From Thiomicrorhabdus sp. (lineage in GTDB: Bacteria; Pseudomonadota; Gammaproteobacteria; Thiomicrospirales; Thiomicrospiraceae): a stretch of 64,000 nt of DNA. The notes beneath the pieces were generated by a model. That model was not told the DNA's origin and searched no databases. It was given only the letters and a program-made list of their open reading frames with translations. The DNA is taken from positions 512,985-576,984 of the forward strand of contig NZ_OY759719.1 in the NCBI RefSeq assembly GCF_963662555.1, read 5' to 3'. Both the position numbers and the translations under genes were made by a program. The stretch's first letter is position 1; each line of letters opens with the position of its first letter. This document shows positions 1 through 64,000 of this stretch, in pieces.

Positions 1-1557
1 GGTTTTCATCAATTCAGGTAAGGCATTTTGGCGATATGCAGGGCGTAACATAGTGGCTACCGCATCAATCATTTGTTGTTCAGTAATATCCTTAAATTGG
101 TAACCTTGTCTTTTTAAATCGGTAACTAATTTTTCAATAGAACGCGGAACATTCATATTAGATGCACCTTGGTTTTTCTCACCAGGTGGATGGTTCCAAA
201 ACAGCAAAGCCAATTTTTTATCGGCATTGGCTTTTTTCTGTAATTTAGCCAAATTCATGGCTTTTCCAATCAGTAAGTCCATCTGTTCAGGTAAAGGAAT
301 CATTTCACCATCAGGGTTTACTGTTAAAACAATAGGATCTTGTAGTCCAATATACTCAGCATTGGTTAATGTAAACGGTAAACGGAACGAGCTCACGCCC
401 GCCAAGTCTTCAAGATACATTTCTCTGCCGCCTTCACGGTAGTGAAGGATGTTAAGAACAGGAATTCCTTGAGCTTGATAACGTAATTTTTTGCCATCAG
501 TATCGCCACCTAAAAAGGTATTGACCAGCATGACATTTGGTAAAACTTTGCCTTGATAAGTGATTAACGGCTCGTCAAATTTGTAAGGACGCCCTGTTTT
601 TGGGTTAGGGAAAGGGTTGTCGGTTTGATTTTTTGCTTGAGGTCGACTGCTTGGTCTCTGTGAAATGGTTTGAGGTTTGCCGGAGTTTGCCTGCATTGGA
701 CGGCCAGAAGGTTTACCTTGAGGCTTGGTTGCACCTTGTTGTGGACGTTTAGCAAAGGTATTGCTATTAACTCGAGCGGCTCGATAATAAACTAAGGGCA
801 TGGCACCGCGTTTTTCAATTTCAGTAATCACGGCATCTAAATGACGGGTTTGACCATCGGACAGATAACTGGAAGTCGTTTCCATTCCAATTACAATGCT
901 TGGCTTTCTTTCGGTGTCGTCTTTTTGGTTCTGCTGTTGCCACCAGCTTAAATAACTTGGTAGGTCAGTAAAGATTTGTTTTGAGTATTTTGGGTGGTAG
1001 ATTCCGCCATTTGGCATTTCAATAGGAGGTGCTACTTGGGCTAAATCTTCACCATTAATCAGTGCTTTGGCATAGTCAAACAGTAAACGATGGTTGTCTG
1101 TCATGCCACCTAAATAATAGGCGTAAATATTTTGTCCAATCTGACCACTGACATTAACAGTTCGCATCTTTAAGGTACGGCTGAAACGGTTAATATAAAC
1201 AACAGGAACTTTTAAGGCACGTAAGGTATCGCCTGCGATATTTTCAATCATCGCTTGGTCTTCATTTCGCGGTGCATCAATAATCACCAGGCCTGCATTT
1301 TTTAAAGCTTTTTTAATCCCCTTGATACCACCAGAACCATTTTTAGCATCGACTTGTACCCAAGAAAACTCAACTCCTTGCTCTTTGGCAAGCGGTTGGA
1401 GTAACTTAAATTTATGGTTTAGTACAAACTCAGTAGATATCAGTGCTACCTTGTTTTGTAGAACTTTATTTGGTTCGGCTTCTGACGCTGAAACGGAGGC
1501 TGACCAGATTGCCAACCAACCGCTTATCAGAAACATCAATAATGAGTAATGTTTCAT
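1..1557 (-). CDS. CobN-like periplasmic metallochelatase-family protein (partial, C-terminus off window)
   Basis: Open reading frame from ATG at 1557 running off the window start, so only the first 519 codons are visible. The N-terminus (MKHYSLLMFLISGWLAIWSA...SA) is a typical signal peptide, unlike cytoplasmic CobN of cobalamin synthesis. The CobN/magnesium-chelatase-H family signature FWNHPPGEKNQGASNMNVP is visible near codon 455-475. A Gln/Pro/Lys-rich low-complexity stretch interrupts the family fold at about residues 261-322. It sits 8 bp after the TonB-dependent receptor stop and is probably cotranscribed with it. Exported CobN-like proteins paired with TonB receptors occur in zinc-starvation (Zur) regulons, for example Pseudomonas aeruginosa PA1922-PA1923. 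A role in handling an imported metal or metal complex is inferred; true cobaltochelatase activity is unlikely without other cobalamin genes nearby. Confidence 0.75.
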   Translation of the reverse strand, partial: MKHYSLLMFLISGWLAIWSASVSASEAEPNKVLQNKVALISTEFVLNHKFKLLQPLAKEQGVEFSWVQVDAKNGSGGIKGIKKALKNAGLVIIDAPRNEDQAMIENIAGDTLRALKVPVVYINRFSRTLKMRTVNVSGQIGQNIYAYYLGGMTDNHRLLFDYAKALINGEDLAQVAPPIEMPNGGIYHPKYSKQIFTDLPSYLSWWQQQNQKDDTERKPSIVIGMETTSSYLSDGQTRHLDAVITEIEKRGAMPLVYYRAARVNSNTFAKRPQQGATKPQGKPSGRPMQANSGKPQTISQRPSSRPQAKNQTDNPFPNPKTGRPYKFDEPLITYQGKVLPNVMLVNTFLGGDTDGKKLRYQAQGIPVLNILHYREGGREMYLEDLAGVSSFRLPFTLTNAEYIGLQDPIVLTVNPDGEMIPLPEQMDLLIGKAMNLAKLQKKANADKKLALLFWNHPPGEKNQGASNMNVPRSIEKLVTDLKRQGYQFKDITEQQMIDAVATMLRPAYRQNALPELMKT

Positions 1558-1565
1558 ATTATTCC

Positions 1566-3830
1566 TTAGAATTTAACTTTTAAGCCAGCCATCCAAACTC
1601 GGCCTGGATCAACATTAATGGAAAGGTCTTCTTGGTTATAAACACCATCCTGATTGCTGTCATAAGTACCACGCACGATGGAATAGAATTGGTCATCAAG
1701 TACATTATCGACTTTAAAGAAGAAGCTTAGATCAGAAGGTCGACCTCCCACGACTTTAGCTTTGGTTTTGTATTCCAAACCTAAGTTAAATAATGTGCGG
1801 GCAGGCATTTTTTCTTGGTTGATTTCATCGGCATAACTTTCACCACGGTAATCTACTTCAGCATTAATAGTGAGGTGATTTGTGGCATACCAATTAGTAC
1901 GGAAGTTAACACTATGGGTTGGGGTTCTTGGTACATAGTTGCCGCTGTTGTCATAGTGTTCAAAATAGACTTGACGGGTTGGATCGGTTAAAGCTGCTAA
2001 AGAATCGACAGAGGTTCCGTAAGGGTTCCCTAAAGCTAGATAAAAGTCTTTATAACGACCAAATTTACTTACAAGATAGGTGTAAGCAAAGTCAAAAGAA
2101 AGATCATGTTTCTTTTCAGTTTGCAGAGCGAGCTCTAAACCATAGCTAGTGGTTTGACCTATGTTTTCGTATAAATCTTCAATATTGTATTGATTAGTAA
2201 CATTGCCGTTGACGTATTGCCCGATACTGCTAGTAATGAAATCACTACGGTCAATATAAAATGCTGAGGTATTCATTTTGGTTTTCCAACCAAAGAGGCT
2301 GGTTGTATTACGGATACCGAGTTCTAGGTTATAGGTTGTTTCAGGTTTTAGATCTTTGTTGGTTGCCATCTGCGCTAGAGTAGGTGCTCTAAAGCCGGTT
2401 GATACTGAACTATAGATTGAAGTCGTTGAGGAGAGATCGTAATCACCGCCAAAACGGAAGGAGTGCATATTAAAAGTGTCGCTTGATTTTGCGTCTGTTA
2501 ATCTGTCCAAACCATTCATATCAATTTGATCAAAACGGTAGTTCATTGTTAGATGAAAATCAGAATTTACCGCAAGCTTGGCTTCAGTGTATGCAGCTTT
2601 AGTGGTTTCTTCACGATATGAATCAGATTTTATTGTGCCAGCAGTAATGGTGCTACCAAATTTATAGGTACGATAGTCTTCTTTTACGGTGGTTACTTCA
2701 TCAAAAGTATTGTTCTTGAATTCAAGTCCGCCCATTAATGCCCAATTACCAAATGATTCACGAGTTTCTAGTTTTAAACCTCGTTGAATTTGATGGTAAT
2801 CGTTTAGGTTTTGATACATCTCTACTTGATCATCGCCTACAGAAGCGCCAGTTCCATCGTATTTAATGGGTGCTGACCAAAAGTCAGTAATGTCTTCATA
2901 TTGATAAATAATCGCTTGAAAATTACCTGTATCGGAAAAATCTTTTGAATAAGTAAGATTTAAACGGGATAAATCGACATTGAACATTCGTGTGTAGCCA
3001 CGTCCTTCAAACTCACCTTTAGGATCTGTTTCTGCGGCTGTAACACCAGTAACCGAGCCATCTCGGTCACGAAATCTATCAGCCTTTTCAAAACCAAAAG
3101 TCAAATCACTGCTGTCATCTAGATAATATTGTAGGTTTCCAGAAAGGCTTTTTGAATCACGTTTAGATAAAGCATAGTAACCATCATTATGGCGGTCTGA
3201 ATATTGGATATGACCAGAAAAGTCTTCTTCGGCAAGTCCAAGCTTGAGTTGTTTACGTGTGTAACCGTAGCTTCCCGTATCAAGTTCTAGGGTCGTTCCC
3301 GCATTATCTGCACCACGTTTGGTGGTAATAATCACCGCACCTGCTAACGCATCTTCACCAAATAGGTAAGAAGCTCCGCCTTTAACAATACGAATCGATT
3401 CAATATTGTCTAAATCAATATTAACCTTACCTGTACGTTCAAAAACGGGTACACCATCGATAACAATGGCAACGCCTGGTTTTTCACCCATATATCGCTG
3501 GTTATCAATCCCTCGAATCTTGATTTTTATACTATCGCCTTCACCAGCTAAATCAGCGGTAATACCTGGAACACTGCGCAGTACTTCAATAATATTGGTT
3601 GTGTGTTTTGCCTCTACTGCTTCTCCACTGATAACCATTGTGCTTGAAGGCTCATCTTTATCTGCTTCAAAACGATCAGCAATCGTTGAACTGGTCACTT
3701 TAATTACATCAAGATCACTTGATTCGGCATGGCTTAGAGAAATATGTGAAGCAAATACTGTAGTGATTAATAGAGCTAAAGGCTTTGGCTTGAAAGGTAG
3801 TTGATACATTGAGAAATCCTTAATTTTCAT
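1566..3830 (-). CDS. TonB-dependent outer-membrane receptor, probably zinc or metal-complex uptake
   Basis: 754 residues, the size of a TonB-dependent receptor. A signal peptide ends near residue 35 (...SHISLSHAES). A plug domain follows with the IRGIDNQR and VIDGVPVFERTG motifs, then a 22-strand-type barrel ending in an aromatic-containing beta-strand (VWMAGLKVKF). The plug resembles BtuB/CirA-type receptors. The gene precedes the CobN-like gene (8 bp gap) and diverges from the COG0523 GTPase/zur pair, with a Zur-box-like palindrome in the shared region. Zinc or a zinc-chelate as substrate is inferred from this context; cobalamin or heme cannot be excluded from sequence alone. Confidence 0.85.
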   Translation of the reverse strand: MKIKDFSMYQLPFKPKPLALLITTVFASHISLSHAESSDLDVIKVTSSTIADRFEADKDEPSSTMVISGEAVEAKHTTNIIEVLRSVPGITADLAGEGDSIKIKIRGIDNQRYMGEKPGVAIVIDGVPVFERTGKVNIDLDNIESIRIVKGGASYLFGEDALAGAVIITTKRGADNAGTTLELDTGSYGYTRKQLKLGLAEEDFSGHIQYSDRHNDGYYALSKRDSKSLSGNLQYYLDDSSDLTFGFEKADRFRDRDGSVTGVTAAETDPKGEFEGRGYTRMFNVDLSRLNLTYSKDFSDTGNFQAIIYQYEDITDFWSAPIKYDGTGASVGDDQVEMYQNLNDYHQIQRGLKLETRESFGNWALMGGLEFKNNTFDEVTTVKEDYRTYKFGSTITAGTIKSDSYREETTKAAYTEAKLAVNSDFHLTMNYRFDQIDMNGLDRLTDAKSSDTFNMHSFRFGGDYDLSSTTSIYSSVSTGFRAPTLAQMATNKDLKPETTYNLELGIRNTTSLFGWKTKMNTSAFYIDRSDFITSSIGQYVNGNVTNQYNIEDLYENIGQTTSYGLELALQTEKKHDLSFDFAYTYLVSKFGRYKDFYLALGNPYGTSVDSLAALTDPTRQVYFEHYDNSGNYVPRTPTHSVNFRTNWYATNHLTINAEVDYRGESYADEINQEKMPARTLFNLGLEYKTKAKVVGGRPSDLSFFFKVDNVLDDQFYSIVRGTYDSNQDGVYNQEDLSINVDPGRVWMAGLKVKF

Positions 3831-3869
3831 TTAGGCGAGGATTCTAATGACGTAACAGGCTACAAACAA

Positions 3870-3886
3870 TGTGACAAATTGTCGCA
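3870..3886. promoter_or_regulatory. Interrupted palindrome upstream of the TonB receptor gene
   Basis: TGTGACAAATTGTCGCA reads as TG.GACAA.TTGTC.CA, an inverted repeat with a one-base centre. It lies about 40 bp upstream of the receptor start codon. It looks like an operator but does not match the Zur box at 4009; the half-site spacing (7) is wrong for CRP (6). The binding protein is unknown. Confidence 0.3.
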
Positions 3887-4008
3887 CTCAAGTTGAGGTA
3901 GAGAGAGATGTGTGGATGGTATAGGTATCGTTTTCAAAGTCGGATTGTTCGTATCGTTAATGAACCGACTTGCAAATTTTATAGATTAGAGTTTATTTTA
4001 AGCTAAAA

Positions 4009-4026
4009 GTTATGTTATAACATAAC
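4009..4026. promoter_or_regulatory. Zur-box-like palindrome
   Basis: GTTATGTTATAACATAAC is a perfect 18-bp palindrome 47 bp upstream of the COG0523 GTPase start and 179 bp upstream of the divergent receptor start. It closely matches the gammaproteobacterial Zur operator, whose core is TGTTATAWTATAACA-like. A Zur-type gene lies two genes downstream, so autoregulated repression of this cluster under zinc sufficiency is the natural inference. Confidence 0.75.
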
Positions 4027-4073
4027 ATTTAATTGCGTCGTTGTTTAGGCGTTTAGTGGGTAGGGAGTGAAAA

Positions 4074-5258
4074 GTGAAAAAATTACCAGTTACGGTGTTA
4101 TCGGGTTTTTTGGGCTCGGGTAAAACGACTTTGTTAAATCATATTTTAAATAATCGCCAAGGCTTGCGAGTTGCGGTTATTGTCAATGACATGAGTGAGG
4201 TGAATATTGATGCCAGTTTAGTGCAAGGTGAGGTGAGCTTTAATCGTGCTGAAGAAAAATTGGTGGAGATGTCTAATGGCTGTATTTGTTGTACCTTGCG
4301 AGAAGATCTACTGCTAGAGGTGCAGGCCTTGGCGAATAGCGGCCGATTTGATTATTTGCTGATTGAATCAACGGGTATTTCTGAACCTTTGCCTGTTGCC
4401 GAAACGTTTACCTTTGCCGATGAAGATGGCGTCTCTTTATCCAATGTGGCTACGCTAGATACCATGGTAACGGTGGTAGATGGTGTTAACTTTAGACGCG
4501 ATTTTGAGCAGGCTAAATCGTTACAAGAGGCGGGTGAAAGTTTGGGGGAGGAAGATCAGCGAAGTGTGGCGGATCTGTTAATTGATCAAATTGAGTTTGC
4601 TAATGTTATTTTAGTAAGTAAAACCGATTTAATAACACCTCAACAGGTGGCTGAATTAGAGACTATTTTAAAAAAATTAAACCCCGATGCACAGATTTAT
4701 ACCATGCAACAAGGCAAGGTGGATTTAAGCAAGGTACTGAATACAGGCCTGTTTGATTTTAACCAGGCACAACAATCACCTAATTGGCTAAAAGAGGCCC
4801 GAGGTGAGCATACGCCAGAAACCGAAGAGTACGGTATTTCTAGTTTTACCTATGAGGCACGAAAACCTTTTCACCCACAAAAATTTTGGAATTTCTTACA
4901 CCAAGACTGGCCAACGGGACGTTTGATTCGTTCTAAAGGCTACTTTTGGTTAGCTACACAACCACAAATGGCAGGTGTGTGGAGCCAAGCGGGAGGGATT
5001 GCACATCACTACTTTGCAGGTATGTTTTGGAAAGCGGTGCCAGAAAGCTCTTGGCCTAATGACCATGAATCACGTGCTTTTATTCAAACTAAATGGATTG
5101 AGCCATTTGGGGATATGCGTCAAGAATTGGTTTTTATTGGTCAAGATTTGGATGAAGAAAAAATAATTGCCGAACTCAATTTATGTTTACTGAGTGATGA
5201 CGAGTTGTTGGCTGGAGTAGAATGTTGGTACCAACTTTCTGATCCTTTTGCAGCCTAA
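4074..5258 (+). CDS. zigA: COG0523 zinc metallochaperone GTPase (ZigA-like)
   Basis: 394 residues. Near the N-terminus is the P-loop [15 protein letters not shown]. The hallmark CxCC motif ([11 protein letters not shown]) binds metal, and SKTDLI is the G4 guanine-specificity motif. The C-terminal CobW domain has the [13 protein letters not shown] region and acidic stretches typical of the roughly 400-residue ZigA/YciC subgroup. This family is thought to deliver zinc to client proteins during starvation. The Zur-box palindrome upstream and the Zur gene 14 bp downstream support the zinc subgroup over the cobalamin (CobW) or nitrile hydratase subgroups. Confidence 0.85.
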
Positions 5259-5272
5259 GGAGGGCTTTTATT

Positions 5273-5716
5273 ATGGATGATTTTATTTGCAAAGCACACT
5301 CTCAATGCCAAAAGCATGCCAAAAAGCTCACGCCAGTGCGAGAAAAAGTGCTCCATATCTTGCACCAACGGCAACATCCATCAAGTGCTTATGAGATTCT
5401 TAGTGACTACCAACAAACTGAACAAAGTGGCGCACAACCTATGACAATTTATCGTGCATTAACTTTTTTAGAGTCTGTTGGCTTGGTTCATCGTTTGGCT
5501 TCTACCAGTCAATATGTGGTTTGCGAGCACATTGGAAGACCGCATCATGGGCCTGCACATTTTTTTATGTGCGACACTTGTGGCGATATTGAAGAGCGCA
5601 TGATGGAGGAGGCAATGTGGCAAGGTATTCAAGCTCAGGCTAAGCAGTTAAGTTTTAAAGTGACCCAGCCTGGTATTGAGATTCACGGCATCTGCAAGGG
5701 ATGCCAAACGCATTGA
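5273..5716 (+). CDS. zur: Fur-family zinc uptake regulator
   Basis: 147 residues. An N-terminal winged helix (LTPVREKVLHIL, then MTIYRALTFLESVGLVHRL) is followed by the FUR dimerisation domain with HHGPAHFFMCDTCGDIEE and a closing CKGC. The two CxxC pairs form the structural zinc site common in Zur and Fur. The N-terminal extra Cys/His residues (CKAHSQCQKH) and the neighbourhood favour Zur over Fur. It lies 14 bp behind the COG0523 gene and probably shares its promoter and the palindrome at 4009. Confidence 0.85.
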   Translation: MDDFICKAHSQCQKHAKKLTPVREKVLHILHQRQHPSSAYEILSDYQQTEQSGAQPMTIYRALTFLESVGLVHRLASTSQYVVCEHIGRPHHGPAHFFMCDTCGDIEERMMEEAMWQGIQAQAKQLSFKVTQPGIEIHGICKGCQTH

Positions 5717-5802
5717 AAACACTTATGTGAGGCTTTTATCAGCCACAAATCACACAGACACTTCGAAGTAGAAAGTAAGAATAAAAAAATAACGGAAATT
5801 GT

Positions 5803-6363
5803 ATGATTAGAAAAAATCCAACGGGTGATATGCCCTCTGTTCATGCCTCGGCTTTTGTTGATCCAACAGCTATTTTATGTGGAAAAATTATTGTTGAGGA
5901 GAATGTTTTTATTGGTCCTTATGCGGTAATTAGGGCCGATGAAACCAATGATGTTGGTGAGATGGAGCCAATTATTATTGGTGCGCACTCTAATATCCAA
6001 GACGGGGTGGTGATTCATTCAAAGGCTGGGGCAGAGGTTAATATTGGAGAGCGTACTTCCATTGCACATCGTTCCATTGTTCATGGGCCGTGTAATGTTG
6101 GTTCGGATGTATTTATTGGTTTTAACAGCGTATTGTTTAATTGCTGTGTGGCTGATCAAGTGGTAGTAAGACATAATTCGGTGATTGAAGGTTGTACCTT
6201 GCCGACGGGATTGTATGTACCTTCAACCACGCATATTGATGGAAACAGCGATTTGTCACAATTTTCGAGTAAAAGTGCAGATATGCAGTCTTTTTCTGAA
6301 TCGGTCGTAAATGCTAATCACGAGTTAGTGGGTGGTTATAAACGCATTCAAAATGAACTTTGA
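5803..6363 (+). CDS. Gamma-class carbonic anhydrase (CamH-like), left-handed beta-helix
   Basis: 186 residues with hexapeptide repeats of a left-handed beta-helix trimer. The three zinc-ligand histidines of gamma carbonic anhydrases are recognisable in VVIHS and in AHRSIVHGP. The acidic loop of archaeal Cam is not obvious, pointing to a CamH-type enzyme. Gamma-CA paralogues occur repeatedly in Zur regulons, where they are thought to replace zinc enzymes under starvation, and this copy follows zur by 86 bp. A house role in CO2/bicarbonate equilibration for the nearby carboxysome is possible, but the linkage looks zinc-driven. Confidence 0.75.
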   Translation: MIRKNPTGDMPSVHASAFVDPTAILCGKIIVEENVFIGPYAVIRADETNDVGEMEPIIIGAHSNIQDGVVIHSKAGAEVNIGERTSIAHRSIVHGPCNVGSDVFIGFNSVLFNCCVADQVVVRHNSVIEGCTLPTGLYVPSTTHIDGNSDLSQFSSKSADMQSFSESVVNANHELVGGYKRIQNEL

Positions 6364-6490
6364 TTCATAGCAAATTTTTTTTTACTAAAGCTGTTTTAAG
6401 AATTCGTTCAACGGTAGGAGCTCTAGTTTTCAAATCTGAAACTTGACTAACGGATACCTATTATCGGTATTGTTTAACCTGAATGTGTAA

Positions 6491-6509
6491 AGCCCTCATA
6501 AAGAGGGCT
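6491..6509 (-). terminator. Hairpin downstream of ridA
   Basis: AGCCCTC-ataaa-GAGGGCT forms a 7-bp stem 26 bp beyond the ridA stop. The T-run on the minus strand is only three bases, so this is a weak intrinsic terminator. On the plus strand it is followed by A-residues. Confidence 0.55.
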
Positions 6510-6534
6510 AAAAAAGTGGGTGTAGCCGATAGCC

Positions 6535-6921
6535 TTAGTATGAAGATAAAGCCATAACACCATCCATTTCAACATCGGTATCTTTAGGCAGTTGTTTTAC
6601 CGCAACGGCTGCACGTGCAGGGTAAGGCTGTTGAAAGTACTCTGCCATAATCTCATTGACTGTTGCAAAGTGACTCATGTCTGTTAAGAAGATATTTAAC
6701 TTTGCTATATCTTGTAAAGATCCGCCCGCCGCTTCACAAACTGCACTTAAGTTTTTAAACACCTGATGAATGCGTTCTGAAATATCACCTTCTTTTAATT
6801 CCATGGTTTCAGGAATTAAAGCAATCTGGCCTGAAAGGTAAACGGTATTACCAATTCTCACCGCTTGAGAGTAAGTTCCAATGGCTTGGGGGGCGTTTTC
6901 TGTGGCTATAACTTCGCGCAT
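6535..6921 (-). CDS. ridA: RidA family reactive-imine deaminase
   Basis: 128 residues of the RidA/YjgF/UK114 family, which hydrolyses 2-aminoacrylate and related enamines. Family motifs are visible: [18 protein letters not shown], and [16 protein letters not shown] containing the substrate-binding arginine. In many gammaproteobacteria ridA directly follows spoT. Here the same-strand spoT ends at 18521, with the whole carboxysome locus lying between them. Confidence 0.9.
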
Positions 6922-7268
6922 GAATTTTCCTTTAAATGTATGGATTTAATATTAAAAAAACATTGTAACCAAAATTCAAATAATGCGTTAAATTTTGGTT
7001 TTTGAAGAATGTAAATTATTTTTTTATCAAAAAAACGACTTTTTCTTTTTCTTTTTTATCAAAAAAACTAATTAAATCAAATCCAAGCTAAATTAATTAA
7101 AAGTTAATAATATCAATATCTTATTGTTTTTTTATTAGAACGATAAACTTCGATGCATTGATAATCCTCAATAAATTTCATCGGTTCTTTCAATTAGTCA
7201 ATATATCGGTCCCTCTATAACATTGAGCTCGAATCTAATTCAACTCCAAACCTTAGAGGAGAAAATTT
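6922..7268 (+). promoter_or_regulatory. Divergent promoter region ridA/cbbL with two 17-bp A-tract direct repeats
   Basis: A 347-bp AT-rich region with no gene. Two exact copies of TTTTTTATCAAAAAAAC occur at 7020-7036 and 7052-7068, starting 32 bp apart (about three helical turns). T-tract/A-tract blocks of this kind bend DNA. A plausible -10 hexamer TATAAC is at 7216-7221, and a strong Shine-Dalgarno GAGGAG (7255-7260) precedes cbbL. The cbbR-type gene at 17492 encodes the obvious candidate regulator, but no CbbR site can be assigned by eye. Confidence 0.55.
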
Positions 7269-8681
7269 ATGTCTACACAAACTTTTGATGCAGGTGTTCA
7301 GGATTACCAATTAACTTATTGGACTCCTGACTATACACCATTGGATACAGATTTATTAGCGTGTTTCAAAGTAACACCACAAGACGGTGTTCCACGTGAA
7401 GAAGCAGCTGCTGCGGTAGCTGCAGAAAGTTCAACCGGGACCTGGACAACAGTATGGACAGATCTTCTGTCTGATATGGAGTACTACAAAGGTCGTTGTT
7501 ACCGAATTGAAGATGTACCTGGTGACTCAACATCATTTTACGCGTTTATCGCATACCCATTAGACCTTTTTGAAGAAGGTTCAGTGGTTAACGTATTAAC
7601 TTCGTTAGTTGGTAACGTTTTCGGATTTAAAGCAGTACGTGCTTTACGTTTAGAAGATATCCGCTTCCCAGTAGCGTTTGTTAAAACATGTGGTGGTCCG
7701 CCAGCTGGTATTCAGGTTGAGCGTGATAAGTTGAATAAGTATGGTCGCCCGATGTTGGGTTGTACTATCAAGCCTAAGCTTGGTCTTTCAGCTAAGAACT
7801 ATGGTCGTGCAGTATATGAGTGTTTACGTGGTGGTCTAGATTTGACCAAAGATGACGAAAACATCAACTCACAGCCTTTCCAACGCTGGCGTAACCGTTT
7901 TGAATTCGTTGCCGAAGCGGTTGATAAAGCAACTGAAGAGACGGGTGAGCGTAAAGGTCACTACTTAAACGTAACCGCTGGTTCAGTTGAAGAGATGATG
8001 AAACGTGCTGAGTTCGCTAAAGAACTAGGTCAACCAATCATCATGCATGACTTCTTAACAGCTGGTTTTACTGCTAATACAACACTTGCTAACTGGTGTC
8101 GTGAAAACGGAATGTTATTACACATTCACCGTGCAATGCACGCAGTAATTGACCGTAACCCAAAACACGGTATTCACTTCCGCGTATTAGCTAAGTGTTT
8201 ACGTTTGTCAGGTGGTGATCACCTACATACAGGTACGGTTGTTGGTAAGTTAGAAGGGGATAGAGCTTCTACCCTAGGTTTTGTTGATTTACTTCGCGAA
8301 GACTTTGTTCCAGAAGATCGTTCACGCGGTATCTTCTTTGACCAAGATTGGGCTTCGATGCCAGGTGTATTCGCCGTAGCATCAGGTGGTATCCACGTAT
8401 GGCACATGCCTGCATTGGTTAACATTTTTGGTGATGATTCTGTACTTCAGTTTGGTGGTGGTACGCAAGGTCACCCAGGCGGTAACGCAGCGGGTGCAGC
8501 AGCAAACCGTGTGGCTCTAGAAGCGTGTGTTAAAGCTCGTAACGAAGGTCGTGATTTAGAAAGAGAAGGTGGTGACATTCTTCGTGATGCGGCACGTAAT
8601 AGTAAAGAACTTGCTGTAGCACTTGAAACTTGGAAAGAGATCAAGTTTGAATTCGACACTGTTGATAAATTAGATGGTTAA
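7269..8681 (+). CDS. cbbL: RuBisCO form IA large subunit (carboxysomal)
   Basis: 470 residues, full length for form I. Active-site segments are intact: [16 protein letters not shown] with catalytic lysine, [16 protein letters not shown] with the carbamylated lysine, [17 protein letters not shown] with loop 6, and the C-terminal [15 protein letters not shown] phosphate-binding segment. It carboxylates ribulose-1,5-bisphosphate inside the carboxysome. It heads the operon and is followed by cbbS and csoS2, the canonical alpha-carboxysome order, so it is the IAc type. Confidence 0.98.
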
Positions 8682-8742
8682 TAACAGGTTAATTCTAGCT
8701 TGAACAACCAAAGCACTTTATTCCAATTGAAGGAGATTACAA

Positions 8743-9087
8743 ATGAGTAACTTACAGACTGATGATTATCGTACTAAGTATACGCTTGAGACCTTTTCAT
8801 TTCTTCCGGACATGAATGCCGATGAAATTTATGACCAAATTGTATACATCATCAACCAAGGTTGGACACCAGCTCTAGAGCACGAAGAACCAGCTAAAGC
8901 AGCTCGCCATTACTGGGGTATGTGGAAGCTACCATTCTTTGGTATGCGTGATCCAAACCAAGTATTAGCAGAGATTGAGGCTTGTCGTCAGGCCTACCCT
9001 GATCACTTAATTCGTGTAATTGGTTATGACAATTACACTCAGTGTCAGGGACACAACTTTGTGGTATATCGCCCAAGAGGCATGTAA
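8743..9087 (+). CDS. cbbS: RuBisCO form IA small subunit
   Basis: 114 residues. It contains the small-subunit landmarks ETFSFLPDM near the N-terminus, [21 protein letters not shown] and IRVIGYDN. It forms the L8S8 holoenzyme with CbbL. A GGAG Shine-Dalgarno sits before ATG 8743 in a 61-bp gap after cbbL, and csoS2 begins 48 bp downstream. Confidence 0.98.
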
Positions 9088-9135
9088 ACCAAAGTTGTAA
9101 CAAACCTAAGCAATGAATAAAGGGAGGCCTTTAGC

Positions 9136-11193
9136 ATGAGTGCAACGACAAACAACACAACTAGTGGACGCTCGCAAGCTATGGCACATCGTAAATCAAG
9201 AGTTTCTGGTGGCAATAAAGCACCAGCAGTTCCAACCCGAACTAAGCGTGCTCCAAGTACGCCAGTAGAAGCAATTGCCGAGCCTGTTCAGGCTCCATTG
9301 CAGACGGTTGGACAGCCTTCAAGCCGAAGACCTGTTCGTCCTTCTCAGCCAGTAGTGGTTGCAGAAGGAAGAGAGGCCGCTAAGCAAAAAAGGAAGCAAA
9401 TGATGAGCGGTAAAGCGACGAGCTCAAAGCCTCAATCACAAGCTAAGGCAAGGGAAAAGAAAAAACCTGAGCCGATTATTGAACCTCGCGAACGTACTGA
9501 GTCAAAAGCGAGCCGAGCAGAGGCTTCTGGACGTAGAAACCCTGTTAAATCAACGCAAGTTGCGGATAACAGTGGTCGAAAAATGTCTAAAGCAAGACGT
9601 AAGGCATTGACTAAGGGTAAGTCTGGTGAATCAGCTTACAAAACAAAAGCAGGTCAAGCGGGTTCTTTAGCCAAGCTAAGTAACCCAGATGCCTCAACCC
9701 GAGATATTGCACGTTCAGTGAGAGCCGAACGTTGTACTAAAGGTAAATCTGGTTGTAGTAGCTCTACTGAGAGCTCAGTTAAACGTCAGAGTCGTAAACC
9801 ACGCTCTAACAACGCACCTGAAAAGGTTGGTATTTCTGAAACCTTAAGTGGTCAAGAAGTATCAGGTACTCAGGTAGGCCAAGGTCAATTAACTGGGGCT
9901 GAAACAGGGGCATGTCAATTGGTAAGTGGAACGGAATATTTAGGAACGGAAGAGTTTAAAGCACATTGCTCTGAAAGCCCTAAAGCATCACCATCCAAAG
10001 TAACCATGACGCAAACAACTCGTGGTCAGACGATTAGTGGTAACAGAATGGGTCAAGACCAAGCTGTAACTGGTAATCGTCAAGGTCAATGTTCTGGTAT
10101 CACTGGTACTGAATATTTACCTGCGGATCAAAGTGCTCTGTTTTGCTCAGATCAAGCTGGTCAGGCAAGTACAACAAAAACTGGGTTTAGCATTAACCCA
10201 GGCCCTTCAGTTAAGGGTGCAAAAAAGCCTTTAGAGGCAGCGATTGAAAGTGTTTCTAAAGTGAGCGGCGGCAACGAATATCCTGCAATGTCAGGTTCTA
10301 TTCAGCCAAGTTCAGGTAGTAACACAGGTGGGCCTAAAAAAGTAGTGATGTCTAATACCTTCGCAGGGAATACGACAACAGGTACTCAAGTAGGGCGTAC
10401 ACAAGAAGTAACTGGTGATGAACGTGGTTATTGCAAATCAGTAACGGGTACAGGTTATCAAGGTAAAGAGGAAGTTGAAACAATTTGTCAGACTTCAGCT
10501 CCTGAAACCACACCTCAAAAGGTGAATGTATCGGGTACCTTTGCAGGACAAACTATTACTGGTGACCGTAGTGGAGGCAATAGCAATATTACAGGTGGAG
10601 AAGCGGGTCGTTGTAAAGCGGTAAGTGGAACACCTTATATGGGAAAAGAGTCGTTTGCTAACAGTTGTTCAACAGATGAACAAGCTGCAGCTCAAAAAAA
10701 AACCGCTCCTATTGACCGCCAGTTTGGTCATGCATTAACCGGTGTACAGCCTGGACCACAAGGTTTAACAGGTGCACAAAAAGGCGCATGCGAATTAGTA
10801 TCAGGTACGCATTATCAAGGTGCTGATCAAATGAGCACAATGTGTCAAACGGCAAATGCAGCAAACCCTGGAGAATCGGATTTTCCGGTAATGATGGGGC
10901 AAGCTCCTGCTGTCGATATGTCACAACCTTTACCAACTGCTGAGCCAGTTGCACCGGCAAGCAGAATCACTGGTGATGGTTGGGATAGAGGTTCTAAAGT
11001 AACGGGTACCGATGGACCTTTTGCAACGCAGCGTAACCCTTCAATTAAAGGGGGGGCAATGCAAGCTCCAATGGGTGCAGCAAACTTTAGACCTGAAACC
11101 ATGGAACCTGTTCCGCAGAGTCCAATTACAGGATCTTCGGGTAACACAGGGGAAGGTGCAAAGGTGACTTTGACTGGCGGAGCCAGAGCATAG
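9136..11193 (+). CDS. csoS2: Carboxysome scaffold protein CsoS2
   Basis: 685 residues of intrinsically disordered scaffold linking RuBisCO to the shell. The basic N-terminal third carries short helical repeats of the GRxAAxxRR...GK type (GREAAKQKRKQMMSGKA; SGRKMSKARRKALTKGKSG; ARSVRAERCTKGKSG), which bind RuBisCO. The middle region has five repeats ending in VSGTxYxG...C-type segments, at roughly residues 234-285, 290-340, 400-455, 458-515 and 528-575. The C-terminal domain (SRITGDGWDRG... to the end) contacts the shell. An A9 tract at 10694-10702 between repeats four and five is a possible frameshift site (listed separately). Confidence 0.95.
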   Translation: MSATTNNTTSGRSQAMAHRKSRVSGGNKAPAVPTRTKRAPSTPVEAIAEPVQAPLQTVGQPSSRRPVRPSQPVVVAEGREAAKQKRKQMMSGKATSSKPQSQAKAREKKKPEPIIEPRERTESKASRAEASGRRNPVKSTQVADNSGRKMSKARRKALTKGKSGESAYKTKAGQAGSLAKLSNPDASTRDIARSVRAERCTKGKSGCSSSTESSVKRQSRKPRSNNAPEKVGISETLSGQEVSGTQVGQGQLTGAETGACQLVSGTEYLGTEEFKAHCSESPKASPSKVTMTQTTRGQTISGNRMGQDQAVTGNRQGQCSGITGTEYLPADQSALFCSDQAGQASTTKTGFSINPGPSVKGAKKPLEAAIESVSKVSGGNEYPAMSGSIQPSSGSNTGGPKKVVMSNTFAGNTTTGTQVGRTQEVTGDERGYCKSVTGTGYQGKEEVETICQTSAPETTPQKVNVSGTFAGQTITGDRSGGNSNITGGEAGRCKAVSGTPYMGKESFANSCSTDEQAAAQKKTAPIDRQFGHALTGVQPGPQGLTGAQKGACELVSGTHYQGADQMSTMCQTANAANPGESDFPVMMGQAPAVDMSQPLPTAEPVAPASRITGDGWDRGSKVTGTDGPFATQRNPSIKGGAMQAPMGAANFRPETMEPVPQSPITGSSGNTGEGAKVTLTGGARA
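10694..10715 (+). promoter_or_regulatory. Candidate -1 frameshift or slippage site in csoS2
   Basis: Nine consecutive A residues (10694-10702) contain an in-frame A_AAA_AAA heptamer at 10695-10701. After a -1 slip the ribosome would read AAC CGC TCC TAT TGA and stop at 10713-10715, giving a protein of about 526 residues with middle repeats one to four but no fifth repeat or C-terminal domain. A weak TGACC/GGTCA stem lies at 10713-10730. In Halothiobacillus neapolitanus, csoS2 is known to make long and short isoforms by programmed -1 frameshifting. Function here is inferred. Confidence 0.6.
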
Positions 11194-11205
11194 TCTAAGT
11201 AATAG

Positions 11206-12732
11206 GTGAATAAGATGTTAAACGCAAAAACCCGTGAAAAATCATTGTTCTGGCGTACTTATCCACTGCCAGCAAATGTTGTGAAGAAGATCCAAGGAGA
11301 AGCTTCAGAAGGTTTGAATAAAGCATCTAATGATGGAAAACCAAGTGTTCACGCTTTGGTAAATACATCACAAAATGCCCAATTACGTGATTATGAAGTG
11401 CGTATTAAAGCTGGGTTTGATGAGATTAAATCGGTTGTACAACATTTAATTGTGCAGCAGAAACGTAACGATTTTGAGCAATGGGCTCAACAGACAATTA
11501 AACAAAAACTGGGTATTACCCTAAGCCAAAAACAAGTTGAAGAGAGTCTTAGCCAGAAGTTCGATAGCAATGTTTTATATGGCCAATGTGTTTTTAACCA
11601 GTTTATGTCGATGTCTAAGGAGTTTTTTGAACAAGATCCGTTACACGGTCAAAACAAACTACAGGCAGAGCGTCTTTTTAAAGATGCGGGTTTTCATGCC
11701 GTCGGTGTTGCACCATGTGCCGATGGGCGTTTAGCACACATTATTAGTTATGTATTACGGTTGCCTTATTCGGTAACCAGAAGAAAAGCGCATGCTGGAG
11801 CTCTGTTTGATGTGAGTGAAAGCGTACGTAACTGGGTCTTTATTGAACATAGCCGTTTTCGTGATGGCATACCTAATTCAAGTGAAGAGCCAACAAAATA
11901 TTTAAAAATTGCAGTGTATCACTACTCAAAATCAGATCCACACCACCAAGGTTGTGCGGCTCACGGTAGTGATGATGCCAAAGCGGCAGAGGCAGCTTTA
12001 ACGAAATTGAAAGATTTCCGCCAAGCAATCGAAAACCGATTTGGATGCGGGTCAACCGTACAAACACTGCTTATTGGAATGAATACTGACGACGATAGTC
12101 TGAAGATACACGTTCCAAACCAACAAGGAAAAGTGTGTTTAAAACGTTTTGTAGAAACGGATGCACTTTTCCAACAAACAACCAATATGAATTCTGAGCA
12201 AGCCAGAATCAAGATTGAACAAGCGGTAGAGCAATGTAACCCAGAGTTAGGCTCAACCGCACCAGTTGAATCAATGAATAAACTGATTGCTTGGTTCATT
12301 GAGAATAATTTTTCTCAGATTGCGTATGTTCAAGAGTATGAAAACGGATGTTATTCAGACATTGGACACGCAGAAAGATTTATAGGCATCGGTAACGGAT
12401 TTGAAGAAGTTCAACTTCGTAACCTAACTTACTACAGCTATTTGGATACGGTTGAGGAAGGGTTAAATGATGTCAATGTCGGGATTAAGATTTTTACTGG
12501 TCTTAATCTTAAAAATGGCTGGCCAATTCCAATCATTATCCGCTGTGATTATGACGGAAGAGTCCCAGGTTCTAAAGATAGAGCTGAAGAAAAAGCCAAA
12601 CGAATTGAACAAGCGTTACATGATCGTTATACCGAATTATCGGCAAGCGGTCAGCTACAGACCTTAAGTACTTTAAGGGATAACACTGGAAATCAACCGG
12701 CCGAAGAATTACCAGGCCTGGTTAATCTGTAA
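11206..12732 (+). CDS. csoSCA: Carboxysomal carbonic anhydrase CsoSCA
   Basis: 508 residues, the usual size for CsoSCA (CsoS3, epsilon class, a divergent beta-CA). The zinc-site segments are visible: VGVAPCADGRLAHI with the Cys and the Asp-Arg dyad, and HHQGCAAHGSDD with the His and second Cys. It dehydrates bicarbonate to CO2 inside the carboxysome. It starts 12 bp after csoS2. The last codons (ELPGLVNL-stop) contain one copy of the dispersed palindrome at 12711-12722. Confidence 0.95.
   Translation: MNKMLNAKTREKSLFWRTYPLPANVVKKIQGEASEGLNKASNDGKPSVHALVNTSQNAQLRDYEVRIKAGFDEIKSVVQHLIVQQKRNDFEQWAQQTIKQKLGITLSQKQVEESLSQKFDSNVLYGQCVFNQFMSMSKEFFEQDPLHGQNKLQAERLFKDAGFHAVGVAPCADGRLAHIISYVLRLPYSVTRRKAHAGALFDVSESVRNWVFIEHSRFRDGIPNSSEEPTKYLKIAVYHYSKSDPHHQGCAAHGSDDAKAAEAALTKLKDFRQAIENRFGCGSTVQTLLIGMNTDDDSLKIHVPNQQGKVCLKRFVETDALFQQTTNMNSEQARIKIEQAVEQCNPELGSTAPVESMNKLIAWFIENNFSQIAYVQEYENGCYSDIGHAERFIGIGNGFEEVQLRNLTYYSYLDTVEEGLNDVNVGIKIFTGLNLKNGWPIPIIIRCDYDGRVPGSKDRAEEKAKRIEQALHDRYTELSASGQLQTLSTLRDNTGNQPAEELPGLVNL
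12709..12725. repeat. Dispersed palindrome inside the csoSCA 3' end
   Basis: TTACCAGGCCTGGTTAA; core at 12711-12722. It encodes part of the final PGLVN of CsoSCA. Confidence 0.9.
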
Positions 12733-12748
12733 CTAAAAGGAGGATTGG

Positions 12749-13021
12749 ATGAAGATATTTCAAGTTGAAAAAACCCTGGTCTCCACCAACCGCATTGCCA
12801 CGATGGAACATAAACCATTATTAGTGGTTGCTGAAAAGGCAGGTGGAACTCCACAAGTTGCAGTCGATCCAGTTGGCTGCAAGCCAGGGGATTGGGTGTT
12901 ATGTGTAGGGAGTTCGGCGGCACGTGATGCCAGTGGGATTAAAGGATATCCAAGTGATTTAACTATAGTTGGAATCATTGACCGATGGGAGGTGAATACC
13001 GATGGAGATTCATCAAGTTAA
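12749..13021 (+). CDS. csoS4A: Carboxysome shell vertex pentamer CsoS4A
   Basis: 90 residues of the EutN/CcmL (BMV) fold: MKIFQVEKTLVSTNRI at the start, then DPVGCKPGDWVLCVGSSAAR and VGIIDRWEV. It caps the vertices of the icosahedral shell. An AAGGAGG Shine-Dalgarno lies immediately upstream, and its 3' end overlaps csoS4B by 20 bp, implying translational coupling. Confidence 0.95.
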   Translation: MKIFQVEKTLVSTNRIATMEHKPLLVVAEKAGGTPQVAVDPVGCKPGDWVLCVGSSAARDASGIKGYPSDLTIVGIIDRWEVNTDGDSSS

Positions 13022-13256
13022 ACAAAGATTAATTATGACCAGTCGACTTGATGGTTTAGGACACCTTCCTATAAAGGTTTTACAAAGTGTTTCTGGATCG
13101 ACTTTAGTCGCTTTAGATCCTATAGGTGTAAAAAATGGAGATTGGGTTTTTACCATTGCAAACTCTGCAGCCAGAACCGCCGCAGGCGACGATAAAATTT
13201 TAACCGACTTAACGGTAGCCGGCATTATTGATAATTGGCAACCGCAAACAAATTAG
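13002..13256 (+). CDS. csoS4B: Carboxysome shell vertex pentamer CsoS4B
   Basis: 84 residues, paralogous to CsoS4A (HQVKQRLIMTSRLDGLGH; DPIGVKNGDWVFTIANSAAR; VAGIIDNWQ). The start at 13002 lies inside csoS4A and is preceded by GGAGGTGA, which supports this start. Paired A and B vertex proteins are standard in alpha-carboxysome operons. Confidence 0.95.
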   Translation: MEIHQVKQRLIMTSRLDGLGHLPIKVLQSVSGSTLVALDPIGVKNGDWVFTIANSAARTAAGDDKILTDLTVAGIIDNWQPQTN

Positions 13257-13282
13257 TAAACGAAAGTAACAGGAGAAATATC

Positions 13283-13573
13283 ATGAGCGAATATGGAATT
13301 GCTTTAGGAATGATCGAAACACGTGGTTTAGTACCAGCGATTGAAGCGGCGGATGCTATGACCAAAGCGGCAGAAGTACGCTTAGTAAGTCGTGAATTTG
13401 TAGGCGGTGGTTACGTAACAGTAATGGTACGTGGTGAAACTGGAGCGGTAAACGCAGCAGTAAGAGCTGGAGCCGATGCTTGTGAACGAGTAGGTGACGG
13501 ACTAGTAGCTGCACACATCATTGCACGTCCACACAAAGAAGTGGAACCTGTATTAACCATTGAAAAAGCGTAA
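13283..13573 (+). CDS. csoS1: Carboxysome shell hexamer CsoS1, copy 1
   Basis: 96-residue single BMC-domain protein (starts MSEYGIALGMIETRGLVPAI). The ATG at 13283 is chosen because AGGAG lies at 13271-13275 and the protein then aligns with the other copies; an in-frame upstream ATG at 13235 would overlap csoS4B. The BMC core is identical in all four tandem copies. It forms hexameric shell facets with a small charged pore. Confidence 0.95.
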   Translation: MSEYGIALGMIETRGLVPAIEAADAMTKAAEVRLVSREFVGGGYVTVMVRGETGAVNAAVRAGADACERVGDGLVAAHIIARPHKEVEPVLTIEKA

Positions 13574-13616
13574 AAGATTTTAAATATAAATTAGTTAGAA
13601 CGTTAGGAGAACAGCC

Positions 13617-13910
13617 ATGAGTACAGAATATGGAATTGCTTTAGGAATGATTGAAACACGCGGTTTAGTACCAGCGATTGAAGCGGCGGATGCTATGACC
13701 AAAGCGGCAGAAGTACGCTTAGTAAGTCGTGAATTTGTAGGCGGTGGTTACGTAACAGTAATGGTACGTGGTGAAACTGGAGCGGTAAACGCAGCAGTAA
13801 GAGCTGGAGCCGATGCTTGTGAACGAGTAGGTGACGGACTAGTAGCTGCACACATCATTGCACGTCCACACAATGAAGTTGAATCAGTTGTTACAACTGA
13901 CAAAGCTTAA
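13617..13910 (+). CDS. csoS1: Carboxysome shell hexamer CsoS1, copy 2
   Basis: 97 residues with an N-terminal MSTEYG and the same BMC core as copy 1. It differs at the C-terminus (HNEVESVVTTDKA against HKEVEPVLTIEKA). The 43-bp spacer before it ends in TTAGGAGAACAGCC, which resembles the spacers before copies 3 and 4 and shows that the duplication unit included the ribosome-binding site. Confidence 0.95.
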   Translation: MSTEYGIALGMIETRGLVPAIEAADAMTKAAEVRLVSREFVGGGYVTVMVRGETGAVNAAVRAGADACERVGDGLVAAHIIARPHNEVESVVTTDKA

Positions 13911-13954
13911 GAAATTTTAAAAAACAAACAGTAAGAACGTTTAGGAGAAAAGCC

Positions 13955-14248
13955 ATGAGTACAGAATATGGAATTGCTTTAGGAATGATTGAAACACGCG
14001 GTTTAGTACCAGCGATTGAAGCGGCGGATGCTATGACTAAAGCGGCAGAAGTACGCTTAGTAAGTCGTGAATTTGTAGGCGGTGGTTACGTAACAGTAAT
14101 GGTACGTGGTGAAACTGGTGCAGTAAACGCAGCAGTAAGAGCAGGAGCCGATGCTTGTGAACGAGTAGGTGACGGACTAGTAGCTGCACACATCATTGCA
14201 CGTCCTCACAACGAAGTTGAATCAGTCGTTACGATTGAAAAGAAATAA
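13955..14248 (+). CDS. csoS1: Carboxysome shell hexamer CsoS1, copy 3
   Basis: 97 residues. Its tail HNEVESVVTIEKK is close to that of copy 2. Nucleotide identity with the neighbours is almost complete across the BMC core, with a handful of synonymous changes, suggesting recent duplication or ongoing gene conversion. The preceding spacer holds TTTAGGAGAAAAGCC. Confidence 0.95.
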   Translation: MSTEYGIALGMIETRGLVPAIEAADAMTKAAEVRLVSREFVGGGYVTVMVRGETGAVNAAVRAGADACERVGDGLVAAHIIARPHNEVESVVTIEKK

Positions 14249-14287
14249 TTAAGAAATTGATAATTAATTTAGCTTAGGAGAATAGCC

Positions 14288-14596
14288 ATGAGCACAGAAT
14301 ATGGAATTGCTTTAGGAATGATCGAAACACGTGGTTTAGTACCAGCGATTGAAGCGGCGGATGCTATGACCAAAGCGGCAGAAGTACGCTTAGTAAGTCG
14401 TGAATTTGTAGGCGGTGGTTACGTAACAGTAATGGTACGTGGTGAAACTGGTGCAGTAAATGCAGCAGTAAGAGCTGGAGCCGATGCTTGTGAACGAGTA
14501 GGTGACGGACTAGTAGCTGCACACATCATTGCACGTCCACACAAAGAAGTGGAACCTGTTCTAGACATGGCTAGCAACGGAGCAAGAATTGGTTAA
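14288..14596 (+). CDS. csoS1: Carboxysome shell hexamer CsoS1, copy 4 with extended tail
   Basis: 102 residues. The core is identical to the other copies. The tail first follows copy 1 (HKEVEPVL) and then continues as DMASNGARIG. This longer C-terminus resembles the CsoS1B-type tail extension that distinguishes one paralogue in other alpha-carboxysomes. The copy-1-like tail junction suggests mosaicism among the copies. Confidence 0.95.
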   Translation: MSTEYGIALGMIETRGLVPAIEAADAMTKAAEVRLVSREFVGGGYVTVMVRGETGAVNAAVRAGADACERVGDGLVAAHIIARPHKEVEPVLDMASNGARIG

Positions 14597-14602
14597 ATCC
14601 AA

Positions 14603-14620
14603 TGAGGGCTTAGGCCCTCA
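14603..14620 (+). promoter_or_regulatory. Hairpin between the last csoS1 and the bacterioferritin-like gene
   Basis: TGAGGGC-TTAG-GCCCTCA, a perfect 7-bp stem with a 4-base loop, lies 7 bp after the csoS1 copy 4 stop. No T-run follows, and a GAGAGGAG Shine-Dalgarno comes just after, so it is more likely an mRNA processing or stability element than a terminator. It may let shell-gene mRNA accumulate above the downstream genes. Confidence 0.5.
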
Positions 14621-14639
14621 CTAACGAGAGGAGTAAGTT

Positions 14640-15188
14640 ATGCGTTATCAACCACGAATGCAAGGTAGTGTCATGCCTGGTGTTGGGAGTTACCCTCAGT
14701 TTGAGACACCTCAAAATACAGGGGCTAACTCAAGAGTTCTAGGTTACTTAGGGCGTGCTTTAAGTTTAGAGTTCTCAGCAGGTCAGCACTATTTAGCACA
14801 AGCTTCTTTAGCTAAATTTCGTAATGAAATGACTTATGCTCAAGGTTTTGTCACTTTGGCAAACGAGGAGTTTCAACATGCTAACTTATTAACCGATCGC
14901 ATGGTCGCTCAAGGTGCTTTGCCAGCGGGCAGTGTATTGAGTCCAGCTACTCCTGCTAATTCAATTGCAGAAGCTTTAAGAAGCTGTGAAGCACGTGAGT
15001 TGGCCTTGATTCAGCTTTATGGCGAAGCAACCCAGTATTGTGCAAATATCGGTGCTATGGAAGATCATTCATTATTTAATCGCCTTCTTGAAGAAGAGCA
15101 AGCTCAGTTAATGAGAATTAATGGTTGGTTAGCCGAGTTTTATCATTCTATGAATGTAAATCAATATTCAGATAGGAGTTTTGTATGA
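14640..15188 (+). CDS. Carboxysome-locus bacterioferritin-like protein
   Basis: 182-residue four-helix ferritin-like protein, regularly found behind csoS1 in alpha-carboxysome operons; its role there is unsettled. Bacterioferritin-type ligands are recognisable: a Glu in SLEFSAGQHY, an ExxH in NEEFQHANLL and a Glu in CEARELALIQLYGE. The second ExxH site reads EEQAQ, so the usual histidine is replaced by glutamine and the diiron site is probably altered. The stop overlaps the next start by 4 bp. Confidence 0.85.
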   Translation: MRYQPRMQGSVMPGVGSYPQFETPQNTGANSRVLGYLGRALSLEFSAGQHYLAQASLAKFRNEMTYAQGFVTLANEEFQHANLLTDRMVAQGALPAGSVLSPATPANSIAEALRSCEARELALIQLYGEATQYCANIGAMEDHSLFNRLLEEEQAQLMRINGWLAEFYHSMNVNQYSDRSFV

Positions 15189-15460
15189 ACGAACGTTGGA
15201 AAGCTAAATTAAAACCTGCTTCATTAGAAACACGTTTTGACTTCAAAGATTTTTCAGTTTTAAGATCTTTTTTGGATGAACTAGCACAGCAGGCAGATTT
15301 ACTTGATCATCATCCAAACATTAGCTTTGGTAGAGGTCACGTTTCGGTGATGATTTATTCACAATCTGAAGAATTGCAACCTATTGATTTTACTTTAGCA
15401 AAAGGCATTGATGAAGGTTACTACCGAGTAACTAATCAGTCTGAAGGAGCTTGGGCATGA
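15185..15460 (+). CDS. Pterin-4a-carbinolamine dehydratase-like RuBisCO assembly factor (acRAF)
   Basis: 91 residues with a PCD/DCoH-like fold (FKDFSVLRSFLDELAQQADLLDHHPNISFGRGHVSVMIYS). In alpha-carboxysome operons this degenerate PCD is acRAF, an assembly chaperone for form IA RuBisCO; the PCD active site is degraded in the family. It overlaps the upstream bacterioferritin-like gene by 4 bp and the downstream small gene by ATGA, indicating tight coupling. Confidence 0.85.
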   Translation: MNERWKAKLKPASLETRFDFKDFSVLRSFLDELAQQADLLDHHPNISFGRGHVSVMIYSQSEELQPIDFTLAKGIDEGYYRVTNQSEGAWA

Positions 15461-15729
15461 TAGTTGAAGAAGAAAACTCAGAGAGTTGGGTGTTAACAGC
15501 AGATACAACAACAGAGTCAAAGACTGTTGACGAAAAACCTGTTACAAAAACGGCTTCAGCTAAAAAGCCAGCAGTTCGTAAGCCTGCTGCAAAAAAAGTG
15601 GCAACGCCAAAAGCAAAATCAACGACAGCTACTTCAAGCAGTAAAAATGCGGCAAGTAAAAAGTCTGATCAGGAGCATATAGCAGAACAGATTAAAGTAC
15701 TTTCTTCTAGAAGAGTATGGCCAGATTAG
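15457..15729 (+). CDS. Small Lys/Ala/Ser-rich disordered protein, candidate McdB
   Basis: 90 residues starting at the ATG that overlaps the acRAF stop. A TTG 6 bases upstream is in frame but less likely. After an acidic N-terminus comes a low-complexity stretch rich in Lys, Ala, Ser and Thr, then a predicted helical end, AEQIKVLSSRRVWPD. Alpha-carboxysome McdB proteins are small, disordered and charged, with an essential tryptophan close to the C-terminus, and they bind carboxysomes for positioning by the ParA-type ATPase McdA. The match is in style, position and C-terminal Trp rather than proven homology. No mcdA is present in the locus. Confidence 0.55.
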   Translation: MIVEEENSESWVLTADTTTESKTVDEKPVTKTASAKKPAVRKPAAKKVATPKAKSTTATSSSKNAASKKSDQEHIAEQIKVLSSRRVWPD

Positions 15730-15758
15730 GCTGCTTTTCTTAAACGTTCTTAGCCATT

Positions 15759-15789
15759 GAGGGTACCCAAAAACGTACCCTCTTTTTTT
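15759..15789 (+). terminator. Intrinsic terminator of the carboxysome operon
   Basis: GAGGGTAC-ccaaaaac-GTACCCTC forms an 8-bp stem followed by seven T residues. It is a strong rho-independent terminator 29 bp after the McdB-like stop, separating the main operon from rdgB/csoS1D. Confidence 0.9.
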
Positions 15790-16116
15790 ATCTAAAAATA
15801 GGTATTAGTCATTTATAGAACGGATGAAAGAATAACGAATTAATGAATGGCTAACCTATTCATTATTGTCTATAGCTGCGAGTTGAATTTTCAATTTCTC
15901 AAATATGAGACTTTTTCATACTATTGAGCATACAGGTTACTGAATGTTTATTTGGTATTAAAAGTAGGCGATAGATAACAGTTAAATTAAGGTTTGTTAA
16001 CAGGTGTTAATGAATTATTTAAAACCAAAACTTTTAAAGCAAAGATTAAATCTCATGATTTGTGTTTTTGCAGTAGATGTATTTATTTCAGCTAAGGGCG
16101 TATAGGAATCTAATGC
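15790..16116. other. AT-rich intergenic region before rdgB
   Basis: No gene, RNA or strong repeat seen in these 327 bp. Position after a terminator and before the rdgB/csoS1D pair implies it holds their promoter, but no convincing -35/-10 pair stands out. Confidence 0.5.
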
Positions 16117-16731
16117 ATGAAAAAGATTGTGATAGCAACAGCCAATCCCAATAAAGTAAAGGAACTCAGTATTCCTTTGCAGTTAAATGGTTTTGATGTA
16201 AAGCTACAAACTGATTTTTTTTGCGATCAAGTGATTGAGGATGGTTTGAGCTTTGTTGAAAATGCACTGAAAAAAGCCAGATTTGCCAGTGCTAAAACCG
16301 GATTACCTGCAATCGCAGATGACTCAGGTTTACAAGTTGATTATTTAAATGGCAGGCCTGGTATCTATTCTGCAAGGTTTGCAGAAACACTTGGCTACCC
16401 TGAGAGCTCTGATTCTGAAAATATGCTACATCTAGTTGAATTGCTTAAGGGGCTGCCTCTTAAAGATCGTAAAGCAAACTATATTTGTTGCGTGGTATAT
16501 GTGGCACATGAAGATGATGAGACGCCTTTGATTGGAATGGGTACTTGGCATGGAGATATTCTGTCAGAACCTAGAACCCAATTTGGGATAGGTTATGATC
16601 CGATTGTATGGATTCCAAGCGAGCTTAAAGCCGCTTCTGAAATACCTCTTGAGAAAAAACTAAAAACTAGTCATCGTGCCCAAGCAATGCAATCGGTGAT
16701 TAATCAAATTAAACAGCGGGAGGCTAAATGA
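16117..16731 (+). CDS. rdgB: RdgB/HAM1 family non-canonical purine NTP pyrophosphatase
   Basis: 204 residues with all family landmarks: [12 protein letters not shown] at the start, [14 protein letters not shown], the [27 protein letters not shown] active-site block, FGIGYDPI, and the closing SHRAQAM. It hydrolyses dITP, XTP and ITP to monophosphates. It overlaps csoS1D by 4 bp (ATGA), so the two are translationally coupled. The segment coding GRPG contains a GCAGGCCTGG element at 16352-16361. Confidence 0.9.
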
Positions 16732-17348
16732 TAGAGTTAAGAACCTATATCTTTTTAGATTCATTACAGCCTCAGTTGGCATCTTATATTGGTACGGCTT
16801 CAATGGGTTTTTTACCCGTACCTGGGGATTCGTGTCTTTGGGTTGAAGTAGCGCCCGGGATGGCAGTGCATAAAATTACTGACATCGCATTAAAAGCCAG
16901 TAATGTACGTTTAGCTCAACAAGTTGTTGAGCGTGCCTATGGTTCTATGTTGTTTAACCATCGAGATCAAAGTGATGTATTAGAGTCTGGTAAGCATATT
17001 CTTAATTACCTTCAAACAAATGAGTTTGAACGTGATAAATGTCAGGTGAAATGGTCAGAGATTATTAGAGGCATTACCCCAGATCACGCGGTATTAATTA
17101 ACCGAGACAATCGTAGAGGCTCAATGATACTGCCAGGACAAAGTATGTTTATAATGGAAACCGATCCTGCAGGTTATGTCGTATACGCAGCAAATGAAGC
17201 CGAAAAAGCGGCCAATGTTACTTTGGTTGAAGCACGAGCAGTTGGGGCTTATGGACGTTTAATTATGTGCGGAAAAGAAGCTGATGTTATTGAAGCAGAA
17301 AGAGCGGCAAAAGCCGCACTTGATAGAATGCCTTGTCAGCTTAAATAG
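16728..17348 (+). CDS. csoS1D: Tandem-BMC carboxysome shell protein CsoS1D
   Basis: 206 residues carrying two BMC domains. The first ([20 protein letters not shown] to about residue 100) and the second (from about 110, with [42 protein letters not shown]) match the CsoS1D pseudohexamer. CsoS1D trimers stack and have a large gated pore thought to pass bigger metabolites such as RuBP and 3-PGA. It is shorter than the roughly 256-residue cyanobacterial version. Confidence 0.88.
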
Positions 17349-17397
17349 TTATTTTTGTTATTAAGAAAAAAATAATTGTATAAAAATTGTATAACTA

Positions 17398-17410
17398 ATT
17401 AACTGTTAAT
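17398..17410. promoter_or_regulatory. Palindrome upstream of the LysR gene
   Basis: ATTAACTGTTAAT is a perfect interrupted palindrome about 80 bp upstream of the cbbR-type start. LysR regulators often bind such sites near their own genes, so it could be an autoregulatory operator. The region is AT-rich, which lowers confidence. Confidence 0.3.
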
Positions 17411-17491
17411 GTATAGTTTTAAACAGTGGTTAATTTTATTTTTCAAAAAATGTTAGTCATATAAAAATTACCTTAGAAGTAGGAGATAGTA

Positions 17492-18466
17492 ATGGCTGAA
17501 ATGACTAAAAACCAATCTAATTTTTTAATTAGACACGCCTCTTTAAGACAAATTCAGGTTTTTGAGTCCGTTGCTCGTAACCTTAGTTTTACTCGTGCTG
17601 CGGAAGAGTTACATTTAACACAGCCAACCGTTTCATCTCAGGTGAAAAGCCTAGTTGAGGCAATTGAAATGCCTTTATATGAACAGGTGGGAAGAAACAT
17701 CTATCTAACAGAAGTTGGTGAGCATGTAGCCTGTAGTTGTAGAGAGGTTATCGATAGACTGTCTAATTTAGAAATTTTGTTGGATGATTTTAGAGGTTTA
17801 ATGCGAGGTCGCCTAAGAGTGGCAGTGGTTTCAACCGCTAAATATTTTGCCCCACTTGCGTTAGGTAATTTTATTAAACAACATCCTGATATAGATTTAA
17901 ATTTAAAAGTTTCTAATAGAGAGAATATATTAAATCGTATTAATCACAATATGGATGACCTCTATATTTTGGGTCAAATTCCACCTAACCATTTAGATTT
18001 AGAGATTATTCCTTTTGCTCCTAACCCTCTGGTTGTCATTGCAAATGGAAATCATGAATTATGTAATAGCACTAAAAAAGTGACATTGAAAAAACTTGCT
18101 AAGTACCCTTTTATTATGCGTGAAGAGGGTTCTGGGATTCGTTCAGCCGTTCAAGACTTGTTTGATAAACAAGGCTTAGAGATTCAAGAAAGAATGACCT
18201 TAGAAACGAATGAAGCGATAAAACACTGTGTTTCTGCTGATTTGGGAATTGCTGTGGTTTCCCGTCACTCACTGTATTTAGGTGGCGATTTTGGTTCGGT
18301 AAAAGAAATTGATGTGGAGGGATTTCCTATTGAAAAAGAATGGCACATTGTGTATCCAAAAGGAAAAGAGCTTTCTTTGATTGCTAGATCTTTTTTAGAT
18401 TTTTTACAAGAAAAAGGAACGGAATTTATTAATATCCACGGACATGAAAGTCAAAAAGTAAAATAA
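17492..18466 (+). CDS. cbbR: LysR-family regulator, CbbR type
   Basis: 324 residues. The N-terminal winged helix-turn-helix (LRQIQVFESVARNLSFTRAAEELHLTQPTVSSQVKSL) is followed by a periplasmic-binding-like effector domain. The sequence style and length match CbbR, the activator of Calvin-cycle operons that responds to metabolites such as RuBP. ATG 17492 is preceded by AGGAG. It is downstream of and codirectional with the carboxysome genes rather than in the more common divergent position next to cbbL. Confidence 0.8.
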   Translation: MAEMTKNQSNFLIRHASLRQIQVFESVARNLSFTRAAEELHLTQPTVSSQVKSLVEAIEMPLYEQVGRNIYLTEVGEHVACSCREVIDRLSNLEILLDDFRGLMRGRLRVAVVSTAKYFAPLALGNFIKQHPDIDLNLKVSNRENILNRINHNMDDLYILGQIPPNHLDLEIIPFAPNPLVVIANGNHELCNSTKKVTLKKLAKYPFIMREEGSGIRSAVQDLFDKQGLEIQERMTLETNEAIKHCVSADLGIAVVSRHSLYLGGDFGSVKEIDVEGFPIEKEWHIVYPKGKELSLIARSFLDFLQEKGTEFINIHGHESQKVK

Positions 18467-18520
18467 AATCAGCGTCTTTAGTTTTGGCTTTGTTTGTTGG
18501 CTAAAGACTTAACCATAAAA

Positions 18521-20662
18521 TTAAAGACGCTGGATTTTTTCGACAATCGGTAAACGTTTTAATCTTCTCATAACTTGAGCTAAATGCACGCGGTCTCGCA
18601 CATTGATAACAAAATGCATTAAGCTGTAAGATTCATCTTTATCTTCTGAACGCACCCGTTCAATATCTGTATTAGTTTTAGCGATTTCATTAGCAATTGT
18701 AGCTAGCGTTCCACGTTGATTCATTGCTTCAATTTGTACTTCTGTAAGGAATGTCGCCTCAGAGTTCTGATCCCATTGTACGTCTATACACTTGTCAGGC
18801 TGGTTACGAATATTTTTGATGTTGTGACAGGAATCTCTGTGAATAACCAGCCCTTTTTCTGTACTTACAAATCCAATAATTTCATCGCCAGGAATAGGGT
18901 GACAGCAGTTAGCAAAGTGCACCACCATACCTTCTGTTCCTGAGATTGGTAATGCGGCATCAGGGTTAGCATTTTTAGGGCCTATATCATCATCTGCACC
19001 TAAAACAATATCGTGTATTTGTTTGGCTACTAATGGAGCCATACGATTACCTGTACCCAATTCACTGAGTAACTGTTCCCAATCACTTAGTTTTAACTCA
19101 TTGATCAAGTGAGTGCGAATCTCATCGGTTAAACCGTCATAAGACATATTGAAATGGCGTAAAGACTTCGTCAGCATTCTTTGACCGAGGGTAATGGCCT
19201 CTCCAGTTTGCTGGTTTTTCATAAAGTGGCGAATCTGAGAGCGAGCTTTAGCGGTTTTAACAAAGTTTAACCAAGCAGGATTTGGCTCTGCTTCAGTGCC
19301 TTTTATGATATGAATTGTCTTACCACTTTCTAACGGAGTTCTGAGTGGTACCAGTTTTTTGTCAATACGACACCCTAAAGTACTGTGCCCTATATTAGTA
19401 TGTACCGCATAGGCAAAATCAACAGGTGTTGAACCGGTAGGTAAGGTAATGATGTCACCTTTTGGCGTAAAGACATAGATAACATCAGGAAATAAATCAA
19501 TCTTAACGTTTTCTAAGAAGTCTAGAGAGTTACCGGCGCTCTGCTGAATTTCGAGCAGATTTTTAACCCACTCTTGAGCTCGTAAATCAACATGTGACAC
19601 TGAATTTTCTTGCTCTGTGTGGTCTTGTTTATATTGCCAGTGTGCCGCAATACCGTGCTCTGAGACTTCATGCATTGTTTCAGTGCGAATTTGGACTTCT
19701 AAATGCACGCCATAAGGACCAAATAAAGCAGTGTGTAGTGACTGATAGCCGTTTGATTTAGGAATAGCTATATAGTCTTTAAATTTACCAGGTAAAGGCT
19801 TATAAAGCGAGTGCACAGCTCCGAGTGTACGATAACAATCATCGGCCGTATCAACCAGAATACGAAATGCAAAAATATCTAAGATGTCATTGAAGTTTTG
19901 ACGCTTATTTTTCATCTTTTTATAGAGACTATAAAGATGCTTTTCTCGTCCGACGACTTCGCCTTGAATGTTTTCTTGATTCAAACGATTTTGAATGGTT
20001 TCGGTAATTTGTTCAATTACCTCTTTACGATTCCCACGGGCTTTTTTGACGGCACTTTCTAATACGGCAAAACGAATAGGGTGCATGGCTTTAAAACCAA
20101 GGTCTTCTAATTCGATACGAATGGCGTTGATACCTAAGCGGCCAGCAATTGGAGCGAAGATATCTAGAGTTTCATGAGCAATGCGACGTTGTTTATCTGG
20201 ACGCATAACGCCTAGAGTTCGCATATTGTGGAGTCTATCGGCAAGCTTAATCAAAATAACTCGAATATCGCGTGCCATTGCCAAAATCATTTTACGAAAG
20301 TTTTCGGCTTGTGCTTCTTGCGGGTTGTCAAACTCAAGCTTACCAAGTTTGGTAACACCATCAACAATTTCAGCCACACTTTCGCCAAACCGTTCAGCTA
20401 TATCATTTTTGGTATAGGGGGTATCTTCAACCACATCGTGCAAAATAGCAGCGATTAAACTTTCTTTATCAAGTTGGATCTCTGCCAGAATCTCGGCAAC
20501 GGCAACAGGGTGCCAGATGTAATCACCACCCGATTTACGTGTTTGCCCTTGGTGTGCAAGTGCTCCAAATTCATAGGCGGATTGAATGAGATCAACTTGC
20601 TCTGGCGTTAAATAAGCAGAAGCTTTGCTAATCAGACCATCTAATGAAACTGGAGTCGGCAT
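18521..20662 (-). CDS. spoT: Bifunctional (p)ppGpp synthetase/hydrolase
   Basis: 713 residues. The HD hydrolase domain (GGDYIWHPVAVAEIL, then LHDVVEDT) is intact. The synthetase region carries KFKDYIAIPKSNGYQSLHTA and EVQIRTETMHEVSEHGIAAHW, followed by TGS (VYVFTPKGDIITLPTGSTPVDFAYAVHTNIG), zinc-finger-like and C-terminal ACT domains. It sets alarmone levels in the stringent response. rpoZ lies 48 bp upstream on the same strand, as in many gammaproteobacteria. Confidence 0.93.
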   Translation of the reverse strand: MPTPVSLDGLISKASAYLTPEQVDLIQSAYEFGALAHQGQTRKSGGDYIWHPVAVAEILAEIQLDKESLIAAILHDVVEDTPYTKNDIAERFGESVAEIVDGVTKLGKLEFDNPQEAQAENFRKMILAMARDIRVILIKLADRLHNMRTLGVMRPDKQRRIAHETLDIFAPIAGRLGINAIRIELEDLGFKAMHPIRFAVLESAVKKARGNRKEVIEQITETIQNRLNQENIQGEVVGREKHLYSLYKKMKNKRQNFNDILDIFAFRILVDTADDCYRTLGAVHSLYKPLPGKFKDYIAIPKSNGYQSLHTALFGPYGVHLEVQIRTETMHEVSEHGIAAHWQYKQDHTEQENSVSHVDLRAQEWVKNLLEIQQSAGNSLDFLENVKIDLFPDVIYVFTPKGDIITLPTGSTPVDFAYAVHTNIGHSTLGCRIDKKLVPLRTPLESGKTIHIIKGTEAEPNPAWLNFVKTAKARSQIRHFMKNQQTGEAITLGQRMLTKSLRHFNMSYDGLTDEIRTHLINELKLSDWEQLLSELGTGNRMAPLVAKQIHDIVLGADDDIGPKNANPDAALPISGTEGMVVHFANCCHPIPGDEIIGFVSTEKGLVIHRDSCHNIKNIRNQPDKCIDVQWDQNSEATFLTEVQIEAMNQRGTLATIANEIAKTNTDIERVRSEDKDESYSLMHFVINVRDRVHLAQVMRRLKRLPIVEKIQRL

Positions 20663-20710
20663 TGGGTAGTTGAACCTTTAAATTAAAAATGAATTCCAAA
20701 TAAAAGGTTT

Positions 20711-20935
20711 TTAGCTGAAGAAAGGAGGAGTATTAGGATCAGCCATAACAACATCACCATCAATGGTGTTCTCTGCTAATTCGCGTAAAGCCATAACAGT
20801 TGGTTTATCTTTATCCCAATCTAAAGTCGCTTCAGCACCGTTCGCTAATTGACGAGCACGTTTAGCGCTTAAAATAACTAATTCAAAACGGTTTTCTACT
20901 TGAGTTAAACAATCTTCTACTGTGACGCGAGCCAT
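20711..20935 (-). CDS. rpoZ: RNA polymerase omega subunit
   Basis: 74 residues beginning [20 protein letters not shown], with RARQLANG and VMALRELA. This is the standard omega sequence that assists RNA polymerase assembly and forms part of the ppGpp site. It is cotranscribed with spoT. Confidence 0.95.
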
Positions 20936-21041
20936 AATGTACTTCCTGTATGGTAAATTTCAAAGGTAAGGAGTTATTTTACCCTAGATTGTACCCAAGA
21001 GGCTACGTAAATCTATAATAAATGCATGGTTTTAAGGTGAA

Positions 21042-22262
21042 TTATTGAATATTTAGGGCCACTAAGTATTTTTGAAGGGTATTTTTTTGTTTTTGTAAGG
21101 CCTGGTAGGCATTTTCACCAAGTTTCTGTGCTTGTTCTGGATGTTCGAGCAGGGTAATAAGATCTTGCTGCAGTTGTGGGTAATTTTGGTTTTGAATAAT
21201 ACCGTTTTCTGCTTTTAGTAAAGTCATCTCATCTTCAAAATCTGAGCTATCTTGACCAGTAATAATCGCTTTCTTAAAGGCTGCAGGTTCTAAGATATTA
21301 TGCCCGCCTTTTGGCACATAGCTACCACCCATAATAACAATCTTTGCATGTGCGTATAAAGGCAATAGACGGCCAATTCGGTCATCTAAATAAACTTTTG
21401 TATCTTCTTGAATGGCTTCATTTTTGGTTGCAACTTTTAATTTTGAGCCTAAAAACTGCAGTTGTTTTTGAATTTTAATACTGCGTTTTGGGTGGCGAGG
21501 CACAATTACGAGTAGTTCTGATCGATTTAATTCCAGCCAAAGCTGGGTGATGTTTAATTCTTCATCATTATGTGTGGATGCGGCAAGAATAAACTCTCTC
21601 TCTATCGGTCTAGCTTGTTTTTGTATTTCGGGTTGAGCAGAATATTTTAGATTGCCTAAAACTTGAATTTTATTTGAATCGGCACCTAATTTGCCAAACA
21701 TTTCAGCATCGAGTTCAGAACGAGCTATGATTTTATCAACACGGCGTAAGCTATTGCGGTAAGCGGTTTGTAACCAGTTTGGAGACTGAAAAGTTTTTTG
21801 GGTTAAACGGCCATTTAAAATGCAGATTTCAATAGCGTTTTTATTCGCCACTCTAAACAGATTAGGCCATATTTCCGTTTCTACAATCCATAGACGATTC
21901 GGTTGATAAGCTTTTATAAAACGTCTCAAGGCAAATGGCCAATCAAATGGTAAATATCGATGAAATACCTGATCAGCGAATAGCTCATTAACTAATTGTT
22001 GGCTTGTTTTGGTGTTGGTGGTTAACAGAATCTTATGTTCAGACATTAAGTGTTTAATAAGTGGTTCTGCGGCTTTAACTTCGCCCACTGATGCACAATG
22101 AATCCAGATAGGATGGTGAAAATTTTGCAGAGGTTTACTATAGTGTAAACCCAGTTTTTGAGAGATAAATGCCCAACCAGCTTTATTTTTTAGGCCTTCA
22201 ATAATCACAATTAGCCAAATAAGCGGGCTAAGTAAGCGGATTAATATTTGATAAATAGGCAT
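21042..22262 (-). CDS. waaA: 3-deoxy-D-manno-octulosonic acid (Kdo) transferase
   Basis: 406 residues, GT30 family. An N-terminal membrane anchor (ILIRLLSPLIWLIVIIEGL) precedes the IWIHCASVGEVKAAEPL motif with the catalytic Glu region. TEIWPNLF and the C-terminal MGGSYVPKGGHNILEPAAF nucleotide-sugar site follow. It adds Kdo (here perhaps 8-amino-Kdo) to lipid A precursor. It lies 65 bp after kdsB on the same strand. Confidence 0.93.
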   Translation of the reverse strand: MPIYQILIRLLSPLIWLIVIIEGLKNKAGWAFISQKLGLHYSKPLQNFHHPIWIHCASVGEVKAAEPLIKHLMSEHKILLTTNTKTSQQLVNELFADQVFHRYLPFDWPFALRRFIKAYQPNRLWIVETEIWPNLFRVANKNAIEICILNGRLTQKTFQSPNWLQTAYRNSLRRVDKIIARSELDAEMFGKLGADSNKIQVLGNLKYSAQPEIQKQARPIEREFILAASTHNDEELNITQLWLELNRSELLVIVPRHPKRSIKIQKQLQFLGSKLKVATKNEAIQEDTKVYLDDRIGRLLPLYAHAKIVIMGGSYVPKGGHNILEPAAFKKAIITGQDSSDFEDEMTLLKAENGIIQNQNYPQLQQDLITLLEHPEQAQKLGENAYQALQKQKNTLQKYLVALNIQ

Positions 22263-22285
22263 TTAAAGTCACTCGTTTGTTTTTA

Positions 22286-22328
22286 CAATTTACCACACCC
22301 CGCAAGGGAGTATACAGGCCTGGTAAAT
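22286..22328 (-). repeat. Composite dispersed repeat, about 40 bp
   Basis: On the minus strand this reads TTTACCAGGCCTG, then a short spacer with CTCCCTTGCGGGG, then TGTGGTAAA. The outer ends TTTACCA/TGGTAAA are inverted repeats, as in the short palindrome, but the middle is longer. It lies between kdsB and waaA. A close copy is at 31110-31150 and a diverged one near 54089-54131. Confidence 0.75.
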
Positions 22329-23074
22329 TAATGACCCGCTTGAAGCAGTGCTTCCATAATCGCAATATCGCCCGGTAAATCGACTTCTGGTGAGTCGTAT
22401 TGGCTCTGCACAATTTTAATTTTATGACCGTATTCTAAAGCTCTTAACTGTTCAAGTTTTTCGATATCTTCAAGCTTGCCCATAGGTAATGCATTAAAGG
22501 TATCTACAAAGCGTTTGGTGTAAGCGTAAACCCCTAAATGTTTAAAGCTATCGTGATCCCAATAGTCACGACCATGTGGAATAGTGGCACGGGAGAAATA
22601 TAAGGCAAAGCCATTTACATCAGTAACCAACTTCACATCTTTAGGATTTGTAATTTCTGCTTCATTGACGATTTTGAAGGACAAAGTGCTCATTTCAAAG
22701 CTTTTATCGTAATCTTCAGCTAAGAATGGAGCAATGACATCTTCTATAGATTCATGATGAACAAGCGGTTGGTCGCCTTGTACATTGACAATTAAATCAT
22801 CATCTTTTAAACCAAGAGCATTAGCTGCCGCTGCAATACGGTCAGTACCAGAAGCGGCTTCAATAGGTGTCATTACCACCTTACCACCAAAGGCTTCTAC
22901 TACCTCTTTAATGCGGTCATCATCCGTAGCAATATAAACCCCAGCCAGCCCCTGAGCTTTAGAAATACGCTCATATACATGCTGAATCATCGGTTTACCA
23001 TCAATCAGCTTTAAAGGCTTACCAGGTAAACGAGAAGAACCGTATCGAGCAGGAATAAAAACATAAGTGTTCAT
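22328..23074 (-). CDS. kdsB: CMP-Kdo / CMP-8-amino-Kdo synthetase
   Basis: 248 residues. [16 protein letters not shown] is the nucleotide-binding loop, with VNVQGDQPL and RATIPHGRD completing the cytidylyltransferase pattern. Linked to kdnB and kdnA upstream, it probably activates 8-amino-3,8-dideoxy-manno-octulosonate, as the Shewanella homologue does, rather than Kdo only. Confidence 0.92.
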
Positions 23075-23227
23075 AGTAGAAGGCTTTTTAGGTAGGTTAA
23101 AATTTTAGGTTTAATGGAATTTGGACGTCAATTTTTGAGATTTGGCTAGGTGTTGATGAGGGAGTTGAGTATTACTCAATGACCGATTCAACAACAACGC
23201 CAAAACCAAAAAGTGGTGAACCAAAAT

Positions 23228-24325
<1,098 letters not shown>

Positions 24326-24350
24326 CTAGTAAGCCGCAATGGCCTTACAG

Positions 24351-25547
<1,197 letters not shown>

Positions 25548-25634
25548 CTAAAAATGGGTCAAACGTGTTTTTTTGTTTGGTTTACGTTGTTTACTGAATT
25601 CTTTACGTGAATTGATTGAGCTTTAATAATGAGT

Positions 25635-26348
<714 letters not shown>

Positions 26349-26504
26349 TTATGCCATTCCAAAAGCCCTCTAAAACATAAACTTCTTGCTTGGTCGGCTT
26401 CAGAAGCGGCAGTACAGGCCTGGAGAATTGAATAAATGTAATTTTTTATTCGATTAAGTCGTATAAGTCACGGCAAATTTTTAAAATCTATTTATAATGA
26501 TTGT

Positions 26505-27029
26505 ATGCATAAAGAAAGTATATTTTTAGTAGGTCCTATGGGGGCTGGAAAGTCCACAGTAGGTAAATTATTGGCCGAAAAGTTGCACTACCGTTTTGTG
26601 GACAGTGATCATGAGATTGAAGCCCGAACGGGTGCAACCATTCCGATGATTTTTGACATTGAAGGTGAGCTGGGCTTTAGAACCCGTGAAGCGGCCATGA
26701 TTGATGAATTGTCAGAACGTAATGAGGTTGTGTTGGCAACAGGTGGTGGTGTGGTCGAAACAGAAAGTAATCGACAGCATTTGCGATCTCGTGGTTTTGT
26801 TGTGTATTTAAAGTCTCCAGTAGAATCATTAATACAAAGAACCAAACACGACCGTAATCGTCCGTTATTACAAACTGATAATCCAGCACAAGTGTTGCGT
26901 GATTTAATGGAACGCCGTGAGCCGTGGTATTTAGAAATGGCCGATTTGGTGATTGAAACTCAGCAAGTACCGGTACACCGTGTGGTCAAACAAATTATTG
27001 ATTGTTTAGAGTCTGAACAGATTGTCTAG
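26505..27029 (+). CDS. aroK: Shikimate kinase
   Basis: 174 residues. Walker [13 protein letters not shown], the shikimate-binding [11 protein letters not shown] and GFRTREA, and the ATGGGVVE loop are present. It catalyses the fifth step of the shikimate pathway. It is followed 36 bp later by aroB, the standard aroKB order. Confidence 0.95.
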
Positions 27030-27065
27030 TTAGGCCGATAGAATCAACAAGGTAAGAGAAAAAAC

Positions 27066-28148
27066 GTGAAAACATTAAAGGTTGAATTAGGGGATAGAAG
27101 TTATCCTATTTTTATTGGTCAAGGACTAATGGGTAATGCTGAGTTAGTAAAACCCTTTGTTAAAGGCCAACAAGTCTTAATTGTTACCAATACAACGGTG
27201 GCTCCACTTTATTTAGAAGCGTGCAAAAAATCTTTTGCTGACTTTAATGTTCAATCTGTGGTGTTACCTGATGGCGAAGAGTATAAAAATTTAGAAACCT
27301 TAAACCTAGTGTTTGATAAGTTAATTGGCGACCGTTTTGATCGCAGTTGCACACTGGTTGCTTTGGGTGGCGGAGTTATTGGTGATATGACTGGATTTGC
27401 GGCGGCAGCGTTTCAGCGTGGCGTGAATTTTATTCAAATGCCAACCACTTTGCTTTCTCAAGTAGATTCATCAGTAGGCGGAAAAACAGGGGTGAATCAC
27501 TCATTAGGTAAAAATATGATTGGGGCTTTTCATCAGCCTGAATGTGTGGTGATTGATACTGAAACGCTCAATTCGTTAGAAGATCGCCAATTATCAGCAG
27601 GCCTGGCAGAAGTGATTAAATATGGCTTAATTCAAGACCCAGAGTTTTTTGAATGGTTAGAAGCCAATATTGAAAAACTGCTTAATCGTGAGCCAGAAGC
27701 TTTGTCATACGCGATTGAACGTTCTTGCCAAGATAAGGCAGACATAGTGGCAAAAGATGAAAAAGAAGCTGGTTTACGTGCTTTATTTAATTTGGGGCAC
27801 ACTTTTGGTCATGCGATTGAAGCGGGTATGGGTTACGGTAATTGGTTGCATGGAGAGGGCGTGAGTGCTGGTTCTATGCAAGCGGTATATATGTCTAAGT
27901 TATTAGGCAATCTTTCTCAGGAAGATGAAGACCGTATTAAAGCTATTTTTGAGCGTGCTCATTTGCCTGTTGTTCCGCCATCGGTTGCAGAGATGAGTAA
28001 TGAGAAATATTTAGGTTTAATGGCTGGCGATAAAAAAGTACAAGCAGGTACGATTCGTTTGGTATTGCTAAAAAACATCGGTCAAGCTTATGTCACTGGT
28101 GATTATCCTCAAACATTATTAGAGCAAACTCTTACTGAATGGCGATAA
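27066..28148 (+). CDS. aroB: 3-dehydroquinate synthase
   Basis: 360 residues. The NAD site [21 protein letters not shown] and the [21 protein letters not shown] and [11 protein letters not shown] metal and substrate motifs are intact. It converts DAHP to 3-dehydroquinate. A GCAGGCCTGG element (27597-27606) is embedded in the codons for SAGLAEV. Confidence 0.95.
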
Positions 28149-28254
28149 TCGTTATTTATTAGAATTATTTTTTCTAGAATTAGACTGCTTATAAATAAAG
28201 GTTTAGCCAGTACAAAGTTAATACAAAACAGGCTGTTTTCACAGGAGCGTAGAG

Positions 28255-29151
28255 ATGACAAGTAAATATGCAAAGCAATTTGATGTAGAAGGCGTTAAAT
28301 TTACGACTCGTGATGGGATTGAACTCATTCATATAGAAAATCAGTTTGCTAAGGCAACCATTACAACGTACGGAGCAACGGTATTAAGTTTTATTCCGCA
28401 TGGTCAGCGTGATGTGCTTTGGGTCAGTAATTCTGCCGTTTATGATGGAACAAAGCCAGTAAGAGGTGGAGTGCCTGTATGTTGGCCATGGTTTGGTGCT
28501 GCGGCTAAGCAAGGCGGCCCGGCCCATGGTTTTGTTCGTAATATGGTATGGCAAGTTGAAAAAGTAGGTCAATTAGAAAACGGCGAAACTCGTGTTTTAC
28601 TGGTTTGTAAGTCTAACGATGAAACTCTTAAAATCTGGCCGCATGAATTTGAACTTAAACTTTGTGTACAGGTAAATTCAAGTTTAACCATCACTTTGAC
28701 AACTGTAAATATGGGTGATGAAACCATCGAGATCACTGAGGCATTACATACCTATTTTGCAGTAGCTAACCCTGTTGGTATGCTCATTAAAGGTTTAGAA
28801 GAGAGTACGCATTTAGATAAGCTTGTTGATGATGCTCAGCCCGAGATACAAAAAGAGGCTGTGGTGTTAAACCCTGCTAAAGACTCAGTGTATTTAAATC
28901 AAACTGGTAGTGTCGTTATTGTAGATGCCGATAATTTACGTGAGATACTGATTGAAAAGCGTCATTCCCAATCAAGTGTTGTTTGGAATCCAGGCCCTGA
29001 AATTGTAAAAGGTTTTGCCGATATTGATGACCAGGCTTGGTTAGAATTTGCTTGTGTAGAAAGCGGTAATGTTTTAGATAATACAGTCAGTATTCCTAGA
29101 GATTCTGAGCATTTGTTGAGTGTAAAATATAGTGTGAAATCGACTGCATGA
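28255..29151 (+). CDS. D-hexose-6-phosphate mutarotase (YeaD family)
   Basis: 298 residues of the aldose-1-epimerase fold. VRGGVPVCWPWFG, GPAHGFVRN and TEALHTYFAV match the YeaD-type glucose-6-phosphate 1-epimerases, with the catalytic His and Glu likely in HTYF and WNPGPE. It interconverts anomers of hexose phosphates. Single gene with its own GGAG-type ribosome site. Confidence 0.85.
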   Translation: MTSKYAKQFDVEGVKFTTRDGIELIHIENQFAKATITTYGATVLSFIPHGQRDVLWVSNSAVYDGTKPVRGGVPVCWPWFGAAAKQGGPAHGFVRNMVWQVEKVGQLENGETRVLLVCKSNDETLKIWPHEFELKLCVQVNSSLTITLTTVNMGDETIEITEALHTYFAVANPVGMLIKGLEESTHLDKLVDDAQPEIQKEAVVLNPAKDSVYLNQTGSVVIVDADNLREILIEKRHSQSSVVWNPGPEIVKGFADIDDQAWLEFACVESGNVLDNTVSIPRDSEHLLSVKYSVKSTA

Positions 29152-29365
29152 ATCTATTTAGTTTAGTTGGTTCGCTAAACGGCAATTTGCATAAAGCAGT
29201 TCAATAAAAACGGCATTAAGAGACGCCTATAGCTAGATACTTTTAAGTGGTCAGCTAAATAAATTTATCCATTTCTCTGTATCAACGACGATACATTCAA
29301 ACCTTGTCATAATGAGTTAGTGTCAGGGTATTTTTTTGTTCAAAATTATCATTTATGAGGTTTAA

Positions 29366-29905
29366 ATGCTTTCTTTAGAAGCCGGAGTTAAAAGTACTTA
29401 CATCGAAGACTTATGTTTTATTCTTCCGTTAAAATCCCTAAGAGCTACTCCAAAAGTATCGTTTTTTGCCATAGAAGGTATTGTTGATGATTTATCAGGT
29501 GTAGATTTAGTTATGCATGAAGCGGGCGGTAAAAGCCCATTAATTGCGGGTGATGATACTTGGTATTGGTATATGCACACTGATCAAGAAGATAAGCTTG
29601 TTGTTCACCAGGGACGACGTTTAGTTCAGTTGTATTCGGTTAAGCACGGGCAGGTAGAAAATTTTGAAGTGACTGCCGATGCGATTTATCACAATAGCCA
29701 AAAAATCTTTGATGGTGCTGCCATTCTTGGTTGGCCTGCTCATGTTTTTCATAGAGTGCATTCACCAGAAGGCAGTTTATCAACCAACTATGCCTCACGT
29801 TTACCAGGCTTTGATATTGATACCAACTTTAATATTTACAAACTTGACCCTAAAGCAGGCACATATACACTGGCGCGTTTAGGGGCTTTAGATCAACCAA
29901 AATAA
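29366..29905 (+). CDS. Conserved hypothetical, cupin-like
   Basis: 179 residues, soluble, no signal peptide. The middle has a cupin-like pattern of beta-strands with His and acidic residues (WYWYMHTDQEDKLVVHQGRRLVQLY) and a later HVFHRVHSPEGSLSTNYA stretch. No enzyme can be named. It converges with tas and ends just before a long inverted repeat. Confidence 0.6.
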   Translation: MLSLEAGVKSTYIEDLCFILPLKSLRATPKVSFFAIEGIVDDLSGVDLVMHEAGGKSPLIAGDDTWYWYMHTDQEDKLVVHQGRRLVQLYSVKHGQVENFEVTADAIYHNSQKIFDGAAILGWPAHVFHRVHSPEGSLSTNYASRLPGFDIDTNFNIYKLDPKAGTYTLARLGALDQPK

Positions 29906-29912
29906 GGCACAA

Positions 29913-29957
29913 TTAACTTGGTTTTTAGAGGAGACTATCAGCTATAAACCAAGTTAA
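29913..29957. terminator. Inverted repeat between convergent genes
   Basis: TTAACTTGGTTT and AAACCAAGTTAA form a 12-bp stem around a 21-base loop, between the cupin-like gene (+) and tas (-). Position suggests a bidirectional terminator, although there is no clean T-run after the stem. Confidence 0.55.
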
Positions 29958-29979
29958 AGCGTTTGAGTTTAACTCCTTA

Positions 29980-31026
29980 TTAAGGTGATGGAATTGTATA
30001 TTGAGAGTGAATTCGTTCAATTTGATGTAGGGTTTCTGCATCAAGGGTAATGTTGATAGAATCAATGTTCTCTTGCAGTTGGGTCATGCTTGTAGCACCA
30101 ATAATATTGGCACTTACAAATGAGCGGCTGTTTACAAATGCCAAAGCAAGTTGAGTCGGAGTTAAGCCATTACCATTTGCCAGAGCTGCATAAAGTTCCG
30201 TGGCTTTAACCGCATTATCATTTGAGTATCTATCATAATGAGGAAAAAGGGTAATTCTTGCTCCTTCTGGTTTTTTGCCTTTTAAATACTTGCCAGACAA
30301 TACCCCAAAGCCAAGTGGCGAGTATGCCAATAAACCAATTTTTTCTTGATACGCTACTTCAGATAAACCCACCTCAAAACTTCTGTTTAATAAACTATAT
30401 GGGTTTTGAACCGTAATAATTTTTTCTAGGCCTTTTTGTTCGGCAATCTGCAAAAATTTCATTGTGCCCCAGGCGGTTTCATTAGATAAACCAATATGAC
30501 GAATCTTACCTGCTTTAACCAATTCAGTTAGTACTTCTAAAGTCTCTTCAAAGTCAGTCATATCTACGGTGTCTTTTTCAGGGGCGTCAAACCCTAAAAC
30601 ACCAAAAAAATTGGTATGGCGTTCAGGCCAATGAAGTTGATATAAATCTAAATGATCGGTACCTAAACGTTTTAAAGAGCCTTCAAGTGCTTCATGAATT
30701 TGCTGGCGATTAAAGCGACTTTTGCCTCCACGAATATGCTGAGTAAAACTGCTTGGTCCAGCGATTTTAGAAGCTAATACGATCTGATCACGTTTACCTG
30801 TTTTGGCTAACCATTTACCAATAAACTCTTCAGTTTTTCCATAAGTCTCTGCACGAGGAGGTATCGCATACAGTTCTGCGGTATCCCAAAAATTTACACC
30901 GTTATCTAGGGCGTAGTCCATTTGTTCAAAGGCTTCTGCTTGTGTGTTTTGCTCACCCCAAGTCATAGTTCCTAAACAGATACGACTAACTTGAATATCT
31001 GAACTTCCTAACGTGTTATAAATCAT
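29980..31026 (-). CDS. tas: Aldo/keto reductase, Tas family
   Basis: 348 residues. The sequence follows E. coli Tas throughout: RICLGTMTWGEQNTQAEAF, DTAELYAIPPRAETYGKTE, LDLYQLHWPERHTNFFGVLGF, IGLSNETAWG and NPYSLLNRSFEVGL. It is an NADPH-linked oxidoreductase with a TIM barrel; the physiological substrate is unknown. Confidence 0.88.
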   Translation of the reverse strand: MIYNTLGSSDIQVSRICLGTMTWGEQNTQAEAFEQMDYALDNGVNFWDTAELYAIPPRAETYGKTEEFIGKWLAKTGKRDQIVLASKIAGPSSFTQHIRGGKSRFNRQQIHEALEGSLKRLGTDHLDLYQLHWPERHTNFFGVLGFDAPEKDTVDMTDFEETLEVLTELVKAGKIRHIGLSNETAWGTMKFLQIAEQKGLEKIITVQNPYSLLNRSFEVGLSEVAYQEKIGLLAYSPLGFGVLSGKYLKGKKPEGARITLFPHYDRYSNDNAVKATELYAALANGNGLTPTQLALAFVNSRSFVSANIIGATSMTQLQENIDSINITLDAETLHQIERIHSQYTIPSP

Positions 31027-31109
31027 AAGAATCCCTCTGTATTAAACTAAAGTAATCAACTTCATAACTCTACCACGGTAAGTTTAAATAATTATGAACA
31101 CAATCTGTA

Positions 31110-31150
31110 TTTACCAGGCCTGCCTTCCCTTCTTGCGGGGTGTGGTAAAG
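31110..31150 (+). repeat. Composite dispersed repeat, about 40 bp
   Basis: TTTACCAGGCCTG, then CCTTCCCTTCTTGCGGGG, then TGTGGTAAA. Same ends and same CCCTT...GCGGGG middle as the element at 22286-22328, which is on the opposite strand. It sits between tas and the tRNA-Arg gene. Confidence 0.75.
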
Positions 31151-31251
31151 TAAAGACAGATACTAAAAGTAAGCGTTTGAAAGAGTTTCGAAGGCTAACC
31201 AGGCTTTAACTTCAAATGGTAAACCTGTTAAAATAACGCACTATTAAAATT

Positions 31252-31327
31252 GCGGCCATAGTTAAACTGGATATAACTGCCCCCTCCTAAGGGGCTGTTC
31301 GGGGTTCGAGTCCTCGTGGCTGTACCA
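31252..31327 (+). tRNA. tRNA-Arg (anticodon CCT)
   Basis: 76-nt cloverleaf with encoded CCA. Acceptor stem GCGGCCA/TGGCTGT (two G-T pairs), D stem GTTA/TAAC, anticodon stem GCCCC/GGGGC with loop CTCCTAA (anticodon CCT at 31286-31288), variable loop TGTT, T stem CGGGG/CCTCG with TTCGAGT loop, discriminator A. It reads the rare AGG codon. It lies 4 bp before the convergent ovoB stop. Confidence 0.93.
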
Positions 31328-31331
31328 AATT

Positions 31332-32612
31332 TTATTGGGCAGGTAATGAGTAACGTGCTTGTCTGATTTGTTGTAAGGCTTTGTCTAAGGTGGGTTTTGG
31401 TACGGCAAGGTTTATTCTCATAAAGCCGGTTCCTGCTTTACTTTGCCCACCAAAGCTTTCACCATCATTTAAGCCAAGCTTAGCTTTACTTACTAACCAC
31501 TCTTTAAGCTCTGTTTGGTCAGTAAATAATTCTCTAAAATCCAACCAAACCAAATACGAGGCTTCAGGCCGCATCAATTTCACTTTAGGTAGTTCTTTAG
31601 CTAAAAAATTCTCTAACAAGTCTATATTTTGATTGAGGTGAACCAGTAACTCATCTCTCCACTCTTTGCCCTGTTCTGTATAAGCGGCCGCCATGGCAAT
31701 TTGCCCAAATAGGTTTACGCTATCAATTGCATTTTGTTGACATATTTTGAGGTAGTCGGCTTTCAGTTTTGGGTTGGCAATAATGGCATAACCAATCTGT
31801 AAACCACCTAAATTAAAGGTTTTACCTGGTGAGCTTAGGGTAATCGTGATATTGGCAATTTCATCCGATATTGACGCCATTGGAATATGTTTATGCGGTG
31901 CATAGATCATATCTGAATGAATTTCATCAGAGACGATCGTCACTTGGTGTTTAAGACAAATATTGGCTAATTGTTCTATTTCATCTTTTAACCAAACGCG
32001 CCCTGATGGGTTTTGTGGATTACAGAATAAGAATAGTTTTACAGAGTTATCCACAATGGCTTTTTCAAAACTTTCAAAGTCTATTTGATAACGTCCATCT
32101 ACTAATTCAAGGGGAGCTTCTATTAGCCGACGGTCATTGATTTCTGGAGCTTTTAAAAAAGGGGGATAAATGGGAGGTTGAACTAAAACAGAATTACCAG
32201 GCCTGGTAAAAGCAGATACAGCCATAAAAAAGCCATTGGCAACATTATGAGTAAACACAATATGTGATTTATCTACGCGGTAATTATGTTGTGCCTGCCA
32301 ATTGATAATGGCTTGATAAACCCCTTCAGGGGTAAGCGTGTAACCTAATAATGAGTGGTTTAAACGAGATTTTAACGCATTCATTACAAAAGGTGGCGTG
32401 GGTAAATCCATGTCGGCCACCCACATTGGCAAAACGTCTTTAGTGCCAAATAAAGCTTGGCGTAGTTCATATTTTTCGGCGTGAGTGCCTGTCCTAGAGA
32501 TGGGTTGATTAAAGTTAAACATGTTTGGAAAGGTCTCAATAGATTCTTTTTCTGGTGCTATATCGGTATCAGGCTGAGCCTGTCTTGTTGATTTTTTATA
32601 GCTTACCATCAT
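31332..32612 (-). CDS. ovoB: PLP-dependent C-S lyase, probable ovothiol sulfoxide lyase OvoB
   Basis: 426 residues as read; a start at the internal MFNFNQPISRTG (about residue 31) would give the more usual MalY/PatB length. The fold-type I motifs are present: LPMWVADMD, FCNPQNPSGRVW, VSDEIHSDMIY, and SSPGKTFNLGGLQ with the PLP lysine. Alone it would be called a cystathionine beta-lyase. Placed 10 bp after ovoA it is best read as OvoB, which cleaves 5-histidylcysteine sulfoxide to 5-thiohistidine. A full ACCAGGCCTGGT palindrome lies in frame at 32196-32207. Confidence 0.75.
   Translation of the reverse strand: MMVSYKKSTRQAQPDTDIAPEKESIETFPNMFNFNQPISRTGTHAEKYELRQALFGTKDVLPMWVADMDLPTPPFVMNALKSRLNHSLLGYTLTPEGVYQAIINWQAQHNYRVDKSHIVFTHNVANGFFMAVSAFTRPGNSVLVQPPIYPPFLKAPEINDRRLIEAPLELVDGRYQIDFESFEKAIVDNSVKLFLFCNPQNPSGRVWLKDEIEQLANICLKHQVTIVSDEIHSDMIYAPHKHIPMASISDEIANITITLSSPGKTFNLGGLQIGYAIIANPKLKADYLKICQQNAIDSVNLFGQIAMAAAYTEQGKEWRDELLVHLNQNIDLLENFLAKELPKVKLMRPEASYLVWLDFRELFTDQTELKEWLVSKAKLGLNDGESFGGQSKAGTGFMRINLAVPKPTLDKALQQIRQARYSLPAQ
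32194..32210. repeat. Dispersed palindrome inside ovoB
   Basis: TTACCAGGCCTGGTAAA; core at 32196-32207, encoding FTRPGN on the minus strand. Confidence 0.9.
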
Positions 32613-32622
32613 TTTCTCTATG

Positions 32623-34761
32623 TTATGTAATTTTTTTCCATATTGTAAATTCAGATAAAGAGTGCTGATATTTACGTTGAGTTTCTCTAATCACAAATGG
32701 CACATCAAAAGGTTCTGCAACACGGGTAAAGTGGCTGTCTAAAATAGCGTGTAGGCCTTCTAATGTGGTTACGTTTTCACCAGACTGTTCATCTTTATAA
32801 CCACCTAACCAGCGGGATTTTTCAGTAAACTCTTCTAGCCAAGTGTAAGGTGAGCCAATAATTAGATACCCATGTGAGTTGATTCGTTCATGGATCATGC
32901 TCAAGAATTTGCTTGGCTCATACAGGCGGTCAATTAAGTTAATGGCAATGACCATGTCATAATCGGTAAAACGCGGTTTAAGGTTACTGGCATCTTGTTG
33001 CATAAAAGTACAGCGTTTAGCCACATCATTAAGATTTAAGTTCTCAAGGCTCTGAGACTTAAACTCCATAATTTCCCCTTCTTGAGGAATCGAGTATCGA
33101 ATCGTGCCATTGTCTTGAAGCTGGTTAGCCACTTGAATAAAGCGGGCTGAAAAATCTAAACCGGTTACTTGGGAAAAGTGTTTGGCAAGTTCAAAACTAG
33201 CACGTCCTACTGAACAACCTACTTCAAGAACGCTTAAATCGGTTTTATTATTGAAGTCTGAATCATTTTTAATGGTATCAATGGCAATATTTGCATAGGC
33301 CTTAGCAAAATTTTCAATGCCAAAATATTCATCACCGTAATGAAATTCACAATATTGAGAAACCGATTGATCTGTCTCATAAGTTGAGAATTCGGTTTTA
33401 ACTTTTGCTTCAGACTGAATATAGCGAAAACCTGCATGTTGAAAAAAGTGACGACGAAACGCATAGCGTGAATAACCATTAATTTCATTACCGGTAGATA
33501 TCCAGCTACCACCTGTAAACAAGTTGTGTTTATTGTCAAAAGTAGGCATGGTAAAGTCATCATAAAGCGGATGCACTTTAAAACCTTCATAGGGGTAAAT
33601 AGGGGTTTGTGTCCACTGCCATACGTTGCCTAAAACATCATAAAAATCGTCCGTTTTATTTTCATCTACCGGGGTGGATGAGGCAAATTTTTGTAAATTA
33701 AAGTTGGCCTGTTGTTTATGGTGTAAGGCTTGGCTATGTTCTCTTAAACGTAAATATTCATCTTCACTTGGTAAACGAATTGGCAGGCCAGTTTGTTGTG
33801 ATTTCCACTGGCAAAAGGCGTGTGCTTCAAGCTGATTGACTTCAACTGGCCAGTTCCATGGCATGGGAATTTCTTCAGTCATGCAGCGTAAATACCAGGC
33901 CTGGTCAGGGTGATCTTTTTTAACCCAGAAGGTAGGGTGTTTTACAGGGCTAAAGTTACGCCACTGGTTGCCTTCATTATCCCAATATTCAGCTTTGTCA
34001 TAACCGCCATCTTCAACAAAAGCCAAATACTCTTGGTTAGAGACCAAAAAAGAAGCTGCTTTAAACTCTGGGACTTTAGCTTGATGTTGGCCGTATTCAT
34101 TATCCCAGCCATAAACGGGTGCTGGGTCATGATGATTAATTAACACTTCACCAGCTGGTACATCATATAGCTGGTTTTCTGGTGCGGAGCCGGATTGCCG
34201 ACAAATTGGAAATAAATCATGCGACTGCACAGAGGTAATTGGCAACTGGCGAATTAACACTGAAGAGGTTTCTAAGTGAATTCGCTCATGTTCTATGCCC
34301 ATTAAAATCGGCCACATTGGACTTTTCCAATCAATCGGCATCGTAAATTCAACACGGTCGATTAACTGATTCACAGCTTCTCTAACTTGGTTTCTATAAT
34401 CTCTAACATCGTCTGCACTTGGCCAGTCGTAATGAGTTTCATCCAAATCATCCCAAGACATTTCATCCACACCAATAGCACACATTGATTCGATTTTTGG
34501 ATTAATGCGATTAGGCAAAAGCTTGGCTAAAACCAGTTTATTGGTAAAGAAGGTGGCGGTATGCCCAAAATAAAAAATAAGGGGGTGACGAAGAGAACAA
34601 GGTCGTTCATAAAAAGCTGAGTCGGACTTTAGAGTTAAAAACAGTGCCTCATAAGCATCATAGGTCAGGTTAAAGTAGGATTTAATTTCTTGACGTTTGG
34701 ATTCAATATCTCCACTTAGAAGCTCTGGAGGATAGGTGATTAAATCTTCTCTGGTTAACAT
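32623..34761 (-). CDS. ovoA: 5-histidylcysteine sulfoxide synthase / 5-thiohistidine methyltransferase OvoA
   Basis: 712 residues in three parts: an N-terminal DinB-like domain with the iron-binding motif GIEHERIHLETSSVLIRQ, a central formylglycine-generating-enzyme-like domain (AHAFCQWKSQQTGLPIRLPSEDEY, DVLGNVWQWTQTP, FTGGSWISTGNE, YSRYAFRRHFFQHAGFRY), and a C-terminal SAM methyltransferase (VLEVGCSVGRASFELAK). It oxidatively couples cysteine to histidine and later N-methylates, producing ovothiol A. An ACCAGGCCTGGT copy lies in the codons for DQAWY. Confidence 0.9.
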   Translation of the reverse strand: MLTREDLITYPPELLSGDIESKRQEIKSYFNLTYDAYEALFLTLKSDSAFYERPCSLRHPLIFYFGHTATFFTNKLVLAKLLPNRINPKIESMCAIGVDEMSWDDLDETHYDWPSADDVRDYRNQVREAVNQLIDRVEFTMPIDWKSPMWPILMGIEHERIHLETSSVLIRQLPITSVQSHDLFPICRQSGSAPENQLYDVPAGEVLINHHDPAPVYGWDNEYGQHQAKVPEFKAASFLVSNQEYLAFVEDGGYDKAEYWDNEGNQWRNFSPVKHPTFWVKKDHPDQAWYLRCMTEEIPMPWNWPVEVNQLEAHAFCQWKSQQTGLPIRLPSEDEYLRLREHSQALHHKQQANFNLQKFASSTPVDENKTDDFYDVLGNVWQWTQTPIYPYEGFKVHPLYDDFTMPTFDNKHNLFTGGSWISTGNEINGYSRYAFRRHFFQHAGFRYIQSEAKVKTEFSTYETDQSVSQYCEFHYGDEYFGIENFAKAYANIAIDTIKNDSDFNNKTDLSVLEVGCSVGRASFELAKHFSQVTGLDFSARFIQVANQLQDNGTIRYSIPQEGEIMEFKSQSLENLNLNDVAKRCTFMQQDASNLKPRFTDYDMVIAINLIDRLYEPSKFLSMIHERINSHGYLIIGSPYTWLEEFTEKSRWLGGYKDEQSGENVTTLEGLHAILDSHFTRVAEPFDVPFVIRETQRKYQHSLSEFTIWKKIT
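33893..33906. repeat. Dispersed palindrome inside ovoA
   Basis: TACCAGGCCTGGTC; core at 33894-33905, encoding DQAWY on the minus strand. Confidence 0.9.
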
Positions 34762-34885
34762 TAGAACAGTCCAAATTTGAATGAATTGGGTTCATTCTAA
34801 ACAATGCAAAGCAATACATCAAAGATGATTTGTATAAGTGTGTTTATTATTTGTAAAACCTATGTATAAGGTTGTCGTCTGTTAT

Positions 34886-35590
34886 CTAATTAGTGGGCTG
34901 CCTGCTTCTAAATTGGTAAAGGTAAGCAAGCCCTAAAATAAGAGTGATTAAAGCCGGAAAAACCAATGACCAGTTTGGAAAAAGTCTGTAGGCAAAGATG
35001 CCAATAACGCCGCCAATAATGAACCCTAAAAGTAAAACAATTAAAGCATTACCCTTCCAAGACCATGCTCGTTTATGTTTTATTTTTTGTGCTAAATGCA
35101 CACCCAAGTCGGTAACGGTTCCTGTAACGTGAGTGGTACGAATTTGTAATCCTCGATAACTGGCTACCAATGCGTTCTGTAAGCCGCAGGCAATGGCGGC
35201 TAATAAAAGAGAAAGATCTGACTGTATAAAACTAAAGAAGGTGGCCAGGCTTAATAAAATACAGTTTAGTAATAGTGCATAACCATAATTGGGAGTGGTT
35301 TGGTATTGGGAATGACCTATTAACCAACCAGAAATAAAAGCACCGCCAAAGAAGCCGCTTAAAATCATGAAGTTGTTGAGTAGGTCTATCCATTCAATAT
35401 CCACAATGGCATCACTCATGCGAGAGCTAACACCTGTCATTTGGCTAACAGGTATGCCAAACTCGATTAACATGGCACTGTTAATGTAACCGGCAATAAG
35501 GGTCATAATAAAACTAATTACATAGAGTTTGGTGGCAGATAATTTAAAATCCACGTCATTTTCTATGTGTTCTTTTATAGGGTAAGGCAC
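34886..35590 (-). CDS. DUF1275 (YoaK-type) integral membrane protein
   Basis: 234 residues with about six hydrophobic segments. The family signature MTLIAGYINSAML...VSQMTGVSS near the N-terminus and GLQNALVASYRGLQIRTTHVTGTVTDLG in the middle identify DUF1275/YoaK. Function unknown. It lies 124 bp upstream of ovoA on the same strand and may or may not share its transcript. Confidence 0.8.
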   Translation of the reverse strand: MPYPIKEHIENDVDFKLSATKLYVISFIMTLIAGYINSAMLIEFGIPVSQMTGVSSRMSDAIVDIEWIDLLNNFMILSGFFGGAFISGWLIGHSQYQTTPNYGYALLLNCILLSLATFFSFIQSDLSLLLAAIACGLQNALVASYRGLQIRTTHVTGTVTDLGVHLAQKIKHKRAWSWKGNALIVLLLGFIIGGVIGIFAYRLFPNWSLVFPALITLILGLAYLYQFRSRQPTN

Positions 35591-35610
35591 ATAAACTCCA
35601 GAAATAAAAA

Positions 35611-35642
35611 AGGCCTGCTAGAAATTGAATTCTAGCAGGCCT
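35611..35642 (-). terminator. Intrinsic terminator after rpoH
   Basis: AGGCCTGCTAGAA-attgaa-TTCTAGCAGGCCT, a 13-bp perfect stem. On the minus strand it is followed by TTTTTTA, so it terminates rpoH. Both arms contain AGGCCT, and GCAGGCCTGG runs across 35635-35644, linking this terminator to the dispersed palindrome family. Confidence 0.9.
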
Positions 35643-35674
35643 GGATAATTAACCGCAATATGTATAAGGTTTAA

Positions 35675-36568
35675 TTACACAACTAATAAGTTTTTTAATT
35701 TATTTAATGCTTGTTGTTCAACCTGGCGAATACGTTCCATAGAAACACCGTATTCTGCAGATAACTCTTTTAAACCAACTTTATCGTCTGTTAACCAACG
35801 TTTTTGCAAAATATCACGGCTGCGATCATCTAAGGTCGCTAACGCTTGTTGCATGCGATTCAACTCATATTCTGCGTTGTTCTCTTGAATAAGAGTCATT
35901 TCTGGGTTGGCTTCTTGGCTGATTAATACTGGGAACGTGGTGTTCTCATTATCCTCATCCATCTGCATATCAACCGATAAATCTTTACCGTAAAGACGTG
36001 TTTCCATTTCTAATACATCTTTACGAGTTACACCTAACTCTTCAGCAACGACATCGGCATCTTTATCGCCAAACCATTCCAGATTTTTTTTAGTGCTACG
36101 TAGTTTAAAAAACAGTTTACGTTGTGCTTTGGTTGTGGCTGTTTTAACAATACGCCAGTTTTTGATAACATATTCATTAATTTCGGCACGAATCCAATGT
36201 ACTGCAAACGTCATTAAGCGCACGTTTTCTTCTGGGTTAAAGCGTTTTACTGCTTTCATTAAGCCGATATTACCTTCTTGAATAATATCGCCTAATGGTA
36301 AACCGTAACCATTGTATGAGCGTGCAACTGGCACTACATAACGTAGTGAAGATAAAATTAACTGACGAGCTGCTTCAACATCATCTTGGTAGTAGAGTTT
36401 TTCGGCAAGCGTTTTTTCTTCAGCCGCTGTTAACTGTTGCACGCTTTTAATGGTGTGCAAATAAGTTTCCAGGTTCTGTCCTGGTACTAATTGGTGTGCT
36501 AATACCTCAGCAGAAGGAAGTTTCTGTGCTTGTTCCGCTTGTAGGTAATTTGTAATTGTCTGAGACAT
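35675..36568 (-). CDS. rpoH: Heat-shock sigma factor sigma-32
   Basis: 297 residues. Region 2 is clear (LRYVVPVARSYNGYGLPLGDIIQEGNIGLMKAVKRFNP, LMTFAVHWIRAEINEYVIKNWRIVK). The RpoH-box-type segment TKAQRKLFFKLRSTKK and region 4 (GLKELSAEYGVSMERIRQVEQQALNKL) follow. It directs transcription of chaperone and protease genes. A GGAGGG ribosome site precedes the start. A CIRCE operator lies 46 bp upstream, predicting additional repression by HrcA. Confidence 0.95.
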   Translation of the reverse strand: MSQTITNYLQAEQAQKLPSAEVLAHQLVPGQNLETYLHTIKSVQQLTAAEEKTLAEKLYYQDDVEAARQLILSSLRYVVPVARSYNGYGLPLGDIIQEGNIGLMKAVKRFNPEENVRLMTFAVHWIRAEINEYVIKNWRIVKTATTKAQRKLFFKLRSTKKNLEWFGDKDADVVAEELGVTRKDVLEMETRLYGKDLSVDMQMDEDNENTTFPVLISQEANPEMTLIQENNAEYELNRMQQALATLDDRSRDILQKRWLTDDKVGLKELSAEYGVSMERIRQVEQQALNKLKNLLVV

Positions 36569-36613
36569 ACATTGCCCTCCATTAATACTTTATGTAGTTA
36601 ATATAACTCATTT

Positions 36614-36640
36614 TTAGCACTCAATGCAAGAGAGTGCTAA
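36614..36640. promoter_or_regulatory. CIRCE element (HrcA operator) upstream of rpoH
   Basis: TTAGCACTC, nine bases, GAGTGCTAA: a perfect match to the CIRCE consensus. It lies at -46 to -72 relative to the rpoH start codon, where a bound repressor would block transcription. HrcA binds CIRCE at groESL and dnaK operons in many bacteria; finding it at rpoH joins the repressor-based and sigma-based heat-shock circuits. Confidence 0.92.
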
Positions 36641-37107
36641 AACAAGTCATTATCTTTCAATTTTCTGGTAGAGGTTGTTGGTTGGTTTTTTTATCAAGCC
36701 TGTTTTATAGGGCTTTAATGCACTTATTTTTATATCTAGATTTTCAAAGTGTGAAGCAGATAATTGAGGCAGTTTGTACTAAGTCGGAATGCATTAAGAG
36801 CGGTAGGTATGTATTTATATTTTATGTATGAATATATATGAAGTTAAAGTAAAAAAGCCAAACAAAAGGTTTTTGTTTGGCTTCAGAGAATCACTACCAC
36901 TCTTATACGTTTGTCATTAATATAACAAACAGTAAAAAACGAGTAGTAAGGTGCTAAATTCAGTTATGGATGCAAAAAATTATAGTTTGATACCTTATTT
37001 ACCAAGCCTAGAAAATATAGAGATGTCAATTTTATAACATCACCTTTAAACATCTGATCGATATATCTTAATTTAAAATTTGATCATTCTTTTTTGCATT
37101 ACTGAAT
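36641..37107. other. Intergenic region rpoH to fliS-like gene
   Basis: No gene with family-like features. It holds the hairpin at 36855-36883; the remainder is AT-rich with no repeat or RNA I can identify. A 65-codon plus-strand reading frame at 36634-36831 looks random. Confidence 0.5.
36855..36883 (-). terminator. Intrinsic terminator downstream of the fliS-like gene
   Basis: AAGCCAAACAAAA-ggt-TTTTGTTTGGCTT is a 13-bp perfect stem. On the minus strand it is followed by a T-rich run, so it would end the transcript of the fliS-like gene, 225 bp beyond its stop. Confidence 0.75.
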
Positions 37108-37542
37108 TTATGCGTTTTCTGGAAACTGACCAGTCTGTTGCATCATCTCTAACCATGCATCACGCAGTTCGGTTAAGATTTCAATTGCGCTGTCTAAATA
37201 GAAAGTATCTTTTTCAAACACCGCTTCTTGAATGCTTTGATCGGCATAACGATATAGCTCTTCTAAGTCATAAGCTAACGGTGTATCTTTGGTAAAACTT
37301 AAACGGTCGCGTAAGGCATCCAAAATCGTTGTCATACGGCCTAGATGAAAGCCCTTTTCTACTAAAGCTTGGCTTTGGTGGCAAACTTTTGCCAGGTTGC
37401 CTTTATCTACGGCACCTTGTAAAAGCAGTAGGATGGTTTTGCGTGGATTTTCCGCCAATGTTTTTTCGGCTTCTTGGTTTCTGCGGTACTCTTCTAAAAT
37501 AGGCGCCTTAATATCGGCTGCCGTATTGTTATTTAAAGTCAT
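37108..37542 (-). CDS. fliS: FliS-like flagellin export chaperone
   Basis: 144 residues, mostly helical. The pattern matches FliS: a short N-terminal segment, PRKTILLLLQGAVDKGNLA, then LGRMTTILDALRDRLSF, LAYDLEELYRYADQSIQEAV and a closing AIEILTELRDAWLEMMQQ. FliS binds the flagellin C-terminus and prevents premature polymerisation. No other flagellar gene is nearby, so the gene is isolated and may serve another helical export client; the assignment is by pattern only. Confidence 0.6.
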   Translation of the reverse strand: MTLNNNTAADIKAPILEEYRRNQEAEKTLAENPRKTILLLLQGAVDKGNLAKVCHQSQALVEKGFHLGRMTTILDALRDRLSFTKDTPLAYDLEELYRYADQSIQEAVFEKDTFYLDSAIEILTELRDAWLEMMQQTGQFPENA

Positions 37543-38017
37543 GTGATTCCCCTAGTGTGTTTAGCGGTTTTCGCTTTTGTCTTGTGTAAGGTTGGCAAGT
37601 CTTGATTTTTTTATTCAAGTTTTTGCTTTGTCTGTCGTACAGCATATGACATGCCAAAAAATACAATAAGGGCAGTTGATGAAATAAGTTAGACAGAAGT
37701 CTTTAGAAGATTGTGGGTTGATAACATTATGATTTTAAAGGAATAGTTTATTGTTAGAACAGCGGATAAAACAGCAGAAAATAAATGGTTTTAAGTGTTA
37801 AGTGTAAGAGTAAAAATCATTTTACCAGGCCTGGTAAAACTGAAAAGTGTCAAAAAAAATGGTAGAGATTTAAAGGTTTTTTAGAAGAGATACGATTTAA
37901 AACCGATTCTTTAAGAATGCTTGGTTCTAAATCGCATTTATATTGCCGTTTTTCTGTAAAAGTATTATTGTAAAAGCCAATCTGAAAAGTGGCTTCACAC
38001 TTTATGAGTCAAAAAAA
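37543..38017. other. Intergenic region with one long palindrome copy
   Basis: 475 bp without a supported gene between purT and the fliS-like gene, both on the minus strand. It carries a full palindrome copy at 37820-37839. Otherwise AT-rich, with no recognised RNA. Confidence 0.5.
37820..37839. repeat. Dispersed palindrome, 20-bp perfect copy
   Basis: TTTTACCAGGCCTGGTAAAA, perfect over 20 bases, about 180 bp beyond the purT stop. Core ACCAGGCCTGGT is at 37824-37835. Confidence 0.9.
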
Positions 38018-39208
38018 TTAAAACGTCACTTGTACCGAATTTGCCGCTTTATCGGCTTTATTAATGGCCTCTTCAATACTCTCAGCTCGAGCAATAGCAA
38101 CTCCCATTCTTCTGCGACCATCAATGTCTGGTTTACCAAATAGGCGTATTTGGGTGTCAGGTTCAGCTAAAGCTTGTTCTAGGTTTGAGAAGTTGGTTTT
38201 AGTTGAAGTGCCAGTTGGCAAAATTACGCTAGAGGCACAAAAACCATGTTGGGCAATGTTAGGAATCGGCAAGCCTAAAATAGCACGAGCGTGTAAGGCA
38301 AATTCTGATAAGTCTTGTGAAAGTAATGTAACCAAGCCAGTGTCATGTGGACGAGGAGATACCTCGCTAAAATAAACTGTATCACCTTTAATAAACAATT
38401 CAACACCAAATAAACCGCGACCAGTTTCACCGCATAGGTTGTTGGCCACTTTTTCGGCAATTTCTTTTGAGGTAGCTAGGGCTTTTGGGGGCATGGCGGC
38501 AGGTTGCCAAGATTGACGATAGTCCCCATCTTCTTGGTGATGCCCAATTGGTTCGCAAAAACTAATGCCGTTTTCATGGCGTACGGTTAACAGAGTAATT
38601 TCATAGTCAAAATCCACAAAACCTTCAACAATTACACGGCCTTTACCGGCACGGCCGCCTTCTTGAGCGTAATCCCAAGCGGCTTGAATATCATCGGCAG
38701 ATTTAATCACGCTTTGCCCTTTACCAGACGAGCTCATAATGGGTTTTACCACGCAAGGTATGCCAATACGTTTCACAGAAGCGGCAAAGTCTTCCAGTGT
38801 GTCTGAGAATTCATAAGGAGAGGTGGGGATATTTAACTCTTCTGCCGCTAAGCGACGAATACCTTCACGATTCATTGTCAATTGTGTGGCACGAGCGGTT
38901 GGTATTATTTTGACACCTTCTTTCTCCATTGCCGCTAAAGTATCGGTAGCAATAGCTTCAATTTCTGGAACGACCATATGTGGTTTTTCGAGCTCTATGA
39001 TTTTTCTTAAGGCATTACCATCTAACATATCAATAACATGGCTACGATCTGCAACCTGCATGGCTGGGGCGTTTGGGTAACGATCAGCAGCAATCACTTC
39101 TACTCCAAAACGTTGCAATTCAATGGCAACTTCTTTGCCTAATTCACCTGCTCCGCATAATAAAACACGAACCGCTGTTGATGAAAATGGTGTACCAATG
39201 CTCGACAT
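38018..39208 (-). CDS. purT: Formate-dependent phosphoribosylglycinamide formyltransferase
   Basis: 396 residues of the ATP-grasp superfamily. [20 protein letters not shown] begins the N-terminal domain; [15 protein letters not shown] is the ATP-grasp loop; [17 protein letters not shown] completes the metal site. It makes FGAR from GAR, formate and ATP in purine synthesis, independent of folate. Confidence 0.95.
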
Positions 39209-39409
39209 GGCATCTCCTTTGCTTAAAGGTAATTAAGAAAAACAAGGCCAAATATATCGGCCACAGTTTAAAAAACTTTAGAAAAACTTTTAAAAATATT
39301 AAAAAAATATTTAAAAAGCTTAAAACCGCAAAGCGGTTGTCTTAAACACCCAATATTATACGGTATTTTATGAGGCAACACGGCTCAACGGAACACGAGG
39401 TTAAGCACC

Positions 39410-40951
39410 ATGGTAGAGTTAAGTAGCCCAGTAAAAGCAGAAACAATCACTTCTCCTGAAGTAGAGCGTTTTCTACAGTCTGAGCGTAGCCGCACACAAA
39501 CATCGATTCAACGCCACGAAGAAGAAGTGGCAGGTTTTAGTGTGAAAAAAATGATGCGTGCATTACAAAATCGTTTTTCACATACTGGTGATATCTCAAA
39601 TGAAATTGCAGAAATGGTTGAGAAACAAGTGCAGATGCGTACTCGTGAACTCTTTCGACAAGCCAATTATGATGCCTTAACTCACTTGCCAAATCGTGCG
39701 TATTTCAATACCACTGTCGAACAGCTTGTTCTTAAAGCCCAAGAAGCTGAAGCAGACTTTGGTTTATTATTTTTAGATTTAGATGGTTTTAAATCGGTAA
39801 ACGATAAATTAGGTCATAAAGCGGGTGATGAGTTATTACGTAATGTCAGTGCTCGTTTAATGTCTGCAACACGAGAAGGCGATATCGTGAGTCGTCTTGG
39901 TGGTGATGAATTTGTGGTGTTACTTGCGGATGTAGCCGAGAAAGAAACCATTGAAATTGTTTGTCAGCGCATTATCAATGAAGTGAGTCGACCCTATTGG
40001 ATTAATGGTCATGATGTTGAAATCTCTACCAGTATTGGTATTTCTCGTTTTCCGTTGGATGGCAAAACTTCGACAGAATTGGTTGAACTTGCCGATCAAG
40101 CGTTATATGTTTCAAAACAGAGTGGTCGTAAAACCTATCGTTTTTACCATGAGATTGTAGAAGAGACCATTTCACCAAAACATGTTTTGGTTAATCGTTT
40201 ATATGATGCGGTAGATAATGGACAAATTGCCTTACAATTTGAGCCTCAAATTGATTTAACCTCTGATTCGATTGTTGGTGCGAGTATTACCGCAAAGTGG
40301 GATGAGAAAGAAATTGAATCGCCATATTTAGCTAGCTGGATTGAAATGTTAAATGACTCTAAAGCGGGTTATACGGTTGGTGCATGGTTAATGGATTCTG
40401 GTTTGTATTATTTAAAGCAGTGGCAACAATATAATGATGCCATGATTGTTTCGATTCCTGTTGTAGATGCGTTATGGCAACAGCAAGATTTAGTGGCCAT
40501 ATTAAATGAGCGTTTTGCTCACTTTGATGTGCAAACTTCTCAAGTACAGTTAGAATTCTCTATTAAAGCTTTAACCGAGAATAAAGCGTTGCAAGAAGTA
40601 CTTAATGCTTTAACGGCAGCGGGTTATCAAATTACCTTAAGTGAAGTCGGCAAAACGCCATTAGATTTGGCCTTATTGGCTCAATTAAATTTACAAGAAA
40701 TTAAATTAGACCGCGATTGGTTGCAAGCAACGATGGCAAATGAAAAAGGCCAAAAATGGGTTCAAGCTCTTGTGCAAATGGCTAAAAGTCTAGACTTATG
40801 TGTGATTGCCACGGGTGTTGAAACTCAAGAACAAGCACTGCAATATCGCAGTATGGGTTGTTCAATGGCGCAAGGTGAAAACTGGTCTGAACCAGTTGAT
40901 GCAGAGCAGCTTCAACAATCTATTCAACAAGACTTACTTGTTATAGCTTAA
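39410..40951 (+). CDS. Diguanylate cyclase with degenerate EAL domain
   Basis: 513 residues, cytoplasmic. An N-terminal helical region (about 1-90) precedes a GGDEF domain with an intact RLGGDEFVVLL active site and an RxxD inhibitory site (REGD) five residues before it. The C-terminal EAL-like domain (about 250-510) lacks the catalytic motif: where EALLRW is expected it reads SITAKW. It should make c-di-GMP, while the EAL part may only bind it. The tad pilus operon starts 1.3 kb downstream. Confidence 0.85.
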   Translation: MVELSSPVKAETITSPEVERFLQSERSRTQTSIQRHEEEVAGFSVKKMMRALQNRFSHTGDISNEIAEMVEKQVQMRTRELFRQANYDALTHLPNRAYFNTTVEQLVLKAQEAEADFGLLFLDLDGFKSVNDKLGHKAGDELLRNVSARLMSATREGDIVSRLGGDEFVVLLADVAEKETIEIVCQRIINEVSRPYWINGHDVEISTSIGISRFPLDGKTSTELVELADQALYVSKQSGRKTYRFYHEIVEETISPKHVLVNRLYDAVDNGQIALQFEPQIDLTSDSIVGASITAKWDEKEIESPYLASWIEMLNDSKAGYTVGAWLMDSGLYYLKQWQQYNDAMIVSIPVVDALWQQQDLVAILNERFAHFDVQTSQVQLEFSIKALTENKALQEVLNALTAAGYQITLSEVGKTPLDLALLAQLNLQEIKLDRDWLQATMANEKGQKWVQALVQMAKSLDLCVIATGVETQEQALQYRSMGCSMAQGENWSEPVDAEQLQQSIQQDLLVIA

Positions 40952-41003
40952 TCACTTATTAAATTTTTAATATAGCCAAATTAGTATTTTGTTAAATCCT
41001 TAA

Positions 41004-41025
41004 AACCCCTGCTTGGGGTTTTTTT
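41004..41025 (+). terminator. Intrinsic terminator after the GGDEF gene
   Basis: AACCCC-tgctt-GGGGTT followed by TTTTT. Short GC stem with a T-run about 50 bp after the stop. Confidence 0.85.
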
Positions 41026-41158
41026 GTGTCTAAATCTTAACTCTACGGCTATTTGCTGTGACATTTTTTAACGTCACAGGCTTGCGTAATGGTTACAAGT
41101 GATACTAAAGATTTTTAGATTTACCCTATGCTCAGACGACATAGAAAGCCACAGGATA

Positions 41159-41176
41159 TACCAGGCCTGGTAAAAT
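41159..41176. repeat. Dispersed palindrome copy upstream of the yjdF-like gene
   Basis: TACCAGGCCTGGTAAAAT; core ACCAGGCCTGGT at 41160-41171. Intergenic, about 75 bp upstream of the yjdF-like start codon. Confidence 0.9.
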
Positions 41177-41247
41177 CAAAATTATCAATAAAAGCAAGCT
41201 CAACCTAAATGTAGAAAGAGTTGTTAACTTATAATAGAGAGTAAGCC

Positions 41248-41862
41248 ATGCATAAAGAAATCAATTTAAACCAAATTTTTTGGCTAGTGAGTTTTTTAGT
41301 TGTCTTTACGTGGTCGGCTATTTACCCTAAAGATGGCTTTACTTGGTTTTTAGAGGTTGCCCCCGCTATTATCGGTTTTGTGTTGATTGTGTTTACTCGT
41401 AAACGGTTTCCGCTTACTTCATTGCTCTATTTTTTAATCCTTATTCACTGTTTTATACTTATGGTTGGTGGTCACTACACCTATGCCGAAGTTCCTCTGT
41501 TTGATACCTTTAAAGAGATGTTTAATTGGAGTAGAAATAACTACGACAAAGTAGGCCATTTTGCTCAAGGCTTAGTACCGGCATTAATTGCCAGGGAGAT
41601 TTTGATTCGTAAACAGATTGTAAAAGGACAGGCCTGGGTAAACTTTATCAGTGTGAGTATTACCTTAGCGTTTAGTGCATTTTATGAATTGATTGAATGG
41701 TGGGTTGCTTTGAGTTCTGAAGAGGCTGCCGAAGCCTTTTTAGGCACACAAGGTTATGTATGGGATACCCAGTCAGATATGGGTTATGCACTTTTGGGGG
41801 CGATTTGTGCAGTGGTATTTCTTTCTAAGATTCATAACCGTCAAATAAAAAACCTTTCTTAA
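41248..41862 (+). CDS. DUF2238 / YjdF-like integral membrane protein
   Basis: 204 residues with five or six membrane segments. Conserved family stretches are YDKVGHFAQGLVPALIAREIL and AFYELIEWWVAL, followed by GTQGYVWDTQSDMGYALLGA. Function unknown. An ACAGGCCTGG element lies in the codons for GQAW (41628-41637). Confidence 0.8.
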   Translation: MHKEINLNQIFWLVSFLVVFTWSAIYPKDGFTWFLEVAPAIIGFVLIVFTRKRFPLTSLLYFLILIHCFILMVGGHYTYAEVPLFDTFKEMFNWSRNNYDKVGHFAQGLVPALIAREILIRKQIVKGQAWVNFISVSITLAFSAFYELIEWWVALSSEEAAEAFLGTQGYVWDTQSDMGYALLGAICAVVFLSKIHNRQIKNLS

Positions 41863-42301
41863 TAAAATTTAAGATAGTTTTTTTCTACTTTTATAACCAG
41901 TTTTTTATATAAAACTAATTGTTTTACCTTCTTTTTTTGAAAAAAATCTATTTTTTAACTCTTTTATTTACTCTTTTTTGCTCTTAAATATCCATATTTA
42001 GTTTAAGGTTTTGTCTTAATGGGCTGATAAATTACAGCATTTTCTAATATTAGATAATGCTTGAATAAGGCGTATTAATACATGATATAAATATATTATA
42101 TCCTTAAATAACAATGTGTTACATGGTGTTTTTGGATTAAAAATCCAATCAAAAAAAATGCTTATGAACAAATCAAAAGTTTTGTTTATGATTTGTTATA
42201 AATTTAATTGAATTAGTAAATGTGATGATTTTAAATAGCCTCCGTGTTCTGGAAGGGCTCAGGTCAAAAAATAAAAAATGGATTTAAAACGAGGAAGAAT
42301 C
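41863..42301 (+). promoter_or_regulatory. AT-rich leader/promoter region of the Flp pilus operon
   Basis: 439 bp without a gene. Two inverted repeats are visible: TTGGATT-aaa-AATCCAA at 42132-42148, and AACAAATCA...TGATTTGTT at 42167-42197. They may be operators or leader hairpins of the flp transcript. A GAGGAAG ribosome site precedes flp. Confidence 0.5.
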
Positions 42302-42505
42302 ATGTTGGATGAAGCAAAAGTTACCCAGATGTTACAAACTAAAAAACAGAAAAAACAGAAGGGAGCAACTATGATTGAATACGCTCTTGTGGTTGCAGGT
42401 GTTGCTGCAATTGCGTTTGCTGTATTCTCTGGCGATACGACCACTGGCGTAGGTAAAGCAATTAAGGACAAAGTAGAAAGTTCTGTTACTAATGCTGGTG
42501 CTTAA
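42302..42505 (+). CDS. flp: Flp-family type IVb pilin
   Basis: 67 residues from ATG 42302, chosen for the GAGGAAG just upstream; another in-frame ATG is at 42278. The basic leader ends KKQKKQKG, cleaved before ATMIEYALVVAGVAAIAFAV, with Glu5 and Tyr6 of the Flp motif present. It is the major subunit of the Tad adhesion pilus. Its stop is 3 bp before the next gene. Confidence 0.92.
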   Translation: MLDEAKVTQMLQTKKQKKQKGATMIEYALVVAGVAAIAFAVFSGDTTTGVGKAIKDKVESSVTNAGA

Positions 42506-42508
42506 ATA

Positions 42509-43018
42509 GTGCCTAAGCACAAATTGCATAAACAAAAAGGAGCCGTCATGCTTGAGACGGCTTATGTTTTGCCAGTGATGGTAGCGGTTATTTTATTAAC
42601 CGTTGAAGTCATTGGTTATGCAATGAATAGTTTTGCAGTAAATGATGTTTTAACCGATGTGCATTCCACTATTTTGAGTGAAGTTTCAACGGTAAGTAAT
42701 TTAGACGCTGGCAAACTATTGGATCCATCCATTCAGTATGCAAGCTGTAGTTCTGATGGAAAGGTTGTGTTACCAACAGGTATCAATAGCTCAATTAATA
42801 CTATTGTGACTACCGCTCTTGCATCAAGACATATTACTTTTACGGCCTCTGATCCTGGTGTTACCAAAATCACCAAAAGTGTCGTCTCTGGCTTTGATGT
42901 CTATGTCGTAAACTTTTCGGGAACTGCCAATACCTTAGTTATCCCAAATATGTTTTCAATTTTATTACCTATTAGTGTCGATACGGTAATAAGTGTTAAA
43001 GATAGTTGTGAGCCGTAA
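42509..43018 (+). CDS. tadE: TadE-like pseudopilin
   Basis: 169 residues from a GTG start. The GTG is preferred because it retains the short basic leader (MPKHKLHKQKG) before AVMLETAYVLPVMVAVILL, which is needed for prepilin peptidase cleavage. Periplasmic globular part with two Cys near the middle and end. TadE/TadF pseudopilins assist Flp pilus assembly. Confidence 0.8.
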   Translation: MPKHKLHKQKGAVMLETAYVLPVMVAVILLTVEVIGYAMNSFAVNDVLTDVHSTILSEVSTVSNLDAGKLLDPSIQYASCSSDGKVVLPTGINSSINTIVTTALASRHITFTASDPGVTKITKSVVSGFDVYVVNFSGTANTLVIPNMFSILLPISVDTVISVKDSCEP

Positions 43019-43063
43019 AACTCTCATTTCTGTTGTTACCGCCCCAATTTTTAAGAGAATTTT

Positions 43064-43948
43064 ATGAAAATTCAACGCAGTGATTTGATTCTGTATGGTG
43101 TCGCTTTGCTCTCATCTTTGTTAGCTGTGAGTTTAGTGTATGGTTATGTCGAAAACCGTGTATCAGAGGCACAAAGTCACGCCGAGGTTAAAACAGTAAC
43201 CGTAGTTGAAAAGCCTGAATTACGTTCAGTGGTTGTTGCTAATCGTGACTTATATCGTGGTGAAAAAATTAATGCTGATGATATTAAAGTGCTAAATGTT
43301 CCAACAGAAGGTGTGATTGCAACAGGTGTTGTGACCAATCCAAATAAAATTATAGGTCACGTCGCTAAACAGCATATTTATGCAGGTGAATGGCTGATTG
43401 AACAAAAATTTGGCTTGCAAGATGATGATGGTGGGCGCGTTGAATCTTTGTTAGAAGAGGGCAAGCGTGCTTTGCGAATTCCTGTTTCTGCAGAAAGTGG
43501 GTTGTTGGGGATGTTAAACCCCAGTGATCATGTCGATGTGATTAGTGTGTTTGAAAGTGCTGATGGTAAACGAATGATTAGCCGCACGATCTTACAGAAT
43601 ATTGAGGTTTTATCAATTGGCCAAACCAACAGAATGGGACAGTTAAAAGAGGAACAGCGCCAAGAATCTGAGAAAAACCGAGAAGGTGAAGCTTTTGTAA
43701 AGGCCTCCATGGTGGCTTTGAATGTAGATACTCAACAAGCGGAAAAGTTGGCTTTAGCCATGAATATTGGAGCAATTCACCTTGCGTTACGAGGCCCGGC
43801 AGATGTGGCACTGGTAAGAACTGATGGTGTCAATGTTAAGGTGATGGAGCGCGAAAAGCAGAGACCACCTAAATATAAACCAAAACAACAGCGTGATGTC
43901 ATACAGATTATGCAGGGTGACAAAGTTCAAGAGGTAATTACACAATGA
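43064..43948 (+). CDS. cpaB: CpaB/RcpC Flp pilus assembly protein
   Basis: 294 residues. One N-terminal membrane anchor, then a SAF domain (VVVANRDLYRGEKINADDIKVLNVP) and a RcpC/CpaB core (ALRIPVSAESGLLGMLNPSDHVDVISVF). Periplasmic, supports the secretin channel. The stop overlaps the rcpA start by 4 bp. Confidence 0.9.
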   Translation: MKIQRSDLILYGVALLSSLLAVSLVYGYVENRVSEAQSHAEVKTVTVVEKPELRSVVVANRDLYRGEKINADDIKVLNVPTEGVIATGVVTNPNKIIGHVAKQHIYAGEWLIEQKFGLQDDDGGRVESLLEEGKRALRIPVSAESGLLGMLNPSDHVDVISVFESADGKRMISRTILQNIEVLSIGQTNRMGQLKEEQRQESEKNREGEAFVKASMVALNVDTQQAEKLALAMNIGAIHLALRGPADVALVRTDGVNVKVMEREKQRPPKYKPKQQRDVIQIMQGDKVQEVITQ

Positions 43949-45522
43949 AATATCTTTCTAAATGGTTAAGCCCGTCTGTATTAAGTGGTATAGGTCTCTC
44001 TTTAAGTCTTTGTACGATGAACGCTGCTGCCGATGTGGCTAAATTGTATAAGTTATCTGAAAGCGATAGCCAAATTATAAAGTTTGATAAGCCTTTAAAA
44101 CGTGCCCTAATTGCAAACCCAGAACTTGCCACCGTTAAAGTATTAAGTAACAAAGAGCTATTGGTCACGGGTAAAGAAGCGGGTCGTACCCAGTTAATTG
44201 TGACCTATCGTGACACGCCTAACGTTGACAATAAAATTGTGTTAAATGTCTCACCAGATCAATCTCGTCGTGAAGAGATTAAAGAAACCTTAACAAGTTT
44301 ACTTGCTGATCTAAACCCTCAAGGCACGGTCAAGTTTGAGCTGAAAAATATTTGGATTAATTCCGAAGGTTCTGTTCGCAGACAGATTGACGAAATTGGT
44401 AATCAAATTGATGGCGATAATTCAATTAAACAAGCCAAACGAAAAGACAAAAATGTTTTGCAAACAGCAACCACTGCGGGTCAGTTAGATGCACAGCCTT
44501 TAGCAGGTAACTATATGGTATTGCTGAGCGGTAATGTGCCCAATAAAGCCCAGAAAAAACGAATTCATTCGGTGATTTCAGCTTTGGGTTTGAGTGTGGT
44601 AAATATGATTAATGTCACGGGACCACAGCAAATAAAGTTATCGGTTCGTGTGGCTGAAGTGGTGAAAGGCAATCCATTTAGAAGTGGTTTTGCAACGAGA
44701 GATAAAAGAGATCGTTTTGGGCTTTTCCCTCCTGGAAATTTAGGTACAACGGCGAGTTTTTTATTAAATGTTGAAAACGTTGCTGCTGGAACGCCTTCAG
44801 GTATGGCTTTTCCGCACCCAGATGGTTTTCAAATAGGCATTAACCCAACAGGGAGTGACCTGTTTGGCGTGTTATCTATTTTAGAGGGTAGGAATTTAGC
44901 TCGCGTTTTAGCCAAACCAGAATTAATTGTGCAATCTGGTGAAACAGCCTCTTTTTTAGTAGGGGGAGAGGTACCGATTCCTGTCGCTCAGCGTCAAGAT
45001 ACGATTACTGTTGAGTATAAGGAGTTTGGTGTTCGCCTGCGTTTCAGCCCAATTATTACTGAGTCCGGCGAGATTCAGATGACTGTTGCACCTGAAGTCA
45101 GTAATATCGATTCAAGTGCGGGTTACCAAGCAGGTAGCATCGTGGTGCCAGGTTTTCGCTCTCGCAAAACCAATACAACTATTACTATGAAGCCGGGTCA
45201 GAGTTTTGTCATTGGTGGATTAATTCAAGATAATTTACGTAGTTCAGTTTCTAAAGTTCCTTTTTTAGGCGATATCCCAATTATTGGTACTTTATTTCGC
45301 TCAACGAGTTATGACAAAGATCAATCAGAACTGGCTATCTTAGTAACCCCTACTTTTGTTAACCCAATTGATAAAAACAAAAAGGTGACTTTACCTGGCG
45401 AAAACCTAGACAGACCAAGTTCTGCGGATGGATTTTTCTATGGAAAGTTGGCAAAAATGTTACCTGAAGGCGAAAGTGTTTTACCTGAGTTATCGGTTAA
45501 GATTGGACTGGAGACCCCATAA
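43945..45522 (+). CDS. rcpA: RcpA/CpaC outer-membrane secretin of the Tad pilus
   Basis: 525 residues. Signal peptide, N-terminal pilus-secretin domain (AKLYKLSESDSQIIKFDKPLKRALI...), BON-like middle and secretin domain ending in VPFLGDIPIIGTLFRSTSYDKDQSELAILVTP. It forms the outer-membrane pore for the Flp pilus. The final base overlaps tadZ. Confidence 0.93.
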   Translation: MKYLSKWLSPSVLSGIGLSLSLCTMNAAADVAKLYKLSESDSQIIKFDKPLKRALIANPELATVKVLSNKELLVTGKEAGRTQLIVTYRDTPNVDNKIVLNVSPDQSRREEIKETLTSLLADLNPQGTVKFELKNIWINSEGSVRRQIDEIGNQIDGDNSIKQAKRKDKNVLQTATTAGQLDAQPLAGNYMVLLSGNVPNKAQKKRIHSVISALGLSVVNMINVTGPQQIKLSVRVAEVVKGNPFRSGFATRDKRDRFGLFPPGNLGTTASFLLNVENVAAGTPSGMAFPHPDGFQIGINPTGSDLFGVLSILEGRNLARVLAKPELIVQSGETASFLVGGEVPIPVAQRQDTITVEYKEFGVRLRFSPIITESGEIQMTVAPEVSNIDSSAGYQAGSIVVPGFRSRKTNTTITMKPGQSFVIGGLIQDNLRSSVSKVPFLGDIPIIGTLFRSTSYDKDQSELAILVTPTFVNPIDKNKKVTLPGENLDRPSSADGFFYGKLAKMLPEGESVLPELSVKIGLETP

Positions 45523-46793
45523 TGACTAACTTATCGGCTAGTGATGTCGCTCTTAAGCAAGCACTGTATTTTGGGCATGATGAAGATTTAGTAGAAACGG
45601 TGAGAGTATCTATTGTTTCTAAATACAGTATGAATTCAATGGACGAAATTCCTCATATCTGGCCTGAAGAAATTGATTTAGTATTTCTTGAATACGGTGG
45701 TGATTCAGCTGAAACTCTTTCTAAAATTAATCAGATTCTGACATTAGCTAAAGGTGTGCCTCTTTATATTTTGCTTCAGCAAAAAGATGCCGACTTTATT
45801 ATTGAGGCTTCTCATCAAGGGGTTCAAGGTTTTATAGAGTGCCCCAATGAGGTTTTACATATCCTCTCCATTTTGCATATGCAAGATAGAAGGCGACTAG
45901 GCAAAAACGGTAATGTCTCTTCTCTATTTAGCTTAAAAGGCGGGGTAGGTTGCACAGCATTAGCCACAAATTTAGCCTCACATTTAAATGATATGACCGA
46001 GGGTAGAACCGTATTGGTGGACTTAAACATGCCATTGGGGGATACCGCTTTATATCTTAATATGGAAAGCCAGCATCTCTACTCATTAACCGATTTTGTA
46101 TATAACCTAAATCGATTTGATGAAAATCTTATCTACAAGTCACTTAGCCAGCATGAGTCAGGATTGTATTTACTGCCGTTGCCAACAGAAGTAACTGAAC
46201 TAGAAAGCTTAAACGGTAATATGGTTAAAACCATTATTCAAGCTCTCAGGCGCTATTATGATCATGTGATTATTGATTGTGCGAGTGATTTATCTGATAT
46301 GACAATCAGCTGTTTGGATGAATCCGATAATATTGTTTTGGTTTCCGAACCTTCACTCTCGTCACTAAGAGCCGTTAACTCTGTTTTGCAGTTAACGCAA
46401 AAACTAGGTTATGTGAAAGACTCTATTAAATTAGTCGTAAACCGAAGCAATAGCGATGATGATGAGATGCTTAATGAAGTTGTTAACTCGTTAGATGTTG
46501 AGACCGTTATTAAAGTGAATAATGCTTATGCCGATTTTAATGAGTCGTTAAAAGAGGGAATCTTACTTAAAGAATACAACCCAGATTCCATTATTAATAA
46601 ACAGCTACATAACATCGCCAATATGATGCATAACGGCAGTAAGAATATGTATGTTGATCAACCAATAGAACGTTCTTCAATCGCTAAAAATTGGCTTAAT
46701 AAATTGTTAAAAAAGGAAAGTAAACCTGCAAATGTAGAGCAAACCTCAGAAGAGGCGGTTAAGCTTTTAAATGACAAAATGGTGGTGTCTTAA
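45522..46793 (+). CDS. tadZ: TadZ/CpaE ParA-like pilus localisation ATPase
   Basis: 423 residues. An N-terminal receiver-like domain (about 1-120) precedes a ParA/MinD-like domain. The deviant Walker A reads SLKGGVGCTALATNLASHL, keeping the signature Lys but lacking the P-loop Lys of KGGVGKT. Atypical P-loops are usual in TadZ and CpaE, which mark the pole for pilus assembly. It is the only ParA-type protein in the window, and its operon argues against a role as McdA. Confidence 0.88.
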   Translation: MTNLSASDVALKQALYFGHDEDLVETVRVSIVSKYSMNSMDEIPHIWPEEIDLVFLEYGGDSAETLSKINQILTLAKGVPLYILLQQKDADFIIEASHQGVQGFIECPNEVLHILSILHMQDRRRLGKNGNVSSLFSLKGGVGCTALATNLASHLNDMTEGRTVLVDLNMPLGDTALYLNMESQHLYSLTDFVYNLNRFDENLIYKSLSQHESGLYLLPLPTEVTELESLNGNMVKTIIQALRRYYDHVIIDCASDLSDMTISCLDESDNIVLVSEPSLSSLRAVNSVLQLTQKLGYVKDSIKLVVNRSNSDDDEMLNEVVNSLDVETVIKVNNAYADFNESLKEGILLKEYNPDSIINKQLHNIANMMHNGSKNMYVDQPIERSSIAKNWLNKLLKKESKPANVEQTSEEAVKLLNDKMVVS

Positions 46794-48203
46794 ATGGGGT
46801 TGCAAGATCGTCTAAGACAAGTAGAGCAAAGTCGACAGCCCACACTCAAAAAAGACTCTGCACAAGATTCCAATAAAAGCCGCTCTTCGGCAAAACGGAG
46901 CTTGTCAGAGGTTAATCTAGCCCAAAATCCTACTCTATTAGAAATTAAAAAACGTTGCCAAAAAAAGGCGGCAGAAGATGATGCCTTTTATGAAGCCGAC
47001 AGTAAAGAAACTCGTCAAGAATTACGTCCTCGTTTAGAGGAGTTGGTTAGAGAGCACGCGGGTGATTTGGGTTACCCGCTTTCTGAAGTAGAGGTTCGTC
47101 AATTAGGAATTGAGCTTTTAGATGAAATTTACGGTTTGGGCCCTATTGAGCCTTTGCTAACTGACCCAACTATTTCAGATATTTTAATTAACGGTTATAA
47201 CCAGATTTATGTTGAGCGAGCTGGTCAACTTGAGTTATCAGATGTGCGATTTATCAGTGAAGAGCATTTACGAAATAAAGTAGATCGTATGCTGTATTCA
47301 ACTGGACGTCGTGTTGATGAGTCCTCTCCACTGGTTGATGCCCGTTTACCAGACGGTTCACGTATAAATATTATTATTCCGCCATTAGCCGTTGATGGTA
47401 TTAGTGTCTCAATTCGTCGTTTTCCAGAACAACATTTACGCCCTAAAGACCTTATTGCATTTGGTTCTATGACGGAACAAATGTTTACTTTTTTAGACTA
47501 CGCAGTAAAAGCAGGTTTAAACATGTTGGTTTGTGGGGGAACAGGCTCAGGTAAAACGACTACATTAAACATGCTTTCGGGGTTAATTCCAGAAAATGAA
47601 CGTACGGTAACCATTGAAGATAGTGCCGAGTTACGTATGCAGCAAACTCATGTAGTACGTTTAGAAACACGGCCGCCTAATGCAGAGGGCGTGGGCGAAG
47701 TGAGTCAGCGTGAATTGTTAAAAAATGCGTTACGTATGCGCCCAGATCGAATCGTGTTGGGTGAGGTGCGTGGTGGTGAAGTACTTGATATGCTTCAAGC
47801 CATGAACACTGGGCATGATGGTTCTTTGGCCACACTGCATGCCAATAGTCCACGAGACAGTATCGCCCGACTAGAGTTAATGATTAACTTAAGTGGGGTT
47901 GATATTCCTGCGGCATCGATTCGTAAGCAAATTGCCAGTGCCATTGATTTAATTATTTATGTTAACCGAGGTAAGGATGGTAAACGCCGTGTTGAATCAG
48001 TAACCGAAGTCGTAGGGATTGAGGAGGATAATGTTGTTCTGCAAGAGATCTTTGTCTTTGAGAACAAATATGACAAGGTTACTGATAGCATGCGTGGTCA
48101 ATTCAAGGCGACGGGTCTGCGTCCGGCATGCAATAAAAAATGCGAAGCCGTTGGTTACCAACTTCCCAATGATTTATTCAGCTTTTCTCAGGATGTTTTT
48201 TAA
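46794..48203 (+). CDS. tadA: TadA/CpaF secretion ATPase
   Basis: 469 residues. The type II/IV secretion ATPase pattern is complete: LLTDPTISDILINGYNQIYVER, Walker A CGGTGSGKTTTLNML, LETRPPNAEGVGEVSQRELLKNALRMRPDRIVLGEVRGGE, and GSLATLHANSP. It powers Flp pilus extension and perhaps retraction. The stop shares a base with the tadB start. Confidence 0.95.
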   Translation: MGLQDRLRQVEQSRQPTLKKDSAQDSNKSRSSAKRSLSEVNLAQNPTLLEIKKRCQKKAAEDDAFYEADSKETRQELRPRLEELVREHAGDLGYPLSEVEVRQLGIELLDEIYGLGPIEPLLTDPTISDILINGYNQIYVERAGQLELSDVRFISEEHLRNKVDRMLYSTGRRVDESSPLVDARLPDGSRINIIIPPLAVDGISVSIRRFPEQHLRPKDLIAFGSMTEQMFTFLDYAVKAGLNMLVCGGTGSGKTTTLNMLSGLIPENERTVTIEDSAELRMQQTHVVRLETRPPNAEGVGEVSQRELLKNALRMRPDRIVLGEVRGGEVLDMLQAMNTGHDGSLATLHANSPRDSIARLELMINLSGVDIPAASIRKQIASAIDLIIYVNRGKDGKRRVESVTEVVGIEEDNVVLQEIFVFENKYDKVTDSMRGQFKATGLRPACNKKCEAVGYQLPNDLFSFSQDVF

Positions 48204-49144
48204 TGGATTTGGGTTTTGTTATTGTTGCATTGGCGATTATTTTTCCTTTTTTATTGTTAAGTTTTACTTTTTTAGCTAAACAAAAACGCCAAAGGCAACA
48301 GCATTTAAAAGCACTAATGCTCCGAGTCGGACTACAGTCGGCAGAAACGAAAACTGTAACCAGTCAGCTTATGTTGCAAAGAGATAAAAACTGGTTTTTG
48401 TGGTTGATTGGTCTGTTTAAAAAAGCTGGGATATCCAATAAACGAGAAATTACCGTATTAATTATTATTCAGGCTTTTATGATATTTTTCAGTGTCTTTG
48501 TTTTATCAACTAAGTTTAATACCCTCACTGACAAACATATCATTTTAAGTGTGTTGTTACCGCTAATTCCTGCGGCCTATCTGTTTATTAAAATTCGTCA
48601 GCGACAGGCTGAACTCCGTAAACAATTTCCAGAAATGCTGGACTCTATTGTTCGCTCATTGCATTCAGGGTATGGAATCGACGGCGCAATTGCCGCTATT
48701 GGTGAAGATATGAATGGTGCTTTGGCCGAAGAGATGAAAGAGGTCAATAAACAGCTGGTGTTAGGTGTTAGTATGCGCGACATTTTAAGGGAGTTTCAAC
48801 GTAGAGTCGCACTGCCTGAAGCCCAGTATTTTGTCATTACTTTGATAATCCAGCGTGAGACAGGTGGGCAACTGGCCGCTATTCTGACCGAACTTTCTAA
48901 ATTAATGCGACGTCGAGATAATTTTCAAGCCAAGTTAAAAACCTTAACCGCAGAATCACGCTTTACTGCTTGGTTTATTGGCGGAGCACCGATTCTTTAT
49001 ATTGTGTATAAGTATTTCTTTGACAAAGAGTCTATGAATTTTTACTTGTATGATCCACTTGGTTTCAAGCTTTTTGTTTTTTCGTTGATCATGATAATCA
49101 CAGGAACTCTGATTCTGCGTTACATGCTAAAAATGAGATTTTAA
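48203..49144 (+). CDS. tadB: TadB inner-membrane platform protein
   Basis: 313 residues with membrane segments at both ends and a T2SSF domain (LRKQFPEMLDSIVRSLHSGYGIDGAIAAIGEDM; LPEAQYFVITLIIQRETGGQLAAILTELS). It forms the pilus assembly platform with TadC. Confidence 0.92.
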   Translation: MDLGFVIVALAIIFPFLLLSFTFLAKQKRQRQQHLKALMLRVGLQSAETKTVTSQLMLQRDKNWFLWLIGLFKKAGISNKREITVLIIIQAFMIFFSVFVLSTKFNTLTDKHIILSVLLPLIPAAYLFIKIRQRQAELRKQFPEMLDSIVRSLHSGYGIDGAIAAIGEDMNGALAEEMKEVNKQLVLGVSMRDILREFQRRVALPEAQYFVITLIIQRETGGQLAAILTELSKLMRRRDNFQAKLKTLTAESRFTAWFIGGAPILYIVYKYFFDKESMNFYLYDPLGFKLFVFSLIMIITGTLILRYMLKMRF

Positions 49145-49149
49145 TTAAG

Positions 49150-50046
49150 ATGAATATGGTAATACTGTTATTGATTGTAGGTCTTTTATCATTTTTTTCG
49201 GTTTGGTTATTAGTGAATCGAGTGATGAAGTTACAAGCAAAACAAATTGAAATTGAACACTTAAAATCTCGGGTAGGCTTGGCAAATAAATACACGGCAG
49301 AAAAACAAAGTTTTTCTAATTGTTGGTGGTGCTCTCTCGGTAAAGCTCTAGCTCCAAAGAGTAAAAAAGAGTTAGCTAAAACCCAACAACAATTATTTGG
49401 CGCTGGGTTTCGCAATGATAAAGATGTTGGCGGTTATTTTTTTATTAAATACAGCACCCTAATCATGACTATTTTAGGCATGTTGGCTTTATGGAGTTGG
49501 TATTCCGTAAGGTTGGAATGGGCAGTATTAGTGGTCATTATTATGATCTTATTGCCTGAAAGAATTCTAATTTTTTTAGGGCAGAAGCGCTTAGCTCAAG
49601 TCAGTACCGATCTACCTGATTTTTTGGATATGTGTAATGTCTGTATGAATGCAGGGTTAAGTTATTTAGTTGCCATTAAACGAGTTTCACATGAGCTTAA
49701 AGAGGTTCACCCTGAAATCTGCTATGAGTTTGAATATGTATTAGATCAAATTCAAATAGGCGTTGCTCGTACCGATGCTTTACGTCAATTTGCACAGAGA
49801 AATCCTACCAAAGATATTCAGAATTTAGTACAGGTATTAATTCAAAACGAAAAGCTAGGTAGTTCTATTAGTGCGGCTCTTAACAGCTTTTCTCGCCGCA
49901 TGTATCAAGAAAGAGAGCAGTTTTTAGAAGAGAAGGCAGCCAAAACTTCCGCTAAGATGGCGGTGGTGATTATGCCTTTTTTAATGATGCCATATTTGGT
50001 TTTACTGGTTGGCGAACGCATGGTTATGCTTGCTAGAGGATTTTAA
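49150..50046 (+). CDS. tadC: TadC inner-membrane platform protein
   Basis: 298 residues, T2SSF domain (LPDFLDMCNVCMNAGLSYLVAIKRVSHEL; DIQNLVQVLIQNEKLGSSISAALNSFSRRMYQEREQ) flanked by membrane helices. Paralogue and partner of TadB, which ends 5 bp upstream. Confidence 0.92.
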   Translation: MNMVILLLIVGLLSFFSVWLLVNRVMKLQAKQIEIEHLKSRVGLANKYTAEKQSFSNCWWCSLGKALAPKSKKELAKTQQQLFGAGFRNDKDVGGYFFIKYSTLIMTILGMLALWSWYSVRLEWAVLVVIIMILLPERILIFLGQKRLAQVSTDLPDFLDMCNVCMNAGLSYLVAIKRVSHELKEVHPEICYEFEYVLDQIQIGVARTDALRQFAQRNPTKDIQNLVQVLIQNEKLGSSISAALNSFSRRMYQEREQFLEEKAAKTSAKMAVVIMPFLMMPYLVLLVGERMVMLARGF

Positions 50047-50047
50047 A

Positions 50048-50677
50048 ATGAGTGTAAAAAATAAACTGATAATTGTACTGAATGTTTTGGCAATTACCTT
50101 ATTAGGCGGATGTTCACAAACGCCAACCAAGCTTGCTGATCTACAAAAACAAGCTTATCAACAACCTAAAACAGAACCTTTGGCCACCAATTTAAATGAT
50201 AAAGATGAATATGAATTTGCTTTGGATTTAGTTGGTTTAGAAATTAAGCGTCAGCATTATTCACGTGCTGAAGTGTTATTACAAAAACTGAGAAAAATTG
50301 ACCGTACTGATGTGCGCATTTATCGTTTATTGGGACAAGTTTATGAAGCTCAAAATAAACTAGATTTGGCTTTAATTGCTTGGAAAGAAGTCAATAAATC
50401 AAACGATAAAACCACTAAAGATGAAGCTCAATTAGGACGTTTAGCCTTAATGGAAAATCAATTTAAACTCGCTGAATCAATTTACCAGGCCTGGTTAAAT
50501 TCAGATAAAGAAGTGGTACAAGTCAGTGGATTAAATAATTTAGGGTTTTCAGCGATGTTACAAAAGAAGAATGCAAGAGCTAAGACGTATTTTCTACAGG
50601 CTTTACAAAAAGACCCTCTCAATAGCAAAGCGATGAATAACTTAAAATTGCTTGATACTTTGGTAGGACGACTATGA
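50048..50677 (+). CDS. tadD: TadD lipoprotein with TPR repeats
   Basis: 209 residues from ATG 50048, chosen so that the signal ends in a lipobox (ITLLGGC|SQ); a longer frame beginning at 50009 would bury it. TPR-like helices follow (VLLQKLRKIDRTDVRIYRLLGQVYEAQNKLDLAL...). Needed for pilus secretion in Tad systems. A palindrome copy (50484-50495) lies in frame in the codons for YQAW. The stop overlaps the next gene by 4 bp. Confidence 0.85.
   Translation: MSVKNKLIIVLNVLAITLLGGCSQTPTKLADLQKQAYQQPKTEPLATNLNDKDEYEFALDLVGLEIKRQHYSRAEVLLQKLRKIDRTDVRIYRLLGQVYEAQNKLDLALIAWKEVNKSNDKTTKDEAQLGRLALMENQFKLAESIYQAWLNSDKEVVQVSGLNNLGFSAMLQKKNARAKTYFLQALQKDPLNSKAMNNLKLLDTLVGRL
50481..50500. repeat. Dispersed palindrome inside tadD
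   Basis: TTTACCAGGCCTGGTTAAAT; core at 50484-50495, encoding YQAWLN. Confidence 0.9.
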
Positions 50678-52035
50678 GAGTAGTAAAACATTTATACAAA
50701 CAAAGAGGTGCTGTGAGCATTTTGGGTGCCGCAGCGATTGCTTTAGGATTATTTGGATTTGATCAAGTTTTACAATATGGTAATGCCAAAATATTAGACC
50801 GAGAGTTAGACAACTATGCTCGCACGGTTGCAAATGTCGCTTTACGTTCTGAATTAGCCATTACTAAGGCTGGAATTGATGCTGGCACCATGAGTGCCGA
50901 CCAAACCAGTATTGTAGTTGATGATCTGCTCAATCAAGTCAATATGTATGCTACTGCTACAGATAGTAAAGCTGCCAATTTATATAAAGAGATTACCTTT
51001 GGTAACCTCGACGAAAATGGAAAATTTGTTGCTTTATCGAGCGATGCCAATAATCCAAAAGCAGCTCAAACGCCTCCATACTTCAGTGCGGTTGCTGTTC
51101 AGCTATGGAGTACCGAAAGTTTTTATACATTTACCCCGCAAGGCAAAGCGATATACGGTTTATCATCTTCGGATCAAAATGCAGACTCTAGTTGTTATTG
51201 TAAAAATCGTTATACCGCTTGTTTGGATATGGATTTAACGTCGGCTGATTTAGCTCCTATTCCTGCCGCTGATGCCGCTCTTATTGCAGTTAAAGGTTCT
51301 GACGAACGTAAAAATTATTGCAACTATGGTTATACTCCTTCTCAAGCCAGTAATTTAAATAAAACCAAATACCCTTGGGCTCAATTTGATGATGGTTGGA
51401 TAGGTCGTGAACCAGATACGGTGAATTTCTTTATGTTTTACTCTAAAGGCTATAGTGATGCCGCTTTTTCAAAGATTTTAGAGCATAAACCGTTAGCAAT
51501 TAATGATGGTGAAGATCCTTTATATAAAACGGGTGGTATGTTTTCTGCGATGCTAAGCATGATGTCTTTATTTATGCCTGGGAGTTCTTTGGACGAAAAA
51601 TTGGCCTATGAACAAGATCAGTCTAAGCTTAAAAAGAGCGACATATCCTCTTCCCCTGATTTTGATAATTATCGCTGCTCAAACTCGTGGTCTGTAAAGT
51701 CTTGTAGCTCGTTTTCTTCTTGGTCTAATCCAGAAGTTGTCTTAGATGACAGTTTCTATATTGGTTACAAAGGAACTTGTGTTCCAAGTACAAATAAAGC
51801 TAATTCTGATATGTCACGTTGTCTTTCCTATAATGATAGTGGTACTGAGCGTTATGAAAGCTGTTTAGATATTTCACGAAGAAGTAGTATGCATATGAAT
51901 TTCTTTCAGCGAATGATGTCTTTTTTCTTTGGCCCAATTTTAGACTGGGAACGTTCTTATGAAGGTCTAGATTGCGAAATGAAAAAAATGAAGTACGTAG
52001 GTTGGATGTTCTGGGGTGGTTGGAAAGACGTTTAA
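50674..52035 (+). CDS. tadG: TadG-like pilus-associated protein
   Basis: 453 residues. One N-terminal membrane segment within RGAVSILGAAAIALGLFGF is typical of TadG/TadE-type Tad domains. A long periplasmic part has many cysteines (for example SSCYCKNRYTACLDMD and SRCLSYND). It is the last gene of the operon. The stop codon TAA lies inside a dispersed palindrome at 52031-52050. Confidence 0.7.
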   Translation: MRVVKHLYKQRGAVSILGAAAIALGLFGFDQVLQYGNAKILDRELDNYARTVANVALRSELAITKAGIDAGTMSADQTSIVVDDLLNQVNMYATATDSKAANLYKEITFGNLDENGKFVALSSDANNPKAAQTPPYFSAVAVQLWSTESFYTFTPQGKAIYGLSSSDQNADSSCYCKNRYTACLDMDLTSADLAPIPAADAALIAVKGSDERKNYCNYGYTPSQASNLNKTKYPWAQFDDGWIGREPDTVNFFMFYSKGYSDAAFSKILEHKPLAINDGEDPLYKTGGMFSAMLSMMSLFMPGSSLDEKLAYEQDQSKLKKSDISSSPDFDNYRCSNSWSVKSCSSFSSWSNPEVVLDDSFYIGYKGTCVPSTNKANSDMSRCLSYNDSGTERYESCLDISRRSSMHMNFFQRMMSFFFGPILDWERSYEGLDCEMKKMKYVGWMFWGGWKDV

Positions 52036-52050
52036 CCAGGCCTGGTAAAA
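52031..52050. repeat. Dispersed palindrome overlapping the tadG stop codon
   Basis: TTTAACCAGGCCTGGTAAAA; core ACCAGGCCTGGT at 52035-52046. The tadG TAA is at 52033-52035, so the element forms the junction between coding sequence and trailer. Confidence 0.9.
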
Positions 52051-52716
52051 TTAAAAAACCTAGGTTTTATAATGAAGACTAAAACCTAGGAAAGAGAGGG
52101 TATTGGAATAATACCCCGGAGGAAAAACGCTTATAGAATTTGATATTTATAAGGGTTTTCCCTTAAGCAAATATACTAGCATCGAACAATAATGACTGTT
52201 TGAGTTTAATTTTGGTAACGAATAGATTTAATTAATAGATATTCTTGGACAGTAAAGTCGTTTTTGCTACAGACAATGCCACAGAAATTAGCAGGTTTTA
52301 AATTATTGGATAAGTATGTTTGTGGATTTGATGAAACCTTTAGCAGTGATGATATTGTTTGATTTAACGTTTTATCACGCCACTCCTAGCAAAGAGAAGC
52401 ATAAAGGTTTAATAAATTGGATCTTTATTAAAAATTAAGTTATTACCCACTCTGTATAGCCTGTTGTAGAGTCCGACGAATATTCATTTCTCTTACATGA
52501 AAAACGCCTGTTAGTTGTTCTTCTCTTAAAGAGCACTAAAGTTTCAATCAATATATCTTTAATCTTATAGAGCAAATGGTTAGACCGTCTATTCTAAGGA
52601 ATAATGGATAAACCCTTGAAGAGGCTTTATCAGACTATTTTAATGCGTAATTTTACCCTAATATGTGCTTGGGCATTAGTTTTATTTATAGGCATATAAT
52701 TAAAAGGGTTATTATT
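52036..52716. other. Long non-coding region with hairpins
   Basis: 681 bp without a supported gene. Structures seen: CCTAGGTTTTA/TAAAACCTAGG (52059-52090, 11-bp stem, likely the tad operon trailer), GGGTATT-ggaat-AATACCC (52098-52116), and AAGGG-tttt-CCCTT near 52152. The rest is AT-rich with stop codons in all frames. No known riboswitch was recognised. Confidence 0.5.
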
Positions 52717-53955
52717 ATGAATCAATTATTTTTACAAAAATGGCATCCACGTCATTGGTTATTGCCTCTAGGCATAATGGGTACCAGCATAATGCTGGTT
52801 TTTATCCTCAATATTTTTGTCCCGCATAAAGGGTATTTTTTACCCTCTATTACTCAAGTTGATAGTTTTATTGAACAATCGAACTTTTTTGCTGCTTTGG
52901 CAATCAATCTTACTTGGTGGTTGTTTTGGGCACTACTGGCTATCGCCACAATACTTATTCCTTATTTTCTTTATAAATCTATCCAGTTTTTAAAATCTGG
53001 AGCTCATCAAATTTCAGATAAAAATGCCATGGAAACAGCAGGATGGTTTGGTGTGTCATTAACTTTGGCGATGTTTGGTAATGTCACCAGTTTTGCTACC
53101 GTTATGTTTTTTGAACTAAATGCGAAAGCGGATGACTTTATCTGGCCGTTTTGGTTAGCCTATAACACCGCCATTGCTCTTATGGCTCTGTTTCAATATA
53201 TTTGGTATCGTCAGGCAAAACAACAGGCTGATCAGCCAGAGCAATCCTCCATGGTTGTGCCTTTTGCTTTAGGTTTTATGGGGCTTAATTTAGCCGGTCC
53301 AGGAGCAATGGGAAGTCATGATGTTGTTGTAAGCATATCCATCTTTTTATCTATTGGGTTTATGTTGCTTTCAATGTATGCATGGTTAACAAAATTGGCT
53401 ACTTTTAAGAAAGATTCTAAAGCTCTGTTTGCTTATAAAAATGACAATACTGATGCCACTAAAACAAAAAACTGGTCACAGTTAATGAATTTTGGAACGG
53501 CAGTAACAACCTTTAATGTTTGGCTTATTACCAGTGTGCGAAACTACCTAAATTACGGGCATCATTTTTCTGAATTTGAATTAGCCACCAAAAATATGAT
53601 TACTTGGGGGGCGGCTATTACAGTGCCTATCGCGTTATTAGTTTTATTTTTATTGTGGAAGCGTGGATTTTTTGCACATCTATTTAAAGCTCAACAGCCA
53701 TTAGTCTTTTCTTTAGGCTTAATCTGTATGTTGGTTTCAAGTTATGTGATTACCGCTTTATATACCATGACAGCATTAAAACTTGGGCTAATAGCAAAAG
53801 GAAGTGGCATCATTTATCTGTTAATTGGCGTAGAAACCATACTTCTTTCGGTGACGGTTTTTAGTGTTATCGCACTCATTTATCGAATGATTATTAAACA
53901 AAATGTTCAGTGTTGGAAAAATGAAGAAGTGCAACAACATTTGACTAGAAGTTAA
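52717..53955 (+). CDS. Multi-pass membrane protein of unknown function
   Basis: 412 residues from ATG 52717; a start 54 bases upstream is in frame, but the shorter form begins cleanly before the first membrane helix. About ten hydrophobic segments. Notable conserved-looking stretches are ETAGWFGVSLTLAMFGNVTSFATVMFFE and GLNLAGPGAMGSHDVVVSISIF. It vaguely recalls transporter-type proteins, but I cannot name a family with confidence. It stands alone and is followed by an intrinsic terminator. Confidence 0.6.
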   Translation: MNQLFLQKWHPRHWLLPLGIMGTSIMLVFILNIFVPHKGYFLPSITQVDSFIEQSNFFAALAINLTWWLFWALLAIATILIPYFLYKSIQFLKSGAHQISDKNAMETAGWFGVSLTLAMFGNVTSFATVMFFELNAKADDFIWPFWLAYNTAIALMALFQYIWYRQAKQQADQPEQSSMVVPFALGFMGLNLAGPGAMGSHDVVVSISIFLSIGFMLLSMYAWLTKLATFKKDSKALFAYKNDNTDATKTKNWSQLMNFGTAVTTFNVWLITSVRNYLNYGHHFSEFELATKNMITWGAAITVPIALLVLFLLWKRGFFAHLFKAQQPLVFSLGLICMLVSSYVITALYTMTALKLGLIAKGSGIIYLLIGVETILLSVTVFSVIALIYRMIIKQNVQCWKNEEVQQHLTRS

Positions 53956-54088
53956 GCTTAATAATTGTTTGACTAATTTCCATTTATTTAGCCTGCTATA
54001 TTGCAGGCTTTTTAATAGGTTTAATATTAAAGATTCGTCTCGACAATGAAAGCCGCTGTTAGGTTGAAATATGCAGGTAAGGGAGTTG

Positions 54089-54131
54089 TCAGGTTTGTAT
54101 TTCCCTAGCTTTACGGTGTGGTAAGTTGATA
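54089..54131 (+). repeat. Diverged composite repeat
   Basis: CAGGTTTGTATTTCCCTAG...CGGTGTGGTAAGTTG aligns with the composite elements at 22286 and 31110 (CAGGCCTGTAT.CTCCCTTGC.GGGGTGTGGTAAATTG). The central AGGCCT has decayed. Confidence 0.5.
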
Positions 54132-54164
54132 TTATCGATTAAAAGAACGAATAAAGTTTTCAAT

Positions 54165-54205
54165 AAAAACGCCCGCAATTTTTATTAAATTGGCGGGCGT
54201 TTTTT
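54165..54205 (+). terminator. Intrinsic terminator after the membrane-protein gene
   Basis: AAAAACGCCCGC...GCGGGCGTTTTT with T-run. It is nearly the same as the terminator at 62333-62373 and is followed by the same TTATTGGAGGCAGGATT context, so it belongs to a duplicated segment. Confidence 0.9.
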
Positions 54206-54226
54206 ATTGGAGGCAGGATTGGATTA

Positions 54227-54325
54227 AATACGGTTCAACATGCCTAATCTAACTAAAACCGAGTCTGTAAGGGCCTGTTCTAGGTATTGTTCAAAAGTCT
54301 AAGTGTTTCCTTCACTGTCTGATTG
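54227..54325 (-). pseudogene. Remnant of the mtnN 3' end
   Basis: On the minus strand this region translates to EQYLEQALTDSVLVRLGMLNRI-stop, matching the end of the intact mtnN product (EQYLEQAATHSAKVILGMLERI). The match continues upstream with an in-frame TAG replacing a Lys codon (N-T-stop-T-F-E-Q-Y against N-A-K-T-F-E-Q-Y), then fades after a small deletion. It is followed by the same terminator as real mtnN. It is a decayed duplicate of the last 30 or so codons, not an expressed gene. Confidence 0.8.
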
Positions 54326-54638
54326 ATTGTTATCTCTACGGCTCAAATTTTTCTACTAATTCTTCCGCTATTTATGCAATGGGTTTTATGAAAATGATTT
54401 TACCAGGCCTGGTGAATTTAATGGCTATCTATGTTGTGTATACATAAGATAAAACAAAAATAGGATATGCTAATCAACTAGTTAACGAGAAATAACCCTT
54501 ATAAAACCTACCTCTTAGTTTTAACTGATTTTATACATTCGGTTAGTGCTTTTATCTCTATATCTTTATGTCTGTATTCTAAAGGCGTTATGGATACCCT
54601 CTAGTAAATTGCTCTAAAGTTCAAGTAAACCCACTTTT
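54326..54638. other. Non-coding region between the mtnN remnant and the Fur boxes
   Basis: No gene. It contains a palindrome copy at 54398-54417 (core 54402-54413); the rest is AT-rich without recognised features. Confidence 0.5.
54398..54417. repeat. Dispersed palindrome copy
   Basis: TTTTACCAGGCCTGGTGAAT-type element with perfect core ACCAGGCCTGGT at 54402-54413 and one imperfect flank. Intergenic, 320 bp before exbB. Confidence 0.85.
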
Positions 54639-54657
54639 ATTAATGATAATTATTTTT
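54639..54657. promoter_or_regulatory. Fur box 1 upstream of exbB
   Basis: ATTAATGATAATTATTTTT matches the 19-bp Fur consensus GATAATGATAATCATTATC at 14 positions. It is 82 bp upstream of exbB. Confidence 0.65.
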
Positions 54658-54692
54658 ATTTGAAAATGATTGCCTTTTCTTTTTTTAATATG

Positions 54693-54711
54693 TAGAATGC
54701 GAATCATTATC
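54693..54711. promoter_or_regulatory. Fur box 2 upstream of exbB
   Basis: TAGAATGCGAATCATTATC matches the Fur consensus at 15 of 19 positions, with a perfect right half. It lies 28 bp before the exbB start, where iron-loaded Fur would block the promoter. Confidence 0.8.
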
Positions 54712-54739
54712 AGTAGCGTTACTATTACTAGAGGATTGT

Positions 54740-55402
54740 ATGATTCAGGATTTATTCGCATTTTTAAACTTTGGTGGGCCAGTCGTTCTTATTCTTATTG
54801 GCTTTTCAGTGGTGGCGACAACGTTGGCATTATTAAAGCTGTGGCAGTTTTTTCGTATGCGAAAAGTTAATGGTGCTGAACCCAGTTTGCTGATTAGTCT
54901 GGTTGAAAAATCAGAAACCAATCAGGTCAAACTCATGAGTAAAGGGCAGGCAAATCCACGTGCAAAGCTGATTTCTCAAGCGGTTGATTTATTTGAAAAG
55001 CAAACCATGTCAATTGCTGATATTAAACAAGAACTGGCACGCAATGCACGTCAGAGCATTTCTAAACTGGATGAATACCTAAGACCTTTAGAAGTGATTG
55101 CCACCATTGCGCCGTTACTTGGATTGTTTGGTACGGTTTTGGGCATGATCGAAGCCTTTCAGGCTATGGAAGCGGCAGGTAAAAATGTCAATCCAGCTAT
55201 TTTATCTGGTGGTATTTGGCAAGCCTTGTTAACTACTGCGGTTGGTCTTGCTGTCGCCATTCCAGTGTCTATGGTTCATAGCTATTTTGAACGTAAAGTT
55301 GAGCGTGAAGCCTTAGCAATTCAAGATGATTTAGCCCGTATATCAACACATTTTGCCAGCAAGCTAGAGCATAAAAAATCAGTAGGCATGGAAAACGTCT
55401 AA
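54740..55402 (+). CDS. exbB: ExbB proton-channel subunit
   Basis: 220 residues, MotA/TolQ/ExbB family. An N-terminal membrane helix (LFAFLNFGGPVVLILIGFSVVATTLALLKLW) and the conserved IATIAPLLGLFGTVLGMIEAF and LLTTAVGLAVAIPVSM segments are present. With ExbD it transduces the proton gradient to TonB. It heads the Fur-boxed operon and shares one base with the exbD start. Confidence 0.93.
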   Translation: MIQDLFAFLNFGGPVVLILIGFSVVATTLALLKLWQFFRMRKVNGAEPSLLISLVEKSETNQVKLMSKGQANPRAKLISQAVDLFEKQTMSIADIKQELARNARQSISKLDEYLRPLEVIATIAPLLGLFGTVLGMIEAFQAMEAAGKNVNPAILSGGIWQALLTTAVGLAVAIPVSMVHSYFERKVEREALAIQDDLARISTHFASKLEHKKSVGMENV

Positions 55403-55830
55403 TGAACTCTGTTATTGCTTATGTTCCTAGAAGACGCCGAATTGGCTTAACGGCATTGATTGATGTCGTTTTTATTATGTTGATGTTTTTTATGCTGACA
55501 TCCAGTTTTGAACAGTGGAAAACCATTCAAATTGATAGTCCGGTGACTGAAGTACAAACAACAAAGCCCGCATTACCACAATTTATTGTGTTAACAACCG
55601 AAGGCCAAATATATCCGCTGCATAAAGAAAATCAAACGGTGGCGTTTTCTGATGTATCAATGGCTTTATGGGGCGACTTAGATAGCAAACGTCCAGTGTT
55701 ACTTTTGCCAGCACCTGACGTTAAGTTGCAATTGATGGTTTCGGTTATTGAAAAGCTACGTGAGATTGGCTTAAGCGAAGTGTCTCTTGGAGAGCCTTAT
55801 CAAGAAGATACGACACAAGGAAATCAGTAA
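55402..55830 (+). CDS. exbD: ExbD-type protein, first copy
   Basis: 142 residues. A single membrane helix (LTALIDVVFIMLMFFMLTSSF) includes the conserved Asp of the ExbD/TolR proton path, followed by a periplasmic domain. First of two adjacent exbD genes; stop and start codons of neighbours share a base. Confidence 0.9.
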   Translation: MNSVIAYVPRRRRIGLTALIDVVFIMLMFFMLTSSFEQWKTIQIDSPVTEVQTTKPALPQFIVLTTEGQIYPLHKENQTVAFSDVSMALWGDLDSKRPVLLLPAPDVKLQLMVSVIEKLREIGLSEVSLGEPYQEDTTQGNQ

Positions 55831-56225
55831 TGGATTTTAAACTCATTGAACGCCGTCGTCCTGACCCAGAAGACAGCTTGATTCCGTTAATTAATATCGT
55901 CTTTTTATTGTTGATATTTTTTATGGTGGCTGGGCAGATCAGTGCAACAGAGACTCAAGATATTGAACCACCCACCAGTTCGAGTGAAACGCCTTTAGAT
56001 AGAGATGGCTGGGTGATACAAATTAATGCACAGCAAGAGATTTTACTGAATGACGAGCCGATTGTATTGGCTGAGTTAGTGAAGGATGACATGCCGTTGG
56101 AACAAGTGATTATTAAAGCAGATCAAAACACTACAGCAAAAACCCTGCACCCTGTCTTACAAACTCTGCGGGAGCAAGGGGTTAAAAATATTTTGCTGTA
56201 TAGCCAATTACAGGATTCTGAATAA
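55830..56225 (+). CDS. exbD: ExbD-type protein, second copy
   Basis: 131 residues. The membrane helix ends [19 protein letters not shown]: where the family has the proton-path Asp (LIDVVF-type), this copy reads LINIVF, an Asn. The first copy has Asp. The pair may form a mixed ExbD complex in which only one member carries the protonatable residue. Confidence 0.88.
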
Positions 56226-57136
56226 TGTCACGCGCATTTGTTATCGCTTTTTTTTCGGCCTTAATTCTACATATCGCCGCAGCCTACGCTATTTATAAAA
56301 TGCCAGACAACAAAGTTCCTGATATGGCTGAAGATGAGGGGAAAGGCGGCATTAAAGTTGGCTTGGGCATGCAAGGTAGCTACCAAGAAATTTTACATCC
56401 ACCAAAACCAAAGACTGAAGAAAAGGTGGTTGAAGAACCGGTTAAAAAACCAGTTAAAACCGTGGACGTTAAACAAAAGCCAAAAGATAAACCCGTTAAA
56501 AAAGTTGCTGAGCTTAAACCAAAGCCTAAGCCAAAACCGACTAAGCCAATTGAAAAAAAGGCAGTGTCCAAAGCGGTTCCTAAAATCACTAAATTGGCTA
56601 ATAAGCCAGAAAAATCGATTGAAGTTGCTGAACAAGTCAGGCCAATTAAAAAGACTCAAGAGGTCACGCAGGATGAAGTTGCTGTAGAAAAGAAACCTAT
56701 TGAAGCAACAACAGTATCTGCACAAAAAACAGAGCAACTGGCAGAGCCAGCGGTTGAGCAAAAAACGAAAGCGATGCCGCAAATGAACAAGGCCACAGGC
56801 TCAAAAAGTGACCGCCGTTCAGGGAGCAAAAAAGGCAATGTAAAAAGCTATTTTGCAGAATTAACGCATTGGTTAAATCAGCATAAAGAATACCCTGTTG
56901 AACTTAAAAAAGCGAAACAACAAGGTACGGTTGAGGTGCAGTTTACCTTTACTAAAGATGGGCAGATTACCCACTCTAAAATTAAAAAATCATCGGGTAA
57001 TGCCAGATTAGATCAAGCCGCATTAGACATGCTACAAAAAGCTAATCCTTTACCTCCAATACCCAAGGCATTCGGGCGGGACGCATTGACCATTGCGATA
57101 CCGGTCGAATATTCATTAATAACCAATAAGTTGTAA
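56225..57136 (+). CDS. tonB: TonB energy-transducing protein
   Basis: 303 residues. N-terminal membrane anchor, a long Lys/Pro-rich periplasm-spanning region (about 60-200, with runs such as [13 protein letters not shown]), then the TonB C-terminal domain ([27 protein letters not shown]...[14 protein letters not shown]). It links ExbBD to outer-membrane receptors. Start codon overlaps the exbD stop. Confidence 0.92.
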
Positions 57137-57152
57137 AAGTTTAGGGATAAAT

Positions 57153-59480
57153 ATGACGAATTCAATCAAAAAAAATGTACTCAAACCTAAGAGTTTGCGT
57201 ACCGAAAAATCGAGAAAAATGCCGAATGGTAAAAGTGTTTTAGCCTTAAGTATTTCATCTATTTTAACCACGGGGGCTTTTGCCCAAGACGATGTTATTA
57301 ATTTAGACACCTTACAAATTGAAGAGCGTACTATCGATACCAACCCTTATGCAGAACCAGGTGCACCTTATAAGGCTAAGTTTTCTGGTGATAGCCGTCA
57401 TGTAAAACCGTTAGCAGAAACGCCACAAACCATTACCGTCTTGACTAAGACTCAAATAGACGATTCTGGTAAAACAGATTTAAAAGATATTTTACAAGCA
57501 CAGCCAGGTATTACGTTAGGTACAGGTGAAAATGGTAATGCGTTTGGGGATCGTTACATTATTCGTGGTCATGAATCTCGTAGTGATGTATTTGTTGATG
57601 GTTTAAAAGATCCAGGAATGACCATTCGTGAAAGTTTTGCCACCGAACAAGTTGAAGTGACGAAAGGGCCAAGTTCAACATTTGCTGGTAGAGGTTCTAC
57701 GGGTGGTGCAATTAACAGTGTAACCAAACAAGCTAGTACAGAATATGATTTTACTAAAATAAGAGGTGGTGTTGGTACAGACGATTATCGTCGTTATGAA
57801 CTCGATGCTAACCATAAGTTTAATGATGAGCTTGCCGTACGCTTAAATCTTTTAGATCACTCTGAAAGTGTTCCAGATCGTTCACCAGCAGAAAGAAAAC
57901 GCCAAGGTTTTGCACTTTCAGGCGTATATGAACCGAGTGATAAATTGCAAATTACGACAGATGTCTATCATCTAGAAGCGAATGATAAGCCAGACCTAGG
58001 TGGTTATATTAAAAATAATGAACCGCATGGAGATATTCCAGTCTATTTACAGGATCAGGATTTTTTAAAGTCCAACGTTGATACCGCAACCGTGCGTCTT
58101 AAATATGAAGTCAATGATTCTGTTCGTGTAGAAAACGCCACACGCTACGGTACAACGAATAATGGCTATGTCGTTACAGGAATGCGAGGTACAACAACCG
58201 ATGCATCAGATCCAAATGGAGTGTATGACACCCAGTCTTTAAGCACTCACCAGGGATGGCAAGACGTTTCTTATTTTGTAAACCAACTCAATACGTTTGT
58301 TGAAAAAGAGATTGGCGGCTTTAAAAACGAAATGGTTTTTGGGGTTGAATTCTCAGATATGCACGTTAAGAATGGGGTTTATGATGTTAATAACACGGGG
58401 GCCACAAATTGTATTGTGAATGGAAGGGGTGGGCCCACGGCAAGTTATTGTGCACAAGATATCAATGGTAATACCATTCCAAACTTAAATGGCGTAATGG
58501 GTCGCAGTATTACAAAAGGCAACTATGATTCGGACTACAACATTAAAACGACATCATTATCAGCTATGGATACGGTAGAAGTAACGGATGATTTATCGGT
58601 CTTTGCAGGAATTAGATTAGATCATTTTGATTATACAAATAAGGTGCGAGACCGCAGCGGTAATCTAACAAAATACAGCTACTCGGATGATTTATGGAAT
58701 GGACATTTAGGAGCGGTTTATAAAATTAATGAGCAGGGTAATATTTACGCCAGTTATAGTACTGCCGCGAATATTAATGGTGGCGAATCTGATGTGGGTA
58801 CCAATAGTGGCTACGGCGGCTTAGTGGTGTATGACGGAAGTGTTGCCAGTGCAAAACCTGAAAAGACCGAAAGCTATGAGTTAGGTACTAAATGGAATCT
58901 CTTTAACGAAAAATTACTGGCAACGGCTGCTATTTTTCAAATCACCAAGTCTGATGTAATGGAAGGTGCTGACTATGACTCGGTGGGTACGTTTAATACA
59001 GGTAAAAACCAAGTAAAAGGGATTGAATTTGGCTTGAGTGGTAACTTAACCGATAAGCTATCAGTGCAAGCGGCATTAACGTTAATGGAAGCAAAAATTC
59101 TTAAGTCGCATACGCCAGCGAATGAAGGTAAAACATTAAGTAATTTCGCAGACGATTCGGCCTTTTTACAATTGCGTTATCAAGCGACACCTAAATTTGC
59201 CTTTGGTGGAAATGCGACCTATTCAAGCGAAAGCTATGCAGGACAGCCAGATACCGCCGCAGGTTATAACAGCACAACAGGCGAATATAGCGTAAAAATT
59301 CCTGGTTACACAGTGTATGACGTGTTTGCAACTTATGATGTGACACCTAAATTATCAACCCGTTTAAATATTGGTAATATCACGGATGAAACTTATTATT
59401 TAGCGGCATATAGAAGCGGTTCATTTGCTTACCTAGGTGATAAACGTAATGTTCAATTAACTGTGGATTATGAGTTTTAA
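57153..59480 (+). CDS. TonB-dependent siderophore receptor
   Basis: 775 residues. A long basic n-region precedes the signal sequence (SVLALSISSILTTGAFA|QDD). The plug holds AETPQTITVLTKTQIDDSG, IIRGHESRSDVFVDGLKDPGM and EVTKGPSSTFAGRGSTGGAIN, matching Fiu/CirA-like catecholate siderophore receptors. The barrel ends in aromatic-containing VQLTVDYEF. Neighbouring piuC and PepSY genes repeat the Fiu/PiuA context. Ligand identity is inferred. Confidence 0.9.
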   Translation: MTNSIKKNVLKPKSLRTEKSRKMPNGKSVLALSISSILTTGAFAQDDVINLDTLQIEERTIDTNPYAEPGAPYKAKFSGDSRHVKPLAETPQTITVLTKTQIDDSGKTDLKDILQAQPGITLGTGENGNAFGDRYIIRGHESRSDVFVDGLKDPGMTIRESFATEQVEVTKGPSSTFAGRGSTGGAINSVTKQASTEYDFTKIRGGVGTDDYRRYELDANHKFNDELAVRLNLLDHSESVPDRSPAERKRQGFALSGVYEPSDKLQITTDVYHLEANDKPDLGGYIKNNEPHGDIPVYLQDQDFLKSNVDTATVRLKYEVNDSVRVENATRYGTTNNGYVVTGMRGTTTDASDPNGVYDTQSLSTHQGWQDVSYFVNQLNTFVEKEIGGFKNEMVFGVEFSDMHVKNGVYDVNNTGATNCIVNGRGGPTASYCAQDINGNTIPNLNGVMGRSITKGNYDSDYNIKTTSLSAMDTVEVTDDLSVFAGIRLDHFDYTNKVRDRSGNLTKYSYSDDLWNGHLGAVYKINEQGNIYASYSTAANINGGESDVGTNSGYGGLVVYDGSVASAKPEKTESYELGTKWNLFNEKLLATAAIFQITKSDVMEGADYDSVGTFNTGKNQVKGIEFGLSGNLTDKLSVQAALTLMEAKILKSHTPANEGKTLSNFADDSAFLQLRYQATPKFAFGGNATYSSESYAGQPDTAAGYNSTTGEYSVKIPGYTVYDVFATYDVTPKLSTRLNIGNITDETYYLAAYRSGSFAYLGDKRNVQLTVDYEF

Positions 59481-59524
59481 ATAATCAATCAGACCTTTGT
59501 GATAAAGGTCTTACAAACTTAAAG

Positions 59525-60667
59525 ATGACTAAAATGACGATTGAACCTTTATCTCCAGCGTTACAGACCATTTCTAATGAGATTTTTTGTGCTCAGGATT
59601 ACGAGGTTCTTTCTAAAAAATTTATACAACCCGCTACTTATGCCTATATTTCAGGTGGTAGCGGTCAAGACTTGACGTTATTGGCCAATGTAAATAGTTT
59701 CAAAAAACGTCAAATCTTTCCCCGAATTTTACAGGATTGCGCACAAGGGTCGACCCAGACAAAACTACTGGGACATTCGCTGCGTTCTCCTATTTTATTG
59801 GCGCCAGTTGCCTATCAAAAACTGGTTCATCCGCAAGGAGAGTTAGCAACGGTTCAGGCGGCAGAAGCTATGGATATACCACTTATTTTAAGTACGCTAG
59901 CAAGCCAGACGTTAGAAGATGTCGCCCAGAAAACAGAGCAAATAAAGTGGTTTCAGCTATATTTTCAACCTACAACCCAAGAAACGCTTTTGCTCGTAAA
60001 GCGTGCAGAACAAGCAGGTTATTCTGCTTTAGTGGTGACATTAGATGCAACCATACAAGTGCCCAGTGTTCAGGCTAAAAAAGCGGGTTTTGTTATGCCT
60101 CAAGATATGGTTGCGGTAAATGTTCAAAATTCAACGGATCTTAAGAAAAGAGTATTAGATGCCGATGATAGTCTGATTTTTCAAGGCATTATGGCTGAAG
60201 CACCGCAGTGGCAAGATTTGCAATGGTTGCAGTCTCAAACGGAATTACCCATTATTGTTAAAGGGGTGATGCATCCAAATGATGCGGTTCGTTTAAAAGA
60301 GATGGGTATTTCTGGAATCGTTGTTTCTAATCACGGTGGGCGAGGGCTGGATGGTGCACCAGCAAGCTTGGATGTTTTACCGCTTATAAGAAAAGCGGTG
60401 GGTGAAAATTATCCACTGTTATTTGATGGTGGTATTCGCTCAGGCCAAGATATTTTTAAAGCTTTGGCATTAGGGGCAAATAGTGTACTGATTGGACGTT
60501 TGCAAGTTTATGCTCTTGCTGTGTCAGGTGCCTTGGGTGTAGCTCACCTTCTTAAATTATTACAAGAAGAGTTAGAAGTTTGCATGGCTATGGCAGGTTG
60601 CGCCAGCATTGAAGAGATAAATCAACAGGCTCTTTATGAATCTCATTCCTCATTCACTGTTGAGTAA
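59525..60667 (+). CDS. FMN-dependent alpha-hydroxy acid oxidase/dehydrogenase
   Basis: 380 residues, LldD/lactate oxidase family TIM barrel. The catalytic His is in VSNHGGRGLDGAPASLDVLP, and the FMN phosphate site is DGGIRSGQDIFKALALGANSVLIGR. The loop that normally reads DTPxLGRRExD-like is altered to DATIQVPSVQAKKAGF, so the substrate may differ from lactate. A start at the ATG three codons later is also possible. It lies inside the iron operon, 44 bp after the receptor. Confidence 0.8.
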   Translation: MTKMTIEPLSPALQTISNEIFCAQDYEVLSKKFIQPATYAYISGGSGQDLTLLANVNSFKKRQIFPRILQDCAQGSTQTKLLGHSLRSPILLAPVAYQKLVHPQGELATVQAAEAMDIPLILSTLASQTLEDVAQKTEQIKWFQLYFQPTTQETLLLVKRAEQAGYSALVVTLDATIQVPSVQAKKAGFVMPQDMVAVNVQNSTDLKKRVLDADDSLIFQGIMAEAPQWQDLQWLQSQTELPIIVKGVMHPNDAVRLKEMGISGIVVSNHGGRGLDGAPASLDVLPLIRKAVGENYPLLFDGGIRSGQDIFKALALGANSVLIGRLQVYALAVSGALGVAHLLKLLQEELEVCMAMAGCASIEEINQQALYESHSSFTVE

Positions 60668-60737
60668 GAGTTGTGTGGAAGACAAGTAAATTTGCTTTTA
60701 CGGACTGCAAAACAAATGCTAAAAATAAGGAAAAAAG

Positions 60738-61424
60738 ATGATTTCTATTATTGAACAAGTACTGACTCAAGATGAAGTTGCACAATTTCGCCAACATTTG
60801 GATAACAGTTCTGAATGGCAAGATGGGCTGAGTACCGCAGGGACCTTATCAGGTTCTGTAAAGCGTAATTTACAGATTAATGAAGCTTCTGATATTGCCG
60901 TTTCTTTAGGGAATCATATTTTGACGAAACTGGGTAATAACCCGCAATTTATTTCAGCTGCTTTGCCTAATAAGATTTACCCGCCAAAATTTAACTGTTA
61001 TCAAGATGGTGGTTATTACGGTGAACATGTTGACAGTGCCATTATGCAAGTACCTGGTACCAATATCATGATTAGAAGTGACTTGTCTGCAACCTTGTTT
61101 TTATCTGAACCAGAAGATTACGAGGGCGGTGAATTGGTTATTGAAGACCAGTTTGGTGCACAACAAGTTAAGCTAAATGCTGGCGATATGGTGCTTTATC
61201 CATCAAGTAGTCTGCATCATGTTACCCCAGTAACAAAGGGTGCACGCATTTCATCATTTTTTTGGATGCAGAGTTTAATCAAAGAAGAGCAAGCCAGAAC
61301 AATGTTGTATGACCTTGATCAATCTATTCAGTCTTTATCGATTGAAAAAAACAAAGACGATTCTGATTTACTGCGCCTAACGGGCGTTTACCACAACCTA
61401 CTCAGACGTTGGTCTGATGTATAA
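60738..61424 (+). CDS. piuC: PKHD-type Fe(II)/2-oxoglutarate hydroxylase, PiuC/YbiX family
   Basis: 228 residues. The iron-binding HxD is in GEHVDSAIM, the distal His in [13 protein letters not shown] with the 2-oxoglutarate Arg in [11 protein letters not shown]. This family is regularly next to TonB siderophore receptors (fiu-ybiX, piuA-piuC) and iron-regulated. The molecular substrate is not known. Confidence 0.88.
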
Positions 61425-61438
61425 AGGAGTTATTTACT

Positions 61439-61726
61439 ATGATTAAAAATGTAATTTTTACAATGATTATTGCAAGTTTTTCAGGTTCGGCTATTGCCGG
61501 CGCAAAATGCCCAAAACAGCCAAAAGAAAAATGGATGCATGTATTAGATATGCAAAAGAAAATCGTAAATGAATATGGTTTTGCTATTAAAAAGTTTCAA
61601 ACCGATGGTCAATGTTATGAAATTTATGGCTGGGGTTTAAATGATGCAAAAGATAAATTTGTTAAGATTGAGGTATATTTCAATCCCGTAACAGGTGCGA
61701 TTGTTAAAAAAGAGATTGATGATTAA
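61439..61726 (+). CDS. Small exported PepSY-like protein
   Basis: 95 residues. Signal peptide (MIKNVIFTMIIASFSGSAIAG) and a single PepSY-like domain (VNEYGFAIKKFQTDGQCYEIYGW...KIEVYFNPVTGAIVKKEI). Periplasmic; PepSY proteins often accompany iron uptake and cytochrome b-type membrane proteins, as here with the b561 gene 5 bp downstream. Confidence 0.75.
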   Translation: MIKNVIFTMIIASFSGSAIAGAKCPKQPKEKWMHVLDMQKKIVNEYGFAIKKFQTDGQCYEIYGWGLNDAKDKFVKIEVYFNPVTGAIVKKEIDD

Positions 61727-61731
61727 CAGAT

Positions 61732-62265
61732 ATGCCAAACGAAAATAGTTTTGTCATTTGGGATAAATTCATACGAATTTTTCATTGGTCAGTCGCCACA
61801 CTATTTTTATTAGATTATTGGGTAGTTGAGGGCGGCGAAGATCTACATGATTGGATTGGTTATGCCATCGCCTTGCTTGTTGTATTGCGAGTAATATGGG
61901 GGTTTATTGGATCAACAAATGCTCGCTTTAACAGTTTTTGGCCATCAGTCTTCAATATAAAACAATATGTTCAGCGGTTTCCAAATAAAACGTCATACAC
62001 AAGTGGGCATAATCCGCTTGGTGGCATGATGATTTTATTTTTACTGTTTATGTTATTTTTAACGGCATTAAGCGGTTGGATGCGTGGTTTAGATATGTTT
62101 TGGGGCGAAGATTGGGTTCAATGGCTTCATGAATATTCGGCCGATGTTTTAATGGCGAGTGTTTTGATACATGTAATGGCTGTTGTGATAACGCAGACAT
62201 TAACCCGTGTTCCTTTAATTATTCCCATGATTACTGGTAAAAGAAAAAAACCACCGTCAAATTGA
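61732..62265 (+). CDS. Cytochrome b561 family membrane protein
   Basis: 177 residues with four membrane helices. Heme-ligand histidines are visible in FIRIFHWSVATLFLLDYW, DLHDWIGYAIALLVVLRVIWG, WLHEYSADVLMASVLIHVMAV. It moves electrons across the inner membrane. As the last gene of the Fur-boxed operon, it may reduce imported ferric iron or act with the PepSY protein; this is inferred. Confidence 0.85.
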   Translation: MPNENSFVIWDKFIRIFHWSVATLFLLDYWVVEGGEDLHDWIGYAIALLVVLRVIWGFIGSTNARFNSFWPSVFNIKQYVQRFPNKTSYTSGHNPLGGMMILFLLFMLFLTALSGWMRGLDMFWGEDWVQWLHEYSADVLMASVLIHVMAVVITQTLTRVPLIIPMITGKRKKPPSN

Positions 62266-62296
62266 TGGTTTATTGATTTGTTTGGGTTATTTTTTG

Positions 62297-62318
62297 ATTT
62301 TACCAGGCCTGGTAAAAT
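62297..62318. repeat. Dispersed palindrome, longest perfect copy (22 bp)
   Basis: Core ACCAGGCCTGGT at 62302-62313, flanked on both sides by ATTTT/AAAAT so that all 22 bases are palindromic. It lies between the b561 gene and the shared terminator. Confidence 0.95.
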
Positions 62319-62332
62319 GCAAATACAGCTAT

Positions 62333-62373
62333 AAAAACGCCCGCTAATTTATGAAAATTGCGGGCGTTTTTTT
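62333..62373. terminator. Bidirectional intrinsic terminator b561/mtnN
   Basis: AAAAACGCCCGC...GCGGGCGTTTTT with T-runs on both strands, between convergent genes. The duplicate at 54165-54205 has the same stem. Confidence 0.92.
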
Positions 62374-62391
62374 ATTGGAGGCAGGATTAGA

Positions 62392-63084
62392 TTAAATACG
62401 TTCTAACATGCCTAAAATCACTTTAGCTGAATGTGTGGCCGCTTGTTCTAGATATTGCTCAAACGTTTTAGCGTTTTCTTTACCAGCAATATCTGAGAGT
62501 GAGCGAATAATGACAAACGGTTTATCAAAAGTATGGCAAACCTGCGCTACTGAGGCCGCTTCCATTTCACAAGCAATCATTTCTGGGAAGTTTTTGCGAG
62601 TGCTATTCACATCTTCTGGCTGATGCATAAAGCGGTCGCCCGTGGCAATTAAACCATGCATATGAGTGACTTCGTGAAGCGATTCGATGCTTTTTTGAGC
62701 TGCTTTAATCAGAGTGTCATCTGGTAAAAAGCAAGTTGGCAGGCCTGGTACTTGACCAAGGTCGTAACCAAAAGGCGTGACGTCTACATCGTGATGACAA
62801 ACTGAGCTACTGATAACAATGTCGCCAACTTCTAGATCAGTATGAAAACCACCTGCAGAACCCGTATTGATAACGTAGTCGGGTTGGAAAACTTGTAATA
62901 GCAGTGCGGTACTGATTGCGGCATTCACTTTACCAATTCCAGAACGCAACAATACAATCTGTTTGTCTGCAATGTTTCCCAGGTAATATTCAAACCCAGC
63001 ATAAACTTCTGTAGTTTGATTTTCTAGTTTGCTACGAAGAAGAGTGACCTCTTCTTCCATTGCTCCAATAATGGCTATTTTCAT
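62392..63084 (-). CDS. mtnN: 5'-methylthioadenosine/S-adenosylhomocysteine nucleosidase
   Basis: 230 residues. IAIIGAMEEEVTLLRSKL, LLRSGIGKVNAAI, VINTGSAGGF and MIACEMEAASVAQVCHTF carry the catalytic Glu and Asp region (IIRSLSDIAGK). It cleaves MTA and SAH, the latter feeding LuxS. It follows luxS by 8 bp. A GCAGGCCTGG element lies at 62739-62748. Confidence 0.95.
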   Translation of the reverse strand: MKIAIIGAMEEEVTLLRSKLENQTTEVYAGFEYYLGNIADKQIVLLRSGIGKVNAAISTALLLQVFQPDYVINTGSAGGFHTDLEVGDIVISSSVCHHDVDVTPFGYDLGQVPGLPTCFLPDDTLIKAAQKSIESLHEVTHMHGLIATGDRFMHQPEDVNSTRKNFPEMIACEMEAASVAQVCHTFDKPFVIIRSLSDIAGKENAKTFEQYLEQAATHSAKVILGMLERI

Positions 63085-63092
63085 GTTGTTTT

Positions 63093-63614
63093 TTAAACCT
63101 CGTTACCAAGCGATTTTAAGGTTTCTTCGCTTAGAGCGATATCGGCATTTTTATTAACGCCAATTCCGTGGTCAATAATGCTTTGAGCAATCTCTTTGGC
63201 TTCTTCTAGCGAGTGCATGACATAAGTTCCACACTGGTATTCGTTAAGTTCAGGAATATCTTCCATACGCTGCACATTCAGTACATCTTTCATGGAGGCT
63301 AACCAGGCAGTTGCCACGCGGTCTTCTGCAGGAGAACCTAATAGGCTCATGTAAAAACCAGTACGACAACCCATAGGTGAAATATCAATAATTTCTACAC
63401 CATCGCCATTTAAGTGATTACGCATAAAGCCAGCAAATAAATGCTCCAGGGTATGGATCCCTTTTTCACTCATCATATCTTCGTTTGGTTTGTTAAAACG
63501 CAGGTCAAACACAGTAATGGTGTCTCCAGAAGGCGATGTCATGGTTTTTGCAACACGTACAGCAGGTGCACTCATAATAGTGTGGTCAACGGTAAAACTG
63601 TCTAGTAGTGGCAT
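63093..63614 (-). CDS. luxS: S-ribosylhomocysteine lyase
   Basis: 173 residues. The metal site [12 protein letters not shown] (HxxEH) and the later Cys in [10 protein letters not shown] and [10 protein letters not shown] are intact. It makes homocysteine and DPD (the AI-2 precursor) from S-ribosylhomocysteine. With mtnN it completes the activated-methyl recycling branch. Confidence 0.95.
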
Positions 63615-63703
63615 GGTTTTTTCCTAATTTTGTAGTTGATTCTTAAGTATAGCCGTTTTTATTTGTTGATTAACTCGTATAGAGAACTCTAAATTAACGG
63701 CTA

Positions 63704-64000
63704 TTATTGCGGCAATGGATGTGTTTCATTGTTTCGGTCTAGCTCTTTTTTAATTTGCCAGCCATTGTCGGTTTTAATAAATAAGTAGTGCTTTTCAAAG
63801 TCTAGTTGGTCGTCTTTTTGAAAAGCAGGCATAGAGAGCTTTAGCATTCCTAATGACATACTGGTGGTGATTTTATCTAAGCCAGACATGGTTTTATCGT
63901 TCATGATGCTTTTAGCGTAATCTTCTAAAGAGACCAAGGCTTTACCGGTAATGGTTAATTCGGCTACGTAGTGGGTATCGTTTTGTTTATAGCCATTGTT
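63704..64000 (-). CDS. Hypothetical protein, N-terminus off window
   Basis: Open on the minus strand to the window end, so only the last 98 codons are present; a TTG at 63937 is internal. Visible end is polar, with two amphipathic helices (SLEDYAKSIMNDKTMSGLDKI) and a beta-rich tail (HYLFIKTDNGWQIKKELDRN) resembling lipoprotein or NTF2-like endings. No family recognised. Confidence 0.6.
   Translation of the reverse strand, partial: NNGYKQNDTHYVAELTITGKALVSLEDYAKSIMNDKTMSGLDKITTSMSLGMLKLSMPAFQKDDQLDFEKHYLFIKTDNGWQIKKELDRNNETHPLPQ

Follow-up and report, generated by a model that had tools for sequence, protein, structure and literature searches.

A highly iterated palindrome in Thiomicrorhabdus and its relatives, and its possible role as a DNA self-recognition sequence

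What is a perfect 12-bp palindrome doing in copy after copy along a stretch of bacterial chromosome, within genes as well as between them? The question is raised by a window of 64,000 nt (the whole stretch of DNA analysed; positions 512,985-576,984 of contig NZ_OY759719.1, assembly GCF_963662555.1) from the sulphur-oxidising bacterium Thiomicrorhabdus sp., in which a first-pass annotation had pointed to nine exact copies of the 12-mer ACCAGGCCTGGT and about eighteen of its central octamer CAGGCCTG. All nine 12-mers were located, each containing the two CCWGG sites (CCAGG and CCTGG) and the StuI site (AGGCCT) that had been described. The named octamers are likewise all present, but the true count is 19, the copy at 1288-1295, outside the listed ORFs, having been overlooked. 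In one hundred dinucleotide-shuffled versions the octamer appeared 0.67 times on average and never more than 4 times.

The 12-mer at 12711-12722 occupies the last codons of a carboxysome carbonic anhydrase gene (ORF 11206-12732). Those at 32196-32207, 33894-33905 and 50484-50495 fall within an aminotransferase ORF (31332-32612, minus strand), ovoA (32623-34761, minus strand) and a TPR ORF of the Tad locus (50009-50677), respectively, while that at 52035-52046 starts on the final base of ORF 50674-52035. The copy at 41160-41171 lies between ORFs 39410-40951 and 41248-41862, and that at 54402-54413 between ORFs 52663-53955 and 54740-55402. The longer flanked forms reported earlier are also as described: the 20-bp perfect palindrome TTTTACCAGGCCTGGTAAAA at 37820-37839 (12-mer at 37824-37835), outside ORFs of at least 150 aa, and the 22-bp perfect palindrome ATTTTACCAGGCCTGGTAAAAT at 62297-62318 (12-mer at 62302-62313), between the convergent ORFs 61732-62265 (plus) and 62392-63084 (minus). 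Octamers without the full 12-mer are found within ORF 4074-5258 (4744-4751), a Ham1-family gene (16353-16360 in 16117-16731), aroB (27598-27605, at a Ser-Ala-Gly-Leu-Ala-Glu stretch), a DUF2238 gene (41629-41636 in 41248-41862) and a phosphorylase-superfamily gene (62740-62747 in 62392-63084, minus strand). Others lie between ORFs 21042-22262 and 22328-23074 (22315-22322), 25635-26339 and 26505-27029 (26415-26422), and 34886-35590 and 35675-36568 (35636-35643), and one is close to a tRNA-Arg gene, outside the listed ORFs (31115-31122).

The first-pass annotation had named two findings that would refute it, a motif confined to this window or a near-Markov count. Neither is the case. The source genome (G000; a single contig of 2.70 Mb) carries 488 exact copies of the 12-mer and 904 of the octamer, compared with a single copy of the reversed octamer, and the motif is also found in relatives. 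In a 464 kb sample a second-order Markov model predicts 0.04 12-mers and 4.5 octamers, against 95 and 166 observed; CAGGCCTG is the most over-represented 8-mer of this sample and its commonest palindromic 8-mer, the property by which highly iterated palindromes (HIPs) are recognised. Over 20 stretches of 20 kb the copy number behaves much as in a Poisson distribution (mean 7.35, variance 7.19), so the copies are neither clustered nor evenly spaced. AGGCCT, GGCC and CCWGG show no enrichment outside the long motif. It is as a long motif that the palindrome is so heavily over-represented, both within genes and between them. No description of it was among the papers listed by our literature searches. 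Chi and KOPS, which are non-palindromic, strand-biased octamers, were considered and rejected, the word being its own reverse complement.

The core of the motif can be written C-M-GGCC-K-G, with lineage-specific flanking letters and, in most groups, AT-rich tracts lying roughly one helical turn away. Information in the flanks is graded to about 12 bp on each side and nothing is shared beyond about 17 bp from the centre: the copies have only the motif in common. A search for a one-sided AT tract beside palindromic copies found none. With genes called by a simple codon-usage ORF picker rather than from annotation, 101 of the 166 sampled octamers lie within predicted genes, where they are read in three frames (QAW, PGLV and TRPG). 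The 12-mer nevertheless favours intergenic DNA in the source genome (52 of 95 copies, though such DNA makes up 12% of the sample), and is densest where genes converge (14 in 7.3 kb) and sparsest where they diverge (5 in 10.4 kb). Three sampled genomes of group g5 have a mostly genic distribution (85 copies against 6). A second hairpin-like sequence adjoins two of the sites; in the 464 kb sample it amounts to no more than two copies, both intergenic.

Intergenic enrichment and an ability to form hairpins in some copies are features shared with REP/BIME elements, and a dispersed family of REP- or MITE-like repeats, or of intrinsic terminators with a common stem, is one way to account for the motif. 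In its favour, two intergenic copies in Hydrogenovibrio form hairpins made up of an A-tract, a stem and a T-tract (-13 and -12.3 kcal/mol), and intergenic copies preserve arm pairing at varying positions in both Hydrogenovibrio (z 5.8) and B-type Thiomicrorhabdus (z 4.2). Genic copies in these same groups, however, show no such compensatory pairing (z 0.0 and 0.1), and the stems in the Thiomicrorhabdus sp. window are AT-rich with no U run directly following. Moreover, unlike REP/BIME elements, the copies are mostly genic, have no longer repeat unit and hold conserved positions between species. We therefore regard a repeat or terminator family as most improbable, and the REP-like role suggested by the first-pass annotation fails on the genic majority and on the end of flank similarity at about 17 bp. 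Raised pairing was also seen in genic copies of a pooled set of eight A-type Thiomicrorhabdus species with differing flanks (z 3.9) and, at positions 10-13, of the source genome (z 2.7), and pairing in intergenic copies of the source genome is not significant (z 1.1). These values run counter to a neat division between genic and intergenic copies, but we do not rely on them given the mixed species set and the simple gene calls. What the pairing data do suggest is that intergenic copies in some species have become terminator-like hairpins, much as uptake sequences double as terminators in Neisseria and the Pasteurellaceae (PMC1852404).

Further clues come from the distribution of the motif. Across 62 genomes of the family, octamer counts are bimodal, with 236-1173 copies in 32 genomes and 0-74 in the other 30, near-complete genomes among the latter; 21 genomes from other families of the class have 0-1 copies of the 12-mer each. 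Where motif-rich genomes are aligned to one another, CAGGCCTG is intact in 170 of 293 comparisons, whereas the figure for other 8-mers having six G/C is 7%; none of 141 comparisons of motif-rich with motif-poor genomes has it intact. These comparisons are ordered pairs and not independent. Individual sites in the window follow the same pattern. The aroB copy is retained in 7 of 11 motif-rich relatives and none of nine motif-poor ones, which encode the same residues mostly through other codons. The core at 32196 is retained in four of six aligned motif-rich relatives (not in G010 or G005) and none of five motif-poor, and that at 33894 in three of six (G030, G009 and G015) and none of six. Some lineages keep the motif in place from genome to genome; in others it has decayed to background.

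The motif-rich genomes use at least four dialects, of which A, B and C are two-fold symmetric palindromes and D is asymmetric. Dialect C, ACCGGCCGGT, resembles A with one base removed from each half. Dialect D is one-directional: ACAGGCCGGG occurs 13 times in 58.8 kb in unrelated contexts (the listing has 14 rows, one being a variant), and in 7 of the 13 it is directly preceded by AAACTCA, the run of A being longer in most of these. Placed on a SpoT+AroB tree of 21 genomes, the dialects need 5 changes for 5 states, whereas shuffled states need 10.2 on average and were never as low in 200 trials. The dialects of related lineages therefore largely follow the tree, the exceptions being a loss of the motif (G003) within the A group and the position of dialect D within the B clade.

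The symmetry of dialects A, B and C, the graded flanks and the intergenic enrichment, stronger between convergent than divergent genes, are what would be expected were the palindrome bound by an abundant dimeric protein, either one with a chromosome-organising role or one with effects at hundreds of loci. The half-sites TTTACCAGG would touch its two subunits, the AT tracts would lengthen the contact and occupancy would be under selection. Sites of the Noc/KorB/ParB type also have AT-rich arms around a GC-rich centre, as here. Known examples of such chromosome-organising proteins, however, have tens rather than hundreds of sites, far fewer than the copies seen here, and no second ParB paralogue tracks the motif: the source genome has one ParB_N match, and extra copies elsewhere among the 62 genomes are unlinked to it. 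Nor does a dimeric reader sit easily with the absence of the motif from about half the family, its loss inside a motif-rich group, the asymmetry of dialect D or the genic bias of the g5 genomes. We consider such a protein, one of the roles first proposed, the main rival explanation but an unlikely one; a Noc/KorB-like second ParB, the single version examined, is not supported.

Palindromic form, high copy number, a GC-rich centre, patchy distribution and replacement by other palindromes in some lineages all recall HIP1 and the alternate HIPs of cyanobacteria (PMC4390886). By analogy, an orphan methyltransferase acting inside the palindrome, coupled to methylation-directed mismatch repair, might ratchet nearby sequences into the palindromic form. 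Three methyltransferase families (PF00145, PF01555 and PF02086) are nonetheless all unmatched in the source genome, which disfavours such an origin. Nine further motif-rich genomes, eight with a completeness of 99% or more, likewise have no match to them. In the genomes that do carry such genes, their presence is unrelated to that of the motif: counting weak matches, PF00145 is found in 9 of 30 motif-rich genomes (58 of the 62 genomes were searched for it), PF01555 in 13 of 32 and PF02086 in 7 of 32. The motif is also longer than HIP1 and has flanks, and a typical methyltransferase footprint falls short of the roughly 12 bp from the centre to which flank information extends. Its density, about 335 octamers per Mb, compares with a published range for HIPs of 500-2500 per Mb (PMC4390886). 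The lack of enrichment of GGCC, AGGCCT and CCWGG outside the palindrome points the same way but does not by itself exclude a HIP1-like origin, since CGATCG is likewise unenriched outside HIP1 (Elhai, PMC4390886); some HIP1-rich genomes are also described there as lacking a CGATCG enzyme. On balance, a methylation by-product is very unlikely, and the methylation-linked mark among the roles first proposed is disfavoured by the unmatched families and unenriched sub-sites.

Among the four roles put forward in the first-pass annotation, a DNA-uptake or recognition sequence fits best, without being proven. We suggest, at a little short of an even chance, that the palindrome serves throughout the genome for self-recognition, in the manner of DNA uptake sequences (DUS/USS), a reading based on its density, its positional maintenance, dialects that track the tree, the asymmetric dialect D, the intergenic hairpins, the presence of ComEC and the scarcity of viral copies (the 16-mer TTACCAGGCCTGGTAA occurs in only four stretches of a viral collection, one site in each). 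A putative sequence-specific reader, most likely the receptor for DNA in a ComEC-dependent pathway of uptake, would favour motif-bearing DNA; copies born by mutation would spread by recombination, and some of those between genes may have been co-opted as terminator hairpins. Against this, uptake sequences are not known to be palindromes in their own right.

Known systems offer parallels. The DUS of the Neisseriaceae, for which the minor pilin ComP acts as receptor, is also a word of 10-12 bp present in many copies, and its species-specific dialects share a common core and follow phylogeny (PMC3630211), as the lineage dialects here largely do. Copies of the DUS are used in terminators (PMC1852404), a role that intergenic hairpins may also have here. 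The present motif differs in that dialects A, B and C are palindromic in themselves and a canonical PilQ/PilP pilus was not found. The Pasteurellaceae USS combines a core with AT tracts in a one-directional form, and dialect D takes this form rather than that of a symmetric dimer site. The relation of dialect C to A is paralleled by that of the H. ducreyi motif, which lacks a GT dinucleotide, to the usual USS (PMC1852404), although the word is unrelated to the USS and palindromic in most of the motif-rich species sampled.

The candidate machinery gives less guidance, as none of the pilus and competence markers tested over the 62 genomes tracks the motif. ComEC is found in 56 of them, in 31 of 32 motif-rich but also 25 of 30 motif-poor genomes, and thus does not discriminate. 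PilQ is above cut-off in none of the 62 and PilP in one. The PilP model is blank in every one of the 14 control genomes as well, and a divergent PilP would thus escape it. A sub-cut-off PilQ match in the source genome, a secretin of about 700 aa, lies in a row of genes sized like a type II secretion operon, to which we infer from gene order and size that it belongs. The Tad pilus, whose locus lies in the window, was rejected as the uptake machine: RcpC is present in 16 of 32 motif-rich and 11 of 30 motif-poor genomes, without association, and is missing from the near-complete motif-rich genomes G016, G063, G064 and G075. MSHA-like loci occur in the source genome, with two MshL-like secretins (592 aa, over cut-off, and 578 aa, just under), and in G063, with one of 505 aa below cut-off; conjecturally, these could serve for uptake. 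Literature searches on competence in the family, in part unspecific, had no paper on the subject among the matches listed.

Words repeated so often in a genome are uncommon, and whether they arise and are kept by selection, drive or repair bias is an old question; the function of HIP1 is described as debated still (PMC4390886). The present family offers a natural experiment, in which related species have about 1000 copies, an altered word or background counts, and some lack the methyltransferase families invoked for HIP1. A bolder proposal, and a rather doubtful one, is that Thiomicrorhabdus, Hydrogenovibrio and Thiomicrospira share a third, independently evolved bacterial DNA self-recognition system besides those of the Neisseriaceae and Pasteurellaceae. 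Its uptake sequences would be mostly palindromes in four or more dialects, read by a putative receptor, the system operating without a canonical PilQ-type pilus and lost more than once. If the motif is an uptake tag, self-selective DNA uptake would extend to environmental chemoautotrophs, and a single motif occurring in both palindromic and asymmetric form would allow receptors to be compared. The motif might also be of use in transferring genes into bacteria that have carboxysomes.

All nine positions in the window at which the first-pass annotation had placed a perfect 12-mer palindrome centred on AGGCCT hold that word exactly, and the estimate of about eighteen copies of its central 8-mer, CAGGCCTG, agrees well with the 19 that we counted. 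The window spans 512,985-576,984 of the source genome (G000), a single contig of 2,696,250 bp that contains 488 copies of the 12-mer and 904 of CAGGCCTG. In a G000 sample of 21 stretches (464 kb with a GC content of ~38%, the window among them), 95 12-mers were observed against 0.04 expected, and CAGGCCTG stands at the top of the list of over-represented 8-mers. Counts of CAGGCCTG per 20 kb, in 20 stretches of G000, are Poisson-like. One stretch, L003 (G000:C1:270001-290000), has a GC content of 44% and just 3 copies per 20 kb, and is possibly foreign or repetitive DNA.

The G000 copies give the consensus AAATTTACC-AGGCCT-GGTAAATTT, with weak outer letters and information that falls close to background once the distance to the centre exceeds ~17 bp. 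The 464-kb sample holds few 12-mers with a single mismatch, 29 in total as against 95 exact ones. With the palindromes masked, no enrichment was seen in the sample for GGCC (742 observed, 1055 expected), AGGCCT (64 and 71) or CCAGG (241 and 264), indicating that the long word is the unit, and not a short core for restriction or methylation. At window positions 22290-22322 and 31113-31148, another hairpin-like sequence (ACCACACCCCGCAAG...) adjoins the palindrome, and a similar one partly replaces the palindrome at two aligned sites in the relative G016.

Although ~88% of the sample is coding, 52 of the 95 12-mers lie between genes, their density being highest between convergent genes. CAGGCCTG falls within predicted genes in 101 of 166 cases, most commonly translated as Pro-Gly-Leu-Val (22), Gln-Ala-Trp (20) or Thr-Arg-Pro-Gly (9); this mostly genic location and the recurrent peptide readings imply that the motif shapes protein sequence too. 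Three sampled genomes of genus g5 have 85 genic and 6 intergenic copies.

Across the 62 Thiomicrospiraceae genomes that the collection gave, 32 are rich in CAGGCCTG (236-1173 copies) and 30 are poor (0-74), with the reversed control word found 0-36 times per genome. Rich genomes make up 15/32 of genus g1, 7/11 of g6, 9/9 of g5 and 1/1 of g3, and none of g2 (0/4), g4 (0/1) or g28 (0/4). In 21 genomes beyond the family, the 12-mer is found 0-1 times per genome, and four stretches of viral contigs carry TTACCAGGCCTGGTAA, one copy apiece.

Sampled stretches of the relatives reveal four lineage dialects of the motif: A, ACCAGGCCTGGT; B, GRACAGGCCTGTYC, whose outer letters are loose (G005, G018, G025); C, ACCGGCCGGT (G023, with 29 copies of the core in 52.7 kb); and D, ACAGGCCGGGT, mostly preceded by an A run with CTCA (G021, in which 58.8 kb hold the 10-mer 13 times). 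C-M-GGCC-K-G is common to all four in unchanged register. The asymmetric ACAGGCCGGGT copies are dispersed in G021 loci L036 and L170, with none in a third sampled stretch, L056. No strongly enriched GGCC-centred word was apparent in 20-55 kb from each of ten relatives (G003, G011, G013, G014, G017, G020, G024, G026, G029 and G031), a survey that subtler or other words might escape. A SpoT+AroB tree, which covers 21 genomes of genus g1, puts the dialect A genomes in one group with G003 inside it as an exception (supports 86/90 and 85/86), and nests dialect D in the B clade (100/100).

We compared syntenic 11-21 kb stretches from 21 genomes in ordered pairs, which are not independent. Between rich genomes, aligned CAGGCCTG was intact in 170 of 293 comparisons; the figure for other 8-mers that have six G/C was 7%, and among those containing GGCC it was 13%. 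Copies from rich genomes were intact in 0/141 comparisons with the nine remaining genomes, which include G021 and G023, carriers of other dialects. The aroB copy at window position 27598 is a case in point, with CAGGCCTG kept in 7/11 rich and 0/9 poor relatives.

In intergenic copies from Hydrogenovibrio, arm positions 6-9 vary with pairing kept (66/92 against 39.6 when shuffled, z 5.8), as they do in B-type Thiomicrorhabdus (87/148 against 62.8, z 4.2); genic copies in these two sets show no excess pairing (z 0.0 and 0.1). Pairing in other A-type Thiomicrorhabdus is raised in both classes (z 4.8 intergenic, 3.9 genic), which we attribute to the mixing of species; the intergenic copies of G000 give a z of 1.1. 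Predicted folding energies are -13 and -12.3 kcal/mol for two Hydrogenovibrio copies and -5 to -10.9 kcal/mol for four window copies, one of which is modelled without a central hairpin. We read the hairpin copies as having been co-opted as putative terminators in some species, a use secondary to the motif itself.

The window also includes the alpha-carboxysome genes CsoS2 and CsoSCA. Directly after the carboxysome carbonic anhydrase gene, where one would presumably expect genes for the carboxysome shell, a 300-nt unit occurs four times in tandem (13289-14596; copies 89-94% alike). Two directly repeated 153-nt copies (76% alike) lie 8.2 kb apart, at 54163-54315 and 62331-62483, the latter extending into the 3' end of a phosphorylase-superfamily gene. 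A Tad/Flp pilus locus (42509-50677) encodes TadE-like, RcpC/CpaB, secretin and CpaE/MinD-like proteins, an ATPase, two T2SSF proteins and a TPR protein; it holds a palindrome at 50484, and another lies a little past its end, at 52035.

Which mechanism might lie behind the motif? As to methylation, the three methyltransferase families searched (PF00145, PF01555 and PF02086) have no match in G000, nor in nine more rich genomes (G010, G015, G018, G025, G027, G033, G060, G064 and G075). No chromosome-partition (ParB) paralogue that tracks the motif was found. The main rival to the reading that we prefer would make the motif the site of a dimeric chromosome-organising protein. As to uptake, ComEC is present in 31/32 rich and 25/30 poor genomes; among the 62 genomes, PilQ was above cut-off in none and PilP was found in one; Tad (16/32 rich, 11/30 poor) shows no association with the motif; and MSHA-like loci occur in G000 and G063. 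Thus no machinery test splits rich from poor genomes. Among the papers listed in our searches, largely from freely accessible journals and judged by their titles and the openings of their abstracts, none gives an account of the motif in this family or of the 12-mer. Dialects, maintenance, loss, an asymmetric form (dialect D) and putative terminator use are the same pattern as that of the DNA uptake sequences of Neisseriaceae (DUS) and Pasteurellaceae (USS). Because of this analogy, we prefer to see the motif as an uptake-type sequence by which these bacteria would recognise their own DNA, read by a putative receptor.
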